Shown: piece after piece, positions 1 through 64,000 of the stretch
How the letters are laid out: every line of letters begins with the position of its first letter
Numbering within the stretch: position 1 is the first letter of the stretch
NCBI GenBank assembly: GCA_033964015.1
Contig: CM066924.1
Location: 9,459,077-9,523,076 of the forward strand
Direction of reading: 5' to 3'
Length of the DNA stretch: 64,000 bases
Source: Scolanthus callimorphus
Taxonomy: Eukaryota > Cnidaria > Anthozoa > Actiniaria > Edwardsiidae
Position numbers and translations under genes: made by a program
The notes under the pieces: generated by a model
The model's database searches: none
What the model saw: only the letters and a program-made list of their open reading frames with translations
Told to the model about the DNA's origin: nothing

Positions 1-560
1 ACAGCCACGGAGAGAACACTGACGGAAAATGGAGGGATCCGGAGATATTGGTTGAATTTACCTGGTTTTTGTTGTGCTTTCATTTCGCGGGTCGAGGACG
101 AGAGGGTTGGCGAGAGCTGACTAGAAGTAGGCCTACAAAAAAAAACCCGGAGAGGGGGGGGGGGGGGTAGCGGGGCGCTCGTCGGCAACTTTCGATTTTA
201 CCCCTAAAAGGTACCTAAAATGGCGCCGCTTAGTTGACTTCTTTGACCCCTAAAAGGTACCAACAAGACGTATTTTTCCTCGTATTTTTACGAGGGAAAA
301 TACATCTGAAATTCAGGCTACCAACAAGTGTGGTTTGCTTGATTTGCTAGAACGGACCTGTAACAGGTACCTATATAGAAAAAATTGCAAGTTTTCGAAT
401 TTTACCCCCTTTTACCCCTCGTAGCATCATCTCAGGGTCGGTGCCTAGCGATGGATTTATACCTCGACGCTTCGCGTCTCTGTATATATCCACCGCTATT
501 CACCTCCCCTTTGGGGGATAGTTGTTAACTATTCATTTCGCCTTCGGCGAATAATTGTTA
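1..560. repeat. Interspersed repeat segment at window start
   Basis: Bases 1-120 recur in inverted orientation at about 26,700-26,830 (GTCGAGGACGAGAGGG type core). Bases 160-360, with a G-run and CCCCTAAAAGGTACC, resemble 25,700-26,040. No coding sequence seen up to 958. Confidence 0.6.
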
Positions 561-958
561 ATATTAACTTACTTTTTATGTGATTTCGACTGAACTATAT
601 TTCCCTTCCGATTCAAAAAATAGAAAATCCTCACGTCAGCGGTTAACGCACATCCCACATGTGTCGAAGACAAAAAGGCTGATTGCCCTCGTTAACGGAC
701 GTGGACGGAAGGCTGTGACGCGTTTTTTGTACTGCCGCTGTATCATGTGATCGGTTTGAGAAAGCCAATCTTCCATAAGACGCTTAAAACAATAGGGCAA
801 CACACCACGCATCGTGTAGTACTGACACGCCCACGTGAAACTAGTGTAACCAATAAAGATATTTACTAACTTTTATTTCAATATTTTCTTCTTTTTTTTT
901 ACACATTCTAGCATCTGAAAATTGTTTTTTACTTTTCGTGAATTATTCTTTTTTCAAG

Positions 959-1108
959 ATCTCCAGTTCATCCGTGGATGAGAACAGTGCTCAGGATACA
1001 GTAGTGGGTTCGTTGTCAACCTCGGATCAGGACGCGGGTCAGAATTTCACGTACACTCTACTGGACAGCGCGGGAGGCAGATTCAAGATCGTCGAGAATC
1101 AGCTCAAG
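959..1108 (+). CDS. Cadherin exon 1 (visible): partial cadherin repeat
   Basis: Encodes 50 residues starting SSSSVDENSAQDTVVGSLS. Acceptor ends in AAG, donor is gtatgg. It closely matches the start of exon 5, which continues upstream into DVNEAPY, so an intron here cuts a repeat that is uncut in the second copy. Confidence 0.85.
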
Positions 1109-4100
1109 GTATGGTCCTGAAAATCTGTTTAGCATTTTGCACAGGACAGCTGTAAGCTGTAACTAGCTTCAATTGCAGGAGTTATTTCCGGCGGGCGCTA
1201 GTGGCTCCCGTGGTCGAACTGTGAGCAGTTCGATTCAAAGGGTCAAGTGGAAACTCACAAATTTGAATGAGTAAATCAGTGGTAATTGGCCTTCTGTTTA
1301 AACAATGTCGTTTATTGTGTTGTGTTTTTTCCGTCAGGTTGCCCCTAGTAATGTTCAATGCCTAGCGAAAGGCGGCAGCTTTTGTTCCCTCAACTACGAA
1401 AACAAACAATCCCATCAAGTGCGCGTTCGCACGACAGATAGTGGCATACCCGCTCTCACTTACGACAGCAACTTCGTTATTACCATGCGGGATATTAACG
1501 ACCAACCACGTGACCTACAGCTATCCAACAATAGAGTGAAAGAAAATGCTCCCATCAACACTGTCATTGGTCAGTTGTCATCACGTGACGAGGATTCCGG
1601 GCAGACATTGGTGCATTCTCTAGTTGATGATGATAATGGCCGGTTTAGGGTGGACTCTCAAGGACGACTCTATAAAGCTAATGACACTGATTACGAGACT
1701 CAGCAGAGGCACTATATCACGGCAGCGGTAACAGATAACGGCTCCCCTCCCATGAAGGTAACCATCTCATCGTGCGTAACATCAATTTGCAGCTGAACAG
1801 TCATGTGCTTGTTATTTCGTTACGAGTCTATGAATAGACCTCTAGATTCCCAAGGGTAAATCAACCGAGCATGACTGGAGGGCAAACAAACTGTTTAGTT
1901 AGCTTGTTTACGAAATCGCTTCGAAATTGATTGACCATGTTCTTTATGAGCAGGTTAAATCATTACAGATCATATATAGTTTTCAATTTTTTTTTGCTCT
2001 CCTCTACAATACGTGACAGACGAGCTTCAAAAGGCCTACTAGACCTCTTTCGCTTGGGCGTAATTTTGTCACGTGGCATTCCCCGTACAATGTTGTCACG
2101 TAGTGTTGTCACGTGACATTCCCCGTACGATGTTGTCACGTAATGTTGTCACGTGGCATTCCCCGAGTATTCTTTTTTTGTTTTTTCTGCTACGCATCGA
2201 AGGATATATGAACATTGAAGGAACCCAAACAAAGAACGATGATTCAAATGAATGTCACGTGATCTGATATGTGTAAACATTACGCCCAAGCGAAAGGTCT
2301 ATTGTCAGTCTTGCAAGGTTTAGGGCAAGTATGTCATATTTGCAATTTTACGAAAACAGAAATAAATAATGAGCAATGTGATTGTGCAAGTGGAAGAATG
2401 TGGATTTCAATCTGCGTTAGATAAATTCGTTATCTTTCGACTAATTAGAATTAGAACGAGGCAAAGATAACTAATATCTGTTTATACAGTAACCCCTCGT
2501 AAGATATATATATATATTTTGAAAAAAGGGAAATTTGCTGGTAGGTGGTAAATATCTTTATTCTGTATAAACATTTTATTGTGATTCTTTTCATTTCAAG
2601 ATCATTCTTGGCTTTCAATTGTAACGTGACTAAAAATATCCCCTGAATGTTCTAGCGTATCCTCTTTCACATGTTCAGATGCAGAAGCGCTTTATTATCG
2701 AAGTCCTGGACACCAACGAAGCTCCCGTCAGCATCAACATGACGTCATCAGGTGGTCAGCTGTCTTTCCCATCAACAGACCCAAGGTCAAGGAAAACTCG
2801 GCACGGGGACCACTGTTGGGACTCTGGAGGCTTTGGATCAAGACTCGGTGCAACGACTTAGCTTCACGTTAGACGATAACGGTGGAGGAAAATTCGTGCT
2901 GGATTCCTCAGCCACTTGCAAGCCTACAACTGGTATCTCAGGAAACAATACAAAATGTGCCACTCTCCTGCGTGTGAATGCGCCGCTAGATTTTGAACAG
3001 ACTTCCGTAGTCATGGTGACGGTTCGAGTCACGGATAATAATGGCTTGTTTACAACTCAACAGTTTAGTGTAGGAATTGTAGACCAAAATGACGCACCAA
3101 CCAATATTACAGTGGCTGGGAAATGGAGTGCAAGCGTGAAAGAGAACATGAACGGAGCTTTAGTGGGAGACCTGGATACAACTGATGAAGACACTGCGCA
3201 GACGCATACATACATGCTTACTGACGATGCCGCTGGCTTGTTTGTAGTGCGGACTAATAAACTGTACGTGTCGTCGTCAGCTGATCTTAACTATGAGGCG
3301 AAGAATCAATACAGCGTTACAGTCAAAAGTACAGACTCGGGTTCGCCACCACTGACTATCTCCCGGACCTTTCAGGTGCTGATTCGGGACGTTAATGAGG
3401 CCCCTATAAATGTTGACCTCTCTAACCTTACTGTAAAGGAGAATAGCAAATCTGGCACTGTGATTGGCCAGTTCACTGTAACCGATCCTGATAACCTTGG
3501 AACCCAGGGCACGTGGCAGTCACATGTGTGTAGCGTGATTAATGGTTTGATTGGTCAGTTTGTTGTCCAGGGTGATGCCTTGAAAGTTGGCCTAGCGTTA
3601 TTGAATTACGAACAAACCTCTGTATATAATGTAGCAGTACAGTGTGTAGACAATGGTACCCCACCACTCTCTATACAAAGGACATTTACCTTGACAGTAC
3701 AGGATGTGAATGAAGTTCCGAGTGATCTAGCTCTTTCAAGTAACACTATCACCGAGAACGCACCAGCCACATTATTAGGTGAGTTAGTTAACATGGCATG
3801 CGTAATGATTTCTCATTTAACACCAACAATCACGCAACACATTCACTGAATACACCCTGATCTTTTTTGCTGGTCATTGAAGGTGATTGGTAAAATCCTT
3901 CAACGTACCATACAATTTGAATGCATCACGGCATTGTTTATTACATTCTCTTTCCAGGCACGCTAAGCACCTCTGATGCCGATAACGAATTCAAAACCAG
4001 GCAAACATTCATCTATACTCTACTGGGTAACACTGCTGGGCTGCCATTCGTGATTGACGGCACAGCATTAAACACCACAAGGTCCTTAGACTACGAGGCG

Positions 4101-7100
4101 CGGTCCAAATGGCTTCTCGACATTCGGGCTACGGATAGTGGGTCTCCACCTCAGAGTATCACCAAGATGTTCAACATCTCAGTTGTTGGTGAGTCGCATC
4201 CCTACATTTGTACTTGTTTCTTAGACGTCTCTGGTGAATGGATCCTGCAAAGTATGTTTTTGTTGATGACCTGGTTTAATGAGCTTGTGATAATGATGAT
4301 AATCATGTGCTTTCTAGATGTTAACGAGGCACCCTATGGCATCGCGCTATCAAGTTCTAGTGTGGACGAAAACAGTGACCAAGATACACTGATAGGCTCC
4401 CTGTCCTGTCAAGACCCTGACGCCAACCAAACTCATACATACACACTATTAGACAGCGCCTCAGGCAGGTTCAAACTCGTGCAAAACAGAGTCACAGTCG
4501 CGCCCTCAAACCAAGATTGCCTAAACAACGGAGGACTCGCCTGCAAGCTGAACTACGAAGCACAGAGGCAACTTGTGCTACGTGTACGTAGTACGGATAA
4601 TGGCCTCCCTCCACAAAGTAATGAGACCAACCTTGTAATAACAGTTAATGACGTCAACGACAAACCACGTGACCTGAGGATATCCGGGTATAAAGTGAAG
4701 GAGAATGCACCGATAGGAACAAGAATAGGTAGACTAACAGCTACTGACGAGGACAACAATCAGGTACAGTATTTTTGTACTCATTTGTCTAAAAATCAAG
4801 TACTTTATTCCATTCGATGTTGATGTGGCACGTTGAATGCGAAACCACATATTTCATAATTCGATAATTTCCAGAAGAAAACATGTCTGCTGATAATAGA
4901 GTGGTGTCCAGGGGATCCAGTAACTTTTGAAAGAGATGGACATCTGTTGGTAATGTAGGCGAGCACCCCCAGAAATTATAGCAAAAAATATCGGGAATTA
5001 TTCCTTATTGGAATTATCCTGATTCATTTAATTATGTGGAGTGAGCCTCCAAAGTAGCAGTAGCAGCGTGCGTCGCCATCACAGTACCCGGGGAATGAAG
5101 GCCCTGTGTGTCAATGCAAAGAGTGGCCTGTTGGAATATTGGGAGAGTATAACCCCTTGCTGTATTTCTATTGGCTGTATGTCAGGTGTTGTCCTACTCT
5201 CTAGTGGATGATGACAGTGGCCGGTTCTCAGTAGATCGTCAGGGTTATGTAGTCAAGGCCAAGGGGACTGATTACGAGACAAGCAAACATCATACCATCG
5301 TGGCACAGGCACAGGACAATGGCAAACCGCCACTAGGAGTAAGTAACTGGGCTCTAATATAACACTGTAACTATGTTACGAACCATTGACCTTGCACTGA
5401 TGATTTACGAGGCTTGTTGTATCTATTTGCAGATAAGGCAGACCTTTAGTGTCGTGGTCCAAAACATCAATGAAGCTCCCGTCAACATATCGTTCAGCTG
5501 TCAATCAGGGCAGCAGAAATTCCAAGACAACTCGCCTTCTGTAGCTGAGAATTCAGCAAATGGAACAGTTGTTGGTACACTAGTATCGCTGGACTACGAT
5601 GCTGTAGAGGCATTAACGTTTCAGAATTTAGGCAGTTCAAAATTCGCCCTTGACCCCACCCCTGTGTGTCATAATCAGACAAACCTCCCAAAGGTCAAGA
5701 CAATTTGTTCGACAAAGATTCGTGTATCAGGACCTTTAGACTTTGAACGAAGCAGACAAGAGGACGTGATTATTCGCGTGCGCGATAAGAAAGGATTGGC
5801 CCACACACAGAGCTTTACCATCCAAATACTAGACGCTAATGATAAGCCGAGCCAAGTGTACCTGTCTGGTGGGAATGTCGGGATTGTAGACGAGAACCTT
5901 AACAACCAGCTCGTGGGAGTGTTGACTGTTGCTGACGAGGATGCCGCTCAGACTCATAGTTTCAGCATGATCAACAATGGCGGGTGGAAGTTCGCTGTTA
6001 GGGGAGACAAGATCTACACGACAAACAGAGCTAACTTGAACTATGAACAGCAAAACACATACGCAATTGGCGTGAGAGCGGTTGATAATGGCCTGCCAAG
6101 TATGTACAAGGATGCCACTTTCACTGTCAATGTAGGTTTACTCAGTGGCTTGATCTATTTGATCCTATCTTAGCCTTCCGTTCTTGTAGTACTTCCCTGA
6201 TATTGACACTGCTTTCGTCTCTGCTTTTTGTTGTTTCTGGCTTTACACAAGCTTACACAGGTGAATGTTCACGCGCCTCACTTACCGCATGAGTTAGCGG
6301 AGAACATTTACGTTGTATTTTGACTTAGGTCTATACTTTATCTGGTTAAGTCTACGAGCAACATCGACAGTAGCGCCACATTACTTTACTATATAAAGAG
6401 GTACAATTGTTTGTTGTTCATTTGACGTTCATTTTGTCTTTGGTAGGTAAGGGATGTGAACGAAGCTCCAACAGTCATGGAACTGTCAAATGTTCAAATT
6501 CACGAGAACTCTCCCGTGTGGGTCACGGTGAGCAATATCACTGTCACGGATCCAGACAACCTTGGGCCAAAGGGAACGTGGCAAAACTTGTGCTGCTTTG
6601 TACTAAACCATGCTGTCACGCCATTCTCTGTCGCCAATAACACACTCAAAGTTTCTGGTAAAATTGATCACGAAGCTACGCCCACAATCGACGTCAAACT
6701 ACGTTGCCAAGACAACGGAAAGCCACCACTCTACTTGGACCAATTGTTCACCATCACTGTTTTGGATTTGAATGAAGCTCCAACTAGAATCTGGCTAACT
6801 GGATCAACTGTGTTAGAGAACTCAGGCGTAGTAGTGGTAGGGAGGTTCAGTACTGTTGACCCTGATAACGAAGGACCATGGGCCCAGAATCAGACCTTTA
6901 CATACTCTATCGCTAGTCCGACTGAGTCTACTCTGCCGTTTGCTATCACTGGTGACTTGCTCAAGACCACACGTAGCTTGGACTATGAAGCACAATCCTC
7001 TTGGAGTCTGACCATCAAATCCACCGATAACAAAGGTAGGCTTGGTATACATAAGTGTGTTATTGCGGCTCAATGACAGGCAGTGTACAGGCAATCAACG

Positions 7101-10100
7101 GACCTTCATTCGCTTCAGCCCGTCTATTGAGGTAATTGATCCCTGGGTATTTATCCACGGATTATGATTTGGATCTCTACAGGTCTGGGTGTTTCGAGTA
7201 TATTTGTAATCACCGTGCAAGACCAGAACGACGCGCCCACGGACATATCAGCGAGCGCACCTCTGGCCATTCCGGAGCAAAGCTCAGCGGGAACATACAT
7301 TGGCACTTTTACAACTGCTGACCAGGATGTACAGCAGACTCACAATTACCGGATTGAGAGCGTAGCGGCCGAAGGGCATGGGCGTAAAAGGTATTTAACT
7401 ATATGTTTTCGCTTTATCCTTCAACCTCGATTTAAAAAGGGAGCAATAGTGAAATCCCGCGACCGCGACCTCGTTTGACCGTGATAAGATGTCATTACTC
7501 TATATCGTACGTGTTATGGCGATCTCATAAAGTTATGCAATCTGGACGTTGCTTGGCAGTTTATGGTCGTATCATCCTTTTGTGACTGGGCCCTGCAGTG
7601 TTATTCCCTTTTGGCCATCATTTGTTCTATACGATCCTTCATATCACCCATCAAACTGCATATTTTTTTATTTCGTCTACTGGACATCAACGTCATATTT
7701 TCTTCTCTCTTTCTTCCCATCTTCTTCTTCTTCTTCGTCTTCTTCTTTTTTCTCCAAACAAGCCCACCTCCTTCTTGTGAAGATTCTTGTGAGTATAACA
7801 TGACGTGCTTGTGCAGGTGCCAAAATAAAATAATAAGTGTCAATGTACAGGTAGTAAAATAAACTGGGTTGGCTGTCATATATCATATTATGCTTGTACG
7901 TTATGTTTTAATGATTTTAACTAGTCTTTTCTCTACGTTTTTCTCTAGGAATGATAGCAGTCTGCTTAACATATTCACGGTCGAGTCACCGTCCGGCAAG
8001 TTGAGCTTGTCCGGTCCTCTTTTGGACTATGAACAGTTCACTAATTACACCATACGTGTGCGCGCTATAGACACTGGTACCCCACCCCTCTCCATCATGA
8101 GATACTTTTCCATTCGTGTGATTGATATTAATGAGTCGCCTGTCAACATCACACTTAGCAACGACAATGTAAGTAGCATTCCAGTTTATAATACAGCTCA
8201 TAACATCAGCAATAGATATTAACTAGACCTACTTGACATAAACCAGCAATAGATAATGTGTATAGAGCGGATTTCAGATGACTGTCGCGAGTAATTCGCA
8301 ATTACTTTGTAATTACTCCTATAGGTTTTATTCAGAATTGGTGTACTTTGCAATTTTCTCTAGGACCTCACGCCGGGCCTATAAGGATCAAAAATCGCCG
8401 GGGTTTCTTGTAACTTTGTGAGTTTTAGTCGAATCACTACCAAATTTCACATGTAAATAGTACTCATAAAATTAACAAACATAGTAATTTTGGAATTTTC
8501 AAATTAACGAATTTTGGCGGGAAAATGACGTCATCAATCTTACACTAAAATTTCAACTCGATCATATGAATTTTTATGACTTGGATATGAAAGAGCTCAT
8601 TGAGATAGCCACAAAACCGAAAATATTTTTGAAATATCTCATTCCCTTGAGAAGTTATGAATATTTTAAGTTTGCAATGTCCGCCATTTTGTTTTTTAGA
8701 CAAAAGCAGCCATTGGCAGCCGGTACAAAATTGCAGGGCTTGTTCTAACTTGGTGAGTTTTAATCCAATCACTTCTAAATTTCACATGTAAATAGTAATC
8801 ATGAAATTAACAAACACAGTCATTTTAGAATTTTCAAATTAACGAATTCTGGCGGGAAAATGACGTCATCAATCTTAAACCAAAATTTAAAATCGATCAT
8901 ATGAAATTTTTGAGAATCGGGTATGAAAGAGCTCATTCAGATAGCCACAAAACCGAAAAGATTTTTGAAATATCTCATCCCGTTAAGAAGTTATGGATAT
9001 TTTAAGTTTGTATTTCCACGGAACGCTGACCAAAACAAAATGGCGGACATGCAAACTTAAAATACTCATAACTTCTTAAGGGAATGCGATATTTCAAAAA
9101 TCTTTTCGGTTTTGTGGCTATCTCAATGAGCTCTTTCATATCCGAGTCATAAAAAGTTCATATGATCGATTTAAAATTTTGGTGTAAGATTGATGACGTC
9201 ATTTTCCCGCCAAAATTCGTTAATTTCAAAATTCCAAAACGACTATGTTTGTTAATTTCATGAGTACTATTTACATGTGAAATATGGTAGTGATTGGATT
9301 AAAACTCACAAAGTTAGAACAAACCCGGCGATTTTTGATCCTTATAGGCCCGGCGTGCCTACACCTACTTGACATAAACCAGCAAATATATTAACCAGAC
9401 CTACTTGACATAAACCAACAATAGATATTAACCACACCTACTTGACATAAACCAGCAAATATATTAACCAGACCTACTTGACATAAACCAACAATAGATA
9501 TTAACCACACCTACTTGACATAAACCAGCAAATATATTAACCAGACCTACTTGACATAAACCAACAATAGATATTAACCACACCTACTTGACATAAACCA
9601 GCAAATATATTAACCAGACCTACTTGACATAAACCAGCAAATATATTAAGCAGACCTACTTGACATAAACCAGCAAATATATTAACCAGACCTACTTGAC
9701 ATAAACCAACAATAGATATTAACCACACCTACTTGACATAAACCAGCAAATATATTAACCAGACCTACTTGACATAAACCAACAATAGATATTAACCACA
9801 CCTACTTGACATAAACCAGCAAATATATTAACCAGACCTACTTGACATAAACCAACAATAGATATTAACCACACCTACTTGACACAAACCAGCAAATATA
9901 TTAACCACACCTACTTGACATAAACCAACAATAGATATTAACCACACCTACTTGACATAACCAGCAAATATATTAACCAGACCTACTTGACATAAACCAA
10001 CAATAGATATTAACCAGACCTACTTGACATAAACCAGCAAATATATTAACCAGACCTACTTGACATAAACCAGCAAATATATTAACCAGACCTACTTGAC

Positions 10101-13100
10101 ATAAACCAGCAAATATATTAACCACACCTACTTGACATAAACCAGCAATATATATTAACCAGACCTACTTGACATAAACCAACAATAGATATTAACCACA
10201 CCTACTTGACATAAACCAGCAAATATATTAACCAGACCTACTTGACATAAACCAACAATAGATATTAACCACACCTACTTGACATAAACCAGCAAATATA
10301 TTAACCAGACCTACTTGACATAAACCAGCAATATATATTAACCACACCTACTTGACATAAACCCGCAAATATATTAACCAGACCTACTTGACATAAACCA
10401 GCAAATATATTAACCAGACCTACTTGACATAAACCAGCAATATATATTAACCACACCTACTTGACATAAACCAGCAAATATATTAACCAGACCTACTTGA
10501 CATAAACCAGCAAATATATTAACCAGACCTACTTGACATAAACCAGCAATATATATTAACCACACCTACTTGACATAAACCAGCAAATATATTAACCAGA
10601 CCTACTTGACATAAACCAGCAAATATATTAACCAGACCTACTTGACATAAACCAGCAAATATATTAACCAGACCTACTTGACATAAACCAGCAAATATAT
10701 TAACCAGACCTACTTGACATAAACCAGCAATATATATTAACTAGACCTACTTGACATAAACCAGCAAATATATTAACCAGACCTACTTGACATAAACCAT
10801 CAATATATATTAACTAGACCTACTTGACATAAACCAGCAATAGATATTAACCAGACCTACTTGACATAAACCAGCAATAGATATTAACCAGACCTACTTG
10901 ACTTGGCAGGTTGATGAGAACTCTGTTGCTAATAGTGCTGTTGGTCAGCTGACAGTCCATGATCCTGATAATGCCAATATACCATGGCAGCTCTTCACGT
11001 GTGTTGTCACTAACGATCAGCAAGTCCCCTTCAAGGTAACCACAACAATGTGCAAGTCTCCTCTCCCCTCATTAGTTTGATCCTCTGGGATTTAACTATT
11101 CTCTCAATGAAAGTCCCCGGGATAGTATCACTTGGTTGTTCACGTCCAAATTAGCTCCTTGCTCATGTTATGTTAGCTATGATCCTAGGGTGGGTACTCG
11201 GATATAAAAATGACAGGGGGGTCCGACGTATTTTTTTGGGGTATGAAACTTGTAGTAAAAAGTTTTTTTTTATTCTACCAGGTATTTTTTTTGAGTGTTG
11301 AAAATCCGCGGGTATTTTTTGGGGTTGAAACGTCTGACAGGCTAGTTGATCATCAAGATACTGCCATAAGCTGAAACATATAATGGGACAGGCATCTGTG
11401 TAGTGCTGGTATTAAATAGCCTTTTCAGGCTAACAAAGTTAGCGTCGGATCTCCCCGTCATTTTTATATCCGAGTACTCCCCTGGGGCTATGATAAAGGG
11501 TAGGTGGTCTGGTAATATAGGTTTATCTCTGCCTCGTACCCAGGCCCGTTCTAGTGATTTTCGAGGCGAGAGCGACTGGGAACGAACTAGCGCGGAAGGC
11601 CTAAGCCTTCCCTTGATCCTTTGCGTGAACGAACTGTTCCCAAGATTCATTGTGCACTCGCTAGGTTTCGCGCTGTGGCGACCTCTCTGCTCCTTTCTAA
11701 ATAGAGACGCCTAGGGCCGATGAGGCAGGACTAATCTTTAGATTTCGACGAGATGCTCACCCTCGTTTGAAATCTCGTTCGCCAGGTGTCGAACCATTTG
11801 TCCCTGGTTGTTGCAAGAGATGAACTTGATTTCGAGCAGCAGAGCACGTATGTCGTCACGGTAAGCATAAAACAAATTGCCGTTATACTCATCCTGTGTC
11901 ATGAATCATCGTCATCTTCATCGTCATCGTCATCGTCATCAATAATAATCAGCACGGCGGGTTAAGTTGTTGACACCATGACATTCTGGTCTGTGTCGTA
12001 CGTATTGCCCATATTACAATGTCTAAGGCTATATTTGGCAACTTGGAATAAACGTTTCTTTTTTCCCAGTAACTTGATTATGTCAGCATAATTGCAGGGG
12101 GTGAGCTTACTATAAGTACCATGACTACTTATAGTGTTTAGTGAGTAATGTTTTATCACACCTTGATATTCCTGGCAGGTAAACTGTACCGAGCAACTTG
12201 CTGTACCCCTTTCTATATCGACCACATTCACGATACACGTATTGGACGTGAACGAATCGCCCTACAATCTGACCGTTAGCGGTGCAGATGTAGCGGAGAA
12301 TGGCAGTCCAGGGGATTTAGTGGGAGTGGTCACAGTACAAGACCCAGATACACCGGTAGGTCTCACCCCCCCTTCCCTCCCTCCCTCCCTAGCTGCTTCT
12401 CTAGCCCGTTTTCGTATAGCTCATGCCAGCAGATTTGAGAACTTCTTGCTCCAAAAGGTTATTTGGAAGGACTTGTGCACTGTGATGTCACCAAAAACGC
12501 CGGGTTACCTATTCTTTTGCTGACCGAATGTTAAAACATTCACAAATCACAAATGAAGAGATCAAGGAAAATCGTGCAGGCGTCTGTTTTTATTTTTGCC
12601 AGAACACTTCTATATGCCACTTACAAAACACTTGTTATCATCTTTACATGAAATTTTACATGAAATACACAACACAAGTAAACGTTCTACCCATACAAGT
12701 AACTATAAATATGTATTATATTGTTTGTCCAGAGGTAATGTTCACAATATTGAATTGCTTTCATAAAAAAACACTAATATTTGATCTCTTAACTTTGGCG
12801 ATTGATAATTTGAGAAATATTTTACGTACATATACAATCTCGCGATAGTACTACTCCAGGGAAATAAAGACACGGACGAACCTTTTCGAGGATGACAATT
12901 GTCATTTTGCTTTGTGTCTACTGCCGACCATGTCATGCTTTCTTTTTGCTTTGCTCTGCTTTGTTTGTTTTGTTTTTCAAGGATGCATGTAAATACATGT
13001 TATTCACTGAAATGAACCACAAACCTTTTTTAAACGGTTTTGTATATAGCGTCAAGCGTTTGTTTCCTTCTGTGCTCTGCTGTTAAAGTTCGATCTCAAC

Positions 13101-16100
13101 TCTGGTGCGCTCGTCCATCAAGACAATAATAGCTGTTTCTCCTGTAATCTGATCCCGTGGAATGCTCACTTCAACTTTCACCATAGACAGGGAATTAGCG
13201 ATTCGTGTCAAGGGTATTTCATTTACAGCCTGGTTCCCATATCCACTTTGTTCTTTGGACTTTAGGTTCTGATATTTAGTGCAATGTCCTCTTGAAACTG
13301 TCGAGCCCATTCTCGATAATAAAATACAAATACCTTTTGTATAGCGTAGTCGAATGTTCGCTTGCGAACCGTGCCAGTGTTTGTGACTTGTTCGTACAGC
13401 ACAAAGATTTATACCAATTCCGTATCCATGGATACCGTGTTCTAAACAAATATGTTTTGTGTGTGTGTGTGTTTACCGTGTGTTGCCATGACAATGCAAA
13501 ATATTTATTTCCTTACGTCACTTGTTTTCAAGTTGTCATGACACCAACCGACGTTATAAACATAATAATACACATTAGCGAGAATAAACAATATTTTACT
13601 TCATTCCTTTGCATTGCCATCATAGCTAACGGCCCACGGGTAAATCTCCAAATCAGTTTCCGCCGATAGTAAGTTTTACAAGGTGTTACCAATTTTTAAG
13701 CTACAGCAATTTTGACTCCTACTGTATTTGCGATGTATAGAAACGAGTTACTTACGAGTTACGAGTTACTTTGCGTTGTATAGGAACGGATCAAAATTAT
13801 TTCAAGCCATAGAAACGGATTACTTACGAGTTACGAGTTATTTGCGATGTATAGAAACGGTTACTTACGAGCTACGAGTTACTTTGCGATGTATAGAAAC
13901 GGGTTACTTACGAGTTACTTTGCGATGTATAGAAACAAGTTACTTACGAGTTACGAGTTACCTTGCGATGTATAGAAACGGGTTACTTACGAGTTACATA
14001 CTAGTTTGCGAAAGTACCTTACAGCAGAAACAAAGGCAACAAACGCGAACAAACGCACATGTGATAGACTATGACCTTCTCCAACATGCTTCTTCCATGA
14101 TTAAATTTGCCTTTTATCTCGCTAAATGTTGTTCAGACAGTAAATGTGATCAGGGGGATGATATGAGATGATTGCTTCCAAGAAGAATCTAGTTTGCGGT
14201 GGCTAAATCCTCCCCTTTGACTCAATAATAAACTGCACTGCCACGTCATGAAAAGAATTTTAAAATTCTGCATCGCCTTAAGAACAGGCAGCTCAACTTG
14301 TTGTAAATGTGTGACAAGGATGCGACATGATTGGTGACATTATAATCTGTTATCAGGTCAATCTGACTCAGTTCAACGTGAACAATGCTATGTATAAGAG
14401 TAAGGGATACAACAAGATAACCATAGACAATCAATCACTCGGAACATGACGTTTCCATGAGCTGGTCATAGCTTTGCTATGATTGCATAATGTTGCACCT
14501 ACTATAGCAAGCTGAATTAGTAATATATAGATTTAGCCATTGGCTAAAAGCGGAGCTCCTGGTTATAAAATCTTCTATGTGAATGGAAGGGATTCCCATG
14601 TGTACATGGTTTATATGGTTGCTTTAGAGTCTTCCCTTCACGAGATATTAATTTTTCAAGCGTGACCACTTCATTTCGTTCATCTGGTGGTCTAGACTAC
14701 ACTACCCAAGTTTGGTTGTTTTAGAGTCTTCCCTTCACGAGATGTTTATTTTTCAAGCATGGATGACGTCATCGATGACGTCATATCACGTGACCACTTC
14801 ATTTCGTTCATCTGGTGGTCTAGACTACACTACCCAAGTTTGGTTGTTTTAGAGTCTTCCCTTAACGAGATATTGATTTTTCAAGCATAGATGACGTCAT
14901 CGATTACGTCACATCACGTGACCACTTCATTTCGCTCATCTGGTGACCTAGACTACACTTCCCAAGTTTGGTTGTTTTAGAGTCTTCCTTTCATGAGATA
15001 TTAATTTTTGAAGCATAGATGACGTCGTCGATGACGTCATATCACGTGACCACTTCATTTCGCTCACCTGGTGACCTAGACTACACTACCAAAGTTTGGT
15101 TGTCTTAGAGTCTTCCCTTCACGAGATATTCATTTTTCAATCACTGATGACGTCATCGATGACGTCACATCACGTGTCCGGGTTACAGCACCCCCCTTGT
15201 GGCATAGACAAAATATCCCAAGTATGGTTGTCTTAGCGTGTTCCCTTGAGGAGATATAATTTTTTCTTTGCATACCACAGGGTTCCCATGTGTACACGGA
15301 CGACGGACGGACGCCGTACGCTATAGGTTTAATACCAGAAAAATAAAGAAAAAATCATATCTCCCGAAGGGTAGTTTCTATAGAAGCCAAACTTGGACAA
15401 ACTTTCAAAGACCATAAGAGGAACTCTATACCAAGGTCACATGCCCTTACGTCATCAATGACGTCATCAAAATGATCCATAATGCCCGTGACGTTCAAAA
15501 ATCAACTCGATAGTATACTATACGTTTTTTCCTTAGGTATGGTGCTCCGCTAAAAAGACACAAATTATTAATATCAATTAGTATAGTGACTAACACCGCC
15601 TGATATTGCTACGTGTTGCGCAGGGTACCAATTAGTATAGTGACACTAACACCGCCTGATATTGTAACGTGTTGCGCAGGGTGCCAACTAGTATAGTGAC
15701 ACTAACACCGCCTGATATTGTTACATGTTGCGCAGGGTGCCAATTAGTATAGTGACACTTACACCGCCTGATATTGTTACGTGTTGCGCAGGGTGCCAAC
15801 TAGTATAGTGACACTAACACCGCCTGATATTGTTACCTGTTGCGCAGGGTACCAATTAGTATAGTGACACTAACACCGCCTGATATTGTTACGTGTTGCG
15901 CAGGGTACCAATTAGTATAGTGACACTAACACCGCCTGATATTGTTACGTGTTGCGCAGGGTGCCAATTAGTATAGTGACACTAACACCGCCTGATATTG
16001 TTACGTGTTGCGCAGGGTGCCAACTAGTATAGTGACACTAACACCGCCTGATATTGTTACGTGTTGCGCAGGGTGCCAATTAGAATAGTGACACTAACAC

Positions 16101-19100
16101 CGCCTGATATTGTTACGTGTTGCGCAGGGTACCAATTAGTATAGTGACACTAACACCGCCTGATATTGTTACGTGTTGCGCAGGGTACCAATTAGTATAG
16201 TGACACTAACACCGCCTTATATTGTTACGTGTTGCACAGGGTACCAATTAGAATAGTGACACTAACACCGCCTGATATTGTTACGTGTTGCGCAGGGTAC
16301 CAATTAGTATAGTGACACTAACACCGCCTGATATTGTTACGTGTTGCGCAGGGTACCAATTAGTATAGTGACACTAACACCGCCTGATATTGTTACGTGT
16401 TGCGCAGGGTGCCAATTAGTATAGTGACACTAACACCGCCTGATATTGTTACGTGTTGCGCAGGGTGCCAATTAGTATAGTGACACTAACACCGCCTGAT
16501 ATTGTTACGTGTTGCGCAGGGTGCCAATTAGTATAGTGACACTAACACCGCCTGATATTGTTACGTGTTGCGCAGGGTACCAATTAGTATAGTGACACTA
16601 ACACCGCCTGATATTGTTACGTGTTGCGCAGGGTGCCAATTAGTATAGTGACACTAACACCGCCTGATATTGTTACGTGTTGCGCAGGGTGCCAATTAGT
16701 ATAGTGACACTAACACCGCCTGATATTGTTACGTGTTGCGCAGGGTGCCAACTAGTATAGTGACACTAACACCGCCTGATATTGTAACGTGTTGCGCAGG
16801 GTGCCAATTAGTATAGTGACACTTACACCGCCTGATATTGTTACGTGTTGCGCAGGGTGCCAACTAGTATAGTGACACTAACACCGCCTGATATTGTTAC
16901 CTGTTGCGCAGGGTACCAATTAGTATAGTGACACTAACACCGCCTGATATTGTTACGTGTTGCGCAGGGTACCAATTAGTATAGTGACACTAACACCGCC
17001 TGATATTGTTACATGTTGCGCAGGGTGCCAATTAGTATAGTGACACTAACACCGCCTGATATTGTTACGTGTTGCGCAGGGTGCCAACTAGTATAGTGAC
17101 ACTAACACCGCCTGATATTGTTACGTGTTGCGCAGGGTACCAATTAGTATAGTGACACTAACACCGCCTGATATTGTTACGTGTTGCGCAGGGTGCCAAT
17201 TAGTATAGTGACACTAACACCGCCTGATATTGTTACGTGTTGCGCAGGGTACCAATTAGAATAGTGACACTAACACCGCCTGATATTGTTACGTGTTGCG
17301 CAGGGTACCAATTAGTATAGTGACACTAACACCGCCTGATATTGTTACGTGTTGCGCAGGGTACCAATTAGTATAGTGACACTAACACCGCCTGATATTG
17401 TTACGTGTTGCGCAGGGTGCCAATTAGTATAGTGACACTAACACCGCCTGATATTGTTACGTGTTGCGCAGGGTACCAATTAGTATAGTGACACTAACAC
17501 CGCCTGATATTGTTACGTGTTGCGCAGGGTACCAATTAGAATAGTGACACTAACACCGCCTGATATTGTTACGTGTTGCGCAGGGTGCCAATTAGTATAG
17601 TGACACTAAAACCGCCTGATATTGTTACGTGTTGCGCAGGGTGCCAATTAGTATAGTGACACTAAAACCGCCTGATATTGTTACGTGTTGCGCAGGGTGC
17701 CAATTAGTATAGTGACACTAACACCGCCTGATATTGTTACGTGTTGCGCAGGGTGCCAATTAGTATAGTGACACTAACACCGCCTGATATTGTTACGTGT
17801 TGCGCAGGGTACCAATTAGTATAGTGACACTAACACCGCCTGATATTGTTACGTGTTGCGCAGGGTGCCAATTAGTGTAGTGACACTAACACCGCCTGAT
17901 ATTGTAACGTGTTGCGCAGGGTGCCAATTAGTATAGTGACACTAACACCGCCTGATATTGTTACGTGTTGCGCAGGGTACCAATTAGTATAGTGACACTA
18001 ACACCGCCTGATATTGTTACGTGTTGCGCAGGGTACCAATTAGTATAGTGACACTAACACCGCCTGATATTGTTACGTGTTGCGCAGGGTACCAATTAGT
18101 ATAGTGACACTAACACCGCCTGATATTGTTACATGTTGCGCAGGGTACCAATTAGTATAGTGACACTAACACCGCCTGATATTGTTACGTGTTGCGCAGG
18201 GTGCCAATTAGTATAGTGACACTAACACCGCCTGATATTGTTACGTGTTGCACAGGGTACCAATTAGTATAGTGACACTAACACCGCCTGATATTGTTAC
18301 GTGTTGCGCAGGGTACCAATTAGTATAGTGACACTAACACCGCCTGATATTGTTACGTGTTGCGCAGGGTACCAATTAGAATAGTGACACTAACACCGCC
18401 TGATATTGTTACGTGTTGCGCAGGGTGCCAATTAGTATAGTGACACTAACACCGCCTGATATTGTTACGTGTTGCACAGGGTACCAATTACAGTAACGTG
18501 ACGCTGGAGATTCAGTCCCAGTCTCCTCGTGAAGTGTTTGCGCTCATGAACAGAAGGCTGGTGACGAGGGCCGTTCTTGATTACGAGGCTATTCCTGTCT
18601 ACACCCTGGCGATAGTGGCGTACGATGGCGGCAACCCGTCACTACACACAACACTCACCTTCCGTGTTGACGTATGTAAATATCGCATTATTTCTTACGT
18701 TCTATATGGATACATTTGACTGATTTTTGCATGTAGTGAATTCGGTCACACACGTGTGTACTGGTCATCGACACCCCATGAACAGTATAGAGACATTGCA
18801 CACAGAAGCTAATTGATTAACATTGTGCTGTTAGGTTCTGGATAGAAATGACCGACCGACCTCGGTACGACTAGCGCCCAACAACGTACTTGAGAATGCC
18901 ACAATTGGGACTGTGATTGGTTCGCTCCTCGCACGTGACCAGGATAGAAAACAGACCCACACCTTCCAAGTCCTTGACCGAACAGGTATCAAGTAGTAGT
19001 ATTTACTAGTAAGTACCCGTGAAAAATTCACGAATTAAATTTTCCTTGAATGACGAAAATTATCGGATTGTCTGCCGTTGTGGAATGAACAGTTATACCG

Positions 19101-22100
19101 CTACGTTTAGAGAGATGTGCTCAAACAATTTGTAACTACGCCTGTTTACTTAATAATTAAAGTATTTGTTATCAGTTTATAGATAAGTGGCATACCGGTG
19201 TGAAATATTTGCACCGTAGCATACGATAGGAAAGACGTTTTAAATTAGATCTTTGAAAACAATGTTCCTTGTGAATGGAAATGAGGCAAATGCAGCCACA
19301 CAATAACCCCCTAAATATTTCCTAACAAAGGTGTTGAGGCATTGGTTTCACTGTGGTTTTGGCGCGAAAAGATCGCGCGTGTGTCGATCGATATGGTCGT
19401 ATTTTCGGTCAAGAAAGAAAAAGGCTGAGCTGTACCACTCGAACTTCAACAACTATTGGTTTTAGATGTAAATAATATCAAGAGAAGTCCCTCGTCTAGT
19501 GAATAGGAAGGTTTAGGAAGCGCCAGAAAGGTAAAGTAAAACTTTTTAGATTCTTGCTGTTTTCAATGGAAAGTTGCTTTGCACTGCTCATCATGTTGGA
19601 CTTTCTTAAAGACTTGTACAACTCGGTCAATTCGAATTCAAGTGTGTGTGATTTAAACAATCTAAGCTTATCAGTTAAACTTGGGAAAATCGCTTGAATT
19701 AGACCTTAGCTCAAGTAAAACCTTTTCCAACAAAAACATGCACACTGGAGAGATTTCCTTCCGCTCGGGTTTGTGAACTTCGTTTTTTCGGCTCGAACAT
19801 CTCCGTTTTTAGTATAGATTTTGAAGAGTTCATACATTTCCTCCTTCCGGTCGGGTTTGAGAGCTTCGTTTTTTCGGCTCGAACTTCTCTGTTTTTTAGT
19901 ATAGATTTCGAAATAAATAGGCTGTCAAAGGACTGTTGTTTGTGAACTGAGTGTTTGTTTATTTATAAATGGCGCGCCGGGACTTCGTGCAACGCGCCAA
20001 AACCTTTGAATGGGATATATTGTTCACTCTAAACTTTTTGGAAAAACGACTTTTGCCTGAACATTACTATGTTATTTGTGAGAGAATCGCGTAGGTTTGG
20101 ACGTATTTGTTGCTTTCGGCTGCGAGAAATCGTTTATTTTTTGGTTCCTGTGGAAGACTTAAAATGGCGCCTTTGCGAACTCGATCTTCTCGCTTACGAA
20201 AACGCTTGAATTAGATCTTCCGTGCACTTTATCGTTTTCGAATAAAATGTATCCTATAACACAGTTCCCCAAGTATGCAAGAAAATGACGTGGTTTTGAA
20301 GTTCCGTGTTGCAGCCGTTTTTCCAGGCTGCTGGGCTAACAGTTTGACCTTGACCCCCCCAACATCACGTATTATATATAAGACTAGCTGTTGCCCGTGA
20401 AAAATTCACGGAGTGTAAGGGGGAAATTTATTTTACTTAAAAGTGTTCTCTGTTTAAAAAAAAAAACGAAAAAAAAAATCACAATGGCCACATGGATGTG
20501 GGGAGGGGTTCATGATTTCCCCTTTCCATAAACTGCTGATTTACATTACTAATAACCTCCCATCAGCATGAGTACCCCGTCCCACCATGCCGAAATAAAT
20601 GAAGTGAGCCCAAAAGGATTTTTTTTTTTGCACTGGTCTCCCTGATTGGTGCGACAAAATCACGCGTGTGTGTCCGTCTCTCAAATCGGTCAAAGAACCC
20701 GCGAAAATCGAAAGCGCGATTTGACTTCGGAATTGTTTGCATGTTTATCATATCTCAGTCAGGGGAGAGAAGAAACAGGTCAAGTAAAAATGTTCTAAGG
20801 ACTAATAATTTTTTTTAGTTCATATTATATATATTTTTTCGGCTTTATCCCTCGCTTAAAAAATAGCTTGAATTAGAACTTAGGCGCCAAAGTGAATCTT
20901 TTCCAACAAAAACATGCCCACTGGAGGAATTTCCTCCTTCTCTTCGGGATTGTGTCCTTCGTTTTGCGATTGAGCCGTCAGGATTTATACTTAGAGATTA
21001 TTATTCATGACTTTCACGGACTTTGTTTTGTAAGTGTGTCACTTCGACTTAGGGGTGGACCATTAGAAATTGGGGGAGGGGGGGTGGCAATTCCCAAAAA
21101 AAATTCGAGCAAGGCCAATCCTTCCAACAAAAAAAATCTTGCAGAGATCCAAGCTAGTAAAAAACATGATATAAATTCCGAAAAAACATTCTTGCACAAC
21201 CTGATCCCCGAAAAAAAAATTCATGCGCAAAAAAATTGCCACCCCCCCCCCCCCAATTTCTAATGGTCCACCCCTTAATAGCATGACTTAGCGCGTGCTC
21301 CGAGGGAAGCAAGATAGTGTGTACGTTTGTTGAAACTTGAATGAAAATTTTTTTCAGCTCAAATCTTCAAGTTAGAATTATCCCTGCACATTCCTGTATA
21401 TAATCTGTAAGAGAACCATTTAGGTTTCAACGTCTTTGGTGCTTTCGGCTGCGCGAACCGAGTTCTTTTTTAGTTTCTGTGGGAGATTTTCAACATGGCG
21501 GCGATGGCGGCTTTGTCCCTCGCTTAAGAAATCGCTTGAATTAGAACTTAGCCCGAGGTGAATCTTTTCCAACAAAAACACGCCCATGGTCCAGATTTCC
21601 ACCTACCCTTCGGGTTTGCGAACTTCTTCATATGAAACAATCTCCAACCGAAAATTGTCGATTTTCAACACCTCACGGCCAAAACCATATTTGGAATCAT
21701 TTACCTTATAAGGAAGTCACAGGAGATCCTCTTTTGATAAGAATTTCGGCAAAAGTAGCAAGAAAACTGTGAAATTTTGAATGAAAACTTGCAGGAATCA
21801 CAGAGACTCGAGTTCACGATCTGTCCGCCATTGATTTTGGCTTGGTAACCACGCTAAAATAGCCCACAGCTAGCCCGCGCGACTCGTCCCAGTCCTCCCA
21901 AGTGCATTCGGCAAAAACGACAAATGATTCAATGATATGTTGGCGGCACAGCTTCAGGGCTGAGCGGAGCGAGTGTCGACACGATTTTCCTTACGGTATT
22001 AATATATAGATTACGGCTCGTTGGTTCGGTATGTGCTTAAAATTTCAGAAATGATATTGAGAGAATTATCCGTATTACGTTATGGTTTCGACATACTCTA

Positions 22101-25100
22101 CTTTTCCACACGCCTTTGTTTCCTGTAGTCGCCCCTCTATTAATATTGTGAGTATGTTTTCTTGTAGACCTGTTTACTGTAAAAGGTAGCGACTTGGTTC
22201 TCATTTCTCCTGTCAACTATGAGCAAGACTCCACCATTAATGTGACGGTTAATGCCACTGACAATGGAACACAACCGTTCTCTGTAGTGGTAAGTAAGCA
22301 CCTAAATATCAGTGATATGTTTCTACGCCATAGTATAGCTATGGCTGTGTTAGCCCGCGGCTTGTTGGCCAGCGGTCCCATGTCATTAACTTGTTCACGG
22401 TCTGGTCGCCATCATGGCCGCCACCTTCTAATGAAGTCTGCGGTGAGTCTAACTCGACTTTCTTCCTCTTTACCTCAATGGCGCTAAATGTCCTTGATAT
22501 CTAACATTCCCAAAGCATACACACAGAGGCGGGGCGGTAGAAAGGTTCTGTTGTGAAATTGTGAAATTGTAGGCCTCGAGACAGTACGAAAGGAATTTTG
22601 TGCTTACAGTAGTTACCAAGTTTTGGCTGCGAAAAGCCTAGAAGCAGATGTAGATGAAACCTTGGTTTTATGCTTTTCTTTTGATAACAGCCAATGTAAT
22701 TGGGGGCCAGGACTGAGATTCCACGTTCAGCTAGCGTGTGTGTGGGAGGGCTAGCTTGCATTACGAGATCGCGGAAACTGCGGGGTCTTTTTGTTTATGC
22801 AGACTGTTTGAGCTACTTTTCTTCGATACATTTCCTGAATCGTCGGGTTGAAAATTCTAAGCAAAGAAAGTCAGTCGTTTAATGGTAGGCTACATTGGTA
22901 ATTAATCTTGAAAATTACCTTCCAGGACACCGTGCTTGTGATAGTTATCGACTGTAATGACGTACCATCTGACGTCATTGTCACGCCGAAAGGTATTGTT
23001 GTACCTGAGAACAGCCCAGGGGGCACGCCGCTGGCAAATGTGACTGTAGTAGACGAAGACAGCGATCAAAGCCATACTTGTAAGTTGGTTGCTGGTCAGC
23101 GGTATTTTGGTATCCGGACGGTGTCAAGGTCACGTGGAGCCATATTTGTGAGAGACCAAGCCGGGTTGGACTATGAGACTATGACACGCCCAATTAATGG
23201 TATGGTCATCATATTCTCTAGATCTTGTAGCGCATCTAAAGGGGAGGGAGGGAGAAGACGACTATCACTCATGAAAAATCCGATGCCACGCACATGTACA
23301 TTAAGTGTGATTATTATATGGCAACGATAGTACGCGCGCTCTGATTGGCTAACGAGCGGGCGTAACTCTCCGTAATGCCCACGGGCATTATGGAAATTCT
23401 TAATGCCCGCTCGCAGTTCACGACTGACAAAAAATTATCTCCTTGAAATAACACAAATTCAAAAATTTTTTCAGCGAAATTCACAACAAGGAATACTTGA
23501 TACAGTATAACACAAATCTAACTTGTGACAAGAGGAAAATAAAGGCCTGAATATCAGAAATGACCTGTTTACAAAAGCAAAGCAGAGCCAAAAATTACTT
23601 TAGGAAATTCGAGTCTATCAGGAGAAAATGAGAACTGTGAAGGGAGTCAAAAGAGCAGCAAAAGGTAAAAGCTACATGTAAAGTCAAAATTTATTGGGAA
23701 TTCAAGAAACTTGAGAGCTAAAAATAATAACAGAAAGCGAGTTCAAACTTTGTGCTTACCGATAACTGATAGTGAAGTCGTTGATTTCCTTTCTCTCTCC
23801 ATCTCCTCGAGTTAAATTCATTCTTACTTGACGTTTGCTTTTGCACAAAAGCCGGCTAAAAAAACCATTGCAATTTTCTGGAGGATAGCTTGTAAAATAT
23901 CTTCTTCAGGTTTAACTCTTCTTCCGTATTTTTTAAAAGCCTTTTCCTAGTGCAACAGGAGCAATGTTTTCCCCAATGGTGCTAAAAAAAGTTGAGCCTT
24001 AAGCTCAACTTCCCGGTTGCTTGCCGTTTGAAACTTCTGTAACTTCCTCAAAAGTTTCTCACAAATGACTAAACAACATTATAAAATATCTGTAAAAGAA
24101 AGGATTCCGAAGTATTTGACATCCATAAGAGATTTAGAGCAAGTCTGGCGTGGTTTGCACACACGGGTTTGTTCCATCAGTTTGACTCAGAGAATGAAAA
24201 ACTCTGAATGAACTCGAGCGCGACGCGGGCGCGTGTCTGAGTTATTTCGGCGGGAAAATGAACGAGGCGATCGACTTCCGGTTCGTAAAATGTTTGTAGA
24301 AAAAGTGCCATATAATAAACAACTTACTAACCTCGACCGTTCGGGCATTACGTGAAATATCAAACCTCGGTTTTGGCGTATCAACCTCGCTATCGCTCGG
24401 TCGATACGCCAAAACCTCAGTTTGATATTTCACGTAATGCCCTCACTCTCGGTTAGTAAGTAGTTAATAATTAGTCGTGGCAGGGAAGTGTCGTGGTGAC
24501 TATTTAACTATTATTATTCATTGTACTCAGTAATCGTTTTCTGATTGGCTCAAAGTCTACGCACAATTCTGGCAGTTTGCAAGCGCCTGCAATATTTTCA
24601 GCGGGAACAGTTGTCTGTGGAGGTTATTGAACCGAGCCCGCGCTATTTTCAGTGGAAACAGTTGTCTATACAGGTTATTGGACCGATCCTGCAAGTTATT
24701 TCAGCGGTATTTTGTGTGAAATTACAAATGCGCGGCAAATGTTGTGTTTTGTGTCTTTAAATATTTTCTTTTCACGATGGCTGCTCGCTTTGCGACGTGT
24801 TCGATAACACGTTAATGTTCAGATAACAGAAACCTCGGCCTTGATATCGCCCCGTGTAAGGGCATCCGGCATCCGCGATTTTTTTGGCTTGGCATCCGGC
24901 ATCCATCGACTAGGCATCCAGCATCCAACGATAAGGCATCCAGCCACCAAGCGGAATCCAGCCTGAAGCGGCATCCATCGAATGCGTTGGGGACGTGTCA
25001 TTATTTAGAGGGCGGAGGGTCCAAATTGTTTTCAGCAACTCCTCTATCATTTGCATTTTTCTACTCAACTTCAATACATAATAAAAATTTCGGCGCATAA

Positions 25101-28100
25101 AGAAAAACATCCAATATACTCTTTCATTAACTTGTGCAACGAAGACACAACCTTCGCGCCGTTTATAAGAACAAGTGTATCTTGACGAGTAAAAAATAAA
25201 CTCTCCCAAAAACACCTTGCAGTGATAGGCCTGCCACGTGATAGGCCTGCAACTTCATTATACAGTCACTATTTTTCGTCATTTGGGGCGCGCAGTGCGT
25301 GCATGAAGAATATAACCTACAGGCTCATCAATAAACGCTTTCATCTAACCTATGTAGTTGAGGTAGCGTATTTCCTGGGCTGCTGAAAGGTTTTGTTTAC
25401 TATACACGAATAACGTAATGTTCATTTACCCGTTCTCCCTGAGGCTTCATAAAATGCGAAAGAAAATTATGCCCCATCTTTCTGTAAAATGTCTTCTACT
25501 AGGTGAAATAGGGGACGGGGGAGAGTCCTAATTGTTTTGTTATGTTTCCCCCCGCTAAATAATGAGACGTCCCTTAATCAAAGCTATAAGCTATCGCCAA
25601 CTCGTGGGTAATGAAGAGTGAAGAGGGCAGGGGAAGGCTCTCATATTGAATGGGTGTGGTTGCTCATTTAAAAAACACTGAAATTTCCCGGAAAAAATCC
25701 CGGGGGGAATGGGGGGGGGGGAACTTAAATATTTTTGGGGCTGGGGTGCTCGTCGTACCTTTTAGGGTTTAAAATTAGGCCTCCGGTGCCTTTTAGGAGT
25801 AAAATTTGAAAACTTTCAATTTTTTAAAGATAGGTACCAGTTAGGGGCCCGTTCTAGCAAATCACGCTTGTCTGAAGCCTGAATTCAGACGTATTTTCGC
25901 TCTAATAAAATACAAGAGAAAATTACGAGGCAAAAATCGTTTTGTTGGTACCTTTTGAGGGTAAAATCGAAGTTCCCGACGAGCACCCCAGCCCCAAAAA
26001 TATGGGTACTCCCCCCCCCCCCCCCCCCCCCCCCGGGAAAAAAATAACATTCTGTCTGTGGAAACGGAAGGGTATAAGCCAGTTCCAACGTTTAAATTTT
26101 GAATCCAGCAGAGTTAAAAATTAATTATTGCTGAATATTAAAATCGGGCGTTTTCAATCCACAGTGTAAATGTATGAGCTAATTGGAGCTTCTGCCCCCA
26201 ACTTTTGGCGCGATTTTGAAAGCTGGATTTTTCCTTGAAAGTGAAAAAAACCGGCCTCAAAGTATTTCAATATTGTTCTCGAGAACATCATTTTTTTTAT
26301 CTAAAGGATTTTAAAAAAGAAAAAGAAGAAATGTGTTGACCTCAAGGTTGAACTCCGCGGACGTCCGGCACTAGAGGTCGAAGAATAGGACAATAACATG
26401 ACTTTTGCAACTATATGCCCGACAAAAGTCATGATATTATCACTACACAAGGCCAAATATACAAGTATGATAGTGTTCGTCCAACCGAATTGAATACTGT
26501 AAGCTTTAAGATATCGTTCACAATTATTTCGCCCGTTGAGATTACAAACTTAGGTTAATACATGAAACAAAAAGAATCACAACTTTTAAAAGCACATAAA
26601 AATCTACTCTGCTAGCAGGGTAATAAGAATGCCAAAAGGCAATACAAATGAAAACATGGCAAATGTTTTTAACTGTTTTTTTGTAGGCTTACTTACTTCT
26701 AGTCAGCTCTCGCCATCCCTCCCGTCCTCGACCCGCGAAACGAAAGCACACCAAAAATCAGATAAGAAATTCAACCAATATCTCCGGAGCCCTCCATTTT
26801 TCGTCGGTGTTCTGTCCGTGGCTGTCGAATTAAGTACTGTTTCCCAGACTGATAGCGAGTTTATGTTTCGGTTCCACAATATTTTCTTTTTCTAGTAAAC
26901 AACTTGTTCGCCTTCGCTTCGAACATGAGACTAAAGCTTGTTGTTGTTGAGGTTTCGGCTCACCGGTGTGATTTGGCGATGAATCGCTGCTTAATTCCTG
27001 TCAGAGTACTCGGCGTCAAGGCTTTCCTTTCTCTGTTTTAACTTCGGCGTAGAATTTCCGTAGAATTTCACTTATGACTTGTCTTGTTTTACGATGGTAA
27101 AATCGACAACAACGTTTCGCTTGTGCCTGTGGCATCATTTCCCAAATTCCTTATTCCCCACTCGGTCGCTTTCTTTGTGTTTTTTGCTTGTTCATTTAGC
27201 TAACTGATCAACGTTCAAGTCTGAGTGTTGGCTACTGAGAGTGAAATACGGGGTTTCTTCCAATTCCATGGCGATAAAGAAACGAGAGAAAGTTAGAAAA
27301 ACTCGCCGAAAATTTTTCACCGAGTGAATTCCCGCTACAAACTAGCACTAAAATGGTATCCGCGTGATCTGATTGGTCTAGCGTGGCAGCAGAGCGGAAA
27401 ATTTTTCACCGAGTGAATTCCCGCTACAAACTCGCACTAAATGGTATCCGCGTGGTATCCGCGTGATCTGATACGGGGTTTCTTCCAATTCCATGGCGAT
27501 AAAGAAACGAGAGAAAGTTAGAAAAACTCGCTGAAAATTTTTCACCGAGTGAATTCCCGCTACAAACTAGCACTAAAATGGTATCCGCGTGATCTGATTG
27601 GTCTAGCGTGGCAGCAGAGCGCCACCACGGGAAATCAGAATGAGGGCCGTTTGACCCTGGGACGTTTGACACTTATAATCAGTTTTTCCTGAGTTATTAC
27701 GTCACGAAGTCCCCGTGGCGCAGTTGGTAAGCGCGTGACTCGGGCAATCTTTTACACTCGTTTTCAGTCACACGTGCACCCTGGGCTTTTCGTTTCCGAT
27801 TCGCGACTGGTGTTTGGTGGACGTCAATCAAGACTTTCGACCTAGCCACGGGCCAACGGGCTAGCAAAATATGACCAACCGAGCATTAATCAACCTAAAA
27901 AGCGTGGTCGGCAATATTTTGCTAGTCCGTTGGCCCGTGGCTAGGTCGAAAGTCTTGATTGACGTCCACCAAACACCAGTCGCGACCCGGAAACGAAAAG
28001 CCCAGGGTGCACGTGTGACTGAAAACGAGTGTAAAGTTAAGCACGATCCGGCAAGGTTAGTATTTGGATTGGTGACCGACGGCAAAGTGGATGGGGACGG

Positions 28101-31100
28101 GAAAAGAAAAGCGAATGTTTCGAGGGGAGGGGTAGGTAAAATGAACACATAACTTAACAAATGAACACATAACTTAATCAACATAAATTATCCTAATTAT
28201 GCTAATGTAGAAAAAGCTAACAATGGAAAAGTTTACGTAGGAGTGAGTGACATCCCCACTACAACTCGGGGTTACCATAGTAACCCACGAGTTAAAAAGG
28301 TATCCGGCATCCGGCATCCAGGGGTTAGGCATCCGGCATCCACTAGTGCTCTGGATGCCCTTACATGGGGCGACTAGTTGACAATTATCGGTGTCATACG
28401 AAAACCAAATCCAATAATTGCTTATTATCCTGCGAGATTGCGCAGAATATCGTCTGATACTTAGCCGACGAGTTGGCTAAATCAGACGATATTCTGCAAA
28501 ACTCGAGCAGGATAATGGTTTTATTATTCAGCACATCGATAGCACAACATAACATGTCCCTGAAACGACGGATATCGCAGGATATATGTCATGTACAGAA
28601 GACAGCTATTGGCGTTGTAATGACCATATTTGGGCAGTGCATCGATGTGCTGAATAATAATCGCCGATAATCACGGAGCCTGAGGCGACTAATTGTTTTA
28701 GCATAATTGCTCAAGTGATTCATAAGGAGTTCAGACAAAAAAAAGTGTTTTGTTGGATTTTTTATGGTTATAACAAAACTCGCGCACTCAACCCTTTCAA
28801 TTCGCGCGGCATTTCTTATAATCACTTGAGTAATTATACTAAACAGTGCTATCATCGTGATATTCAGCACTCACCTGCTTCATCATCACCACATGCTTTA
28901 CGTTGTAGTTACTGTCAGATGCACAGACAATGGCAGCCCACCGTATTCTAGCCAGCGGTCGTTCAGTGTGACCCTATCAGACGTGAACGAAGCGCCGTAT
29001 AACATCAGTCTTGTTGGGTCTCCTGTGGTGGAAGAAAATGTAGCCCTTGGGTATATAGTTGGCAAACTTTCAGTCGAGGACCCAGATGCAGGTCAAAGTC
29101 ACGTGTTCCAAGTTACTGGAAATTATTCGAGTGTGTTTAAAGTGAGTACTGCACTTAAGATCTCTTCCCGTCGTATCTGGCTCGTCACGTATTCCAACTG
29201 AAGTACAGTGCTATAGCGTTTAAGTTAATACTAGAAATGGAAAATCGTCTTTAGCAGTGTCATTGCTTATTTGACATGTGTTTGGTTGCCTAATTAATAG
29301 GCATTATGATCAGTGGCTTACTTTTGATGAGAAATAGTAGTGAAAAAGAGACAGGGCAAGCGATGATAAGAGATAGACAAATTTGTTTGAATACTCTTTG
29401 ACAGGTAGACGGTAGCGACGTTCTGGTGGTTCAAGACCCATCTTATCTAAATCACGAGACACTCCCCCCTCCTGCTACACTTCGAGTATCAATCCGGGCA
29501 ACTGATGACGGAAACACGCCCTTGCACGTCATCAATGACGTCATCATCCACGTAGCAGACGTTAACGAGGCGCCGAGTGACATCCGTCTCGAACCGAGTA
29601 ACGTGACCGTAAAAGAAGACATAAAGCTTGGAATGTGCATTGCGAAAGTCAAAAGCACCAATCCGGAGAAGGATCAGACGGTCACCTACTCCCTCCTATC
29701 GTGCCTAGAGGAATTCCAGATTAGTAACATATGCTACAATGAGCCATTTAATAATTCGCACACCAATGATTCTACAACCTGGTACTTGGCGACCAAAGGT
29801 CCTCTGAGCTACGACACCATGCGCATCTATAACTATACTTATGATGTTCTTATAGAGGCTATCGATAACGGCAATCCCGTCATGTCCTATAACGGCTCCG
29901 TGCTTGTCCGCGTGGAGCGCGTCGATCCGTGTGCGAATCAGACACAATGTGATGGCAACGCTACTTGCGCACGCGTCAATGGCACATACTTCACATGCAC
30001 GTGCAATCCCGGTTACCAAGGCAACGGGCGGAGCTGTGAAGAGATCAACGAATGTGATCCCAAGCCGTGCAGGACAGGCGGAAATTGTACGGATTTGGTG
30101 AACAATTTTACCTGCGCGTATTATTGTGATACGCACCGATGCAATGAGAGCAATGGCCGGTGTACGGATACTGAATGCTATTGTTTTCGAGGATATGACG
30201 GCAAATCCTGCGACAATAATATCGACGACTGTGAAGGGAAGCCATGTTATATGGGAAAGTGTCATGACGGCGTCGCGCGGTTTGATTGCAATTGTGAAGA
30301 GGGTTACTTTGGCACGCAGTGTCAGAGGTATACTACTGACTGCGAGAACAACCAGTGTAAGGACACTGAACACTGCATTCCTCGAGACATAAGAAACACG
30401 ACCCGGGAAGAGGAACTCTGTCTTGTCAAAGAAATGGAAATCCCACTCTACATTAAAGAGTCAGTTTACTCCTTAAAGGAAGTAAGTACCAGCTACTGGC
30501 AATACCTGCTACAGAGTTTCATCACAGGCCAGCTACGTGTCAATGTCAGTGACGTCACGGGTGACGGAGAGGACACCTCGCGTGTGTTCGCCACGGACCT
30601 GTATGTGTTAAGTACCAGGACGGTATCACTAGAGCCTAGCTTGGATGTACGACACAGAAGAGAAATTGATAACCAGCAGACAAACTACACTGCAGTCTTC
30701 TTTGTTGTCAAAGTCCAAGATTCCATCTTCGTACCAGCCAATGTCTTTTATCTAGAGCTGAAGGTTGTATGCAGACCATACCTGAAGGAACCATTCCGTA
30801 GTTCAGATACGTTTGAAGCCAAGGTAAAGATACTTACATTACCACTTGGTTAGTACGACTGACCAAGGTAAAGGTACTTACATTACCACTAGGTTAGTAC
30901 GACTGACAAAGGTAAAGGTACTTACATTAACACTAGGTTAGTACGACTGACCAAGGTAAAGGTACTTACATTACCACTAGGTTAGTACGACTGACCAAGG
31001 TAAGGGTACTTACATTACCACTAGGTTAGTACGACTGACCAAGGTAAAGATACTTACATTACCACTAGGTTAGTACGACTGACCAAGGTAAAGGTACTTA

Positions 31101-33716
31101 CAGTACCACTAGGTTAGTACGACTGACAAAGGTAAAGGTACTTACATTAACACTAGGTTAGTACGACTGACCAAGGTAAAGGTACTTACATTACCACTAG
31201 GTTAGTACGACTGACCAAGGTAAGGGTACTTGCATTACCACTAGGTTAGTACGACTGACCAAGGTAAGGGTACTTACATTAACACTCTATTAGTACGACT
31301 GACCAAGGTAAGGGTACTTGCCTTACCACTAGATTAGTACGACTGACCAAGGTAAGGGTACTTACATTACCACTAGGTTAGAAATTGCGTTTAGGAGTAT
31401 TTTCTTATAGTTTCTTGTAATAAAGTGGATTAATGAGTGGACTCCCTGTGTATTGACAAGTAAGGCGCTAGCCTCGTGTAACAATGAGTGGGATTCCTGT
31501 GTATTGAGAAATATAAGGCACTAGCCTCGTATATTAATGAATGGGCTCCCTGTGTTTAGATCTGCGCTGCCGTGCCTGGTATGCTGGACACTCTACACAT
31601 CAAACCACTCATCCGACATCAGCAGCAGGAAAAAGACAACCGAGCGGCCCTGCACCCTTATATGTATTTCGTTATTGGATGCATTGCCGGCATTGTACTG
31701 ATCATGATTATCGTTGGACTCATACTTCATAGGTCAGTATTCATGGAGAACACAAATGAAGTATTAGCACTTGTGTGGAGCGTGTAGGTCAGTATTCATG
31801 TGTAGGGCTTGTAGGTCAGTATTCATCAGTACTCATGTGCGGAGCTTGTAGGTTAGTATTCATGCGTGGAGCTTGTAGGTCAGTATTCATGGAGAACAAA
31901 AATGAAGTATTAGTACTTGTGTGGAGCGTGTAGGTCAGTATTCATGTGTGGAGCTTGTAGGTCAGTATTCATCAGTACTCATGTGTGGAGCTTGTAGGTC
32001 AGTATTCATGGAGAACAAAAATGAAGTGTTAGCATTTGTGTGGAGCGTGTAGGTCAGTATTCATGTGTAGAGCTTGTAGGTCAGTATTCATCAGTACTCA
32101 TGTGTGGAGCTTGTAGGTTAGTATTCATGCGTGGAGCTTGTAGGTCAGTATTCATGGAGAACAAAAATGAAGTGTTAGTAATAATAATAATGATGATAAT
32201 AATAATGTCTTTATTCACAAGATAAGCACTTGTGTGGAGCGTGTAGGTCAGAGGTTTCATGTGTAGAGCTTGTAGGTCAGAGTATTCATGTGTGGAGCTT
32301 GTATTCATGTGTGGCCAGAGTATTCATGCGTGGAGCGTGTAGGTCAGTATTAATGTGTGGAGCGTGTAGGTCAGAGTATTCATGTGTGGAGCTTGTAGGA
32401 CAGAGTATTCATGTGTGATCAGAGTATTCATGCGTGGAGCTTGTAGGTTAGTATTCATGTGTGAAGCTTGTAGGTCAGAGTATTCATGTGTGGAGCTTGA
32501 AGGACAGAGTATTCATGTGTGATCAGAGTATTCATGTGTGGAGCTTGTGGGTAAGTATTCATGTGTGGAGCGTTAAGTCAGTATTCAGTATTCATGAGCA
32601 GCAGCTACGGATGGCCGATCCATTTATATGACATATTTGGATGACTGCACGAGTGTAGTGCACTGCATTTTATGCATTTCTAAAGCAAATTTTTTGGCAA
32701 TGCTTTTCTACGTCAACGTTCCGTCATTACAACAGTTATTTTTACAATTCGTTTTTCTCACACCGTTACATTGTAGGCGTAAGATCCTAAAAGAGAAGGA
32801 GCTCAAGGCGATGTTTCTCCATGACAAATTGCTGGAGAGCAGGACGAGTTACACGGAGGCCATGTTCCGACACCAGTTGGCCAAAGAGGGGGAGGCAACT
32901 AACCCCATGTATGGCGAAGACGAGGTGGACCCTAATAAGATCACAATGACAGATAACCCGCTCTACTCGGGTCCTGAAGATGAGGACGAGTTCGGCACAG
33001 GATTCGCTAACCCCATGTATCAGTCGTTCAAAGGCAAGTCTAGCGATAGGGATGAGGAAGTAGATGTAGAATTCGGCGATGGCCTGTTTGCTGGTGTGAA
33101 TGCCAAAAATTATCACCAGATTCAAGACGAGGCGGACAATGATAAGGGTAAGGAAAAAGGAAAAGGAAAGAAGAAGAAAAAGGCCGCCAAGAAAAATCAG
33201 CAGCAAATCCCCGATGAAGATCCAGATGTGTCGTTCGTTAACCCGATGTTCCAAAAGCGATCTAAGATCAGCAAGTCCGAACAGGCCCCGAGCGACTCTG
33301 AACAGATCCCGAGGGACTCCGACGAGGTGATCTATGCGACATCACAGAAGGGAAAAGCAAGAGATCAAACGCCCGATGGCCAAGCGAATCCACTATACTC
33401 AGTTCCCAGGAGGACAGAAACTGACAATACAATCAGTGCTTCCGATCTCCAAAAACAAGAGCTGATAAAACATCCCATTTACGATTTCCCGAAAGTGATC
33501 GAGGGAGAGACAAATGCTAGTTATGAGCCTGATGAGCCCCTGCCGATGGACATCGCGAGTGCCTTTGGTTTGGGCCCGACGGAATCGGCGGACTTCACCG
33601 AGGACGATTCAACTTTCCCGGCAGACATCGTAAGCGCGTTTGGCTCCAGTTTTCAACCCAGTCCACAACCTGTCAAGAAAATGTCCGGTAACGAACCAGG
33701 ACAGAGTGATTGCTGA
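959..33716 (+). CDS. Giant cadherin-repeat/EGF transmembrane receptor, 5' end outside window (21 visible exons)
   Basis: Exons: 959-1108, 1338-1757, 2679-3778, 3958-4188, 4318-4763, 5186-5338, 5433-6131, 6447-7035, 7183-7390, 7949-8168, 10910-11035, 11786-11860, 12179-12355, 18480-18671, 18835-18985, 22168-22289, 22926-23199, 28909-29141, 29405-30823, 31560-31732, 32777-33716. All have AG/GT borders and matching phases. Summed coding length is 8,098 nt; adding two bases for the apparent -1 shifts in exon 3 gives exactly 2,700 codons with the stop. Order: about 19 extracellular cadherin repeats (calcium motifs of DxNExP, LDYE and DxD type, 18 linkers counted), EGF-like modules, a juxtamembrane region, one transmembrane helix and a cytoplasmic tail with NPxY motifs. 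Family knowledge predicts calcium-dependent adhesion or signalling at the cell surface. I see no catenin-binding region or LamG domain, so it is not a classical or typical Fat cadherin. Exon 1 starts mid-repeat, so upstream exons lie outside the window. Confidence 0.9.
1338..1757 (+). CDS. Cadherin exon 2: repeat end plus most of the next repeat
   Basis: 140 codons, phase 0 at both ends. Contains VRVRTTDSG, the linker DINDQP, KENAPINTVIGQ and DEDSGQ calcium motifs. The two cysteines near the start (QCLAKGGSFCSLNYE) form an inserted Cys pair also seen in exon 5. Confidence 0.9.
2042..2299. mobile_element. Foldback MITE with TA duplication and CACGTG repeats
   Basis: Ends GACCTCTTTCGCTTGGGCGT and ACGCCCAAGCGAAAGGTC are inverted; TA flanks both ends. 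The body holds several TCACGTG motifs. A diverged relative lies at 39,378-39,560. Confidence 0.75.
2679..3778 (+). CDS. Cadherin exon 3: four linkers, with two apparent -1 frameshifts
   Basis: Starts MQKRFIIEVLDTNEAP after a ttcag acceptor and ends at a gtgagt donor. Linkers DTNEAP, DQNDAP, DVNEAP and DVNEVP are visible. Between about 2781 and 2808 the frame changes twice by one missing base each: the expected KVKENSARG and TTVGTLEALDQDS lie in three different frames within 30 bases. The rest is open and phase-consistent with exon 4, so an assembly or allele-level indel is more likely than gene death. Confidence 0.85.
3958..4188 (+). CDS. Cadherin exon 4: cadherin repeat core
   Basis: Begins in phase 1 (completes a Gly codon) with TLSTSDADNEF and includes TTRSLDYEARSKWLLDIRA. 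Donor gtgagt. Matches residues inside exon 8, which has no intron at this point. Confidence 0.9.
4318..4763 (+). CDS. Cadherin exon 5: start of duplicated six-repeat block
   Basis: Begins DVNEAPYGIALSSSSVDEN and covers the regions encoded by exon 1 and the first part of exon 2, without the intron that separates those. Contains LNYEAQRQLVLRVRSTDNG and linker DVNDKP. Donor gtacag after DEDNNQ. Confidence 0.9.
5186..5338 (+). CDS. Cadherin exon 6: cadherin repeat core
   Basis: 51 codons, starts VLSYSLVDDDSGRFSVD and ends DNGKPPLG before gtaagt. Parallels the second half of exon 2. Confidence 0.9.
5433..6131 (+). CDS. Cadherin exon 7: two linkers and repeat cores
   Basis: 233 codons, phase 0. 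Linkers NINEAP and DANDKP; VAENSANGTVVGTL, LDFERSRQEDVIIRVRD and LNYEQQNTYAIGVRAVDNG are typical cadherin strands. It gives the intact counterpart of the frameshifted start of exon 3. Confidence 0.9.
6447..7035 (+). CDS. Cadherin exon 8: two linkers and repeat cores
   Basis: Starts VRDVNEAPTVMELSN after a ggtag acceptor; second linker DLNEAP. Shares DPDNLG.KGTWQ and TTRSLDYEA with exons 3 and 4, defining the end of the duplicated block. Ends in phase 1 (AAAG, gtaggc). Confidence 0.9.
7183..7390 (+). CDS. Cadherin exon 9: linker DQNDAP and repeat start
   Basis: Begins GLGVSSIFVITVQDQNDAP; contains ADQDVQQTHNY. Ends with two bases of an Arg codon before gtattt, completed by exon 10. Confidence 0.85.
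7949..8168 (+). CDS. Cadherin exon 10: repeat core and linker DINESP
   Basis: Completes the split Arg codon, contains LLDYEQFTNYTIRVRAIDTG and DINESPVNITLSND. Donor gtaagt; minisatellite copies start about 40 bases into the intron. Confidence 0.9.
8211..8256 (+). repeat. First units of 36-base minisatellite A
   Basis: Starts about 40 bases after the exon 10 donor with AGCAATAGATATTAACTAGA; continues at 9361 after an inserted foldback element. Confidence 0.8.
8369..9357. mobile_element. Foldback element inside minisatellite A
   Basis: Arms CACGCCGGGCCTATAAGGAT and its inverse at 9338-9357, with homology running several hundred bases inward and an internal direct repeat (about 8,720-9,000). 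Confidence 0.8.
9361..10905 (+). repeat. Minisatellite A, about 36-base unit, about 43 copies, abutting cadherin exon 11
   Basis: Unit CCTACTTGACATAAACCAGC plus AAATATATTAACCAGA or AATAGATATTAACCACA variants. The last unit runs into the exon 11 acceptor (CCTACTTGACTTGGCAG). Confidence 0.92.
10910..11035 (+). CDS. Cadherin exon 11: repeat start
   Basis: 42 codons, VDENSVANSAVGQLTVHDPD onward. The acceptor ttggcag directly follows the last unit of a 36-base minisatellite. Confidence 0.9.
11183..11490. mobile_element. Foldback element
   Basis: GTACTCGGATATAAAAATGA near 11,192 is inverted at about 11,457-11,480. Lies in cadherin intron 11. Confidence 0.65.
11786..11860 (+). CDS. Cadherin exon 12: short repeat-core exon
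   Basis: 25 codons containing DELDFEQQSTYVVT, the conserved LDYE-type strand. Borders gccag and gtaagc; phase 0. Confidence 0.85.
12179..12355 (+). CDS. Cadherin exon 13: linker DVNESP and repeat start
   Basis: 59 codons with STTFTIHVLDVNESP and VAENGSPGDLVGVVTVQDPD. Ends DPDTP before gtaggt; joins in phase to GTNYSNVTLE of exon 14 across a 6.1-kb intron. Confidence 0.9.
13735..14010 (+). repeat. Minisatellite, about 44-base unit, six degenerate copies
   Basis: Units of TTACTTACGAGTTACGAGTT then ACTTTGCGATGTATAGAAACG. Confidence 0.85.
14530..15560. mobile_element. Repeat element with terminal inversions and internal CRE-bearing tandem units
   Basis: GCTAAAAGCGGAGC near 14,542 is inverted as GGTGCTCCGCTAAAA near 15,541. 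Four to five units of about 130 bases carry GATGACGTCATCGATGACGT palindromes. Related sequence is at 44,660-45,110. Confidence 0.65.
15577..18479 (+). repeat. Minisatellite B, 56-base unit, about 52 copies, spanning cadherin exon 14 acceptor
   Basis: Unit GGTACCAATTAGTATAGTGA, CACTAACACCGCCTGATATT, GTTACGTGTTGCGCAG. The final copy is the real acceptor plus the first exon bases GGTACCAATTA. Copies are very uniform, with mainly A/G and C/T variants at fixed sites. Confidence 0.95.
18480..18671 (+). CDS. Cadherin exon 14: repeat core, acceptor inside a minisatellite unit
   Basis: 64 codons starting GTNYSNVTLEIQ, with LDYEAIPVYTLAIVAYDGG. The acceptor and first 11 exon bases are identical to the repeated 56-base unit that fills the upstream 2.9 kb, so the true acceptor is the last of some 52 near-identical sites. 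Confidence 0.88.
18835..18985 (+). CDS. Cadherin exon 15: linker DRNDRP and repeat start
   Basis: Starts VLDRNDRPTSVRLAPNN, then VLENATIGTVIGSLLARDQD. Ends phase 1 (ACAG, gtatca). A Helitron-type terminus begins 21 bases downstream. Confidence 0.88.
19006..20383 (-). mobile_element. Non-autonomous Helitron 1 (family 1)
   Basis: Minus-strand 5' end TCTTATATATAATACG; 3' end hairpin CGTGAATTTTTCACG then CTAG, followed by host T. Joined directly to the next copy. No Rep/helicase coding seen. Confidence 0.7.
20384..22010 (-). mobile_element. Non-autonomous Helitron 2 (family 1), tandem with copy 1
   Basis: Minus-strand 5' TCTATATATTAATACCGTAA; 3' hairpin CCGTGAATTTTTCACGG plus ...CAGCTAG and T. 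Inserted at A/T without a longer duplication. Confidence 0.8.
21052..21274. mobile_element. MITE nested in Helitron 2
   Basis: Inverted ends GGGGTGGACCATTAGAAATT / AATTTCTAATGGTCCACCCC with G/C runs. Other Helitron copies lack it (…CGACTTAGCATGAC), so it is a later insertion. Confidence 0.8.
22168..22289 (+). CDS. Cadherin exon 16: repeat core
   Basis: Completes an Asp codon, then LFTVKGSDLVLISPVNYEQD and NVTVNATDNGTQPFSVV. Borders ttgtag and gtaagt. Confidence 0.88.
22926..23199 (+). CDS. Cadherin exon 17: linker DCNDVP and repeat
   Basis: DTVLVIVIDCNDVPSDV, VPENSPGGTPLANVTVVDED, then AGLDYETMTRPIN. Ends phase 1 before gtatgg; the next exon completes a Val codon across a 5.7-kb transposon-filled intron. 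Confidence 0.88.
23310..24480. mobile_element. Probable foldback element region
   Basis: A strong inverted repeat at 24,336-24,455 (GGCATTACGTGAAATATCAA and inverse) and repeats of ATTAGCCAATCAG-like ends. Limits uncertain. No gene seen here. Confidence 0.45.
25715..26036. repeat. Foldback element with G/C runs
   Basis: GGGGCTGGGGTGCTCGTCG near 25,738 is inverted as CGACGAGCACCCCAGCCCC near 25,978. Confidence 0.7.
27256..27611 (+). repeat. Direct repeat of about 150 bases
   Basis: TACGGGGTTTCTTCCAATTC starts near 27,247 and 27,472; a third partial copy begins near 27,397. Confidence 0.8.
27709..27749 (+). other. 5' half of a tRNA-like sequence
   Basis: GTCCCCGTGGCGCAGTTGGT plus AAGCGCG resembles acceptor and D arm with A box; the rest is missing. 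Likely a SINE head or tRNA fragment. Confidence 0.55.
27749..28036. repeat. Long hairpin, about 125-base arms
   Basis: TTTTACACTCGTTTTCAGTC … CTAGCAAAATAT is inverted after a loop of about 40 bases; only a few mismatches. Confidence 0.8.
28032..28080 (+). other. 5S rRNA-derived fragment
   Basis: AAGTTAAGCACGATC then GGTTAGTATTTGGATTGGTG and ACCG match the 5S internal promoter half. Truncated; probably a 5S-derived SINE or pseudogene. Confidence 0.6.
28440..28500. repeat. Hairpin
   Basis: GCAGAATATCGTCTGAT is inverted within 60 bases; flanking TTATCCTGC/GCAGGATAA extends the inversion. Confidence 0.7.
28690..28845. mobile_element. Short MITE next to cadherin exon 18
   Basis: TTTAGCATAATTGCTCAAGT and its inverse near 28,815-28,842. 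Confidence 0.6.
28909..29141 (+). CDS. Cadherin exon 18: repeat end, linker DVNEAP and next repeat
   Basis: VTVRCTDNGSPPYSSQRSF, DVNEAPYNISLVGSP, VEENVALGYIVGKL and EDPDAGQSH. Borders gttgtag and gtgagt. Confidence 0.9.
29405..30823 (+). CDS. Cadherin exon 19: last cadherin repeats, EGF modules and juxtamembrane region
   Basis: 473 codons. First a cadherin repeat end and linker DVNEAPSDI. From about 29,920 to 30,420 come cysteine-rich EGF-like modules, including calcium-binding-type starts INECDPKPC and NNIDDCEGKPC and the motif GYFGTQC. A non-cysteine region of about 130 residues follows, containing RHRR at 30650-30661, a furin-type site. Many N-glycosylation sequons are present. The donor is the first unit of a 44-base minisatellite. 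Confidence 0.92.
30821..31385 (+). repeat. Minisatellite C, 44-base unit, about 13 copies, spanning cadherin exon 19 donor
   Basis: Unit AAGGTAAAGGTACTTACATT then ACCACTAGGTTAGTACGACT, GACC. The first AAG|GTAAAG is the real exon end and donor. Confidence 0.95.
31560..31732 (+). CDS. Cadherin exon 20: transmembrane segment
   Basis: Encodes ICAAVPGMLDTLHIKPL, then the hydrophobic helix VIGCIAGIVLIMIIVGLIL followed by HR, a stop-transfer pattern. Ends AG before gtcagt, which seeds a downstream donor-bearing minisatellite. Confidence 0.9.
31728..32600 (+). repeat. Minisatellite D, complex unit, spanning cadherin exon 20 donor
   Basis: Repeats of TAGGTCAGTATTCATGTGTG and GAGCTTG, plus longer units with GGAGAACAAAAATGAAGT. 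The real donor CATAG|GTCAGTATTCATG is the first copy. Confidence 0.9.
32777..33716 (+). CDS. Cadherin exon 21: cytoplasmic tail with repeated NPxY motifs
   Basis: 313 codons after the split Arg codon, then TGA at 33714-33716. NP-type motifs: NPMY 32900-32911, NPLY 32954-32965, NPMY 33009-33020, NPMF 33240-33251, NPLY 33387-33398, plus HPIY near 33474. NPxY is a known ligand for PTB domains. A lysine cluster (GKGKKKKKAAKK) near 33,160 could be a nuclear localisation signal or a membrane-proximal basic patch. Near the C terminus DIASAFG and DIVSAFG form a repeated short motif. Confidence 0.92.
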
Positions 33717-33804
33717 ACAAAGCAGACATATTAATAATGAGAACATCGAGAATGACTAGTAGAAATTGAGGAGAGATTTTAGTCTTTAGATGAAACAGCG
33801 CTTC

Positions 33805-33810
33805 AATAAA
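33805..33810 (+). terminator. Polyadenylation signal of the cadherin gene
   Basis: AATAAA about 90 bases after the cadherin stop codon; the first clear signal downstream. Confidence 0.65.
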
Positions 33811-35908
33811 GTTACAATTTCACTTGGAATCTAGACGAAAATTGACTTACGTGAGAGGTTTGGCTCGGATGAGAGAGACCAAGAAACCCCACTCTGTTCC
33901 AGACGAGATCATGTCTTCGTAATTAAAGACATGATAATTTATCATACATTACAGTATAGACATGATAATCTATCATACATTTACAGTATAAAATTAACAA
34001 GATCCATATCACATAGGTAGTGATAATCATACAATTGCCGATGACTATGTGATAAGATTTTGGTGATTGAAAAGTTCAAGTTTTGTTAAGTAATTATTTC
34101 ATTAATTTCAACCAAGATTGTATATTTCAAGATTTACCAATGTCAAATGATTATTTTATGTTATATGTATCCGTTTACTGCTGGCGGTAGTGATGAAACG
34201 CAGTTTAAAATTATACATTTTTATTTTTCAAACGTTACTAGTCCAGGCTATATTTGGCAGCTAAAATATTATTCCAAGTCTGACAATGCCATATTGTGTC
34301 TCGCAATGATTCTTTTATATTTGTAATTTCTCGAAATATGAATTAAAATGACAGCAGGCGTTTTGCATCATGTAGACCAATGAACACATCATAATGTGCA
34401 CATTTTTTCATCTTCACATAGAGATCTGATTACATTTTTAAAATCTATTTATCCATGATTATTATCGAACCACCTATCAGCATTGTAAATGGTAGCTTTT
34501 GTAATGTAGTTAGCGTTATAGTGTCAAGGGACACCCATTTGAAGGAGCATTCATCTTAAACTCTCTCGTCGTCGTGCACGAAGGACCACTTCCGACTTTC
34601 GCGAGTCATTTAATCTGGAAAATCTTCCAAGTAGTTTGCCCGTGTATCCCCTTCCCAGCAAGGTTGCGCTCTCATTGTGTTCTATCCCGCAGTGCGTTTT
34701 AATAACAGATTCTTTTGAGTCCCCAAACCATCAGGCTCAGGAATATTGCTCTATGGTCACATCAAATGGGTATAACGTACTGTGTGTCAACATCTGCTTT
34801 GACGACGACGAAAGAGCTTTCTAAGAGTTTATTTCAGATGAGTGCAGAAGAGTGCAAAATGAATACCATTTACGAATACAACTCTCAATCAGCAACAAAC
34901 CACTCAGGTGGAACGAGTGCGCATAAGTCGCATTGCAATGTTTGGCCCCGTGTTTCGCTTCCAACCTGCACTAACTTGTGCCTTTCCAGTGTTTTATTAG
35001 TTGAAAGGGATTATCTCCAGGTTTGGACCCCTGTGCATTGCGTGCTATTCTGTAGCCCATATGGGGGTGACTCCAGATAGTAGGAGAATAAAAACTTGAG
35101 AGTTTCAGCGTTTATTATCTCCATGATTAGGCATCTCAGTGCAGACTCCATTGAGTTGTTTCCATAAGCCTTTGATGGCAAGTACCGATATTAATTAAGT
35201 TGCTATTACCAACGTTATCAAGGTGAATTGACGTGGAAATTTGCTATTGCGGGACCAAAGTAAATGCTTGCATGTATGTAGTTTTTCGAAAGCAATCCAA
35301 AAACAAGCCACGTTAATTGAGTAATTGGATTTTTGGCCACTTTTAGTTAAAATTGCTCAAAATTTTGGAAATTACTTGTTATTATCAGGATGGTCTGAGT
35401 CCAAGGCTGTAGCTAGCTAGAAATGTTTGTCTGGGGGGACAAGCATTGGTCGTCGTTCGCTTTTGCCGGGGGAGCAAACAGATTTTTTTCCACACGTTTA
35501 CACCGAAATTATTACCTCGCTGGGCCGGGCGGCAACTTTTCCCCCTGCCCCTCCACCTGCCCCTCCGGCCATGGGGTCGACAATCAAATGGGTGCTCCTT
35601 TGTCATATTTCTGTAGATAAACTAGCTTTGTTTAGTCATATTTAGATTTTAGGACTTTTGAGCTTTACAAAAGTGAAGGCATTGTCAAAAACATTTATAT
35701 CGCGATTCTAGAATGCAGCTGGTCTGTGAAATAAAATTGTATACAATTCAGGAGAAGAACATATCATTTTCAAATTAAAATTTGCACTAAGCACTCGGTG
35801 TTGAGTCTTGCCTTTCCCAACTTTCCGTCCAGGGTTTACCAGTCACGGTCAAGCAGACGACTTTACCACACACTTTGGTGTAAGCCCAAGAAATGGCCGG
35901 GTCGTGTC
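33811..35908. other. Intergenic region between cadherin and DEG/ENaC genes
   Basis: Convergent 3' ends. Open frames here lack codon structure or family motifs. A repeat at 35,400-35,580 (GTAGCTAG, G-rich) matches 44,863-45,013. Confidence 0.6.
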
Positions 35909-36048
35909 TTAGTGATCATCAGATGTGTGGACTCTCTCGGAACGTTTTTGGATCCAGTTGCTTATTAGTGCACTGATCAACTCGATGATCTCTGCAACCG
36001 TAAGCCAACTACATCCTAACATTAGGCCAAGGTTCCCGCCAACCTCAC
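35909..36048 (-). CDS. DEG/ENaC exon 5: TM2 and C-terminus
   Basis: Completes Gly, then EVGGNLGLMLGCSWLTVAE, containing the GxS filter, then a short basic tail ending HTSDDH and TAA. Acceptor tttgcag. Confidence 0.9.
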
Positions 36049-39000
36049 CTGCAAAAATACCAAAATATTCAGCTATTATTTCACCTGGCTTGTCAAATAA
36101 ACCTCCCTCGTCTCCACAACCAAAAGTTGGTCAAAGGGCCCGTTTCTCGAACATTCAGGAATTCTCGGAACCCTCTAAACCTTTAGGAAGTTAGCAGCTC
36201 TGGTTATTGTTATCTTCTAGAACATCTTTTGCTATCTGTAGCTTATTGAGTGAGAAAATCTAGGAAACCAGCCTTTCCCGAAACCTTTTTATCTACCTTC
36301 CGAGTTTTTCGGATTTTCAGGTTTGAATAAGTTGAAAATTTTATACTTCAGAGTCATAAACGCTACAAATATCAACCAGCAAAGCATGAAATTTGTTCAG
36401 ATCTGACAAGCCTCGGTTGGTTAGAGATACAACAGATACCGAGTGTGTGATACTCACCAATAAGCGTCTCCACTGGATGTATGTGTAGGTTTCACGTGCG
36501 AATTCGTGATACTCACCAATAAGCATCTCGACTGTATGTATGTGTAGGTTTCACGTGCGAGTGCGCGATACTCACCAATAAGCGTCTCCACTGTATGTAT
36601 GTGTAGGTTTCACGTGCGAGTGCGCGATACTCACCAATAAGCGTCTCCACTGTATGTGTAGGTTTTACGTGCGAGTGGGTGATACTCACCAATAAGCATC
36701 TCGACTGTATGTATGTATGTGTAGGTTTCACGTGCGAGTGCGCGATACTCACCAATAAGCGTCCCTACTGTATGTGTAGGTTTTACGTGAGAGTGGGTGA
36801 TACTCACAAATAAGCATCTCGACTGTATGTGTAGGTTTTACGTGCGAGTGGGTGATACTCACTAATAAGCATCTCGACTGTATGTGTGTGTAGGTTTCAC
36901 GTGCGAGTGTGTGATACTCACCAATAAGCGTCTCTACTGTATGTGTAGGTTTCTCCTGCAGCTTCTCGTATGACATCGCCCTATAAGACACCTGGATAGC
37001 CAACAGGTTCTTCCTGTGGCATCCACATCACAATAGTTACATACTACGAATAAACCATCAACAATTAAAGTCGACGGCTAGCCTGAGAAACTATTACTTT
37101 ACTAGCTGATGCCCGTGAAAAATTCACGGAGTGTAAGGGGGAAAATTATTTTACTTAAAGTGTTCTCTGTTTAAAAAAACCGGGGAAAAAATCACTATGG
37201 CCATATGGATGTGGAAAGGGGTTCATGATTTCCCCCTTCCATAAACTGCTGGATTTACATTACTAATAACCTCCCATTAGCATGAGTAGCCCGTCCCACC
37301 ATGCCGAAATAAATGAAGTGAGGCCAAAGGATTTTTTCTGCACTGGTCTCCCTGATTTTGGTGCGACAAAATCACGCGTGTGTCCGTCTCTCAAATCGGT
37401 CAAAGAACCCGTGAAAATCGAAAGCGCAATTTGACTTCGGAATTGTTTGTATGTTTATCATATCTCAGTGAGGGGAGAGAAGAAACAGGTAAAGTAAAAA
37501 TAGTCTAAGGACTAATAAGTTTTTTAGTTTATATTATTTATATTTTTTCGGCTTTATCCCTCGCTTAAAAAATAGATTGAATTAGAACTTAGCCCAAACA
37601 AAGTGAATCTTTTCCATCAAAAACATGCCCACTGGAGGAATTTCCTCCTTCTCTTCGGGATTGTGTCCTTCGTTTTGCGATAGAGCCGTCAGGATTTATA
37701 CTTAGAGAATATTATTCGACTTTCACAGACTTTGCTTTGTAAATGTGTCATTTCGACTGAGCATGACTTAGCGCGTGCTCGGAGGAAAGCAAGGTAGTGT
37801 GTACGTTTGTTGAAACTTGAATGAAAATTTTTCTCAGCTCAAATCTTTCAAGTTAGAATTATCCCTGCACATTCCTGTATGTAATCTGTAAGAGAACCAT
37901 TTAGGTTTCAATGTCAATGGTGCTTTCGTCTCTGCGAACCGAGTTCTTTTTTAGTTTCTGTGTGAGAATTCAACATGGCGGCGATGGCGGCTTTAGAACT
38001 TAGCCCGAGGTGAATCTTTTCCAACAAAAATACGCCCATGGTCCAGATTTCCACCTTCCCTTCGGGTTTGCGAACTTCTTTTGGCGGAACAGCTTCAGGG
38101 CTCAGCGGAGCGAGTGTCGACACGATTTTCCTTACGGTATTAATATATAGACTAGCTGATGCCCCTGAAAAATCCACGGAGTGTAAGGGGGAAATTTATT
38201 TTACTTAAAGTGTTCTCTGTTTAAAAACGGGAAAAAAAATCACAATGGCCAAATGGATGTGGGGAGGGGTTCATGATTTCCCCCTTCCATAAACTGCTGG
38301 ATTTACATTACTAATAATCTCCCATCAGCATGAGTACCCCGTCCCACCATGCCGAAATAAATGAAGTGAGCCCAAAAGGATTTTTTTTTTGCACTGGTCT
38401 CCCTGATTGGTGCGACAAAATCACGCCTGTGTCCGTCTCTCAAATCGGTCAAAGAACCCGTGAAAATCGAAAGCGCAATTTGACTTCGGAATTGTTTGTA
38501 TGTTTATCATATCTCAGTGAGGGGAGAGAAGACTAACAGGTCAAGTAAAAATGGTCTAAAGTCTAAGAATTTTTTTAGTTTATATTATTTATATTTTTTC
38601 GGCTTTATCCCTCGCTTAAAAAATAGCTTGAATTAGAACTTAGCCCAAAGTGAATCTTTTGCAACAAAAACATGCCCACTGGAGGGATTTCCTCCTTCTA
38701 TTCGGGATTGTGTCCTTCGTTTTGCGATAGAGCCGTCAGGATTTATACTTAGAGATTTATACTTAGAGAATATTATTCATGACTTTCACGGACTTTGTTT
38801 TGTAAATGTGTCATTTCGACTTAGCATGACTTAGCGCGTGCTCCGAGGGAAGCAAGGTAGTGTGTACCTTTGTTGAAATTTGAATTAAAATTTTTCTCAG
38901 CTCAGATCTTTCAAGTTAGAATTATCCCTGCACATTCCTGTATGTAATCTGTAAGAGAAACATTTAGGTTTCAATGTCTTTGGTGCTTTCGGCTTCCGGA

Positions 39001-42000
39001 ACTGAGTTCTTTGTTAGTTTCTGTGGGAGATTTTCAACATGGCGGCGATGGCGGCTTTGTCCCTTAAGAAATCGCTTGAATTAGAACTTTGCCCAGGGTG
39101 AATCTTTTCCATCAAAAACACGCCTACGGTCCAGATTTCCAGCTTCTCTTCAGGTTTGCGAAAGTTCGGACACAATTTCTCTTACGGTATTATTGCCAAC
39201 GAGCAGCCGAGCCAAGAGGCGAGGCTGCGAGGCGGCAGCATTATAGAGCCGTGCGAGGATAGGACAAAAATTCTCGAGTTCAGAGTGGTGTAACCACTAG
39301 CCAATCAAAGTGCCAGGATTTTCAAGTGGTAACCAAATACTTGAACACTATCAGTTATCACAAGAGAAATCTACTATTTTCAGATCACGTTTATCACGTG
39401 CCATTCCCATGAGTATTCGTTATTGTTATTTCTATTTCTGCTTCGCACCGAAGGGTATATGAATATGGATGCATCCCAAACAAAGATTATTCAACAGAAG
39501 ATTATTCAAATGAGTGGCACATGATCTCAAATGGGAAAACATTACGCCAAAGGAAATCTATTGCGCTTGAAACAAAGGTCGATTTGTCAGACACGCATGC
39601 AGGAAAGACAACTCGTGGTCGTGCTCCAGTGAAGGCGATATACTCAGGAAAATACTGGATAACTATAAGCAATCATAATACAGATTTCGAAAACAGAGAT
39701 TTTGTATCCCTGTTTTCTTAACGAATATACCTTCTCGACCTGATCACCAGAAATCGATATGCATAATAGTCAAGATTCAAGGACAAGTTTGAACAACGTT
39801 ATTATTCAATTTATTCAGGCCACGTCCACACGTATCCGGATATTTTTCAATCCGAAGCATTTTCTTTCCGGATACGGCTCTATATCGTCCGCACGCATCC
39901 GGCGAATTCGCAGACAAATCCGGTCATCCGTATCAGAAAATATCGGATTCGACAGTCCACACGTATCCGAAATGTTAACAGATTCAAACATTTTGTCTGC
40001 TTCATAACACACGCACCATATTCTGTTTGCTTGTTGTCAGTACAACAAAAATCCTTTATGCACAAATTGTGTTTCCAGAGAAACTTTAAAAAGTAGCCAG
40101 TACCTATACCAACCTTTGATCTGCAACACTGAGGTTGTATTTCCTTTGCACATGTTTGGCCACCATGTCATTTGGGAACAAAGATGTGGAGAGTTGGTAC
40201 GAATAGACAGTTTGCGAGCACGGTGGCCGGCAGTCACAACTAGCTGGCATTACACTCTTGCCTGCAAGAGAACATTTACTGTTCATTTTGTGAGATATAG
40301 AAGTGACTTTTTACTGTAAACTGCGTTTAAACACGAGGTTCCGGTATAAAAGGAGCGAGCCCCCCACATTTATGACGTCAGCTGTTACTCACAGCTGTCG
40401 TATCTCTGTGGCGTGAAATTCAAAATTTGTATTCAAAACGCGAGTTTTTGAAGAAATAAATATGAACTATTTGCTTTCCAAACTGTTACCTTTTTAGTTG
40501 CTGCAAAATAAGTTTTATTACAACCGGTTTGGCTCAGATGAAAGCTTTTCGTGAGAAATAGGATCGAAATATTCTGAATCGCGAAATTCAAAATGTGAAT
40601 TGAAAGCGTTAGTAAACCCACATCAAATAACCAATTATTCGGTATTCTACAAGGAGTTACTTTGACATTTATTCAAAAAGAATGTTATTTAAACTTGTTA
40701 GGGTGCCTTATAAAAGTACTTTTGCCGGAGACTTTCTGTTGAGTTTGCTGCAACGTTCTTATCATATACTTCATAAGTATTTTGTGCGAGGAGCCCACGT
40801 TACTATCACGTTCGCCAAAAAAGGAGGCACTTTTGCAATCTTCTATCAAACAAGGCGATTTCCTTTGCACAGGGAATTTCTACAGAAACCCATCCATGGG
40901 GAAAGCTGACGTACACGCATGGGAAGTGTTCGGAATTCACATGAATAGCCATGGGAAATCCGAACACTTCCCATGCTTCTGCCATCGGAAATTCAGCTTT
41001 TCCCATGGATTGGTTTCTGCAGAAATTCCCTGTGTTGATGAAACATTAGCATTCATTTGATACGGTTGACCTCCCTTACACCCTCCCCCTCCCTGCACCG
41101 GCTTTTTGCTTACCCCTATTCAGGTGAAATTTCATGGATACTAGATCCTAACAAGAGCATCATGTGTGTGTGTACTACTTACATATTCTCAGAACACACG
41201 AGGCGTCAGTATTTGTGCATACTCTTTCACTTGTCACATCTGTGAACAAGAAAATCTTTAGGAAAAAGACATTTTCAAAAAAATTGGTATGAATTTACCA
41301 AGACTCACTTGGAAAGCCTGTGAGCCTACAAGCACATTCTCGCACCACCATGTAGTTAAAACAGTCAAAAAGGCAGCCGTTGACTGTGTAGGTCGGGTAT
41401 GCAGTAAGATTTTTCTTGCTGCAGTTTGTCTTGTACGGCCATTCGAGAAATGTCCCCTGAAACAAAGCGCCGTCTTTAGGGTGCGATTATTAACTGGGGG
41501 ATGACCGGTAAATTACAGGGTTGGCCTTGCGTTTTTAACTCCTATGGTCATCAATATCGTGGGGCTTCCATGACAAGGAGCACGCAACTCGAGATGATTA
41601 TACTTTCTCATATTCATTAACAATTCATCAAGTTCATAACCGTGGAGGAGCTCGCAGTCTTAATTTGCATAGAATTTTGAGATTTTATTCCTTCGTTTTC
41701 TCAGCATTAAATCATTCGTTTGAAAAGTAATTCAGACAAGGCTTTGCCTCATTTTTTTCAACCCACTTCTCAGTGTTTGGAAATCCAGCTGGTGAAACAC
41801 TCTCTCTCGTGTTTGATATATTACTTGAAACACTCGACATCAATGTAACAATGCATTGCTATTTTTATTTTACTTCCAATCAGCAAAACAAACAGACTGT
41901 TACAATAACATTTTGTTGTAAAAATTACAAACAGTCATCTGACCCTTGTTTCCTTGCAAATCTAAAGAAATTCCTTCTCTCAACCCGTTGATCTATCACC

Positions 42001-43410
42001 GAAATGATCGAAATCGCGATGGATCGGCCTTTTGAATTGAACAGTCTCAATACAAGATGAGTTGTGGAGATTGTTGACCGATAAACATATTCAGGATTCT
42101 ATATTCATTTCCTTGCTGAGACTGGTCAGTCAGTAAATATTGTTTTTAGGAATGCTGAGACGATTCAAAGTGGCGGATCCAGAAATAAGGGAAGGGAGAG
42201 GCACATCGCCGAAGGAGGGGACACCGTTATATAAAACATATGACAAAAGATAATCTTACATCATTTGCTCGCATATTTCACTTGTAAGGGGGGAGCACCG
42301 ATACCCCTGGCCCCTCCCCTATATATATCCGCTAGTGAGCCAGCAGCCTACTTTTTTCAACGTGCTGGTCTGTTAAGTTTTTTCCTCCAAGCTGCAGAGA
42401 GGTCTCTAGCTTGAAGTACAAATCCCTTCTATTCATTTTAATGCATTGTTAGACCTCGTCTCGTGTTTCTTATACATGTATAATCTTAGTACTGTAGGAC
42501 CTGTGGTCCCTTGTTTAGGAGATACTCACTTGTCTCTGTTTGATTGAGACGACCGCTAAAGAACCTGGAGAAACAACAAAGCCTTCGTTAAAGCCCATGA
42601 ATGTCCCTTGATCGTGAATGTTGAATCGTATTCCTTCTGTGAAAGATTTGCCCCAAGTCTGCTCACTTAAATTTGCATTTAGAATAAGCTCCAGTGTTCC
42701 TAGCTGGAAAAGGTACTTGAATTGTCCAGATCCCTCGCTGTCGGTAATATTATTGTTGAAGGAAAACATTTTCCAGTGTCAGAAAGATGTTCGGAAAAGG
42801 AAGCCTCGCTGCATTCTTGTTCGCCATATTTGCATCTTAGCAAAATCTCTTTGAGCGTCGCTCCATAAACAGAATGGAATCGATCGCTTATCGCCCCTGA
42901 CGAGGTTTGTATAATTCTTGACCAATCGCTATAGTTCGCATTTTTGCAATCAAATTCATCCGAGCGGAAAATGGTTACTCCTGCACATAACAGGAACCGA
43001 CCACATGTAAGATTATGCCTCTCTCGAAATAATTTTGATCTTTTGCAGACGTCTAAGTTTAATCCTAGCCTTTCGAAGTCCGGATGGTCGTCCGGCAACT
43101 CGATTTTGCTTCGCATAAAAATGTTTATTGGACAGAATGTGACGGCAGGAAACTTTAAGGCTCCGTACTCGGGGAACTCTTCACTGACCACGGTAGTGTG
43201 AGGGAAAGTGAGGTAATTTGCAAAAGAGAAAACTGCACATTTGAACATCACCCCGGTGGAAACAAGAAGGAAAAATAACCAGATGAATTTACGTGTTGTG
43301 CTCTTGGAATCTGCGACTCTATGCACGCCATGAAGAGTTGTGTTACAGCAGAACTCTTTCAACACATTCGCATTTGATTGGCGTTCCTTAGTATTTTCTT
43401 GTTTCGCCAT
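35909..43410 (-). CDS. DEG/ENaC (amiloride-sensitive/acid-sensing type) sodium channel, 5 exons
   Basis: Exons in transcript order: 43410-42530, 41456-41309, 40261-40114, 37013-36922, 36048-35909 (TAA). With one extra base for a single apparent frameshift the sum is 470 codons, 469 residues. Hallmarks in order: His-Gly motif TTLHGVHRV near residue 27; transmembrane helix 1 at about 42-62; FPAVTFCPINIFMRSK after it; GKCF then FNNN at the finger/palm region; IHDQG; the cysteine-rich GCLFDCFNYMVV and ECACRL; CDCRPPCSQTVYSYQLS; and transmembrane helix 2, GGNLGLMLGCSWLTVAEIIE, with GCS as the GxS selectivity filter. The family forms trimeric, voltage-insensitive sodium channels gated by peptides, acid or force. 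The start ATG has a good context (aagATGG). Length is near the lower end for the family. Confidence 0.93.
36445..36935 (-). repeat. Minisatellite E, about 57-base unit, about 9 copies, spanning DEG/ENaC exon 4 donor
   Basis: Minus-strand unit: CCTACACATACAGTGGAGAC, GCTTATTG|gtgagtatc, then GCACTCGCACGTGAAA. The true exon end is the first copy in transcript order. Confidence 0.93.
36922..37013 (-). CDS. DEG/ENaC exon 4: pre-TM2 beta strands
   Basis: Completes Arg, then KNLLAIQVSYRAMSYEKLQE and THTVETLI, matching the palm region before TM2. Its 3' end and donor (CTTATTG, gtgagtatc) are the unit of the minisatellite that follows in the intron. Confidence 0.88.
37102..38151 (-). mobile_element. 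Non-autonomous Helitron 3 (family 1)
   Basis: Same ends as Helitron 2, 3' CTAG followed by T at 37101. Lies in DEG/ENaC intron 3. Confidence 0.8.
38152..39193 (-). mobile_element. Non-autonomous Helitron 4 (family 1), tandem with copy 3
   Basis: Head-to-tail join at 38151/38152 (TATATAGACTAGCTGATGCC on plus). Its 5' end near 39,193 lacks the clean TC terminus. Confidence 0.75.
39378..39560. mobile_element. Diverged relative of the 2,042-2,299 MITE
   Basis: Shares TATCACGTGCCATTCCC, GAAGGGTATATGAA and CATTACGCCAAAGG with that element. Confidence 0.6.
40114..40261 (-). CDS. DEG/ENaC exon 3: CDC-PPC region
   Basis: SKSVMPASCDCRPPCSQTVY then SYQLSTSLFPND. Acceptor ttgcag; donor gttggt after CAAAG, ending with two bases of an Arg codon. 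Confidence 0.88.
40868..41034. mobile_element. Hairpin MITE in DEG/ENaC intron 2
   Basis: CACAGGGAATTTCTACAGAA is inverted at the other end; nearly complete 167-base palindrome. Confidence 0.75.
41309..41456 (-). CDS. DEG/ENaC exon 2: cysteine-rich extracellular region
   Basis: GTFLEWPYKTNCSKKN then YTVNGCLFDCFNYMVV and ECACRLTGFP; tcag acceptor and gtgagt donor; ends in phase 1. Confidence 0.9.
42530..43410 (-). CDS. DEG/ENaC exon 1: N-terminus, TM1 and extracellular region
   Basis: Starts MAKQENTKERQ. Frame is open to GKCF at about 42,770, then continues one base out of frame as SFNNNITDSEG to SIKQRQ before a gtgagt donor. The missing base falls in a T/C run at about 42,759-42,768, inside the conserved GKCF.FN motif. 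Everything after it is intact. Confidence 0.9.
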
Positions 43411-44380
43411 CTTTTCGTACCTTTCAGATCCCCCTACGCAAATGTCAGAGCTAGCATTTTAAACAAGAAATGATATGGATTTTAATAACTTTATATGAAA
43501 TTTAATGCCATACAATTGCCCTTTGTTCCTTAGCAAACTGACTACCACAAGCGCTACTTTTACATACTAAAACTGGCAGCTCTGAGAAAAATAATGTTTT
43601 CTCTCATGTTCAAGCAATCTCACACATTTCAGCATATCTAGATAGCTAAAAGTTTAGTCATGATTGCAATTTCAAAGTGAGCACGATCAATGCTAGCAGA
43701 TTATTAATCAAGGTTTTAAGCTATTCAAGCAAGCAGGTTTATACAGCTGTTTGAAGGACGGTCTACCAAAAATTAGAATAAAGCAAATAATTCCGTTATC
43801 AAGTTAAGATCATATTAAAATGGCCTTAAAAACCTACCAGCACTTCTTTAATGTCATTCTGTTTCGTTATGCAGTCAGACGCATGTTCTTTACTATATAC
43901 ACACACTGAGGCATATAAGCACGGTTTAGCTATATCGTAAGGACCATTAGAAAAACGATGGGAACTTTCAAAGATGAAATTTTATATATTTTTGAACATC
44001 CAATTAGAAATATATATAATTTTTACACTGGCTGTCTCGGCAAGACTTTTTTTGGACAGGGTACAGGTTTAGTCTATAAAGCATTTGTACGTTCTTTATG
44101 TATTACCGATGTCATAGTAACATTTAGTAGTAATTCTCATGTGCAGAATGTAGAAGTTAGGTATATAAGATTTTAAAAAGGATACTAAGGTGGCCCATAA
44201 GGAACAATTGAGCAATACAAGCGGGCGATCTGAGGGTGTTTTGCTTGCAAACTTTTTGTGTCGCGATTAAAAAATAAGCGATTTTGAATCGGGCGATATG
44301 GACGATCGCCAATTTCAAAATGGGCGTAATCGGCAATATTTAATTAACTGCGCATGCGCGAGTGTTCCATGTGTGCGGAC

Positions 44381-44599
44381 ATTCTCGTACCCAGAGCTCC
44401 CCGGCTCGTCTTCTCGTAGGGGAGGCTCTGGGGACATCCATTTGAGGGCCGTCGCTGATTGGTTCATTTTGAGCGTTGGAGCATGCGCTGATAGGTCGTT
44501 CTCCCAGCGGCTCTGTATTAAATCTCGCGCATGCGTCAGTGGCTGTCACCAGAGCCTCCCCCGCGAGGAGACGAGCCGGGGAGCTCTGGGTTCGAGAAT
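44381..44599. mobile_element. Foldback MITE with probable 9-base duplication
   Basis: Arms of about 55 bases (ATTCTCGTACCCAGAGCTCC). Flanks TGTGCGGAC and TGTGCAGAC are near-identical. Confidence 0.7.
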
Positions 44600-44862
44600 G
44601 GTGTGCAGACAGAATTACAAGCTTTCTGCTTGTAATCGTTGTTTTTAATAGCGGTTGTGTAGTGGCAAGGGGGGTGCAACTGCATGGTCACGTGGTATGA
44701 CGTCATCGATGATGTCATCATTAAAGAAAAATAGTATATCTCGGGAAGGGATGAACCTCAGACAACCAAACATGGGTGAAGTTGTCTAAGAGGCAAGGGC
44801 TTGGTCGTGTGGTATGACGTCATCGATGACGTCATCACAGGAGAAAAAGAATATATCTCCAT

Positions 44863-45013
44863 GGCCGTAGCTAGAAATTTTTGACTGGGGGGGGGGGGGA
44901 GGCCTTGGTCATTCTTTGTTTTTGCTGGGGGGCAAGCAGGTTTTTCCCCACGTTTTTTACTTCGCTGGGGGAGCAACTGCCCCCTCTGTCCCTATGCTAG
45001 CTACGGCCCTGAT
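44863..45013. mobile_element. Foldback element with G/C runs
   Basis: GGCCGTAGCTAG and CTAGCTACGGCC form inverted ends around GGGGGG-rich sequence. Confidence 0.7.
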
Positions 45014-45285
45014 CTCGGGAAGGGATTAGCCTCAGACAATCAACCAAATCTTTTTGTTTCAGTAACACATAATAAAAATATGTAACCGGGAGCTCCGCTT
45101 TTACAACATACATACATACATGTTGCGTGATTAATTCTTGCTACGTTGCGTGATATCATGACATCCCCCTTTCCATGATTAATTTCAACAATAATTATAA
45201 AATCGTCACTTGCTAAAATAAAACTGTAACATGCTAAAATAATGTTCAACTTATGAGTTCGTTTGTGATTCTAGTATCTATCAAT

Positions 45286-45830
45286 CTACACAAATCTGTC
45301 TGGTGGTCTAACGATCCTTCCGCTGTGCGTCACAGTCATACCAGCAGGCTTGTCACTGGCGAGGTTGTCGGTCGCTACCGCTGGCTCTGAGTTGATACTG
45401 CGTGGCTGCATGGCATCACTGTTGTTGCTGGATTGAGTTGTTGGAGGGATGCTTCTGATGTGTAGCCTGTTGCGCCTAAGCTCTCCTCCTGTAGGTGTTT
45501 CCAGACGATATGATCGTGGTACGTAAGTAAGCTTCTCTGTGATCACTGCAGGTTTCCATGTTTTCGTCTTGTGGTCTTGTAGCGTCACAGGTTGTCCTAC
45601 GTGTAATGGCAGTAACGGTTTTACATGTCGGTCGTAGTAGAATTTCTGAACATCCTGTCGGTATTTGAGTCGGTCTATGACGTCGTCACTGTCGGTTTGT
45701 CGCTGTATTGCACGTGGTAGGTTATCTTGTACTTTCCTACCTAGGAGTAACTCGGCTGGTGATGGTAACTTGCTGTCGATTGGTGTAGCGCGTAGACACA
45801 GAAGTGCAATGTTCAGGTCTGTGTTGTTCT
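45286..45830 (-). pseudogene. Retroelement integrase C-terminal region
   Basis: Continues integrase in a different frame after an A-rich run: KFYYDRHVKPLLPLHVGQPV, then a chromodomain-less basic tail ending IVRPPDRFV and stop. Assigned by position and similarity to Gypsy pol ends. Confidence 0.7.
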
Positions 45831-46118
45831 CTTTTGCTTTTTGAGAGCGTTCTCCACTAGCTTGACTTGGCTCTCAATGAACCCGTTGCTGCGCGAATGC
45901 TTGGATGAACTTGGTATATGCTGGAATCCGTACTCCTTCGCAAATTCTTCAAACTCTTCACTCGTGTATTGTGATCCACTGTCAGATCTAACGACAGCAG
46001 GAATTCCGTGTTCGCCAAACACCTGTTTCATGGCGTCAATTACAGATTTGCTCTTGCAGTTTACCTGGGGCATCTTCCTCACGAATGGGTACTTAGAGTA
46101 ATAGTCGGAGATAAGCAA
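45813..46118 (-). pseudogene. Retroelement integrase core fragment
   Basis: Contains DYYSKYPFVRKM, VRSDSGSQYTSEEFEEFA and SNGFIESQVKLVENAL, the D...D...E catalytic pattern of retroelement integrases. The frame breaks at both ends. Confidence 0.85.
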
Positions 46119-46261
46119 GAACTCCGCGTTGTCGATATGGAAGAGATCTGATGCGATGGTATGCCATGGGCACGGTGGTACTTCTGGAGGCTCTTTGCAT
46201 TGAGCAGGTTGGTATTTCTGACATGTAGGACAAGACTGGGTGAGTTTATCTATGTCCTGGT

Positions 46262-47650
46262 TTAAATTTTTTCAGAAGACGGATGCTCTTGCACGCAGTT
46301 TTGTCTCTCTGCTCCTTGGTGGGCGGAGTGTAGCTTTGTAAGAATCTCATCCTGGAGAGCTGATGGAATTATGATGCGTTGCCCTTTCATCAAGATTCCG
46401 TCGTCAATAGAAATTTCGTCCCGGTATGACCAATAGGCTTTGGCTGTGGGTGGGACTTGCTGGATGGTGGTCGGCCAGCCTTCGTACACGATCTTCTTAA
46501 GTGCATTCAGCTCCTCGTCCGTGCTTGTCAGGTTTGTTATCCGATAGATCATGTCGTCGCTGAATTGCGGGCAGACTTCGTGGATCTGCACGTCCATGTT
46601 ATCGATGGGACGCTTGTCTTCGGGCGATAATCTGGACAAGGCGTCGGCTATCAACATGTCCTTTCCAGGAAGGTACTTGATCTTGATGTCATATGGCTGC
46701 AGTCTCAGCAGCATCCTTTGTAGACGAGGTGGCGCTGCTGTTAGGTGCTTCAGATGAATGCTTTCCAAAGGCTTGTGGTCGCTCTGGACAGTAAATGGGC
46801 GGCCAAACAGGTAAGTATGGAAACGTTCGTATCCATATACCACAGCCAGCAGCTCGCGTTCGATATTAGCATATCGTGTCTCGGCCTCTGTTAACGACTT
46901 ACTTGCGAACGCGACAGGTTTACCATCTTGGAGTAGCGCTGCCCCAAGGCCTTTTGTCGAGGCGTCAACTTGTAGGGTCACTTCCTTTTCGAAGTATGTG
47001 AGTGTCACCTCCTCGCTGATCGAGTGTTTTATGCGGTCAAATGCTACTTGGTAATCAGCGTTCCAGTCGAATGTGCTTTCGTCTTTCAGTAGATCTCGGA
47101 GTGGCGCTGTAAGGGAACTTAGGTTAGGTATGAATGGACTCATGTATGTGGCGAGACCAAGGAAAGTTTGGAGCTCACGGCGGTCTGATGGACTTTCCAT
47201 GTGCTTGAGTGCCGATACTTTCGCCGGGTCTGGTTTGACACCATCTTCTCCGCAGATAACTCCAAAGAACTTTATTTGCCTTTGCTTGATATAGCACTTG
47301 TCAAGGTTTAGCTTGAGACCTGTCTGTAGGCATCGTGAGATCATTCCTTGTAGGTTTTTGTCGTGTTCCTCAGTGGTCTTTCCAAATACGACGATGTCGT
47401 CAGCGATTCCCACGGTGCCTTCGCAGCCTTCGAAGGTCTGATCAATCTTGGCCTGGAACAAGTCTTGTGACATGCGCAAACCGAACGGCATTCGTAAATA
47501 TCTGAACCTGCCGAGGGGCGAATTGAATGTCGTGAGGTAACTGGATTCTTCGTCGAGGTCAACATTCCAGTATCCGCTTCGCGCATCTAAGATTGAGAAG
47601 TATTTCGCTCCGCTAAGCTTGGGGAGTATCTCTTCTAATGTCGGTGTCAC
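46262..47650 (-). pseudogene. Retroelement reverse transcriptase and RNase H fragment
   Basis: Open for 462 codons. RT motifs LDARSGYWNVDLDE, RMPFGLRMSQDLFQ and the catalytic ADD box in GIADDIVVFGK are seen, followed by RNase H motifs (TLQVDASTKGLGAALLQ, ERELLAVVYG, SDHKPLE, DALSRL). The open frame ends in the integrase zinc-finger start (KLHSAHQGAE). The RT N-terminus lies in another frame at 47,677-47,865. RNA-to-DNA copying is the family role; this copy is broken. Confidence 0.88.
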
Positions 47651-47676
47651 GTGATGGTCACGCTTTATTGCTGCGT

Positions 47677-47865
47677 TTAGATCTTTGGGGGAAGAAGTTT
47701 TCCGTTCGACTTCCTTCTATAAACAAGGCTGTTTACCCAAGCTGTGGGCTCGTCTTCGCGCACTTTCTTGATAATGTCTTGCTTGACCATGTCATCCAGT
47801 TCTTGCTTGATGTCCTCTTTCAGACTGATGGGAACTCTCCGTGGGGCGTGGATGGCAGGCGTCAC
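47677..47865 (-). pseudogene. Retroelement reverse transcriptase N-terminal fragment
   Basis: HAPRRVPISLKEDIKQELDD and WVNSLVYRRKSNGKL are the Gypsy RT entry motifs. Out of frame with the main RT block. Confidence 0.8.
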
Positions 47866-48079
47866 GTCAGGGTCGAGAGTAATGTGGTATTTACCCTGGA
47901 ACTTTCCAATGCCGTCAAAGCACTGCGGGTATTGCTTGATTAGATGCTCGCGATATCGTACGGGTTCTGGCGAGGAGTTTGGGCGACTTTGGCGACTGGC
48001 GGGTCAGCAGTTTCTGCTGTTTTTTCAATGGCGCAATTAAGTGTTATCAGGCTGAGCTCTAGCGCTGATGGAAGGCCTA

Positions 48080-48345
48080 TTATTGCTCGTCCGGGTGCGT
48101 CGGTGACGTAAAAACGTGCGCTTGTGGACTTGATTTGTGCGTGCATTGTAACTCACAAATTCCAAACTGCGCTATGTGAGATCCACCATATGCGGTTAGT
48201 GTTGTGTTTGATTTAGTGAGTGCACCTGGCTTAGGGTACCCGTCAGCTCCTATGTGTTGTGAGAACATTGCTTTATAAATTCTCAACGGAAGAATGTTCG
48301 CTTGCGCACCTGTGTCAAGCTTTGCCTTGAGTCGCGCATCCTGTC
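48080..48345 (-). pseudogene. Retroelement aspartic protease fragment
   Basis: LDTGAQANILPLRIYKAMF carries the DTGA active-site motif. Confidence 0.75.
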
Positions 48346-48585
48346 GATTGCTCGCTCTCGGTAGTGTTACGCCTAGTGTTACAAGGGCTTCATTTTTGGG
48401 ACTGCCTCCCGACTGCTTTGGGTCTATGGAGTTTATATTGATAGTCTCAAATAACAGGGAATCTCTGCTTCAGACTTTTTGGAGAACCGGATGATTTTTC
48501 GTGAGAGTTTTCGCATAGAGTTTTGAACTGTTTGAAAAACCATACACAAAAAAGGAAGGAACGGAAGGAATACGTTTTTATACTC

Positions 48586-48591
48586 TTTATT
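48586..48591 (-). terminator. GTF2A1: Likely polyadenylation signal of the TFIIA gene
   Basis: AATAAA on the minus strand about 470 bases after the stop codon, just before the retroelement remnant. Confidence 0.45.
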
Positions 48592-49063
48592 TCTACCATA
48601 TTTTGTACTCCAACAGCATGGATACCACGTACAATTCTATATTTCATCTATTCGACATTTCCTTTTGATTTTATTTACACTTTCCACTAACAGGAAAAAG
48701 AAACAATTCTTATTTCATTCCCTGTCGATCTGATGTTTGTGTTATTATAAACTTCCTTTTGTTCCATATTAAATTATTAACGTTACTGAGTATCTCAGGT
48801 GTCCCGCAATTTCCCTTTTCTCAAGTATGTACGCAAACCCTGTCAGGTACACATTATTTGAGTTAAACGTCTTTCCTCAAGACCTCCCCTATCATTACAA
48901 CAAAATTAGCACATAAGAGGAGAGTCAAACAGGTCAGTCTCAAGTCAGTCAAACAAGTCTGGCATTTCCCTTTGTCCAGCGACGCCTTATAATATATATG
49001 TACTTTTTCTTCCCTTCATTCGGTAAACTGTGGTCCTCATGTGTCCTTATTGTCCGTCAGTCC

Positions 49064-49171
49064 CTACCATTCCGCTTCTCCTGTCGCTCGCTGAAACACG
49101 TAATCCTTTCCCTTTAAATTCATGATTCCATCTTTTAGGTGGAATTTCCACTTGTTGCGACTTCTAGCAAT
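49064..49171 (-). CDS. GTF2A1: TFIIA exon 10: C-terminal beta barrel
   Basis: IARSRNKWKFHLKDGIMNLK then GKDYVFQRATGEAEW and stop. Near-universal C-terminus of the family. Confidence 0.97.
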   Translation of the reverse strand: MARSRNKWKFHLKDGIMNLKGKDYVFQRATGEAEW

Positions 49172-52100
49172 CTGGAACAGAACAGAAGAACTTTCGTGCG
49201 TAAAAAGGTAACAGTGTAAACCAAACGAAACACACAGCCAAGCCACCCACACGGGGCGCTCGCAAGGTGGAACTTTAGTTCACTGCCGACTCCTAGCGCC
49301 GTAAGCGTGCCCCTTGCACATAATCTGTACACATAATCGGCTACATTGTGTACCAAGAAACACGCTGGGATATTCCATGGTATACCACTCGAAAGCATTG
49401 ATTGTATAACTAGTATAGAATGACTGTGATGAAATGGATTACTACATTTGTTAAAAACATTATCATGCTATAGTGCAATGCGAAGTGCTTAAACGTATAT
49501 CCTAGCCACCAGACGAAACTAGCCACCCATAAAATACCAACATACGTTGTTTCCTAAAGGCTGGTTTCCATATAGTCGTATCTGTCGTATCCGTGAAACA
49601 AAAGAATAATTCAAATTTTTCACAGTGATACGACCGGTCGCATGTGTCGTATCTGTCGTATTGGACTGTCTTACGAGTCATTTCCATATAGTCTTATGAG
49701 TCGCATTAAATATTTTTTCATACGACAGATACAATAGATACGACAGATACGACTATATGGAAACCAGCCTTAAAGCGAACAACACAGTTTAAAGACTTTG
49801 ATGCTCTGAAACTGACTGTGTGTTACAGGGTTCGTACGCCCAGAAACTTCAAAATGTCCAGGAGTTTTCAAACAGGCTTATCACAAGTGAGTTTTCAAAC
49901 AGGCTTATCACAAGTGAGTTTTCAAACAGGCTTATCACAAGTGAGTTTTCAAACAGGCTTATCACAAATGAGTTTTCAAACAGGCTTATCACAAGTGAGT
50001 TTTCGAACAGGCTTATCACAAGTGAGTTTTCGAACAGGCTTATCACAAGTTTTCATGAGTTTTCCAAACATTTTTTAAAGGCCAATCAAAATGCCGTTTT
50101 CATAACGTTTCTACATTAAGCAACTCTCGCACGCTTGCGGGCCGCTTCTCTGACAAGAAAATAGCTCAAATCGCAATCCAATTCCATCCTCTTCATAACA
50201 AGTCAAAACAACCTAGAATTGCATTTGTATAACACTTGAAAGGTTTTTCTATTAATCTGGAGGATTATTTTGATTACTACGGGCAATTGTACATGTGTTT
50301 TTATGGTTTCAATTTTACTTATTTTATGTCCACGGTGGACGAATATTAAGCGTGCGAGTGCCCCTTTAAGCAATGGACAAAATGCGCTTCTTCCATGAGT
50401 CGCTTAAAGAATTCCACTACTTTCTAGGTCTTACAGGAGCCGTACGAATCCTGGCGTTTGTTTTGAAAATTACTAGCAAAGAAAAACCCACCTTGTCGAA
50501 CTGACAAACCACCACATTCTCGGTGTCAAACAAGTCAGCTGCACTATCATCCGGGTCGTCATCATCCGAGTTCAAGGGCTCTTCCTCCTAGCAACACGGA
50601 TACATTTTACAATTCATCGAATAGTCTCGTTGAATAGTCTTTCAAATACTCATTAATTATTCATGACCTAATCAGCCAACCAGAGCTCAACTACCACTGC
50701 TGCTACTCATCCTCCTCTTCCTCATCATCATCATCATCACTGTCGCTATCATTTGCACATTCAACTGTCACTTACCTCCTCCACATTCTCCTCGCCCTTG
50801 TGGAGCGCACCTGAATCATGCTTCTCTTCCTCATCGTCACTGTCGCTATCATTTGCACCATCAACTACCACTGCTGCTACTCATCCTCCTCTTCCTCATC
50901 ATCATCATCATCATCACTGTCGCTATCATTTGCACATGCAACTGTCACTTACCTCCTCCACATTCTCCTCGCCCTTGTGGAGCGCACCTGAATCATGCTT
51001 CTCTTCCTCATCGTCACTGTCGCTATCATTTGCACCATCAACTACCACTGCTGCTACTCATCCTCCTCTTCCTCATCATCATCATCATCATCATCACTGT
51101 CGCTATCATTTGCACATTCAACTGTCACTTACCTCCTCCACATTCTCCTCACCCTCGTGGAGCGCACCTGAATCATGCTTCTCTTCCTCATTGTCACTGT
51201 CGCTATCATTTGCACCATCAACAACCACTGCTGCTACTCATCCTCCTCTTCCTCATCATCATCATCATCATCATCACTGTCGCTATCATTTGCACATTCA
51301 ACTGTCACTTACCTCCTCCACATTCTCCTCACCCTCGTGGAGCGCACCTGAATCATGCTTCTCTTCCTCATTGTCACTGTCGCTATCATTTGCACCATCA
51401 ACAACCACTGCTGCTACTCATCCTCCTCTTCCTCATCATCATCATCATCATCATCACTGTCGCTATCATTTGCACATTCAACTGTCACTTACCTCCTCCA
51501 CATTCTCCTCACCCTCGTGGAGCGCACCTGAATCATGCTTCTCTTCCTCATTGTCACTGTCGCTATCATTTGCACCATCAACTACCACTGCTGCTACTCA
51601 TTCTCCTCCTCCTGATCATCGTCATCACTGTCGCTATCATTTGCACATTCAACTGTCACTTACCTCCTCCACATTCTCCTCACCCTCGTGGAGCGCACCT
51701 GTATCATGCTCCTCATCCTCTTCCTCATCATCATTATCACTGTCGCTATCATTTGCACATTCAACTGTCACTTACCTCCTCCACATTCTCCTCACCCTCG
51801 TGGAGCGCACCTGTATCATGCTCCTCATCCTCTTCCTCATCATCATCATCACTGTCGCTATCATTTGCACATTCAACTGTCACTTACCTCCTCCACATTC
51901 TCCTCGCCCTCGTGGAGCGCACCTGTATCATGCTCCTCATCCTCATCCTCTTCCTCATCATCATCATCACTGTCGCTATCATTTGCACCATCAACTTGGA
52001 TAATCATCTGAGGCTAAATACAGTGATAGTCATGAGCTCCATTACATTACCTAACACGCAGGTTATACAGGGCTTGCTTTTCATTTTCAGTTTGGGATAG

Positions 52101-55100
52101 CATGTCTCCCCTTCTTTTACAAAATGGGGGACAAATTCATTCTGAGGAGGAGGGGAGAGGAGGGGAAGGGAGGGTTAGTTGAGCTTCGCTTAATTAACTC
52201 ACAGTGGTCACGATGTTACTTTCACTTCCAAATAAAGATGTAGGAAGTAAGAAATGTCTTGCGTACCACTGTTTAAAAGGAGAAGACTTAAAGAGGGAGA
52301 CGTGGTTCCCTTGCCTGTGAATTGAGGAGCAGATTTTGATAAAAATGCAAGCTATGCCATAGATAATAGTAGAACAGACTGGCTACTAATACCGGTAGGC
52401 TGAAATGATGGTAGAACTTAATTTACTTGTCTGAAATGAAAACAATTCTGCTAATAGATACCTTATTTTGTCGTGCTTGTTGGTTTTGCAATTGAACTTG
52501 TTGCTGCTGAGTCTAAAAGAACAAAAACTCATCTTACATGGTGTATTGTTTTAGATTAATTTGCATCGATTTAACCTCAGATTGCTGTGCAAATCAAGGC
52601 AGTAAAACTTTTGGGCTTAAAAAATTTCAAATGTTGAGGGTTGTCCAATACTCTGACAAATTTATGCAAGGCATTGTCTAAAACAATGGAGTGCAATAAA
52701 GTGTATTATAGAACGAGGCAATACAATGGAGGAGAACAATACCATGCATAAATTTGTCAGAGTATTGGACTAGTATGAAATGTCTGTCTTATAGAGATTT
52801 AGGGAGCTAGTTGTTGTATCTAAACAACGATCATATTGGTCATCCAAATTTCCAATTTTATAAGGGTTGGTATGGGAATTCTGAACTTCTTTTCGCATTT
52901 TTCTCAAAAGCATGAAATTCTGAATAAGGGCCTTTATTGCTTGGCAGGGCTCATTTGTTTATCTACTATGCAAAAAATGGGGTGATGCGCATGATTACTA
53001 GTGAAATTTTTCAAAAACGCCTGCTTGATCTGCATTTGCTGTTGATCTGTCTGTGTCTCTGTCTCTCTTCCTTGCCTGACCTGTTGCATGTCAGGCTGTA
53101 ATAATTATTGCTGTCTGTCTTGCTGTCTGTCTGCCTGTCTGTCTTGCCTGACCTGTTGCAAGTCAGGCTGTAATTATTGCTGTCTGTCCGCCTTGTCTGT
53201 CTTGTCTGACCTGTGGCACTTGAAGCTGTAATAGACCTTTTTCCAAAATGGCCGCCGAAAATTCAGATCGATTTTTGTTAAAAATGAACAACAGCACTAG
53301 ATGACCCATTATCACTTTAGTAAAACTACAAAATTTCACTCCATTATATCCAATATCTTCCGAGAAAACGAACGTTGAAAATTTGAAAATTTACAAATCT
53401 CTCTAAAATTTTCAATTTTCAGACTAATTTCTCAGCCGACATGGCATTTGGCATAACGAAAATTTAAAGGATTACTAATGTGAGGATACTCTTTCTAGTG
53501 CCAGTATTTGATTTTCACTCGGTTTAATTTTAAGACATGTGAATTTGCGGCGGCCATTTTGGAAAAACGTCTATTGTTGCGGTCTGTCTGCATGTCTGTC
53601 TTGCCTGACCTGTTGAAAGTCAGGCTGTAATTATTGCTGTCTGTCTGCCTGTCTGTCTTGCCTGACCTGTTGCAAGTCAGGTTGTAATTACTGCAGTCTG
53701 TCCGCCTTGTCTGTCTTGTCTGACCTATGGCACTTGAAGCTGTAATTGTTGCAGTCTGTCCACCTGTCTGTCTTGCCTGACCTGTTGCATGTCAGGCTGT
53801 AATAATTATTGCTGTCTGTCTGTCTGCCTGTCTGTCTTGCCTGACCTGTTGCATGTCAGGCTGTAATAATTATTGCTGTCTGTCTGTCTGTCTGCCTGTC
53901 TGTCTTGCCTGACCTGTTGCATGTCAGGCAGTAATAATTATTGCTGTCTGTCAACCTGTCTGTCTTGCCTGACCTGTTGCTAGTGAAATTTTGCTAGTGT
54001 AACAATTATTGCTGTCTGTCTGCCTGTCTGTCTTAGGCTGTACAGTAATTATTGCTGTCTGTCTGCCTGTCTGTCTTGCCTGACCTGTTGCAAGACAGGC
54101 TGTACAGTAATTGTTGCTGTCTGTCTGACCTGTTGCACTTGAAGCTGTAATTGTTGCTGTCTGTCTGTGTGTCTGTATTGCCTCACCTGTTGCAAGTGAG
54201 GCTGTAATTGTTGCTGCTGTGGAAGATGGGCTACTTGTATTGTCCGGGCTGTAGGGTATGATGCTGGTAGTCTGGCTCCACCAACTGAAACAAATATAGA
54301 CAATTATAACACAACACATTTTCCTAATAACAGAGTTATCTCAGTTTCTGACAATTATTCATTCAAATAAAGACTATATTGATAAGCAGGTGCCTGTGAT
54401 GCCCCAGTGCCTTGTAAAACGTTCATGTTTGCACACAGACAAGCACACAGAGGAGTATTGTCAAATTTAAAGGCCCATGCCACCATTCTATAATGCACTG
54501 CATGCCGTGTTGTTTATACCCTTGACATCTCAACTTAGAAAAGAGATTGAGATGCCAGTTGATAGATCAATTTAAGCTTTTGACAGTTATTTTTATTTTT
54601 TTTTGTTTCAAAACCAAAACATAAACACCACGGCATGCATGCATTATGGAAAGGTGTAATGGGCCTTTAAATAGGTAGAAAGATATAAACAGAAAAATGG
54701 GTGCTTCTTACAGTCATAAGCACTGAGCCGTGGCCACCCGACTAAAGTTTCTTACAAGTTTTTGAAACATTTATCTCCTTAGTTATTGCTGAGAAGCTTG
54801 ACTGCTGTACATGAAGACTTTTCATGTTCTATTTTCCTTTCTCTTCATTTTCAATTATAAAAATCTGTAAATCATTTGTTTTGTGCTTGTCTAATATACT
54901 GGTATGCATCTGAGTGAATCAGGTGAATCTTTTCCAACAAAAAACACACCCAATGGAGATCTTTCCTCCTTCTCTTCTGGTTTGTGTCCGTTGTTTTGTG
55001 ATACAGCCTCAGGATACCTATATACTCAGAGATAATTATCCATAGCTTTGGTTTTAGTGTGTAAATGTGTAATTTCAACTTGGCGTGCACTCTGGGAAGA

Positions 55101-58100
55101 AAGGCAATGGTATATATTTGTTTAGGTTTGAATGAACATTTTTCTCAACTCAAAGCTATTTTGAGATTTGTAAAAATACCATATTTTTCAAATTTCCCAA
55201 TCTCTTGAACAGATGAAAATGCCAGATGACCAAGGGCAGTATATTCACCTGTCCAAAAATTACTGAAATTGTGCAAAATTTACCTACTTAATCTCGTAAT
55301 CTGTGACAGAACCATCTAGGTATGGATGTCTATGGTGCTTTCGGTTGCGCAAACTGAGTTCTTTTTTAGTTTCTGTTTCAACATGGTGGTGCGATGGCAG
55401 CTTTGTCCCTCGCTTAAGAAATCACTTGAAATAGAACTTTGCCCAAGGTGAAACTTTTCCAACAAAAACACGCCCACTGTCTAGATTTCCACCTTCTCTT
55501 CAGGTTTGCGAACTTCTTTTGGCAGCACAGCTTCAGGGCTAAGCGGAGTGAGTGCAGACACTATTTCTCTTATGATATTGATATTTACCAGAAAAGGACC
55601 CGTCACTCTGTGACGGGAAAGAAAGATAACAGACGTCACTTTTTCCTCCCCAATGCCAAAATAAAGCAGTAGCTTTTCAGTGTAATATTATCGATTCATC
55701 TAAATAAAATATAGCCACACTCGATATTTTGCAAAGATTAGTTTTGGCTAATTTTCCCGCTAACACATCCCGCCCGAAATTCCGCAACTAGTTTGGCATT
55801 GCACCTCATCGATAACAGGAATGGAACTTTTGAAAGTGTTTTCCAGGAGTTTTATCTAACACTCAATGTGCATGGATGGTTGCACGGTAAGTTTCTTTAT
55901 TAGTTATTCAGTATGTTTTGCAAACCGGAATGCAGCGTTCATAAAGTTTGAAGAAGCACGAGTAAAGACGCAACGCATGTGCTAGGAAAAGGCCAACCAA
56001 TGTTTTACTCTTTTATTATGTCTATTATTCTGTTTCGTAAGTTTGGCATTACACCGTTTGGTCAAACCCTTGTATAAATTAATTGAACTGGGTCGTTAGA
56101 AAGGTAACTAAATCGTTAGGCAAAGCGTTTGCATTAACTCCTCATTAACTTTGTGACCGTTAGGTGTACTCACTAGATCGTTAGGCAATTTTACTAGATC
56201 GTTAGACGACAAGAAAAGATCGTTTGGTGATCGTTAGAAAATGACCGTTTAACGATCTATCGTTATGATACGTTTTCCCATGCAGGGTCACATATTTTAC
56301 AGTACAGTCTGGATGTATGTTAACACTTACACGCGTGTAGTGTGGGTGTAGTGTGGGTGTAGTGTGCGTGTAGTGTGGGTGTAGTGTGGGTGTAGTGTGG
56401 GTGTAGTATTACACGAAAAGTGCGTGTAGTTTTCCTTTGTTATGCAGGAATGCAGGGATGACTTGAATAAAGCTCGTCGAATGAATCGGCTTGTTTAAAA
56501 AGTATGCTCGGTAACGTGAGCTTCCGAGCCGACAGTTTAGTTTAACGTTGCAAAAGCCTTTGATAACCATTCAAATAGAAAACTGATCGCGATGACTCAA
56601 AGCACGCTTTTGTCATTTGAGCATATTTTATGCGCTATTTTCATTCGCGCTGTAAACTTCGCATCGGAAATACTGTTAAAAACGCATTCGCTAGGTCTCA
56701 AAGATTAATTTGATATAAGATTCATCGCGATCCGTTGTTTATTAGAAGAGTTATCTTGTAAACTTCAAACGCAAAGTTCTAGAGTGAAGTCGGCAACTCG
56801 AACTGAAAAGACTCAAAGCACGCTTTTGTCATTTGAGAATATTTTATGCGCTGTTTTTACCTCGCGTTGAAAACTTCGCATCGGAAATACTGTTGAAAAC
56901 GCATTCGCTAGGTCTCAAAGATTAATTTGATATAAGATTCGTCACGATCCGTTGTTTATTAGAAGAGTTATCTTGTAAACTTCAAACGCAAAGTTCTGGA
57001 GTGAAGTCGGCAACTCGAACTTTAAAGACTCAAAGCACGCTTTCGTCATTTGAGCATATTTTATGATTTTATGCGCTGTTTTACCTCGCACTAAAAACTT
57101 CGCATCGGAAATACTGTTAAAAACGCATTCGCTAGGTCTCAAAGATTAATTTGATATAAGATTCATCGCGATCCGTTGTTTATTACAAGAGTTATCTTGT
57201 AAACTTCAAACGCAAAGTTCTAGAGTGAAGTCGGCAACAGAAAAGACTCAAAGCACGCTTCAGTCAGTTGAACATGTTTGTGCGCTATTTTCATTCGCGC
57301 TGTAAACTTCGCATCGGAAATACTGTTGAAAACGCATTCGCTAGGTCTCAAAGATTTATTTGACATAAGTTTCATTCCGATGCGTTGTTTATTAAAAAAG
57401 TTATCTTGTTAACTTCAAACGCAAAGTCCTACAGTGAAGTGGAATAGTCAAAGATTAATGTCGACACGCTTTAGTCCGCTGAGCATGTTTGCATACTCTT
57501 GATCTCAGCTCGATAATTAGGTAGAAATCTGCGTGTAGTTTGCTGAGTGTAGTACACTCAATCCCAAACTACACCCACACTACACCCACACTACACCCAC
57601 ACTACACCCACACTACACCCACACTACACCCACACTACACCCACACTACACGAAAAAAGTGTTAACATACATCCAGACTGTACTGTACCTTCGCCTGCCC
57701 GTGGAAACGCAATAAAATGCCGCGCTCTGATTGGCGGGGGGTGACCCGAACACTGACAATGCGATTTTAATAGTATAGATATAGATAAACACTACACCTG
57801 ACCGATAGAGGGTTCATCCATTGGTCATGGAACTTATGAATAACTCAATAATTTTAGAATTGTCAGATAGTACTTCGATCCTACTAAATAGCAGGCATTT
57901 TTATTGAAAGCCTAAGTTGTGTGGTGGTATGGCTATTTGCACACTCACCTGGTGTTGCCTGGACTTGTTGGATACCAGGAATTGCTAAAGTTGCTGCAGA
58001 AGCAGCTGGGGTCTAGTGAGGATAGAAAACATTGTTTTACTTGTCACCCTATTCAAAACAAATTTACAGTACTGTTTACAAATGTACTCTACCTCAGGAA

Positions 58101-60751
58101 AGGCAGATGCATATGAACCAAGTTGCAAATTTAATAGAGTTATAGATTTTGTTACCATTTGGCTCAATGCATGTGCGTGTGCCTGGACTTGTGCATGTGC
58201 CTCAGGGAATATGATGGCTGTCTGGCCAGCTGCAGTCTGTCTTTGTGTTAAGCCACCAGGAACTGACACTGATGGTCCATGAGTCACAGGTACTAATAGA
58301 GTAGTAACCAGAATCACACGATTAATCGGCTGCAATGACTGGCAATGCTAAATGGTAAACTTTATTTAAAACACAGACACACCTATTCAACATTACCCGG
58401 TAAGCCGATTTCCAATAAGGGTGTGCCCATAACAATATATTTTAAAAAACTATGTCTGGTCAATTGAGGTTTTTTTATCTGTTTACGTTTGCTGCAACAA
58501 CTGAGAATACAATATCAGAGAAATAATGTGAACTCTCCATTTATTTTAACAAATTTCAAGAGATGGTGTAGAATAAAATGTGAATTCAATATCAGCAAGA
58601 ATTTTCCCCAAATTGCAATAAACAAGCACTACTTTCCGCCATGTTGAACAGATGAAAATGCCAGATGACCAAGGGCAATATATTCGGGGCCTTTAAGAAC
58701 CCAACATTTGACCTAAGCCGCCAGTTCTGGCTTCTATAGCTCAGTTGGTAGAGCATCACACCAGTATCGTGGAGGTCATGGGTTCAAATCCTGTTGGAAG
58801 CCTGGAATCATTTTTTATTCATTTACCATATATTCACCTGTCCAAACATTACTGAAATTGTGCAAAATTTACCTACTTAAAGGCCCATGCTGCCCTTTTT
58901 AAAAAAAAAAAGAACTTGGATGGAAAACAGTTAGACTCTCTGAAAAAACTTAAATATCTGGTACAAACTTCATAAAATGGCACGTGTGGTTTAAAAATGC
59001 AATCAGCCATTAAGTATAAAATTATGTTGCAAATAAAGGTAGCATAAAATAGGATACCTTGTTGCTGCTGCCGAGAAATTGGCATGACAGTGGTTGGCTG
59101 TACAACATGAGGGTACAGAAATTGTTGTCGTTGGGCTTGCTGTAAGCCCTCCCCTGGTATGCCATCAACTGCTCTAGATTGGAGTAGTTTGCTTTCCCAA
59201 ATCTGAAACAATATGTTCATGTCAGCAGTTTTCTTTCTTATATCTGGATGTGGGTATAAAACAAGTATACAAAAAAGCGAAAAAATTACAAAAGTCAATG
59301 TTTTGAAGTTCAAGTCAGTAGATTTCCAGTTAAAATTTTCACATTTCCTGTGCTTTTGAAATAATGTATGCACCAACATCATGCACATCGCCTTTTGTAA
59401 TTTGTGCATGAACAAATCAATTTTGAAGCAATTTAAATATCAGTTATCACAAAAGGACCTACAGTTACAGGATATGAATTTTCCTTTGTAAAAAGATGAA
59501 TTTTCCTGCTTCTTAATTTTGCAGTGACAGGTACTGAAGTTGGCAGAAAATGAAAAAATTCCCAATAAAAATCATAATAATCATATGCTAGCAATGGCTG
59601 GTAGCTTTGTGGGCATGGTATGGCATAGCCTGAATTTTCAGCAGTCTCCCAGGCAATTCCAGAAAATATATGAACCCCGGGGACGGGCAGCATTCGGAAA
59701 GTCTGAATAGGAGGGGAGGTTTTCAAGCTCCAAATTCTGGGGGGTAAAAACTAGTCGCCCGTCTTCGGGTACATATATTTTCTGGAAATTCCCAATGGAT
59801 GCTATGCAAATTTATGAAGTAAACTGCACTCAAAGGCAGCACAAAGAAATGGCTGAAAATTCATGGTACGAATGGTGTAGCTTGTTCAAAAAAAATCGTA
59901 AGCTGACTACTAACCCAAAACAAAAAGTCATGGAGCAATAAAAAAAGAATTCCGAGAGAAGACTAGGCACTAGCGGAAGTGAATCCCTTAGTATGACTTG
60001 CTGATAGCTTGCTGCCTTATCACAAGTACAGGCCTAATATTCCTTTGTCAGTAACAGTAACAGCTTGGCTTAAACAAAGAAAATTGAACAGGAGATTCAA
60101 AATGTACTGTAAAATGCAAGATATAAACATAACATGTATTGCAATCCAAAAATGTCTGTTTCTAGGACATTCTAAAACTTCCTTTTTTCGATACAAGTAC
60201 TTTTTTCATTCAAGAATGGTCGTTAAAAGACGTCGAGGGAAGATTTTTTTTATTTGAGTGCCACCTAACTTAAAAATGTATTTTCTTAGAAATTAGAGAA
60301 AAAAGAAATAAGTATTGTCTAACCACACTTCTTTGAGGAACTGCATTTCAGTACTACAGTTCACGATTAACATGACGAGATAACAAATTTGGTAAAAGTT
60401 TGCCCGTTCACATCGTACTTTCGTCCTCGGCGCACGGACCCACGCAATTGAGAGAATTATTGGGCTGTTCTTAGGAAAAAAGCAGAATTTTTAGAAGGAC
60501 AGATTCCAGGACAAACTAACAAAGGTCAAGATCATTCAAAATTGGCCTACCTGTTTGAGTTCTTGAAGGACTTGTTCATCGACACCTTCGTTCAGAAAAG
60601 CTTCTTTCACGTTCTTGATCACGTCTTCAATGACATTCCTGTATAATTTAGGCTGCGAAAAAATCGACAAACAGTCTATGAGTTAAGCTCAAGAGCCTCC
60701 CAGATTCCCGATGTTATTATAAACACTCACCACGAGGTTGCTATTTGACAT
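49064..60751 (-). CDS. GTF2A1: TFIIA alpha/beta precursor (general transcription factor IIA large subunit), 10 exons
   Basis: Exons in transcript order: 60751-60731, 60652-60551, 59202-59058, 58292-58156, 58012-57949, 54284-54187, 52512-52462, 52007-51888, 50587-50492, 49171-49064. Sum is 942 nt, 313 residues plus stop, with all phases matching. N-terminus PKLYRNVIEDVIKNVKEAFL and WESKLLQSRAVDG form the alpha four-helix-bundle part. The middle is Gln-rich and variable. Residues 210-216 QVDGAND match the Taspase1 recognition motif, followed by an acidic stretch. The C-terminus has EEEPLNSDDD, LFDTENVVVCQFDK and RSRNKWKFHLKDGIMNLKG, the beta-barrel part. TFIIA stabilises TBP on promoter DNA in the nucleus. 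This is complete, intact and conserved at both ends. Introns carry two splice-junction minisatellites, a third minisatellite, a Helitron and a tRNA insertion. Confidence 0.97.
49557..49771. mobile_element. Foldback MITE in TFIIA intron 9
   Basis: AAGGCTGGTTTCCATATAGT and inverse, with CGTATCTGTCGTAT inside both arms. Confidence 0.75.
49858..50065 (+). repeat. Minisatellite, 27-base unit, about 7 copies
   Basis: GAGTTTTCAAACAGGCTTAT then CACAAGT repeated; in TFIIA intron 9, not at a splice site. Confidence 0.95.
50492..50587 (-). CDS. GTF2A1: TFIIA exon 9: acidic region and start of beta domain
   Basis: EEEPLNSDDDDPDDSAADLF then DTENVVVCQFDK before gtgggt; strongly conserved family block. 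Confidence 0.95.
50690..51887 (-). repeat. Minisatellite F: seven decayed copies of the TFIIA exon 8 end and donor
   Basis: Five units near 180 bases and further units of 112 and 171 bases. On the minus strand each carries an acidic-coding tract, GAGAATGTGGAGGAG and donor gtaagtgacag; 180-base units also keep VDGAND coding. Reading into the repeat meets TGA 12 bases after the donor. Confidence 0.93.
51888..52007 (-). CDS. GTF2A1: TFIIA exon 8: Taspase1-type cleavage site and acidic region
   Basis: 40 codons beginning MIIQVDGANDSDSDDDD, then acidic residues to LHEGEENVEE before gtaagt. QVDG at 51987-51998 is the expected alpha/beta cleavage point, after the Asp. Downstream intron contains seven decayed copies of this exon end. 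Confidence 0.93.
52462..52512 (-). CDS. GTF2A1: TFIIA exon 7: Gln-rich linker
   Basis: 17 codons, TQQQQVQLQNQQARQNK, with ttag acceptor and gtatct donor; phase 0. Confidence 0.85.
52644..52770. mobile_element. Short MITE in TFIIA intron 7
   Basis: TCCAATACTCTGACAAATTT and its inverse end the element. Confidence 0.75.
53045..54186 (-). repeat. Minisatellite G: repeated TFIIA exon 6 end and donor
   Basis: About 12 minus-strand units of CAATAATTACAGCCTGACTT, GCAACAG|gtcaggcaag and (CAGA)n/(CAGG) tracts. Exon 6 ends in CAATTACAGCCTCACTTG, CAACAG|gtgaggcaa, the clear parent. Confidence 0.92.
53234..53571. mobile_element. TA-flanked MITE nested in minisatellite G
   Basis: GACCTTTTTCCAAAATGGCC and inverse GGCCATTTTGGAAAAACGTC, each flanked by TA; the interrupted unit CTGTAATTGTTGC is otherwise intact. 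Confidence 0.82.
54187..54284 (-). CDS. GTF2A1: TFIIA exon 6: linker with tandem downstream donors
   Basis: Completes Val; GGARLPASYPTARTIQVAHL then QQQQLQPHLQQ before gtgagg. Alternative donors CAACAG|gtcag at 54130 and 54085 lie 57 and 102 bases further on and keep the frame open, so the exon may have longer forms. Confidence 0.85.
54476..54671. mobile_element. MITE in TFIIA intron 5
   Basis: Ends TTTAAAGGCCCATGC / ATGGGCCTTTAAA; inner CGGCATGC arms also inverted. Confidence 0.72.
54915..55586 (-). mobile_element. Partial family 1 Helitron
   Basis: Shares TGAATCTTTTCCAACAAAAA and the 5'-side CAGCTTCAGGGCTAAGCGGA with Helitrons 1-4; hairpin end missing. Confidence 0.7.
55588..57779 (-). 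mobile_element. Non-autonomous Helitron of a second family
   Basis: Minus-strand 5' TCTATACTATTAAAATCGC, 3' hairpin CCCGTCACAGAGTGACGGG then TCCTTTTCTGG, followed by T. In TFIIA intron 5. Confidence 0.7.
56299..57686. mobile_element. Large MITE nested in the second-family Helitron
   Basis: Perfect ends ACAGTACAGTCTGGATGTAT and inverse; subterminal 12-base repeats (TGTAGTGTGGG); core of four units of about 210 bases (CGCATCGGAAATACTGTTAA). Confidence 0.85.
57949..58012 (-). CDS. GTF2A1: TFIIA exon 5: linker
   Basis: TPAASAATLAIPGIQQVQAT before gtgagt; acceptor ctag, ends in phase 1. Confidence 0.87.
58156..58292 (-). CDS. GTF2A1: TFIIA exon 4: linker
   Basis: Completes Val; VPVTHGPSVSVPGGLTQRQ then an Ala/His/Gln-rich stretch to ALSQM before gtaaca. 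Low-complexity linker; supported by phase. Confidence 0.88.
58678..58835 (+). mobile_element. 142-base tRNA-bearing insertion with 8-base target duplication
   Basis: ATATATTC at 58678-58685 and 58828-58835 flanks the insert 58686-58827. The same flanking sequence without the insert occurs at about 55,210-55,295, giving an empty-site comparison. Confidence 0.75.
58730..58802 (+). tRNA. tRNA-Thr(AGT)-like gene or pseudogene within an insertion
   Basis: A cloverleaf can be drawn: acceptor GCTTCTA with TGGAAGC, D stem GCTC/GAGC, T arm GGGTTCAAATCC. The loop is CCAGTAT, giving anticodon AGT with C at position 33 in place of the usual T, and one mismatch closes the anticodon stem (A31/C39). These flaws suggest a pseudogene or SINE-like copy. 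A T-run follows at 58811. It lies in TFIIA intron 3 on the opposite strand. Confidence 0.65.
59058..59202 (-). CDS. GTF2A1: TFIIA exon 3: end of helical bundle and Gln-rich linker
   Basis: IWESKLLQSRAVDGIPGEG then QQAQRQQ and VMPISRQQQQ; ends in phase 1. Confidence 0.95.
59652..59792. mobile_element. Short foldback in TFIIA intron 2
   Basis: GGCAATTCCAGAAAATATAT and inverse near 59,771-59,792. Confidence 0.55.
60551..60652 (-). CDS. GTF2A1: TFIIA exon 2: alpha helical bundle
   Basis: 34 codons, PKLYRNVIEDVIKNVKEAFL and NEGVDEQVLQELKQ, the most conserved N-terminal block of the family. Acceptor cgcag, donor gtaggc. Confidence 0.96.
60731..60751 (-). CDS. GTF2A1: TFIIA exon 1 (start codon)
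   Basis: Encodes MSNSNLV, then gtgagt. Only seven codons; joins in phase 0 to PKLYR. Confidence 0.9.
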
Positions 60752-61220
60752 TTCGCTGAGTATTTCAGATACGGATTGCTAGTTTGCTAGTCGCTGGGCT
60801 TTGAGAAAGCCACCTTGACGCGTTCGGCGAGGGATTTATATACTGAACCTTGTTGGCAATAGGGGGGTCTTTTTATTGCTCCCAATTGCTTCCCTCTCAG
60901 ACTTGGCAATAAAATACTGCAAAGGATGACGGGAGATTTTCTCCGTTCGGGAGAAAAAAGAAATTCGGAAGAAAAATCCACCGAGAAAATAAAGGTGCTT
61001 GATTCGAATTACAAATAACAATTCCTTTTAACTATTACTTTATCGATAGTTTTTATTGAGCTGACTCAGTTTTGGCTGATCCATCACAAAATCAATAATA
61101 ATCGCGCCAAATGAAATTTACCCAGAAATCAATGCAGTCAACACATTCAAGATGGTGGACAGCATCTTATCCTCTTGACTTTAAAAAATCAGGATCAAAT
61201 TATATTTGAGATCATCGGCA
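60752..61220. promoter_or_regulatory. Shared divergent promoter region, TFIIA / two-TM gene
   Basis: 469 bases separate the two divergent start codons. No repeats or coding sequence are seen. AAGATGGTGG at 61149-61158 resembles a YY1-type start-site motif. A bidirectional promoter is inferred from geometry only. Confidence 0.5.
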
Positions 61221-61895
61221 ATGGGACTATCATATTCAAAACCACATAAGCAGAAAGTTTTAGAGCAAAAACTTCGTGACGAGTTTTCTGACATTTTCTC
61301 CAGCCTTCACCAAGACTGTCAGATTTCAGCAACGGCTTGCTACTACAGTGCGGGAAGACACGAGACATTTGCCCGGCTTACAGAGTTAACCAGCTCAGCT
61401 TTTGGAGTACTGAGTGCTGGAGGATTTGGGCTGATGCATTTTTACAAAGTCGGTCTTTCTCCCAAACAGAAAGGTGTACTTGGAGGCGTTTCATCCATTC
61501 TTGCCGCCTCCTTTGCTCTTAGCACGTTATTTGGAGGGATAAAGAATTCGGCAAGAAGCCCTGCTATTCTCAGTCAGACTTACAACGAGGCTGCATCTGA
61601 GTGGGACGAACTGGGGCATCTAGTGGAGATTTACAAGAGAGTGAAAGTTAAAGACCCACTTGTAAATTTATCAGAACTTGACATGATGTGTCGAGAGATT
61701 CTACGGAGGAGAAAGGAAGTTGGTCTGAGAGCCCAAATTGAGAACTGGGCATACCAGAAAGCCACTCGGGAAATGGGACTGTTTCCAATCGAACCACTTA
61801 AGTTTAATGTGGAAGAAATAGGGAAAGTTAAAGAACCTGAGAAAAGAGTCACGGATGTACCAGATAAACAGGATAAGCCAGATGACAGTAAATAA
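61221..61895 (+). CDS. Intronless two-transmembrane protein, SLATT-like layout, myristoylation-type N-terminus
   Basis: 224 residues from the ATG at 61221; an in-frame TTG at 61206 is not needed. N-terminus MGLSYS fits G2...S6 N-myristoylation. A helical segment (about 14-50, with ATACYYSAGRHETFARL) leads to hydrophobic segments at about 54-76 and 84-106 joined by a short SPKQKG turn, then helices with YNEAASEWDELGHLVEIYKR and a charged C-terminus. This order resembles SLATT two-helix membrane proteins, known as effectors in bacterial nucleotide-signalling defence and found in some eukaryotes. The match is by eye and may be mere architecture. It is a single exon among intron-rich neighbours, which could reflect a retrogene or transfer. 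No function can be assigned safely. Confidence 0.8.
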   Translation: MGLSYSKPHKQKVLEQKLRDEFSDIFSSLHQDCQISATACYYSAGRHETFARLTELTSSAFGVLSAGGFGLMHFYKVGLSPKQKGVLGGVSSILAASFALSTLFGGIKNSARSPAILSQTYNEAASEWDELGHLVEIYKRVKVKDPLVNLSELDMMCREILRRRKEVGLRAQIENWAYQKATREMGLFPIEPLKFNVEEIGKVKEPEKRVTDVPDKQDKPDDSK

Positions 61896-62031
61896 TTATG
61901 TTTCATTTGCATAGATGACAACCCAGCAAGGGCACCCCCGCCCGTTTAGCTTGTAGATCTCATCTCTTCAAGATAAATTCATCTTGTGACTAAAGAAACA
62001 GATTTCTAACCCTGAGCCTACAGAATAGCTA

Positions 62032-62611
62032 TCCAGAAAAATATACCTCAGCCCGGTAAGAATATTATGTGTCCCTGTTACGATATGCCAAGCTATCTTA
62101 GAGAAACACATAACATGCGGCAGAACATCATTTTCTTGAGGTTTTTGCAGGTTTTCGTTCAGATTGGCAATGTTCATGTCGATACTTTCATCTCCAAACA
62201 CACTCAAATTTTACCTAAAATTTCATTCCAGTTGTCATAAAATGTTATGCTACTAACAATCAATAATGGATGGATCTGGAGCCTGTAATGTTATGGCAAT
62301 TTCCTCGAAATCAGAGTCAGCTAGATGCATAGTTTGACAAACGTTTAGCCATATGAATCCGGGAAAACCCATCAGATCAAAAAAGTTGGGATGTCATTTT
62401 TTGGAAGTTTTGTGTCTGGGGAGTTGGAACTAATCAATACAAGCACAATTTATTTGTCAAAGCTTATTTCATAGTTGGTCAAAGTGAATCGCTAATTCAT
62501 GATGAGTTCGTGAGCCTCAAGAAAATCACTTTTTGTGCATGCTATGTGTTTCTAAAATCCCTCATAACAGGCACATAATATTCTTACCAGGCTGAGGTAT
62601 ATTTTTCTGGA
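62032..62611. mobile_element. TA-flanked foldback MITE
   Basis: TCCAGAAAAATATACCTCAG and inverse at 62,592-62,611, each flanked by TA; homology extends through GTAAGAATATTATGTG. Confidence 0.82.
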
Positions 62612-62613
62612 TA

Positions 62614-64000
62614 AATTTTAGCCGTTCTGTGGGCTGCCATGAATTTGCCTTTTGAGTGCAGTTTGATTGGTCACTGAAAATTATGCATATGATAGAGCTC
62701 ATCAAGAAACTGGCCAATCACCATCCATTCTCAAGATCTTGAGAATGAAGCAATTTCTGGGCATGCTTTTGGATGGTCATCTTTAATCCTGCAATGAGTG
62801 TTGGAGTGTAGGAGGAAAAGATGGCTGAAATTCAGGCTAGGTCAAACTGCAAATTCAAGGAAAACTTTCAAGGAAAACTTTATTTTTCTGCATTAGAAAT
62901 ACAGTAAAATAATATGAGGAAAAACGAAAAGTTTAGTGGAGGTTAAAAAATTTAGTGGAGGTTAAAAAATATGGAAGACTCCCGCCAAAAGTGTCAGAGT
63001 TGGTATCTCTGTCATCTCTTAATTATGAGACAGGGTATTAAGGTTCTGTTGAAAAATTTGAATTTTATTACTGGTTTGGGTACATATGTTTTCGTTCTAC
63101 ACTTGTAAAAAGTTAACTGTTGTGGGTTCCATAAGCAGAGACACTGTAAGGGATAGCAAACGACTCTGGATATCTGACACCCCTAAAAGATAACATGTGA
63201 GTGAGTTTTTATACTTTAAGGGATAGGTCAATCATCTTTTCAGCTCTAAGCTGCAAAAAGTATAATCAACATCATATTTATTTATTTATTTATTTGGGGT
63301 ACCCCATGCCAATATTCAGCAGGATGTAAACCTAGAGGAGGAAAAGGGACAGCTTGTCCATGGTCCAGCTTTAAGTTCAAGTTGCATAGTAGCCATGTAT
63401 GATTCCAGAAAAAATCCATACCTCCCCCATAGAAGGGCTTTAGAAATTCCAGAGGGTGGGGGTTCAAATGCTTTTCATTTCTCATGTAATCACTGTATTT
63501 TTCACTGGAAATTCCAGAGGGGTTTGGTCATTTTGCTACCACAGCAGCGCCATAGATTTTACTAACCTTGCTGGCCTTATAAGTGCGAATAAGGAATGCA
63601 CTCATTAGCATATTTGCTGCTCCTCATGCAGTCACTGCTCCCCTATCGTCTGGCTACCTCCATTGATATGTGTTCATCTCATTGTGCTCCCTGGTGATGC
63701 CCTTTTCGCTTTTCCAAGCCAACCCACCCTCACCTTTGTCTTTCCCTCAATCACTGGGCTCACCAGGTCCCCTTCCAGTAACTTATATGAGCAAAATGAC
63801 ACCATGAGGATATACTACTGTAAACAGTCTAAATATTGGCAAAACTATGGGGGGGGGGGGGGGCTACCACTTTTTTAAGCAAGGCTCCAAAAAATTAGGA
63901 ACCTCCCCTTGAACATAACAAAAAAATTGTGGCCCTCCTCCATGAGTCGTAGGTAAAAAAATTAGGACCCTCCCCCGTACCCTATTTGACCTAGTAGAAG
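62614..64000. other. Unannotated downstream region
   Basis: No convincing coding exon, RNA gene or complete repeat seen. G-run and GGACCCTCCC motifs after 63,850 suggest the edge of another repeat. Confidence 0.5.

Follow-up and report, generated by a model that had tools for sequence, protein, structure and literature searches.

Three unrelated genes, encoding a cadherin, a DEG/ENaC protein and TFIIA, lie within the window (the whole 64-kb stretch of DNA that was analysed), and six tandem arrays associated with them have a repeat unit that includes the predicted border of the adjacent exon, on the combined evidence of sequence reading, TRF and local alignment. These border arrays occur on both strands, as the sequence-only reading of the stretch had claimed, and they also occur beyond the window. 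Arrays were detected by TRF over the 64-kb window. Exons were called by a simple purpose-written gene finder, trained on long frames of the window, and were then checked by protein similarity; all exon borders given here are predicted from the sequence. Pfam matches cross three of the window joins (18,480; 36,922; 51,888). Copies of each border were counted by local alignment of the 80 bases centred on it against its own array, the real border being counted in.

Arrays of the three neighbouring genes

The 56-bp unit of an array of 52 copies on the + strand (15575..18490) includes a cadherin acceptor together with approximately 26 nt akin to the start of the following exon (18480..18671, + strand, GTNYSNVTLE...). 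At this acceptor, 18,480, AG is kept at 52 of 52 spanning places, and the exon part of the copies is 26 nt. When the exon at 12179-12355 is joined to that at 18480-18671, a single Cadherin domain extends across the join (Pfam, E=3.4e-15).

Two further border arrays of the same gene and strand involve donors. The exon at 29405..30823, which encodes EGF domains and is in frame with the exon at 31560..31732, ends at donor 30,823, and this donor is included as CCAAG/GTAAAG (the slash marking the border) in a 44-bp unit repeated 13 times (30819..31381); GT is kept at all 13 spanning places, with an exon part of 3-5 nt. The exon at 31560..31732, called by the gene finder, encodes a hydrophobic stretch that is likely transmembrane and ends at donor 31,732, where a complex array of 27-146 bp units begins (31730..32587; the TRF rows 31730-32178 and 32231-32587 were counted as one array). 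GT is kept at 10 of 10 places, and just three exon bases (TAG) are present in the copies, which makes this a weak case. For the joins at 30,823 and 31,732, the one line of support is the open reading frame through the join.

Two other cadherin arrays on the + strand come close to a border. An array of 2.5 copies of a 53-bp unit (31429..31555) ends four bases before the exon start at 31,560, and local alignment found zero junction-spanning copies in it. A 36/73-bp array (9361..10902) had been described as a seventh case directly abutting an acceptor; it does adjoin acceptor 10,910, the start of a cadherin exon, but a gap of seven bases separates them and alignment found zero junction-spanning copies within 9361-10902.

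On the - strand, the DEG/ENaC array (36440..36944) consists of 8.7 copies of a 59-bp unit that includes a donor and 23-38 nt of exon, and GT is kept at nine of nine places spanning donor 36,922. The 3' part of the exon (36922..37010, - strand), which ends with ...VETLIG at this donor, when joined to the exon starting at 36048 matches positions 403-455 of PF00858 ASC (E=7.4e-13).

Both TFIIA arrays are on the - strand as well. The unit of a 180/112-bp array (50687..51996) comprises most of the acidic exon of TFIIA alpha/beta (51888..52007) and its donor, 51,888, at which GT is kept at eight of 13 spanning places and absent at five; the exon part ranges from 18 nt up to the 40 nt examined. This exon was recognized by PF03153 and by alignment to Nematostella: PF03153 crosses the join 51888/50587 to the exon at 50492-50587 (E=7.8e-40), and Nematostella TFIIA (P0129) aligns without gaps at the 51,888 join. 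The second array, of approximately 64-68 bp units (53754..54187), contains copies of a CAACAG/GT donor with 13-34 nt of exon, and related copies are also found at 53071-53232. Its end according to TRF is 54,167, so its span over donor 54,187 depends on alignment, by which GT is kept at 13 of 13 spanning places. The Gln-rich exon ending at this donor (54187..54284) was identified by its reading frame and by alignment to Nematostella TFIIA, which has additional residues near the join.

Border arrays beyond the window

The wider sample consisted of five blocks of 40 kb each, located at random on C1-C5 (200 kb in total), in which 32 arrays were found. Of these, two clearly qualify as border arrays, and both belong to block B1. 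The first, at B1 18,671-18,938 (L002:8671-8938), has a unit that includes the acceptor of a RalGDS-like gene as TATAG/GGC, with the exon start GMIQGTVPYLGTFLT; AG is kept at three of three spanning places, and the exon part is the full 40 nt. The exon has a RasGEF match (PF00617), and the acceptor itself is a prediction of the gene finder. The second, at B1 38,284-38,816 (L004:8284-8816), consists of 19 copies of a 28-bp unit with the donor of CSNK2B and mostly 19 exon bases, coding for ..NHFVAR; GT is kept at 18 of 18 spanning places, with an exon part of 18-21 nt. The exon-derived unit has both a PF01214 match and a tblastn match, and human CK2 beta continues without a gap into the next exon at this donor (tblastn). 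Because the RalGDS-like and CSNK2B units hold deeply conserved coding sequence, the exon preceded the array, which was copied from it. On sequence grounds, then, exons are the source of the array units, which carry conserved coding sequence of casein kinase II beta, RasGEF and TFIIA.

With the window and the sample taken together, five genes carry border arrays (cadherin, DEG/ENaC, TFIIA, RalGDS-like and CSNK2B). Five window borders and that of CSNK2B are of the donor type; 18,480 and the RalGDS-like border are of the acceptor type. Another array of the RalGDS-like gene (B1 15,728-16,107) does not contain the acceptor and stops 39 bases before it. Flanking sequence was also covered: 20 kb on the left side of the window, and 40 kb on the right side both of the window and of CSNK2B. 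None of the arrays listed there lies over a listed exon border; one, of 2.2 copies of a 25-bp unit, stops short of a weakly predicted exon by 38 bases. Where predicted exons overlapped arrays only as frames of low complexity or weak score (e.g. B2 14568 and 16097; B5 10947, 22776 and 26645), the arrays were not accepted as border arrays.

Excess over chance, splice motifs and decoy sites

Two null models were applied. In the founder-unit null, the founder unit is placed at random in the intron or across its border. Under this model six of 16 intronic arrays of the window cross a junction where 1.74 are expected (p=0.0038; p=0.02 if the five arrays that cross by TRF coordinates are used), and two of seven do so in RalGDS and CSNK2B where 0.58 are expected (p=0.094). 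The window counts omit array 33927-33990, which lies outside genes, and arrays shorter than 60 bp or with a TRF score below 100. The block counts omit four of the ten arrays of B1 (21495, 25949, 26470 and 29820), which lie beyond recognized exons, and, outside B1, six arrays in the vicinity of presumed tensin-, INPP1- and LSM8-like genes, along with the remainder of the 32; none of those six arrays is at a recognized junction. Under the placement null, five overlapping arrays compare with approximately 2.25 expected (p=0.023), and seven arrays overlapping or at most 10 bp away compare with 2.65 expected (p=0.0015). The DEG/ENaC intron was taken as 36131-36922 in the placement null and as 36049-36921 in the founder-unit null.

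Combined, eight of 23 intronic arrays cross a junction versus 2.33 expected (p~0.0008, founder-unit null). The frequency of such arrays had been put at far more than chance would yield, and an excess is indeed found, but it is moderate (approximately 3.4-fold) and partly ascertained, and the original wording was too strong: the window was selected for its arrays, and RalGDS and CSNK2B come from the sole block that shows border arrays. Another explanation is that this genome is rich in minisatellites and that some of them happen to fall on borders. Arrays are common in the sample, and just two of those sampled are clear border arrays, as such an account would have it, but the p-values of the window and of the combined set make chance quite unlikely.

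Evidence on a link between arrays and splice motifs is divided. Recurrent strong donors are present in six of 16 window arrays, compared with five in reversed sequence and 3.6 in shuffled units, and in three of 31 sample arrays, compared with seven in reversed sequence and 6.5 in shuffled units; a general tie of arrays to splice motifs, as had been supposed, therefore finds no enrichment of recurrent donors behind it in the 200-kb sample. Genome-wide (597 Mb), three AGGTRAGT motifs at 24-54 bp spacing gave 368 matches versus 161 for the reversed motif, with a single-motif background of 19 versus 23 in 344 kb; matches within one array are not independent, the 100 places listed amounting to 18 arrays by eye. 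A modest enrichment of arrays for donor motifs across the genome is possible. Three occurrences of CAAGGTAAG, likewise counted genome-wide, gave 36 matches versus five, for a motif that was chosen after CSNK2B and cadherin had been seen, and these fall into four arrays: CSNK2B, window 30,819, C59:705,493 and C5:31,346,954. The array at C59:705,493, which has the same 28-bp spacing as CSNK2B, is perhaps a haplotig.

These counts bear on the possibility that exon borders are hotspots of minisatellite birth through some process linked to splicing, be it R-loops, co-transcriptional repair or the sequence of the splice site. The excess of junction-crossing arrays and the genome-wide AGGTRAGT counts are what such a process might produce, but the excess is modest and ascertained, the AGGTRAGT matches are partly redundant and the sample arrays have no surplus of recurrent donors, so that a hotspot of this kind can be entertained only tentatively and is on balance unlikely. 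The earlier proposal of a local process that amplifies exon borders agrees with the occurrence of border arrays on both strands, in several genes and outside the window, but the splice-linked cause attached to it drew no support from the donor counts in the sample.

A different proposal, that selection retains decoy sites for splicing regulation or buffering, might appear to be favoured by the conservation of GT or AG at 126 of 131 junction-spanning places (eight arrays, real borders included). However, over seven arrays the variants in the splice window number 45 against 44.7 expected (combined p=0.69), and the core dinucleotides show no extra conservation, with 13 of 270 variant against 10.4 expected. 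Selection for decoys, which had been offered as one cause of the arrays, is thus extremely improbable. When the splice motif served as the anchor for counting, decoys seemed to be conserved; that result was discarded, as the anchor biased the count.

Origin of the arrays and their relation to amphioxus mirages

Minisatellite-like tandem duplications of the 5' or 3' exon/intron border have been described in amphioxus as mirages, in Adh3, the globins BflGb6/9, TnC and PGBD5 (PMC3087553, PMC3902484). Many of the copies are stated there to keep AG or GT, and splicing is reported to be undisturbed; globin RT-PCR and Adh3 data are said to suggest regular splicing (PMC3087553, PMC3902484). The anemone arrays have in common with these tandem border units, many kept AG or GT dinucleotides and the involvement of either border: a tandem unit lies across a predicted exon/intron border in the six window arrays and the two outside, and both 5' and 3' borders are affected. 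They differ from the amphioxus mirages so described in being cnidarian, in reaching 52 copies and in affecting several borders in neighbouring genes. The border arrays are a known phenomenon, that of amphioxus mirages, in a new and distant phylum. Among the papers that the literature searches listed, mostly free of subscription, no report of a cnidarian mirage was recognized. In searchable literature mirages have been reported from lancelets only, and their clear presence in a cnidarian, even in a gene as conserved as that of casein kinase II beta, hints at a more widespread process.

The host of these mirages is not a cephalochordate, according to the best matches of its TFIIA, and the difference is one of range, not of structure. 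Among the best 120 of 1382 matches, the TFIIA protein scored 369 bits with Nematostella, 327 with Actinia and 290 with Actinostola, followed by corals; Branchiostoma floridae scored 198. The host is thus a hexacorallian and likely a sea anemone. The window is part of C14 in its 597-Mb assembly, which has approximately 15 large units: among 20 contigs whose lengths were obtained, C15 measures 25.7 Mb and C16 2.35 Mb. Separately, COX1 sits on a unit of approximately 16.4 kb, and ARAGORN found no tRNA in the 4.3 kb around each of three COX1 copies, which fits a cnidarian.

The arrays are probably mirages in the same sense, with units made up of an exon end, a predicted splice site and the adjoining intron, that originated by tandem duplication across the border. 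A short stretch spanning an exon/intron border would first be duplicated in tandem, and the array would then grow by unequal exchange or slippage, as other minisatellites presumably do. The surplus copies lie on the intron side and would likely be spliced out and mostly neutral. Such arrays are likely tolerated because splicing would use the exon-side copy of the site. Only part of the intronic arrays cross borders, and duplication alone leaves the excess over random positions unexplained. It is an improbable idea that exon borders are mutational hotspots for the birth of minisatellites across animals, with splice- or transcription-linked seeding in both lancelets and sea anemones; if it were true, the border hotspot would keep supplying spare splice sites for the evolution of introns and exon extensions.

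Tandem duplication yields extra splice sites in another process as well, intron gain by tandem genomic duplication (PMC4974935, PMC3443670). That process forms a new intron from exon DNA; here, unlike that, an existing border is multiplied into the intron. Internal tandem repeats located where human exons and introns meet have been linked to new introns and likewise involve minisatellite expansion at a border, but they belong to recent primate paralogs in segmental duplications, and the repeat is often retained in an exon of an alternative transcript (PMC2812944). The portion available of a report on intron repeats of earthworm metallothionein contained nothing on border-crossing repeats (PMC12783039).

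The arrays might instead be relics of intron birth or exon duplication, in which tandem copies of exon DNA with AGGT made the introns. The intron after 51,888 is occupied almost entirely by the array 50687..51996, a path from mirage to new intron is suggested by the amphioxus authors, and the human border repeats point the same way. In each of the other introns, however, the array fills just a part, and this origin is very unlikely compared with duplication of an existing border. The path from border repeat to new intron becomes testable with anemone species that possess or lack each array.

Reading through from the real donor into the array meets an early stop at 30,823, a stop after approximately 17 codons at 31,732 and a stop soon after 51,888. 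The frame stays open over all 29 codons displayed past donor 36,922 and for 45 codons past donor 54,187, so at these two donors the use of a decoy might lengthen the predicted protein instead of being silent.

Minisatellites with shared stretches, possibly related

The 128-bp arrays at window positions 14661-15264 and at positions 4568-4898 and 6097-6427 of L006, a locus outside the window on a different chromosome, have the stretches AACCAAACTTGGG and GACGTCAT in common, and may belong to a single dispersed minisatellite family. A second array carrying CAAGGTAAG, with the same 28-bp spacing as the array that repeats the donor border of the casein kinase II beta gene (CSNK2B), is present on contig C59 of the assembly (G000:C59:705493-706062). 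This array is possibly an alternative haplotype of the CSNK2B array, and would be of use in comparing array lengths.

Other features of the window

Between DEG/ENaC and TFIIA lie retroelement frames (45286-48469, minus strand), one of which possesses both reverse transcriptase and RNase H domains. DEG/ENaC exon 1 has an apparent internal change of reading frame close to a T run (42700-42780, minus strand), which appears to be either a sequencing error or the mark of a broken gene. A tRNA-Thr gene (58729-58803, plus strand) is located within a predicted intron of TFIIA, on the opposite strand. The single-exon frame at 61218-61892 (plus strand) had no match in a Pfam comparison; it has eight relatives (48-62% identity), seven without a name and one named only as a hypothetical protein.

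Probable mitochondrial sequence at a contig end

At the end of contig C1 (G000:C1:44059067-44108563), three copies of COX1 with equal scores are found 16,446 bp apart, together with one fragment. These copies are likely to represent a head-to-tail mitochondrial concatemer that was joined to the chromosome in assembly.
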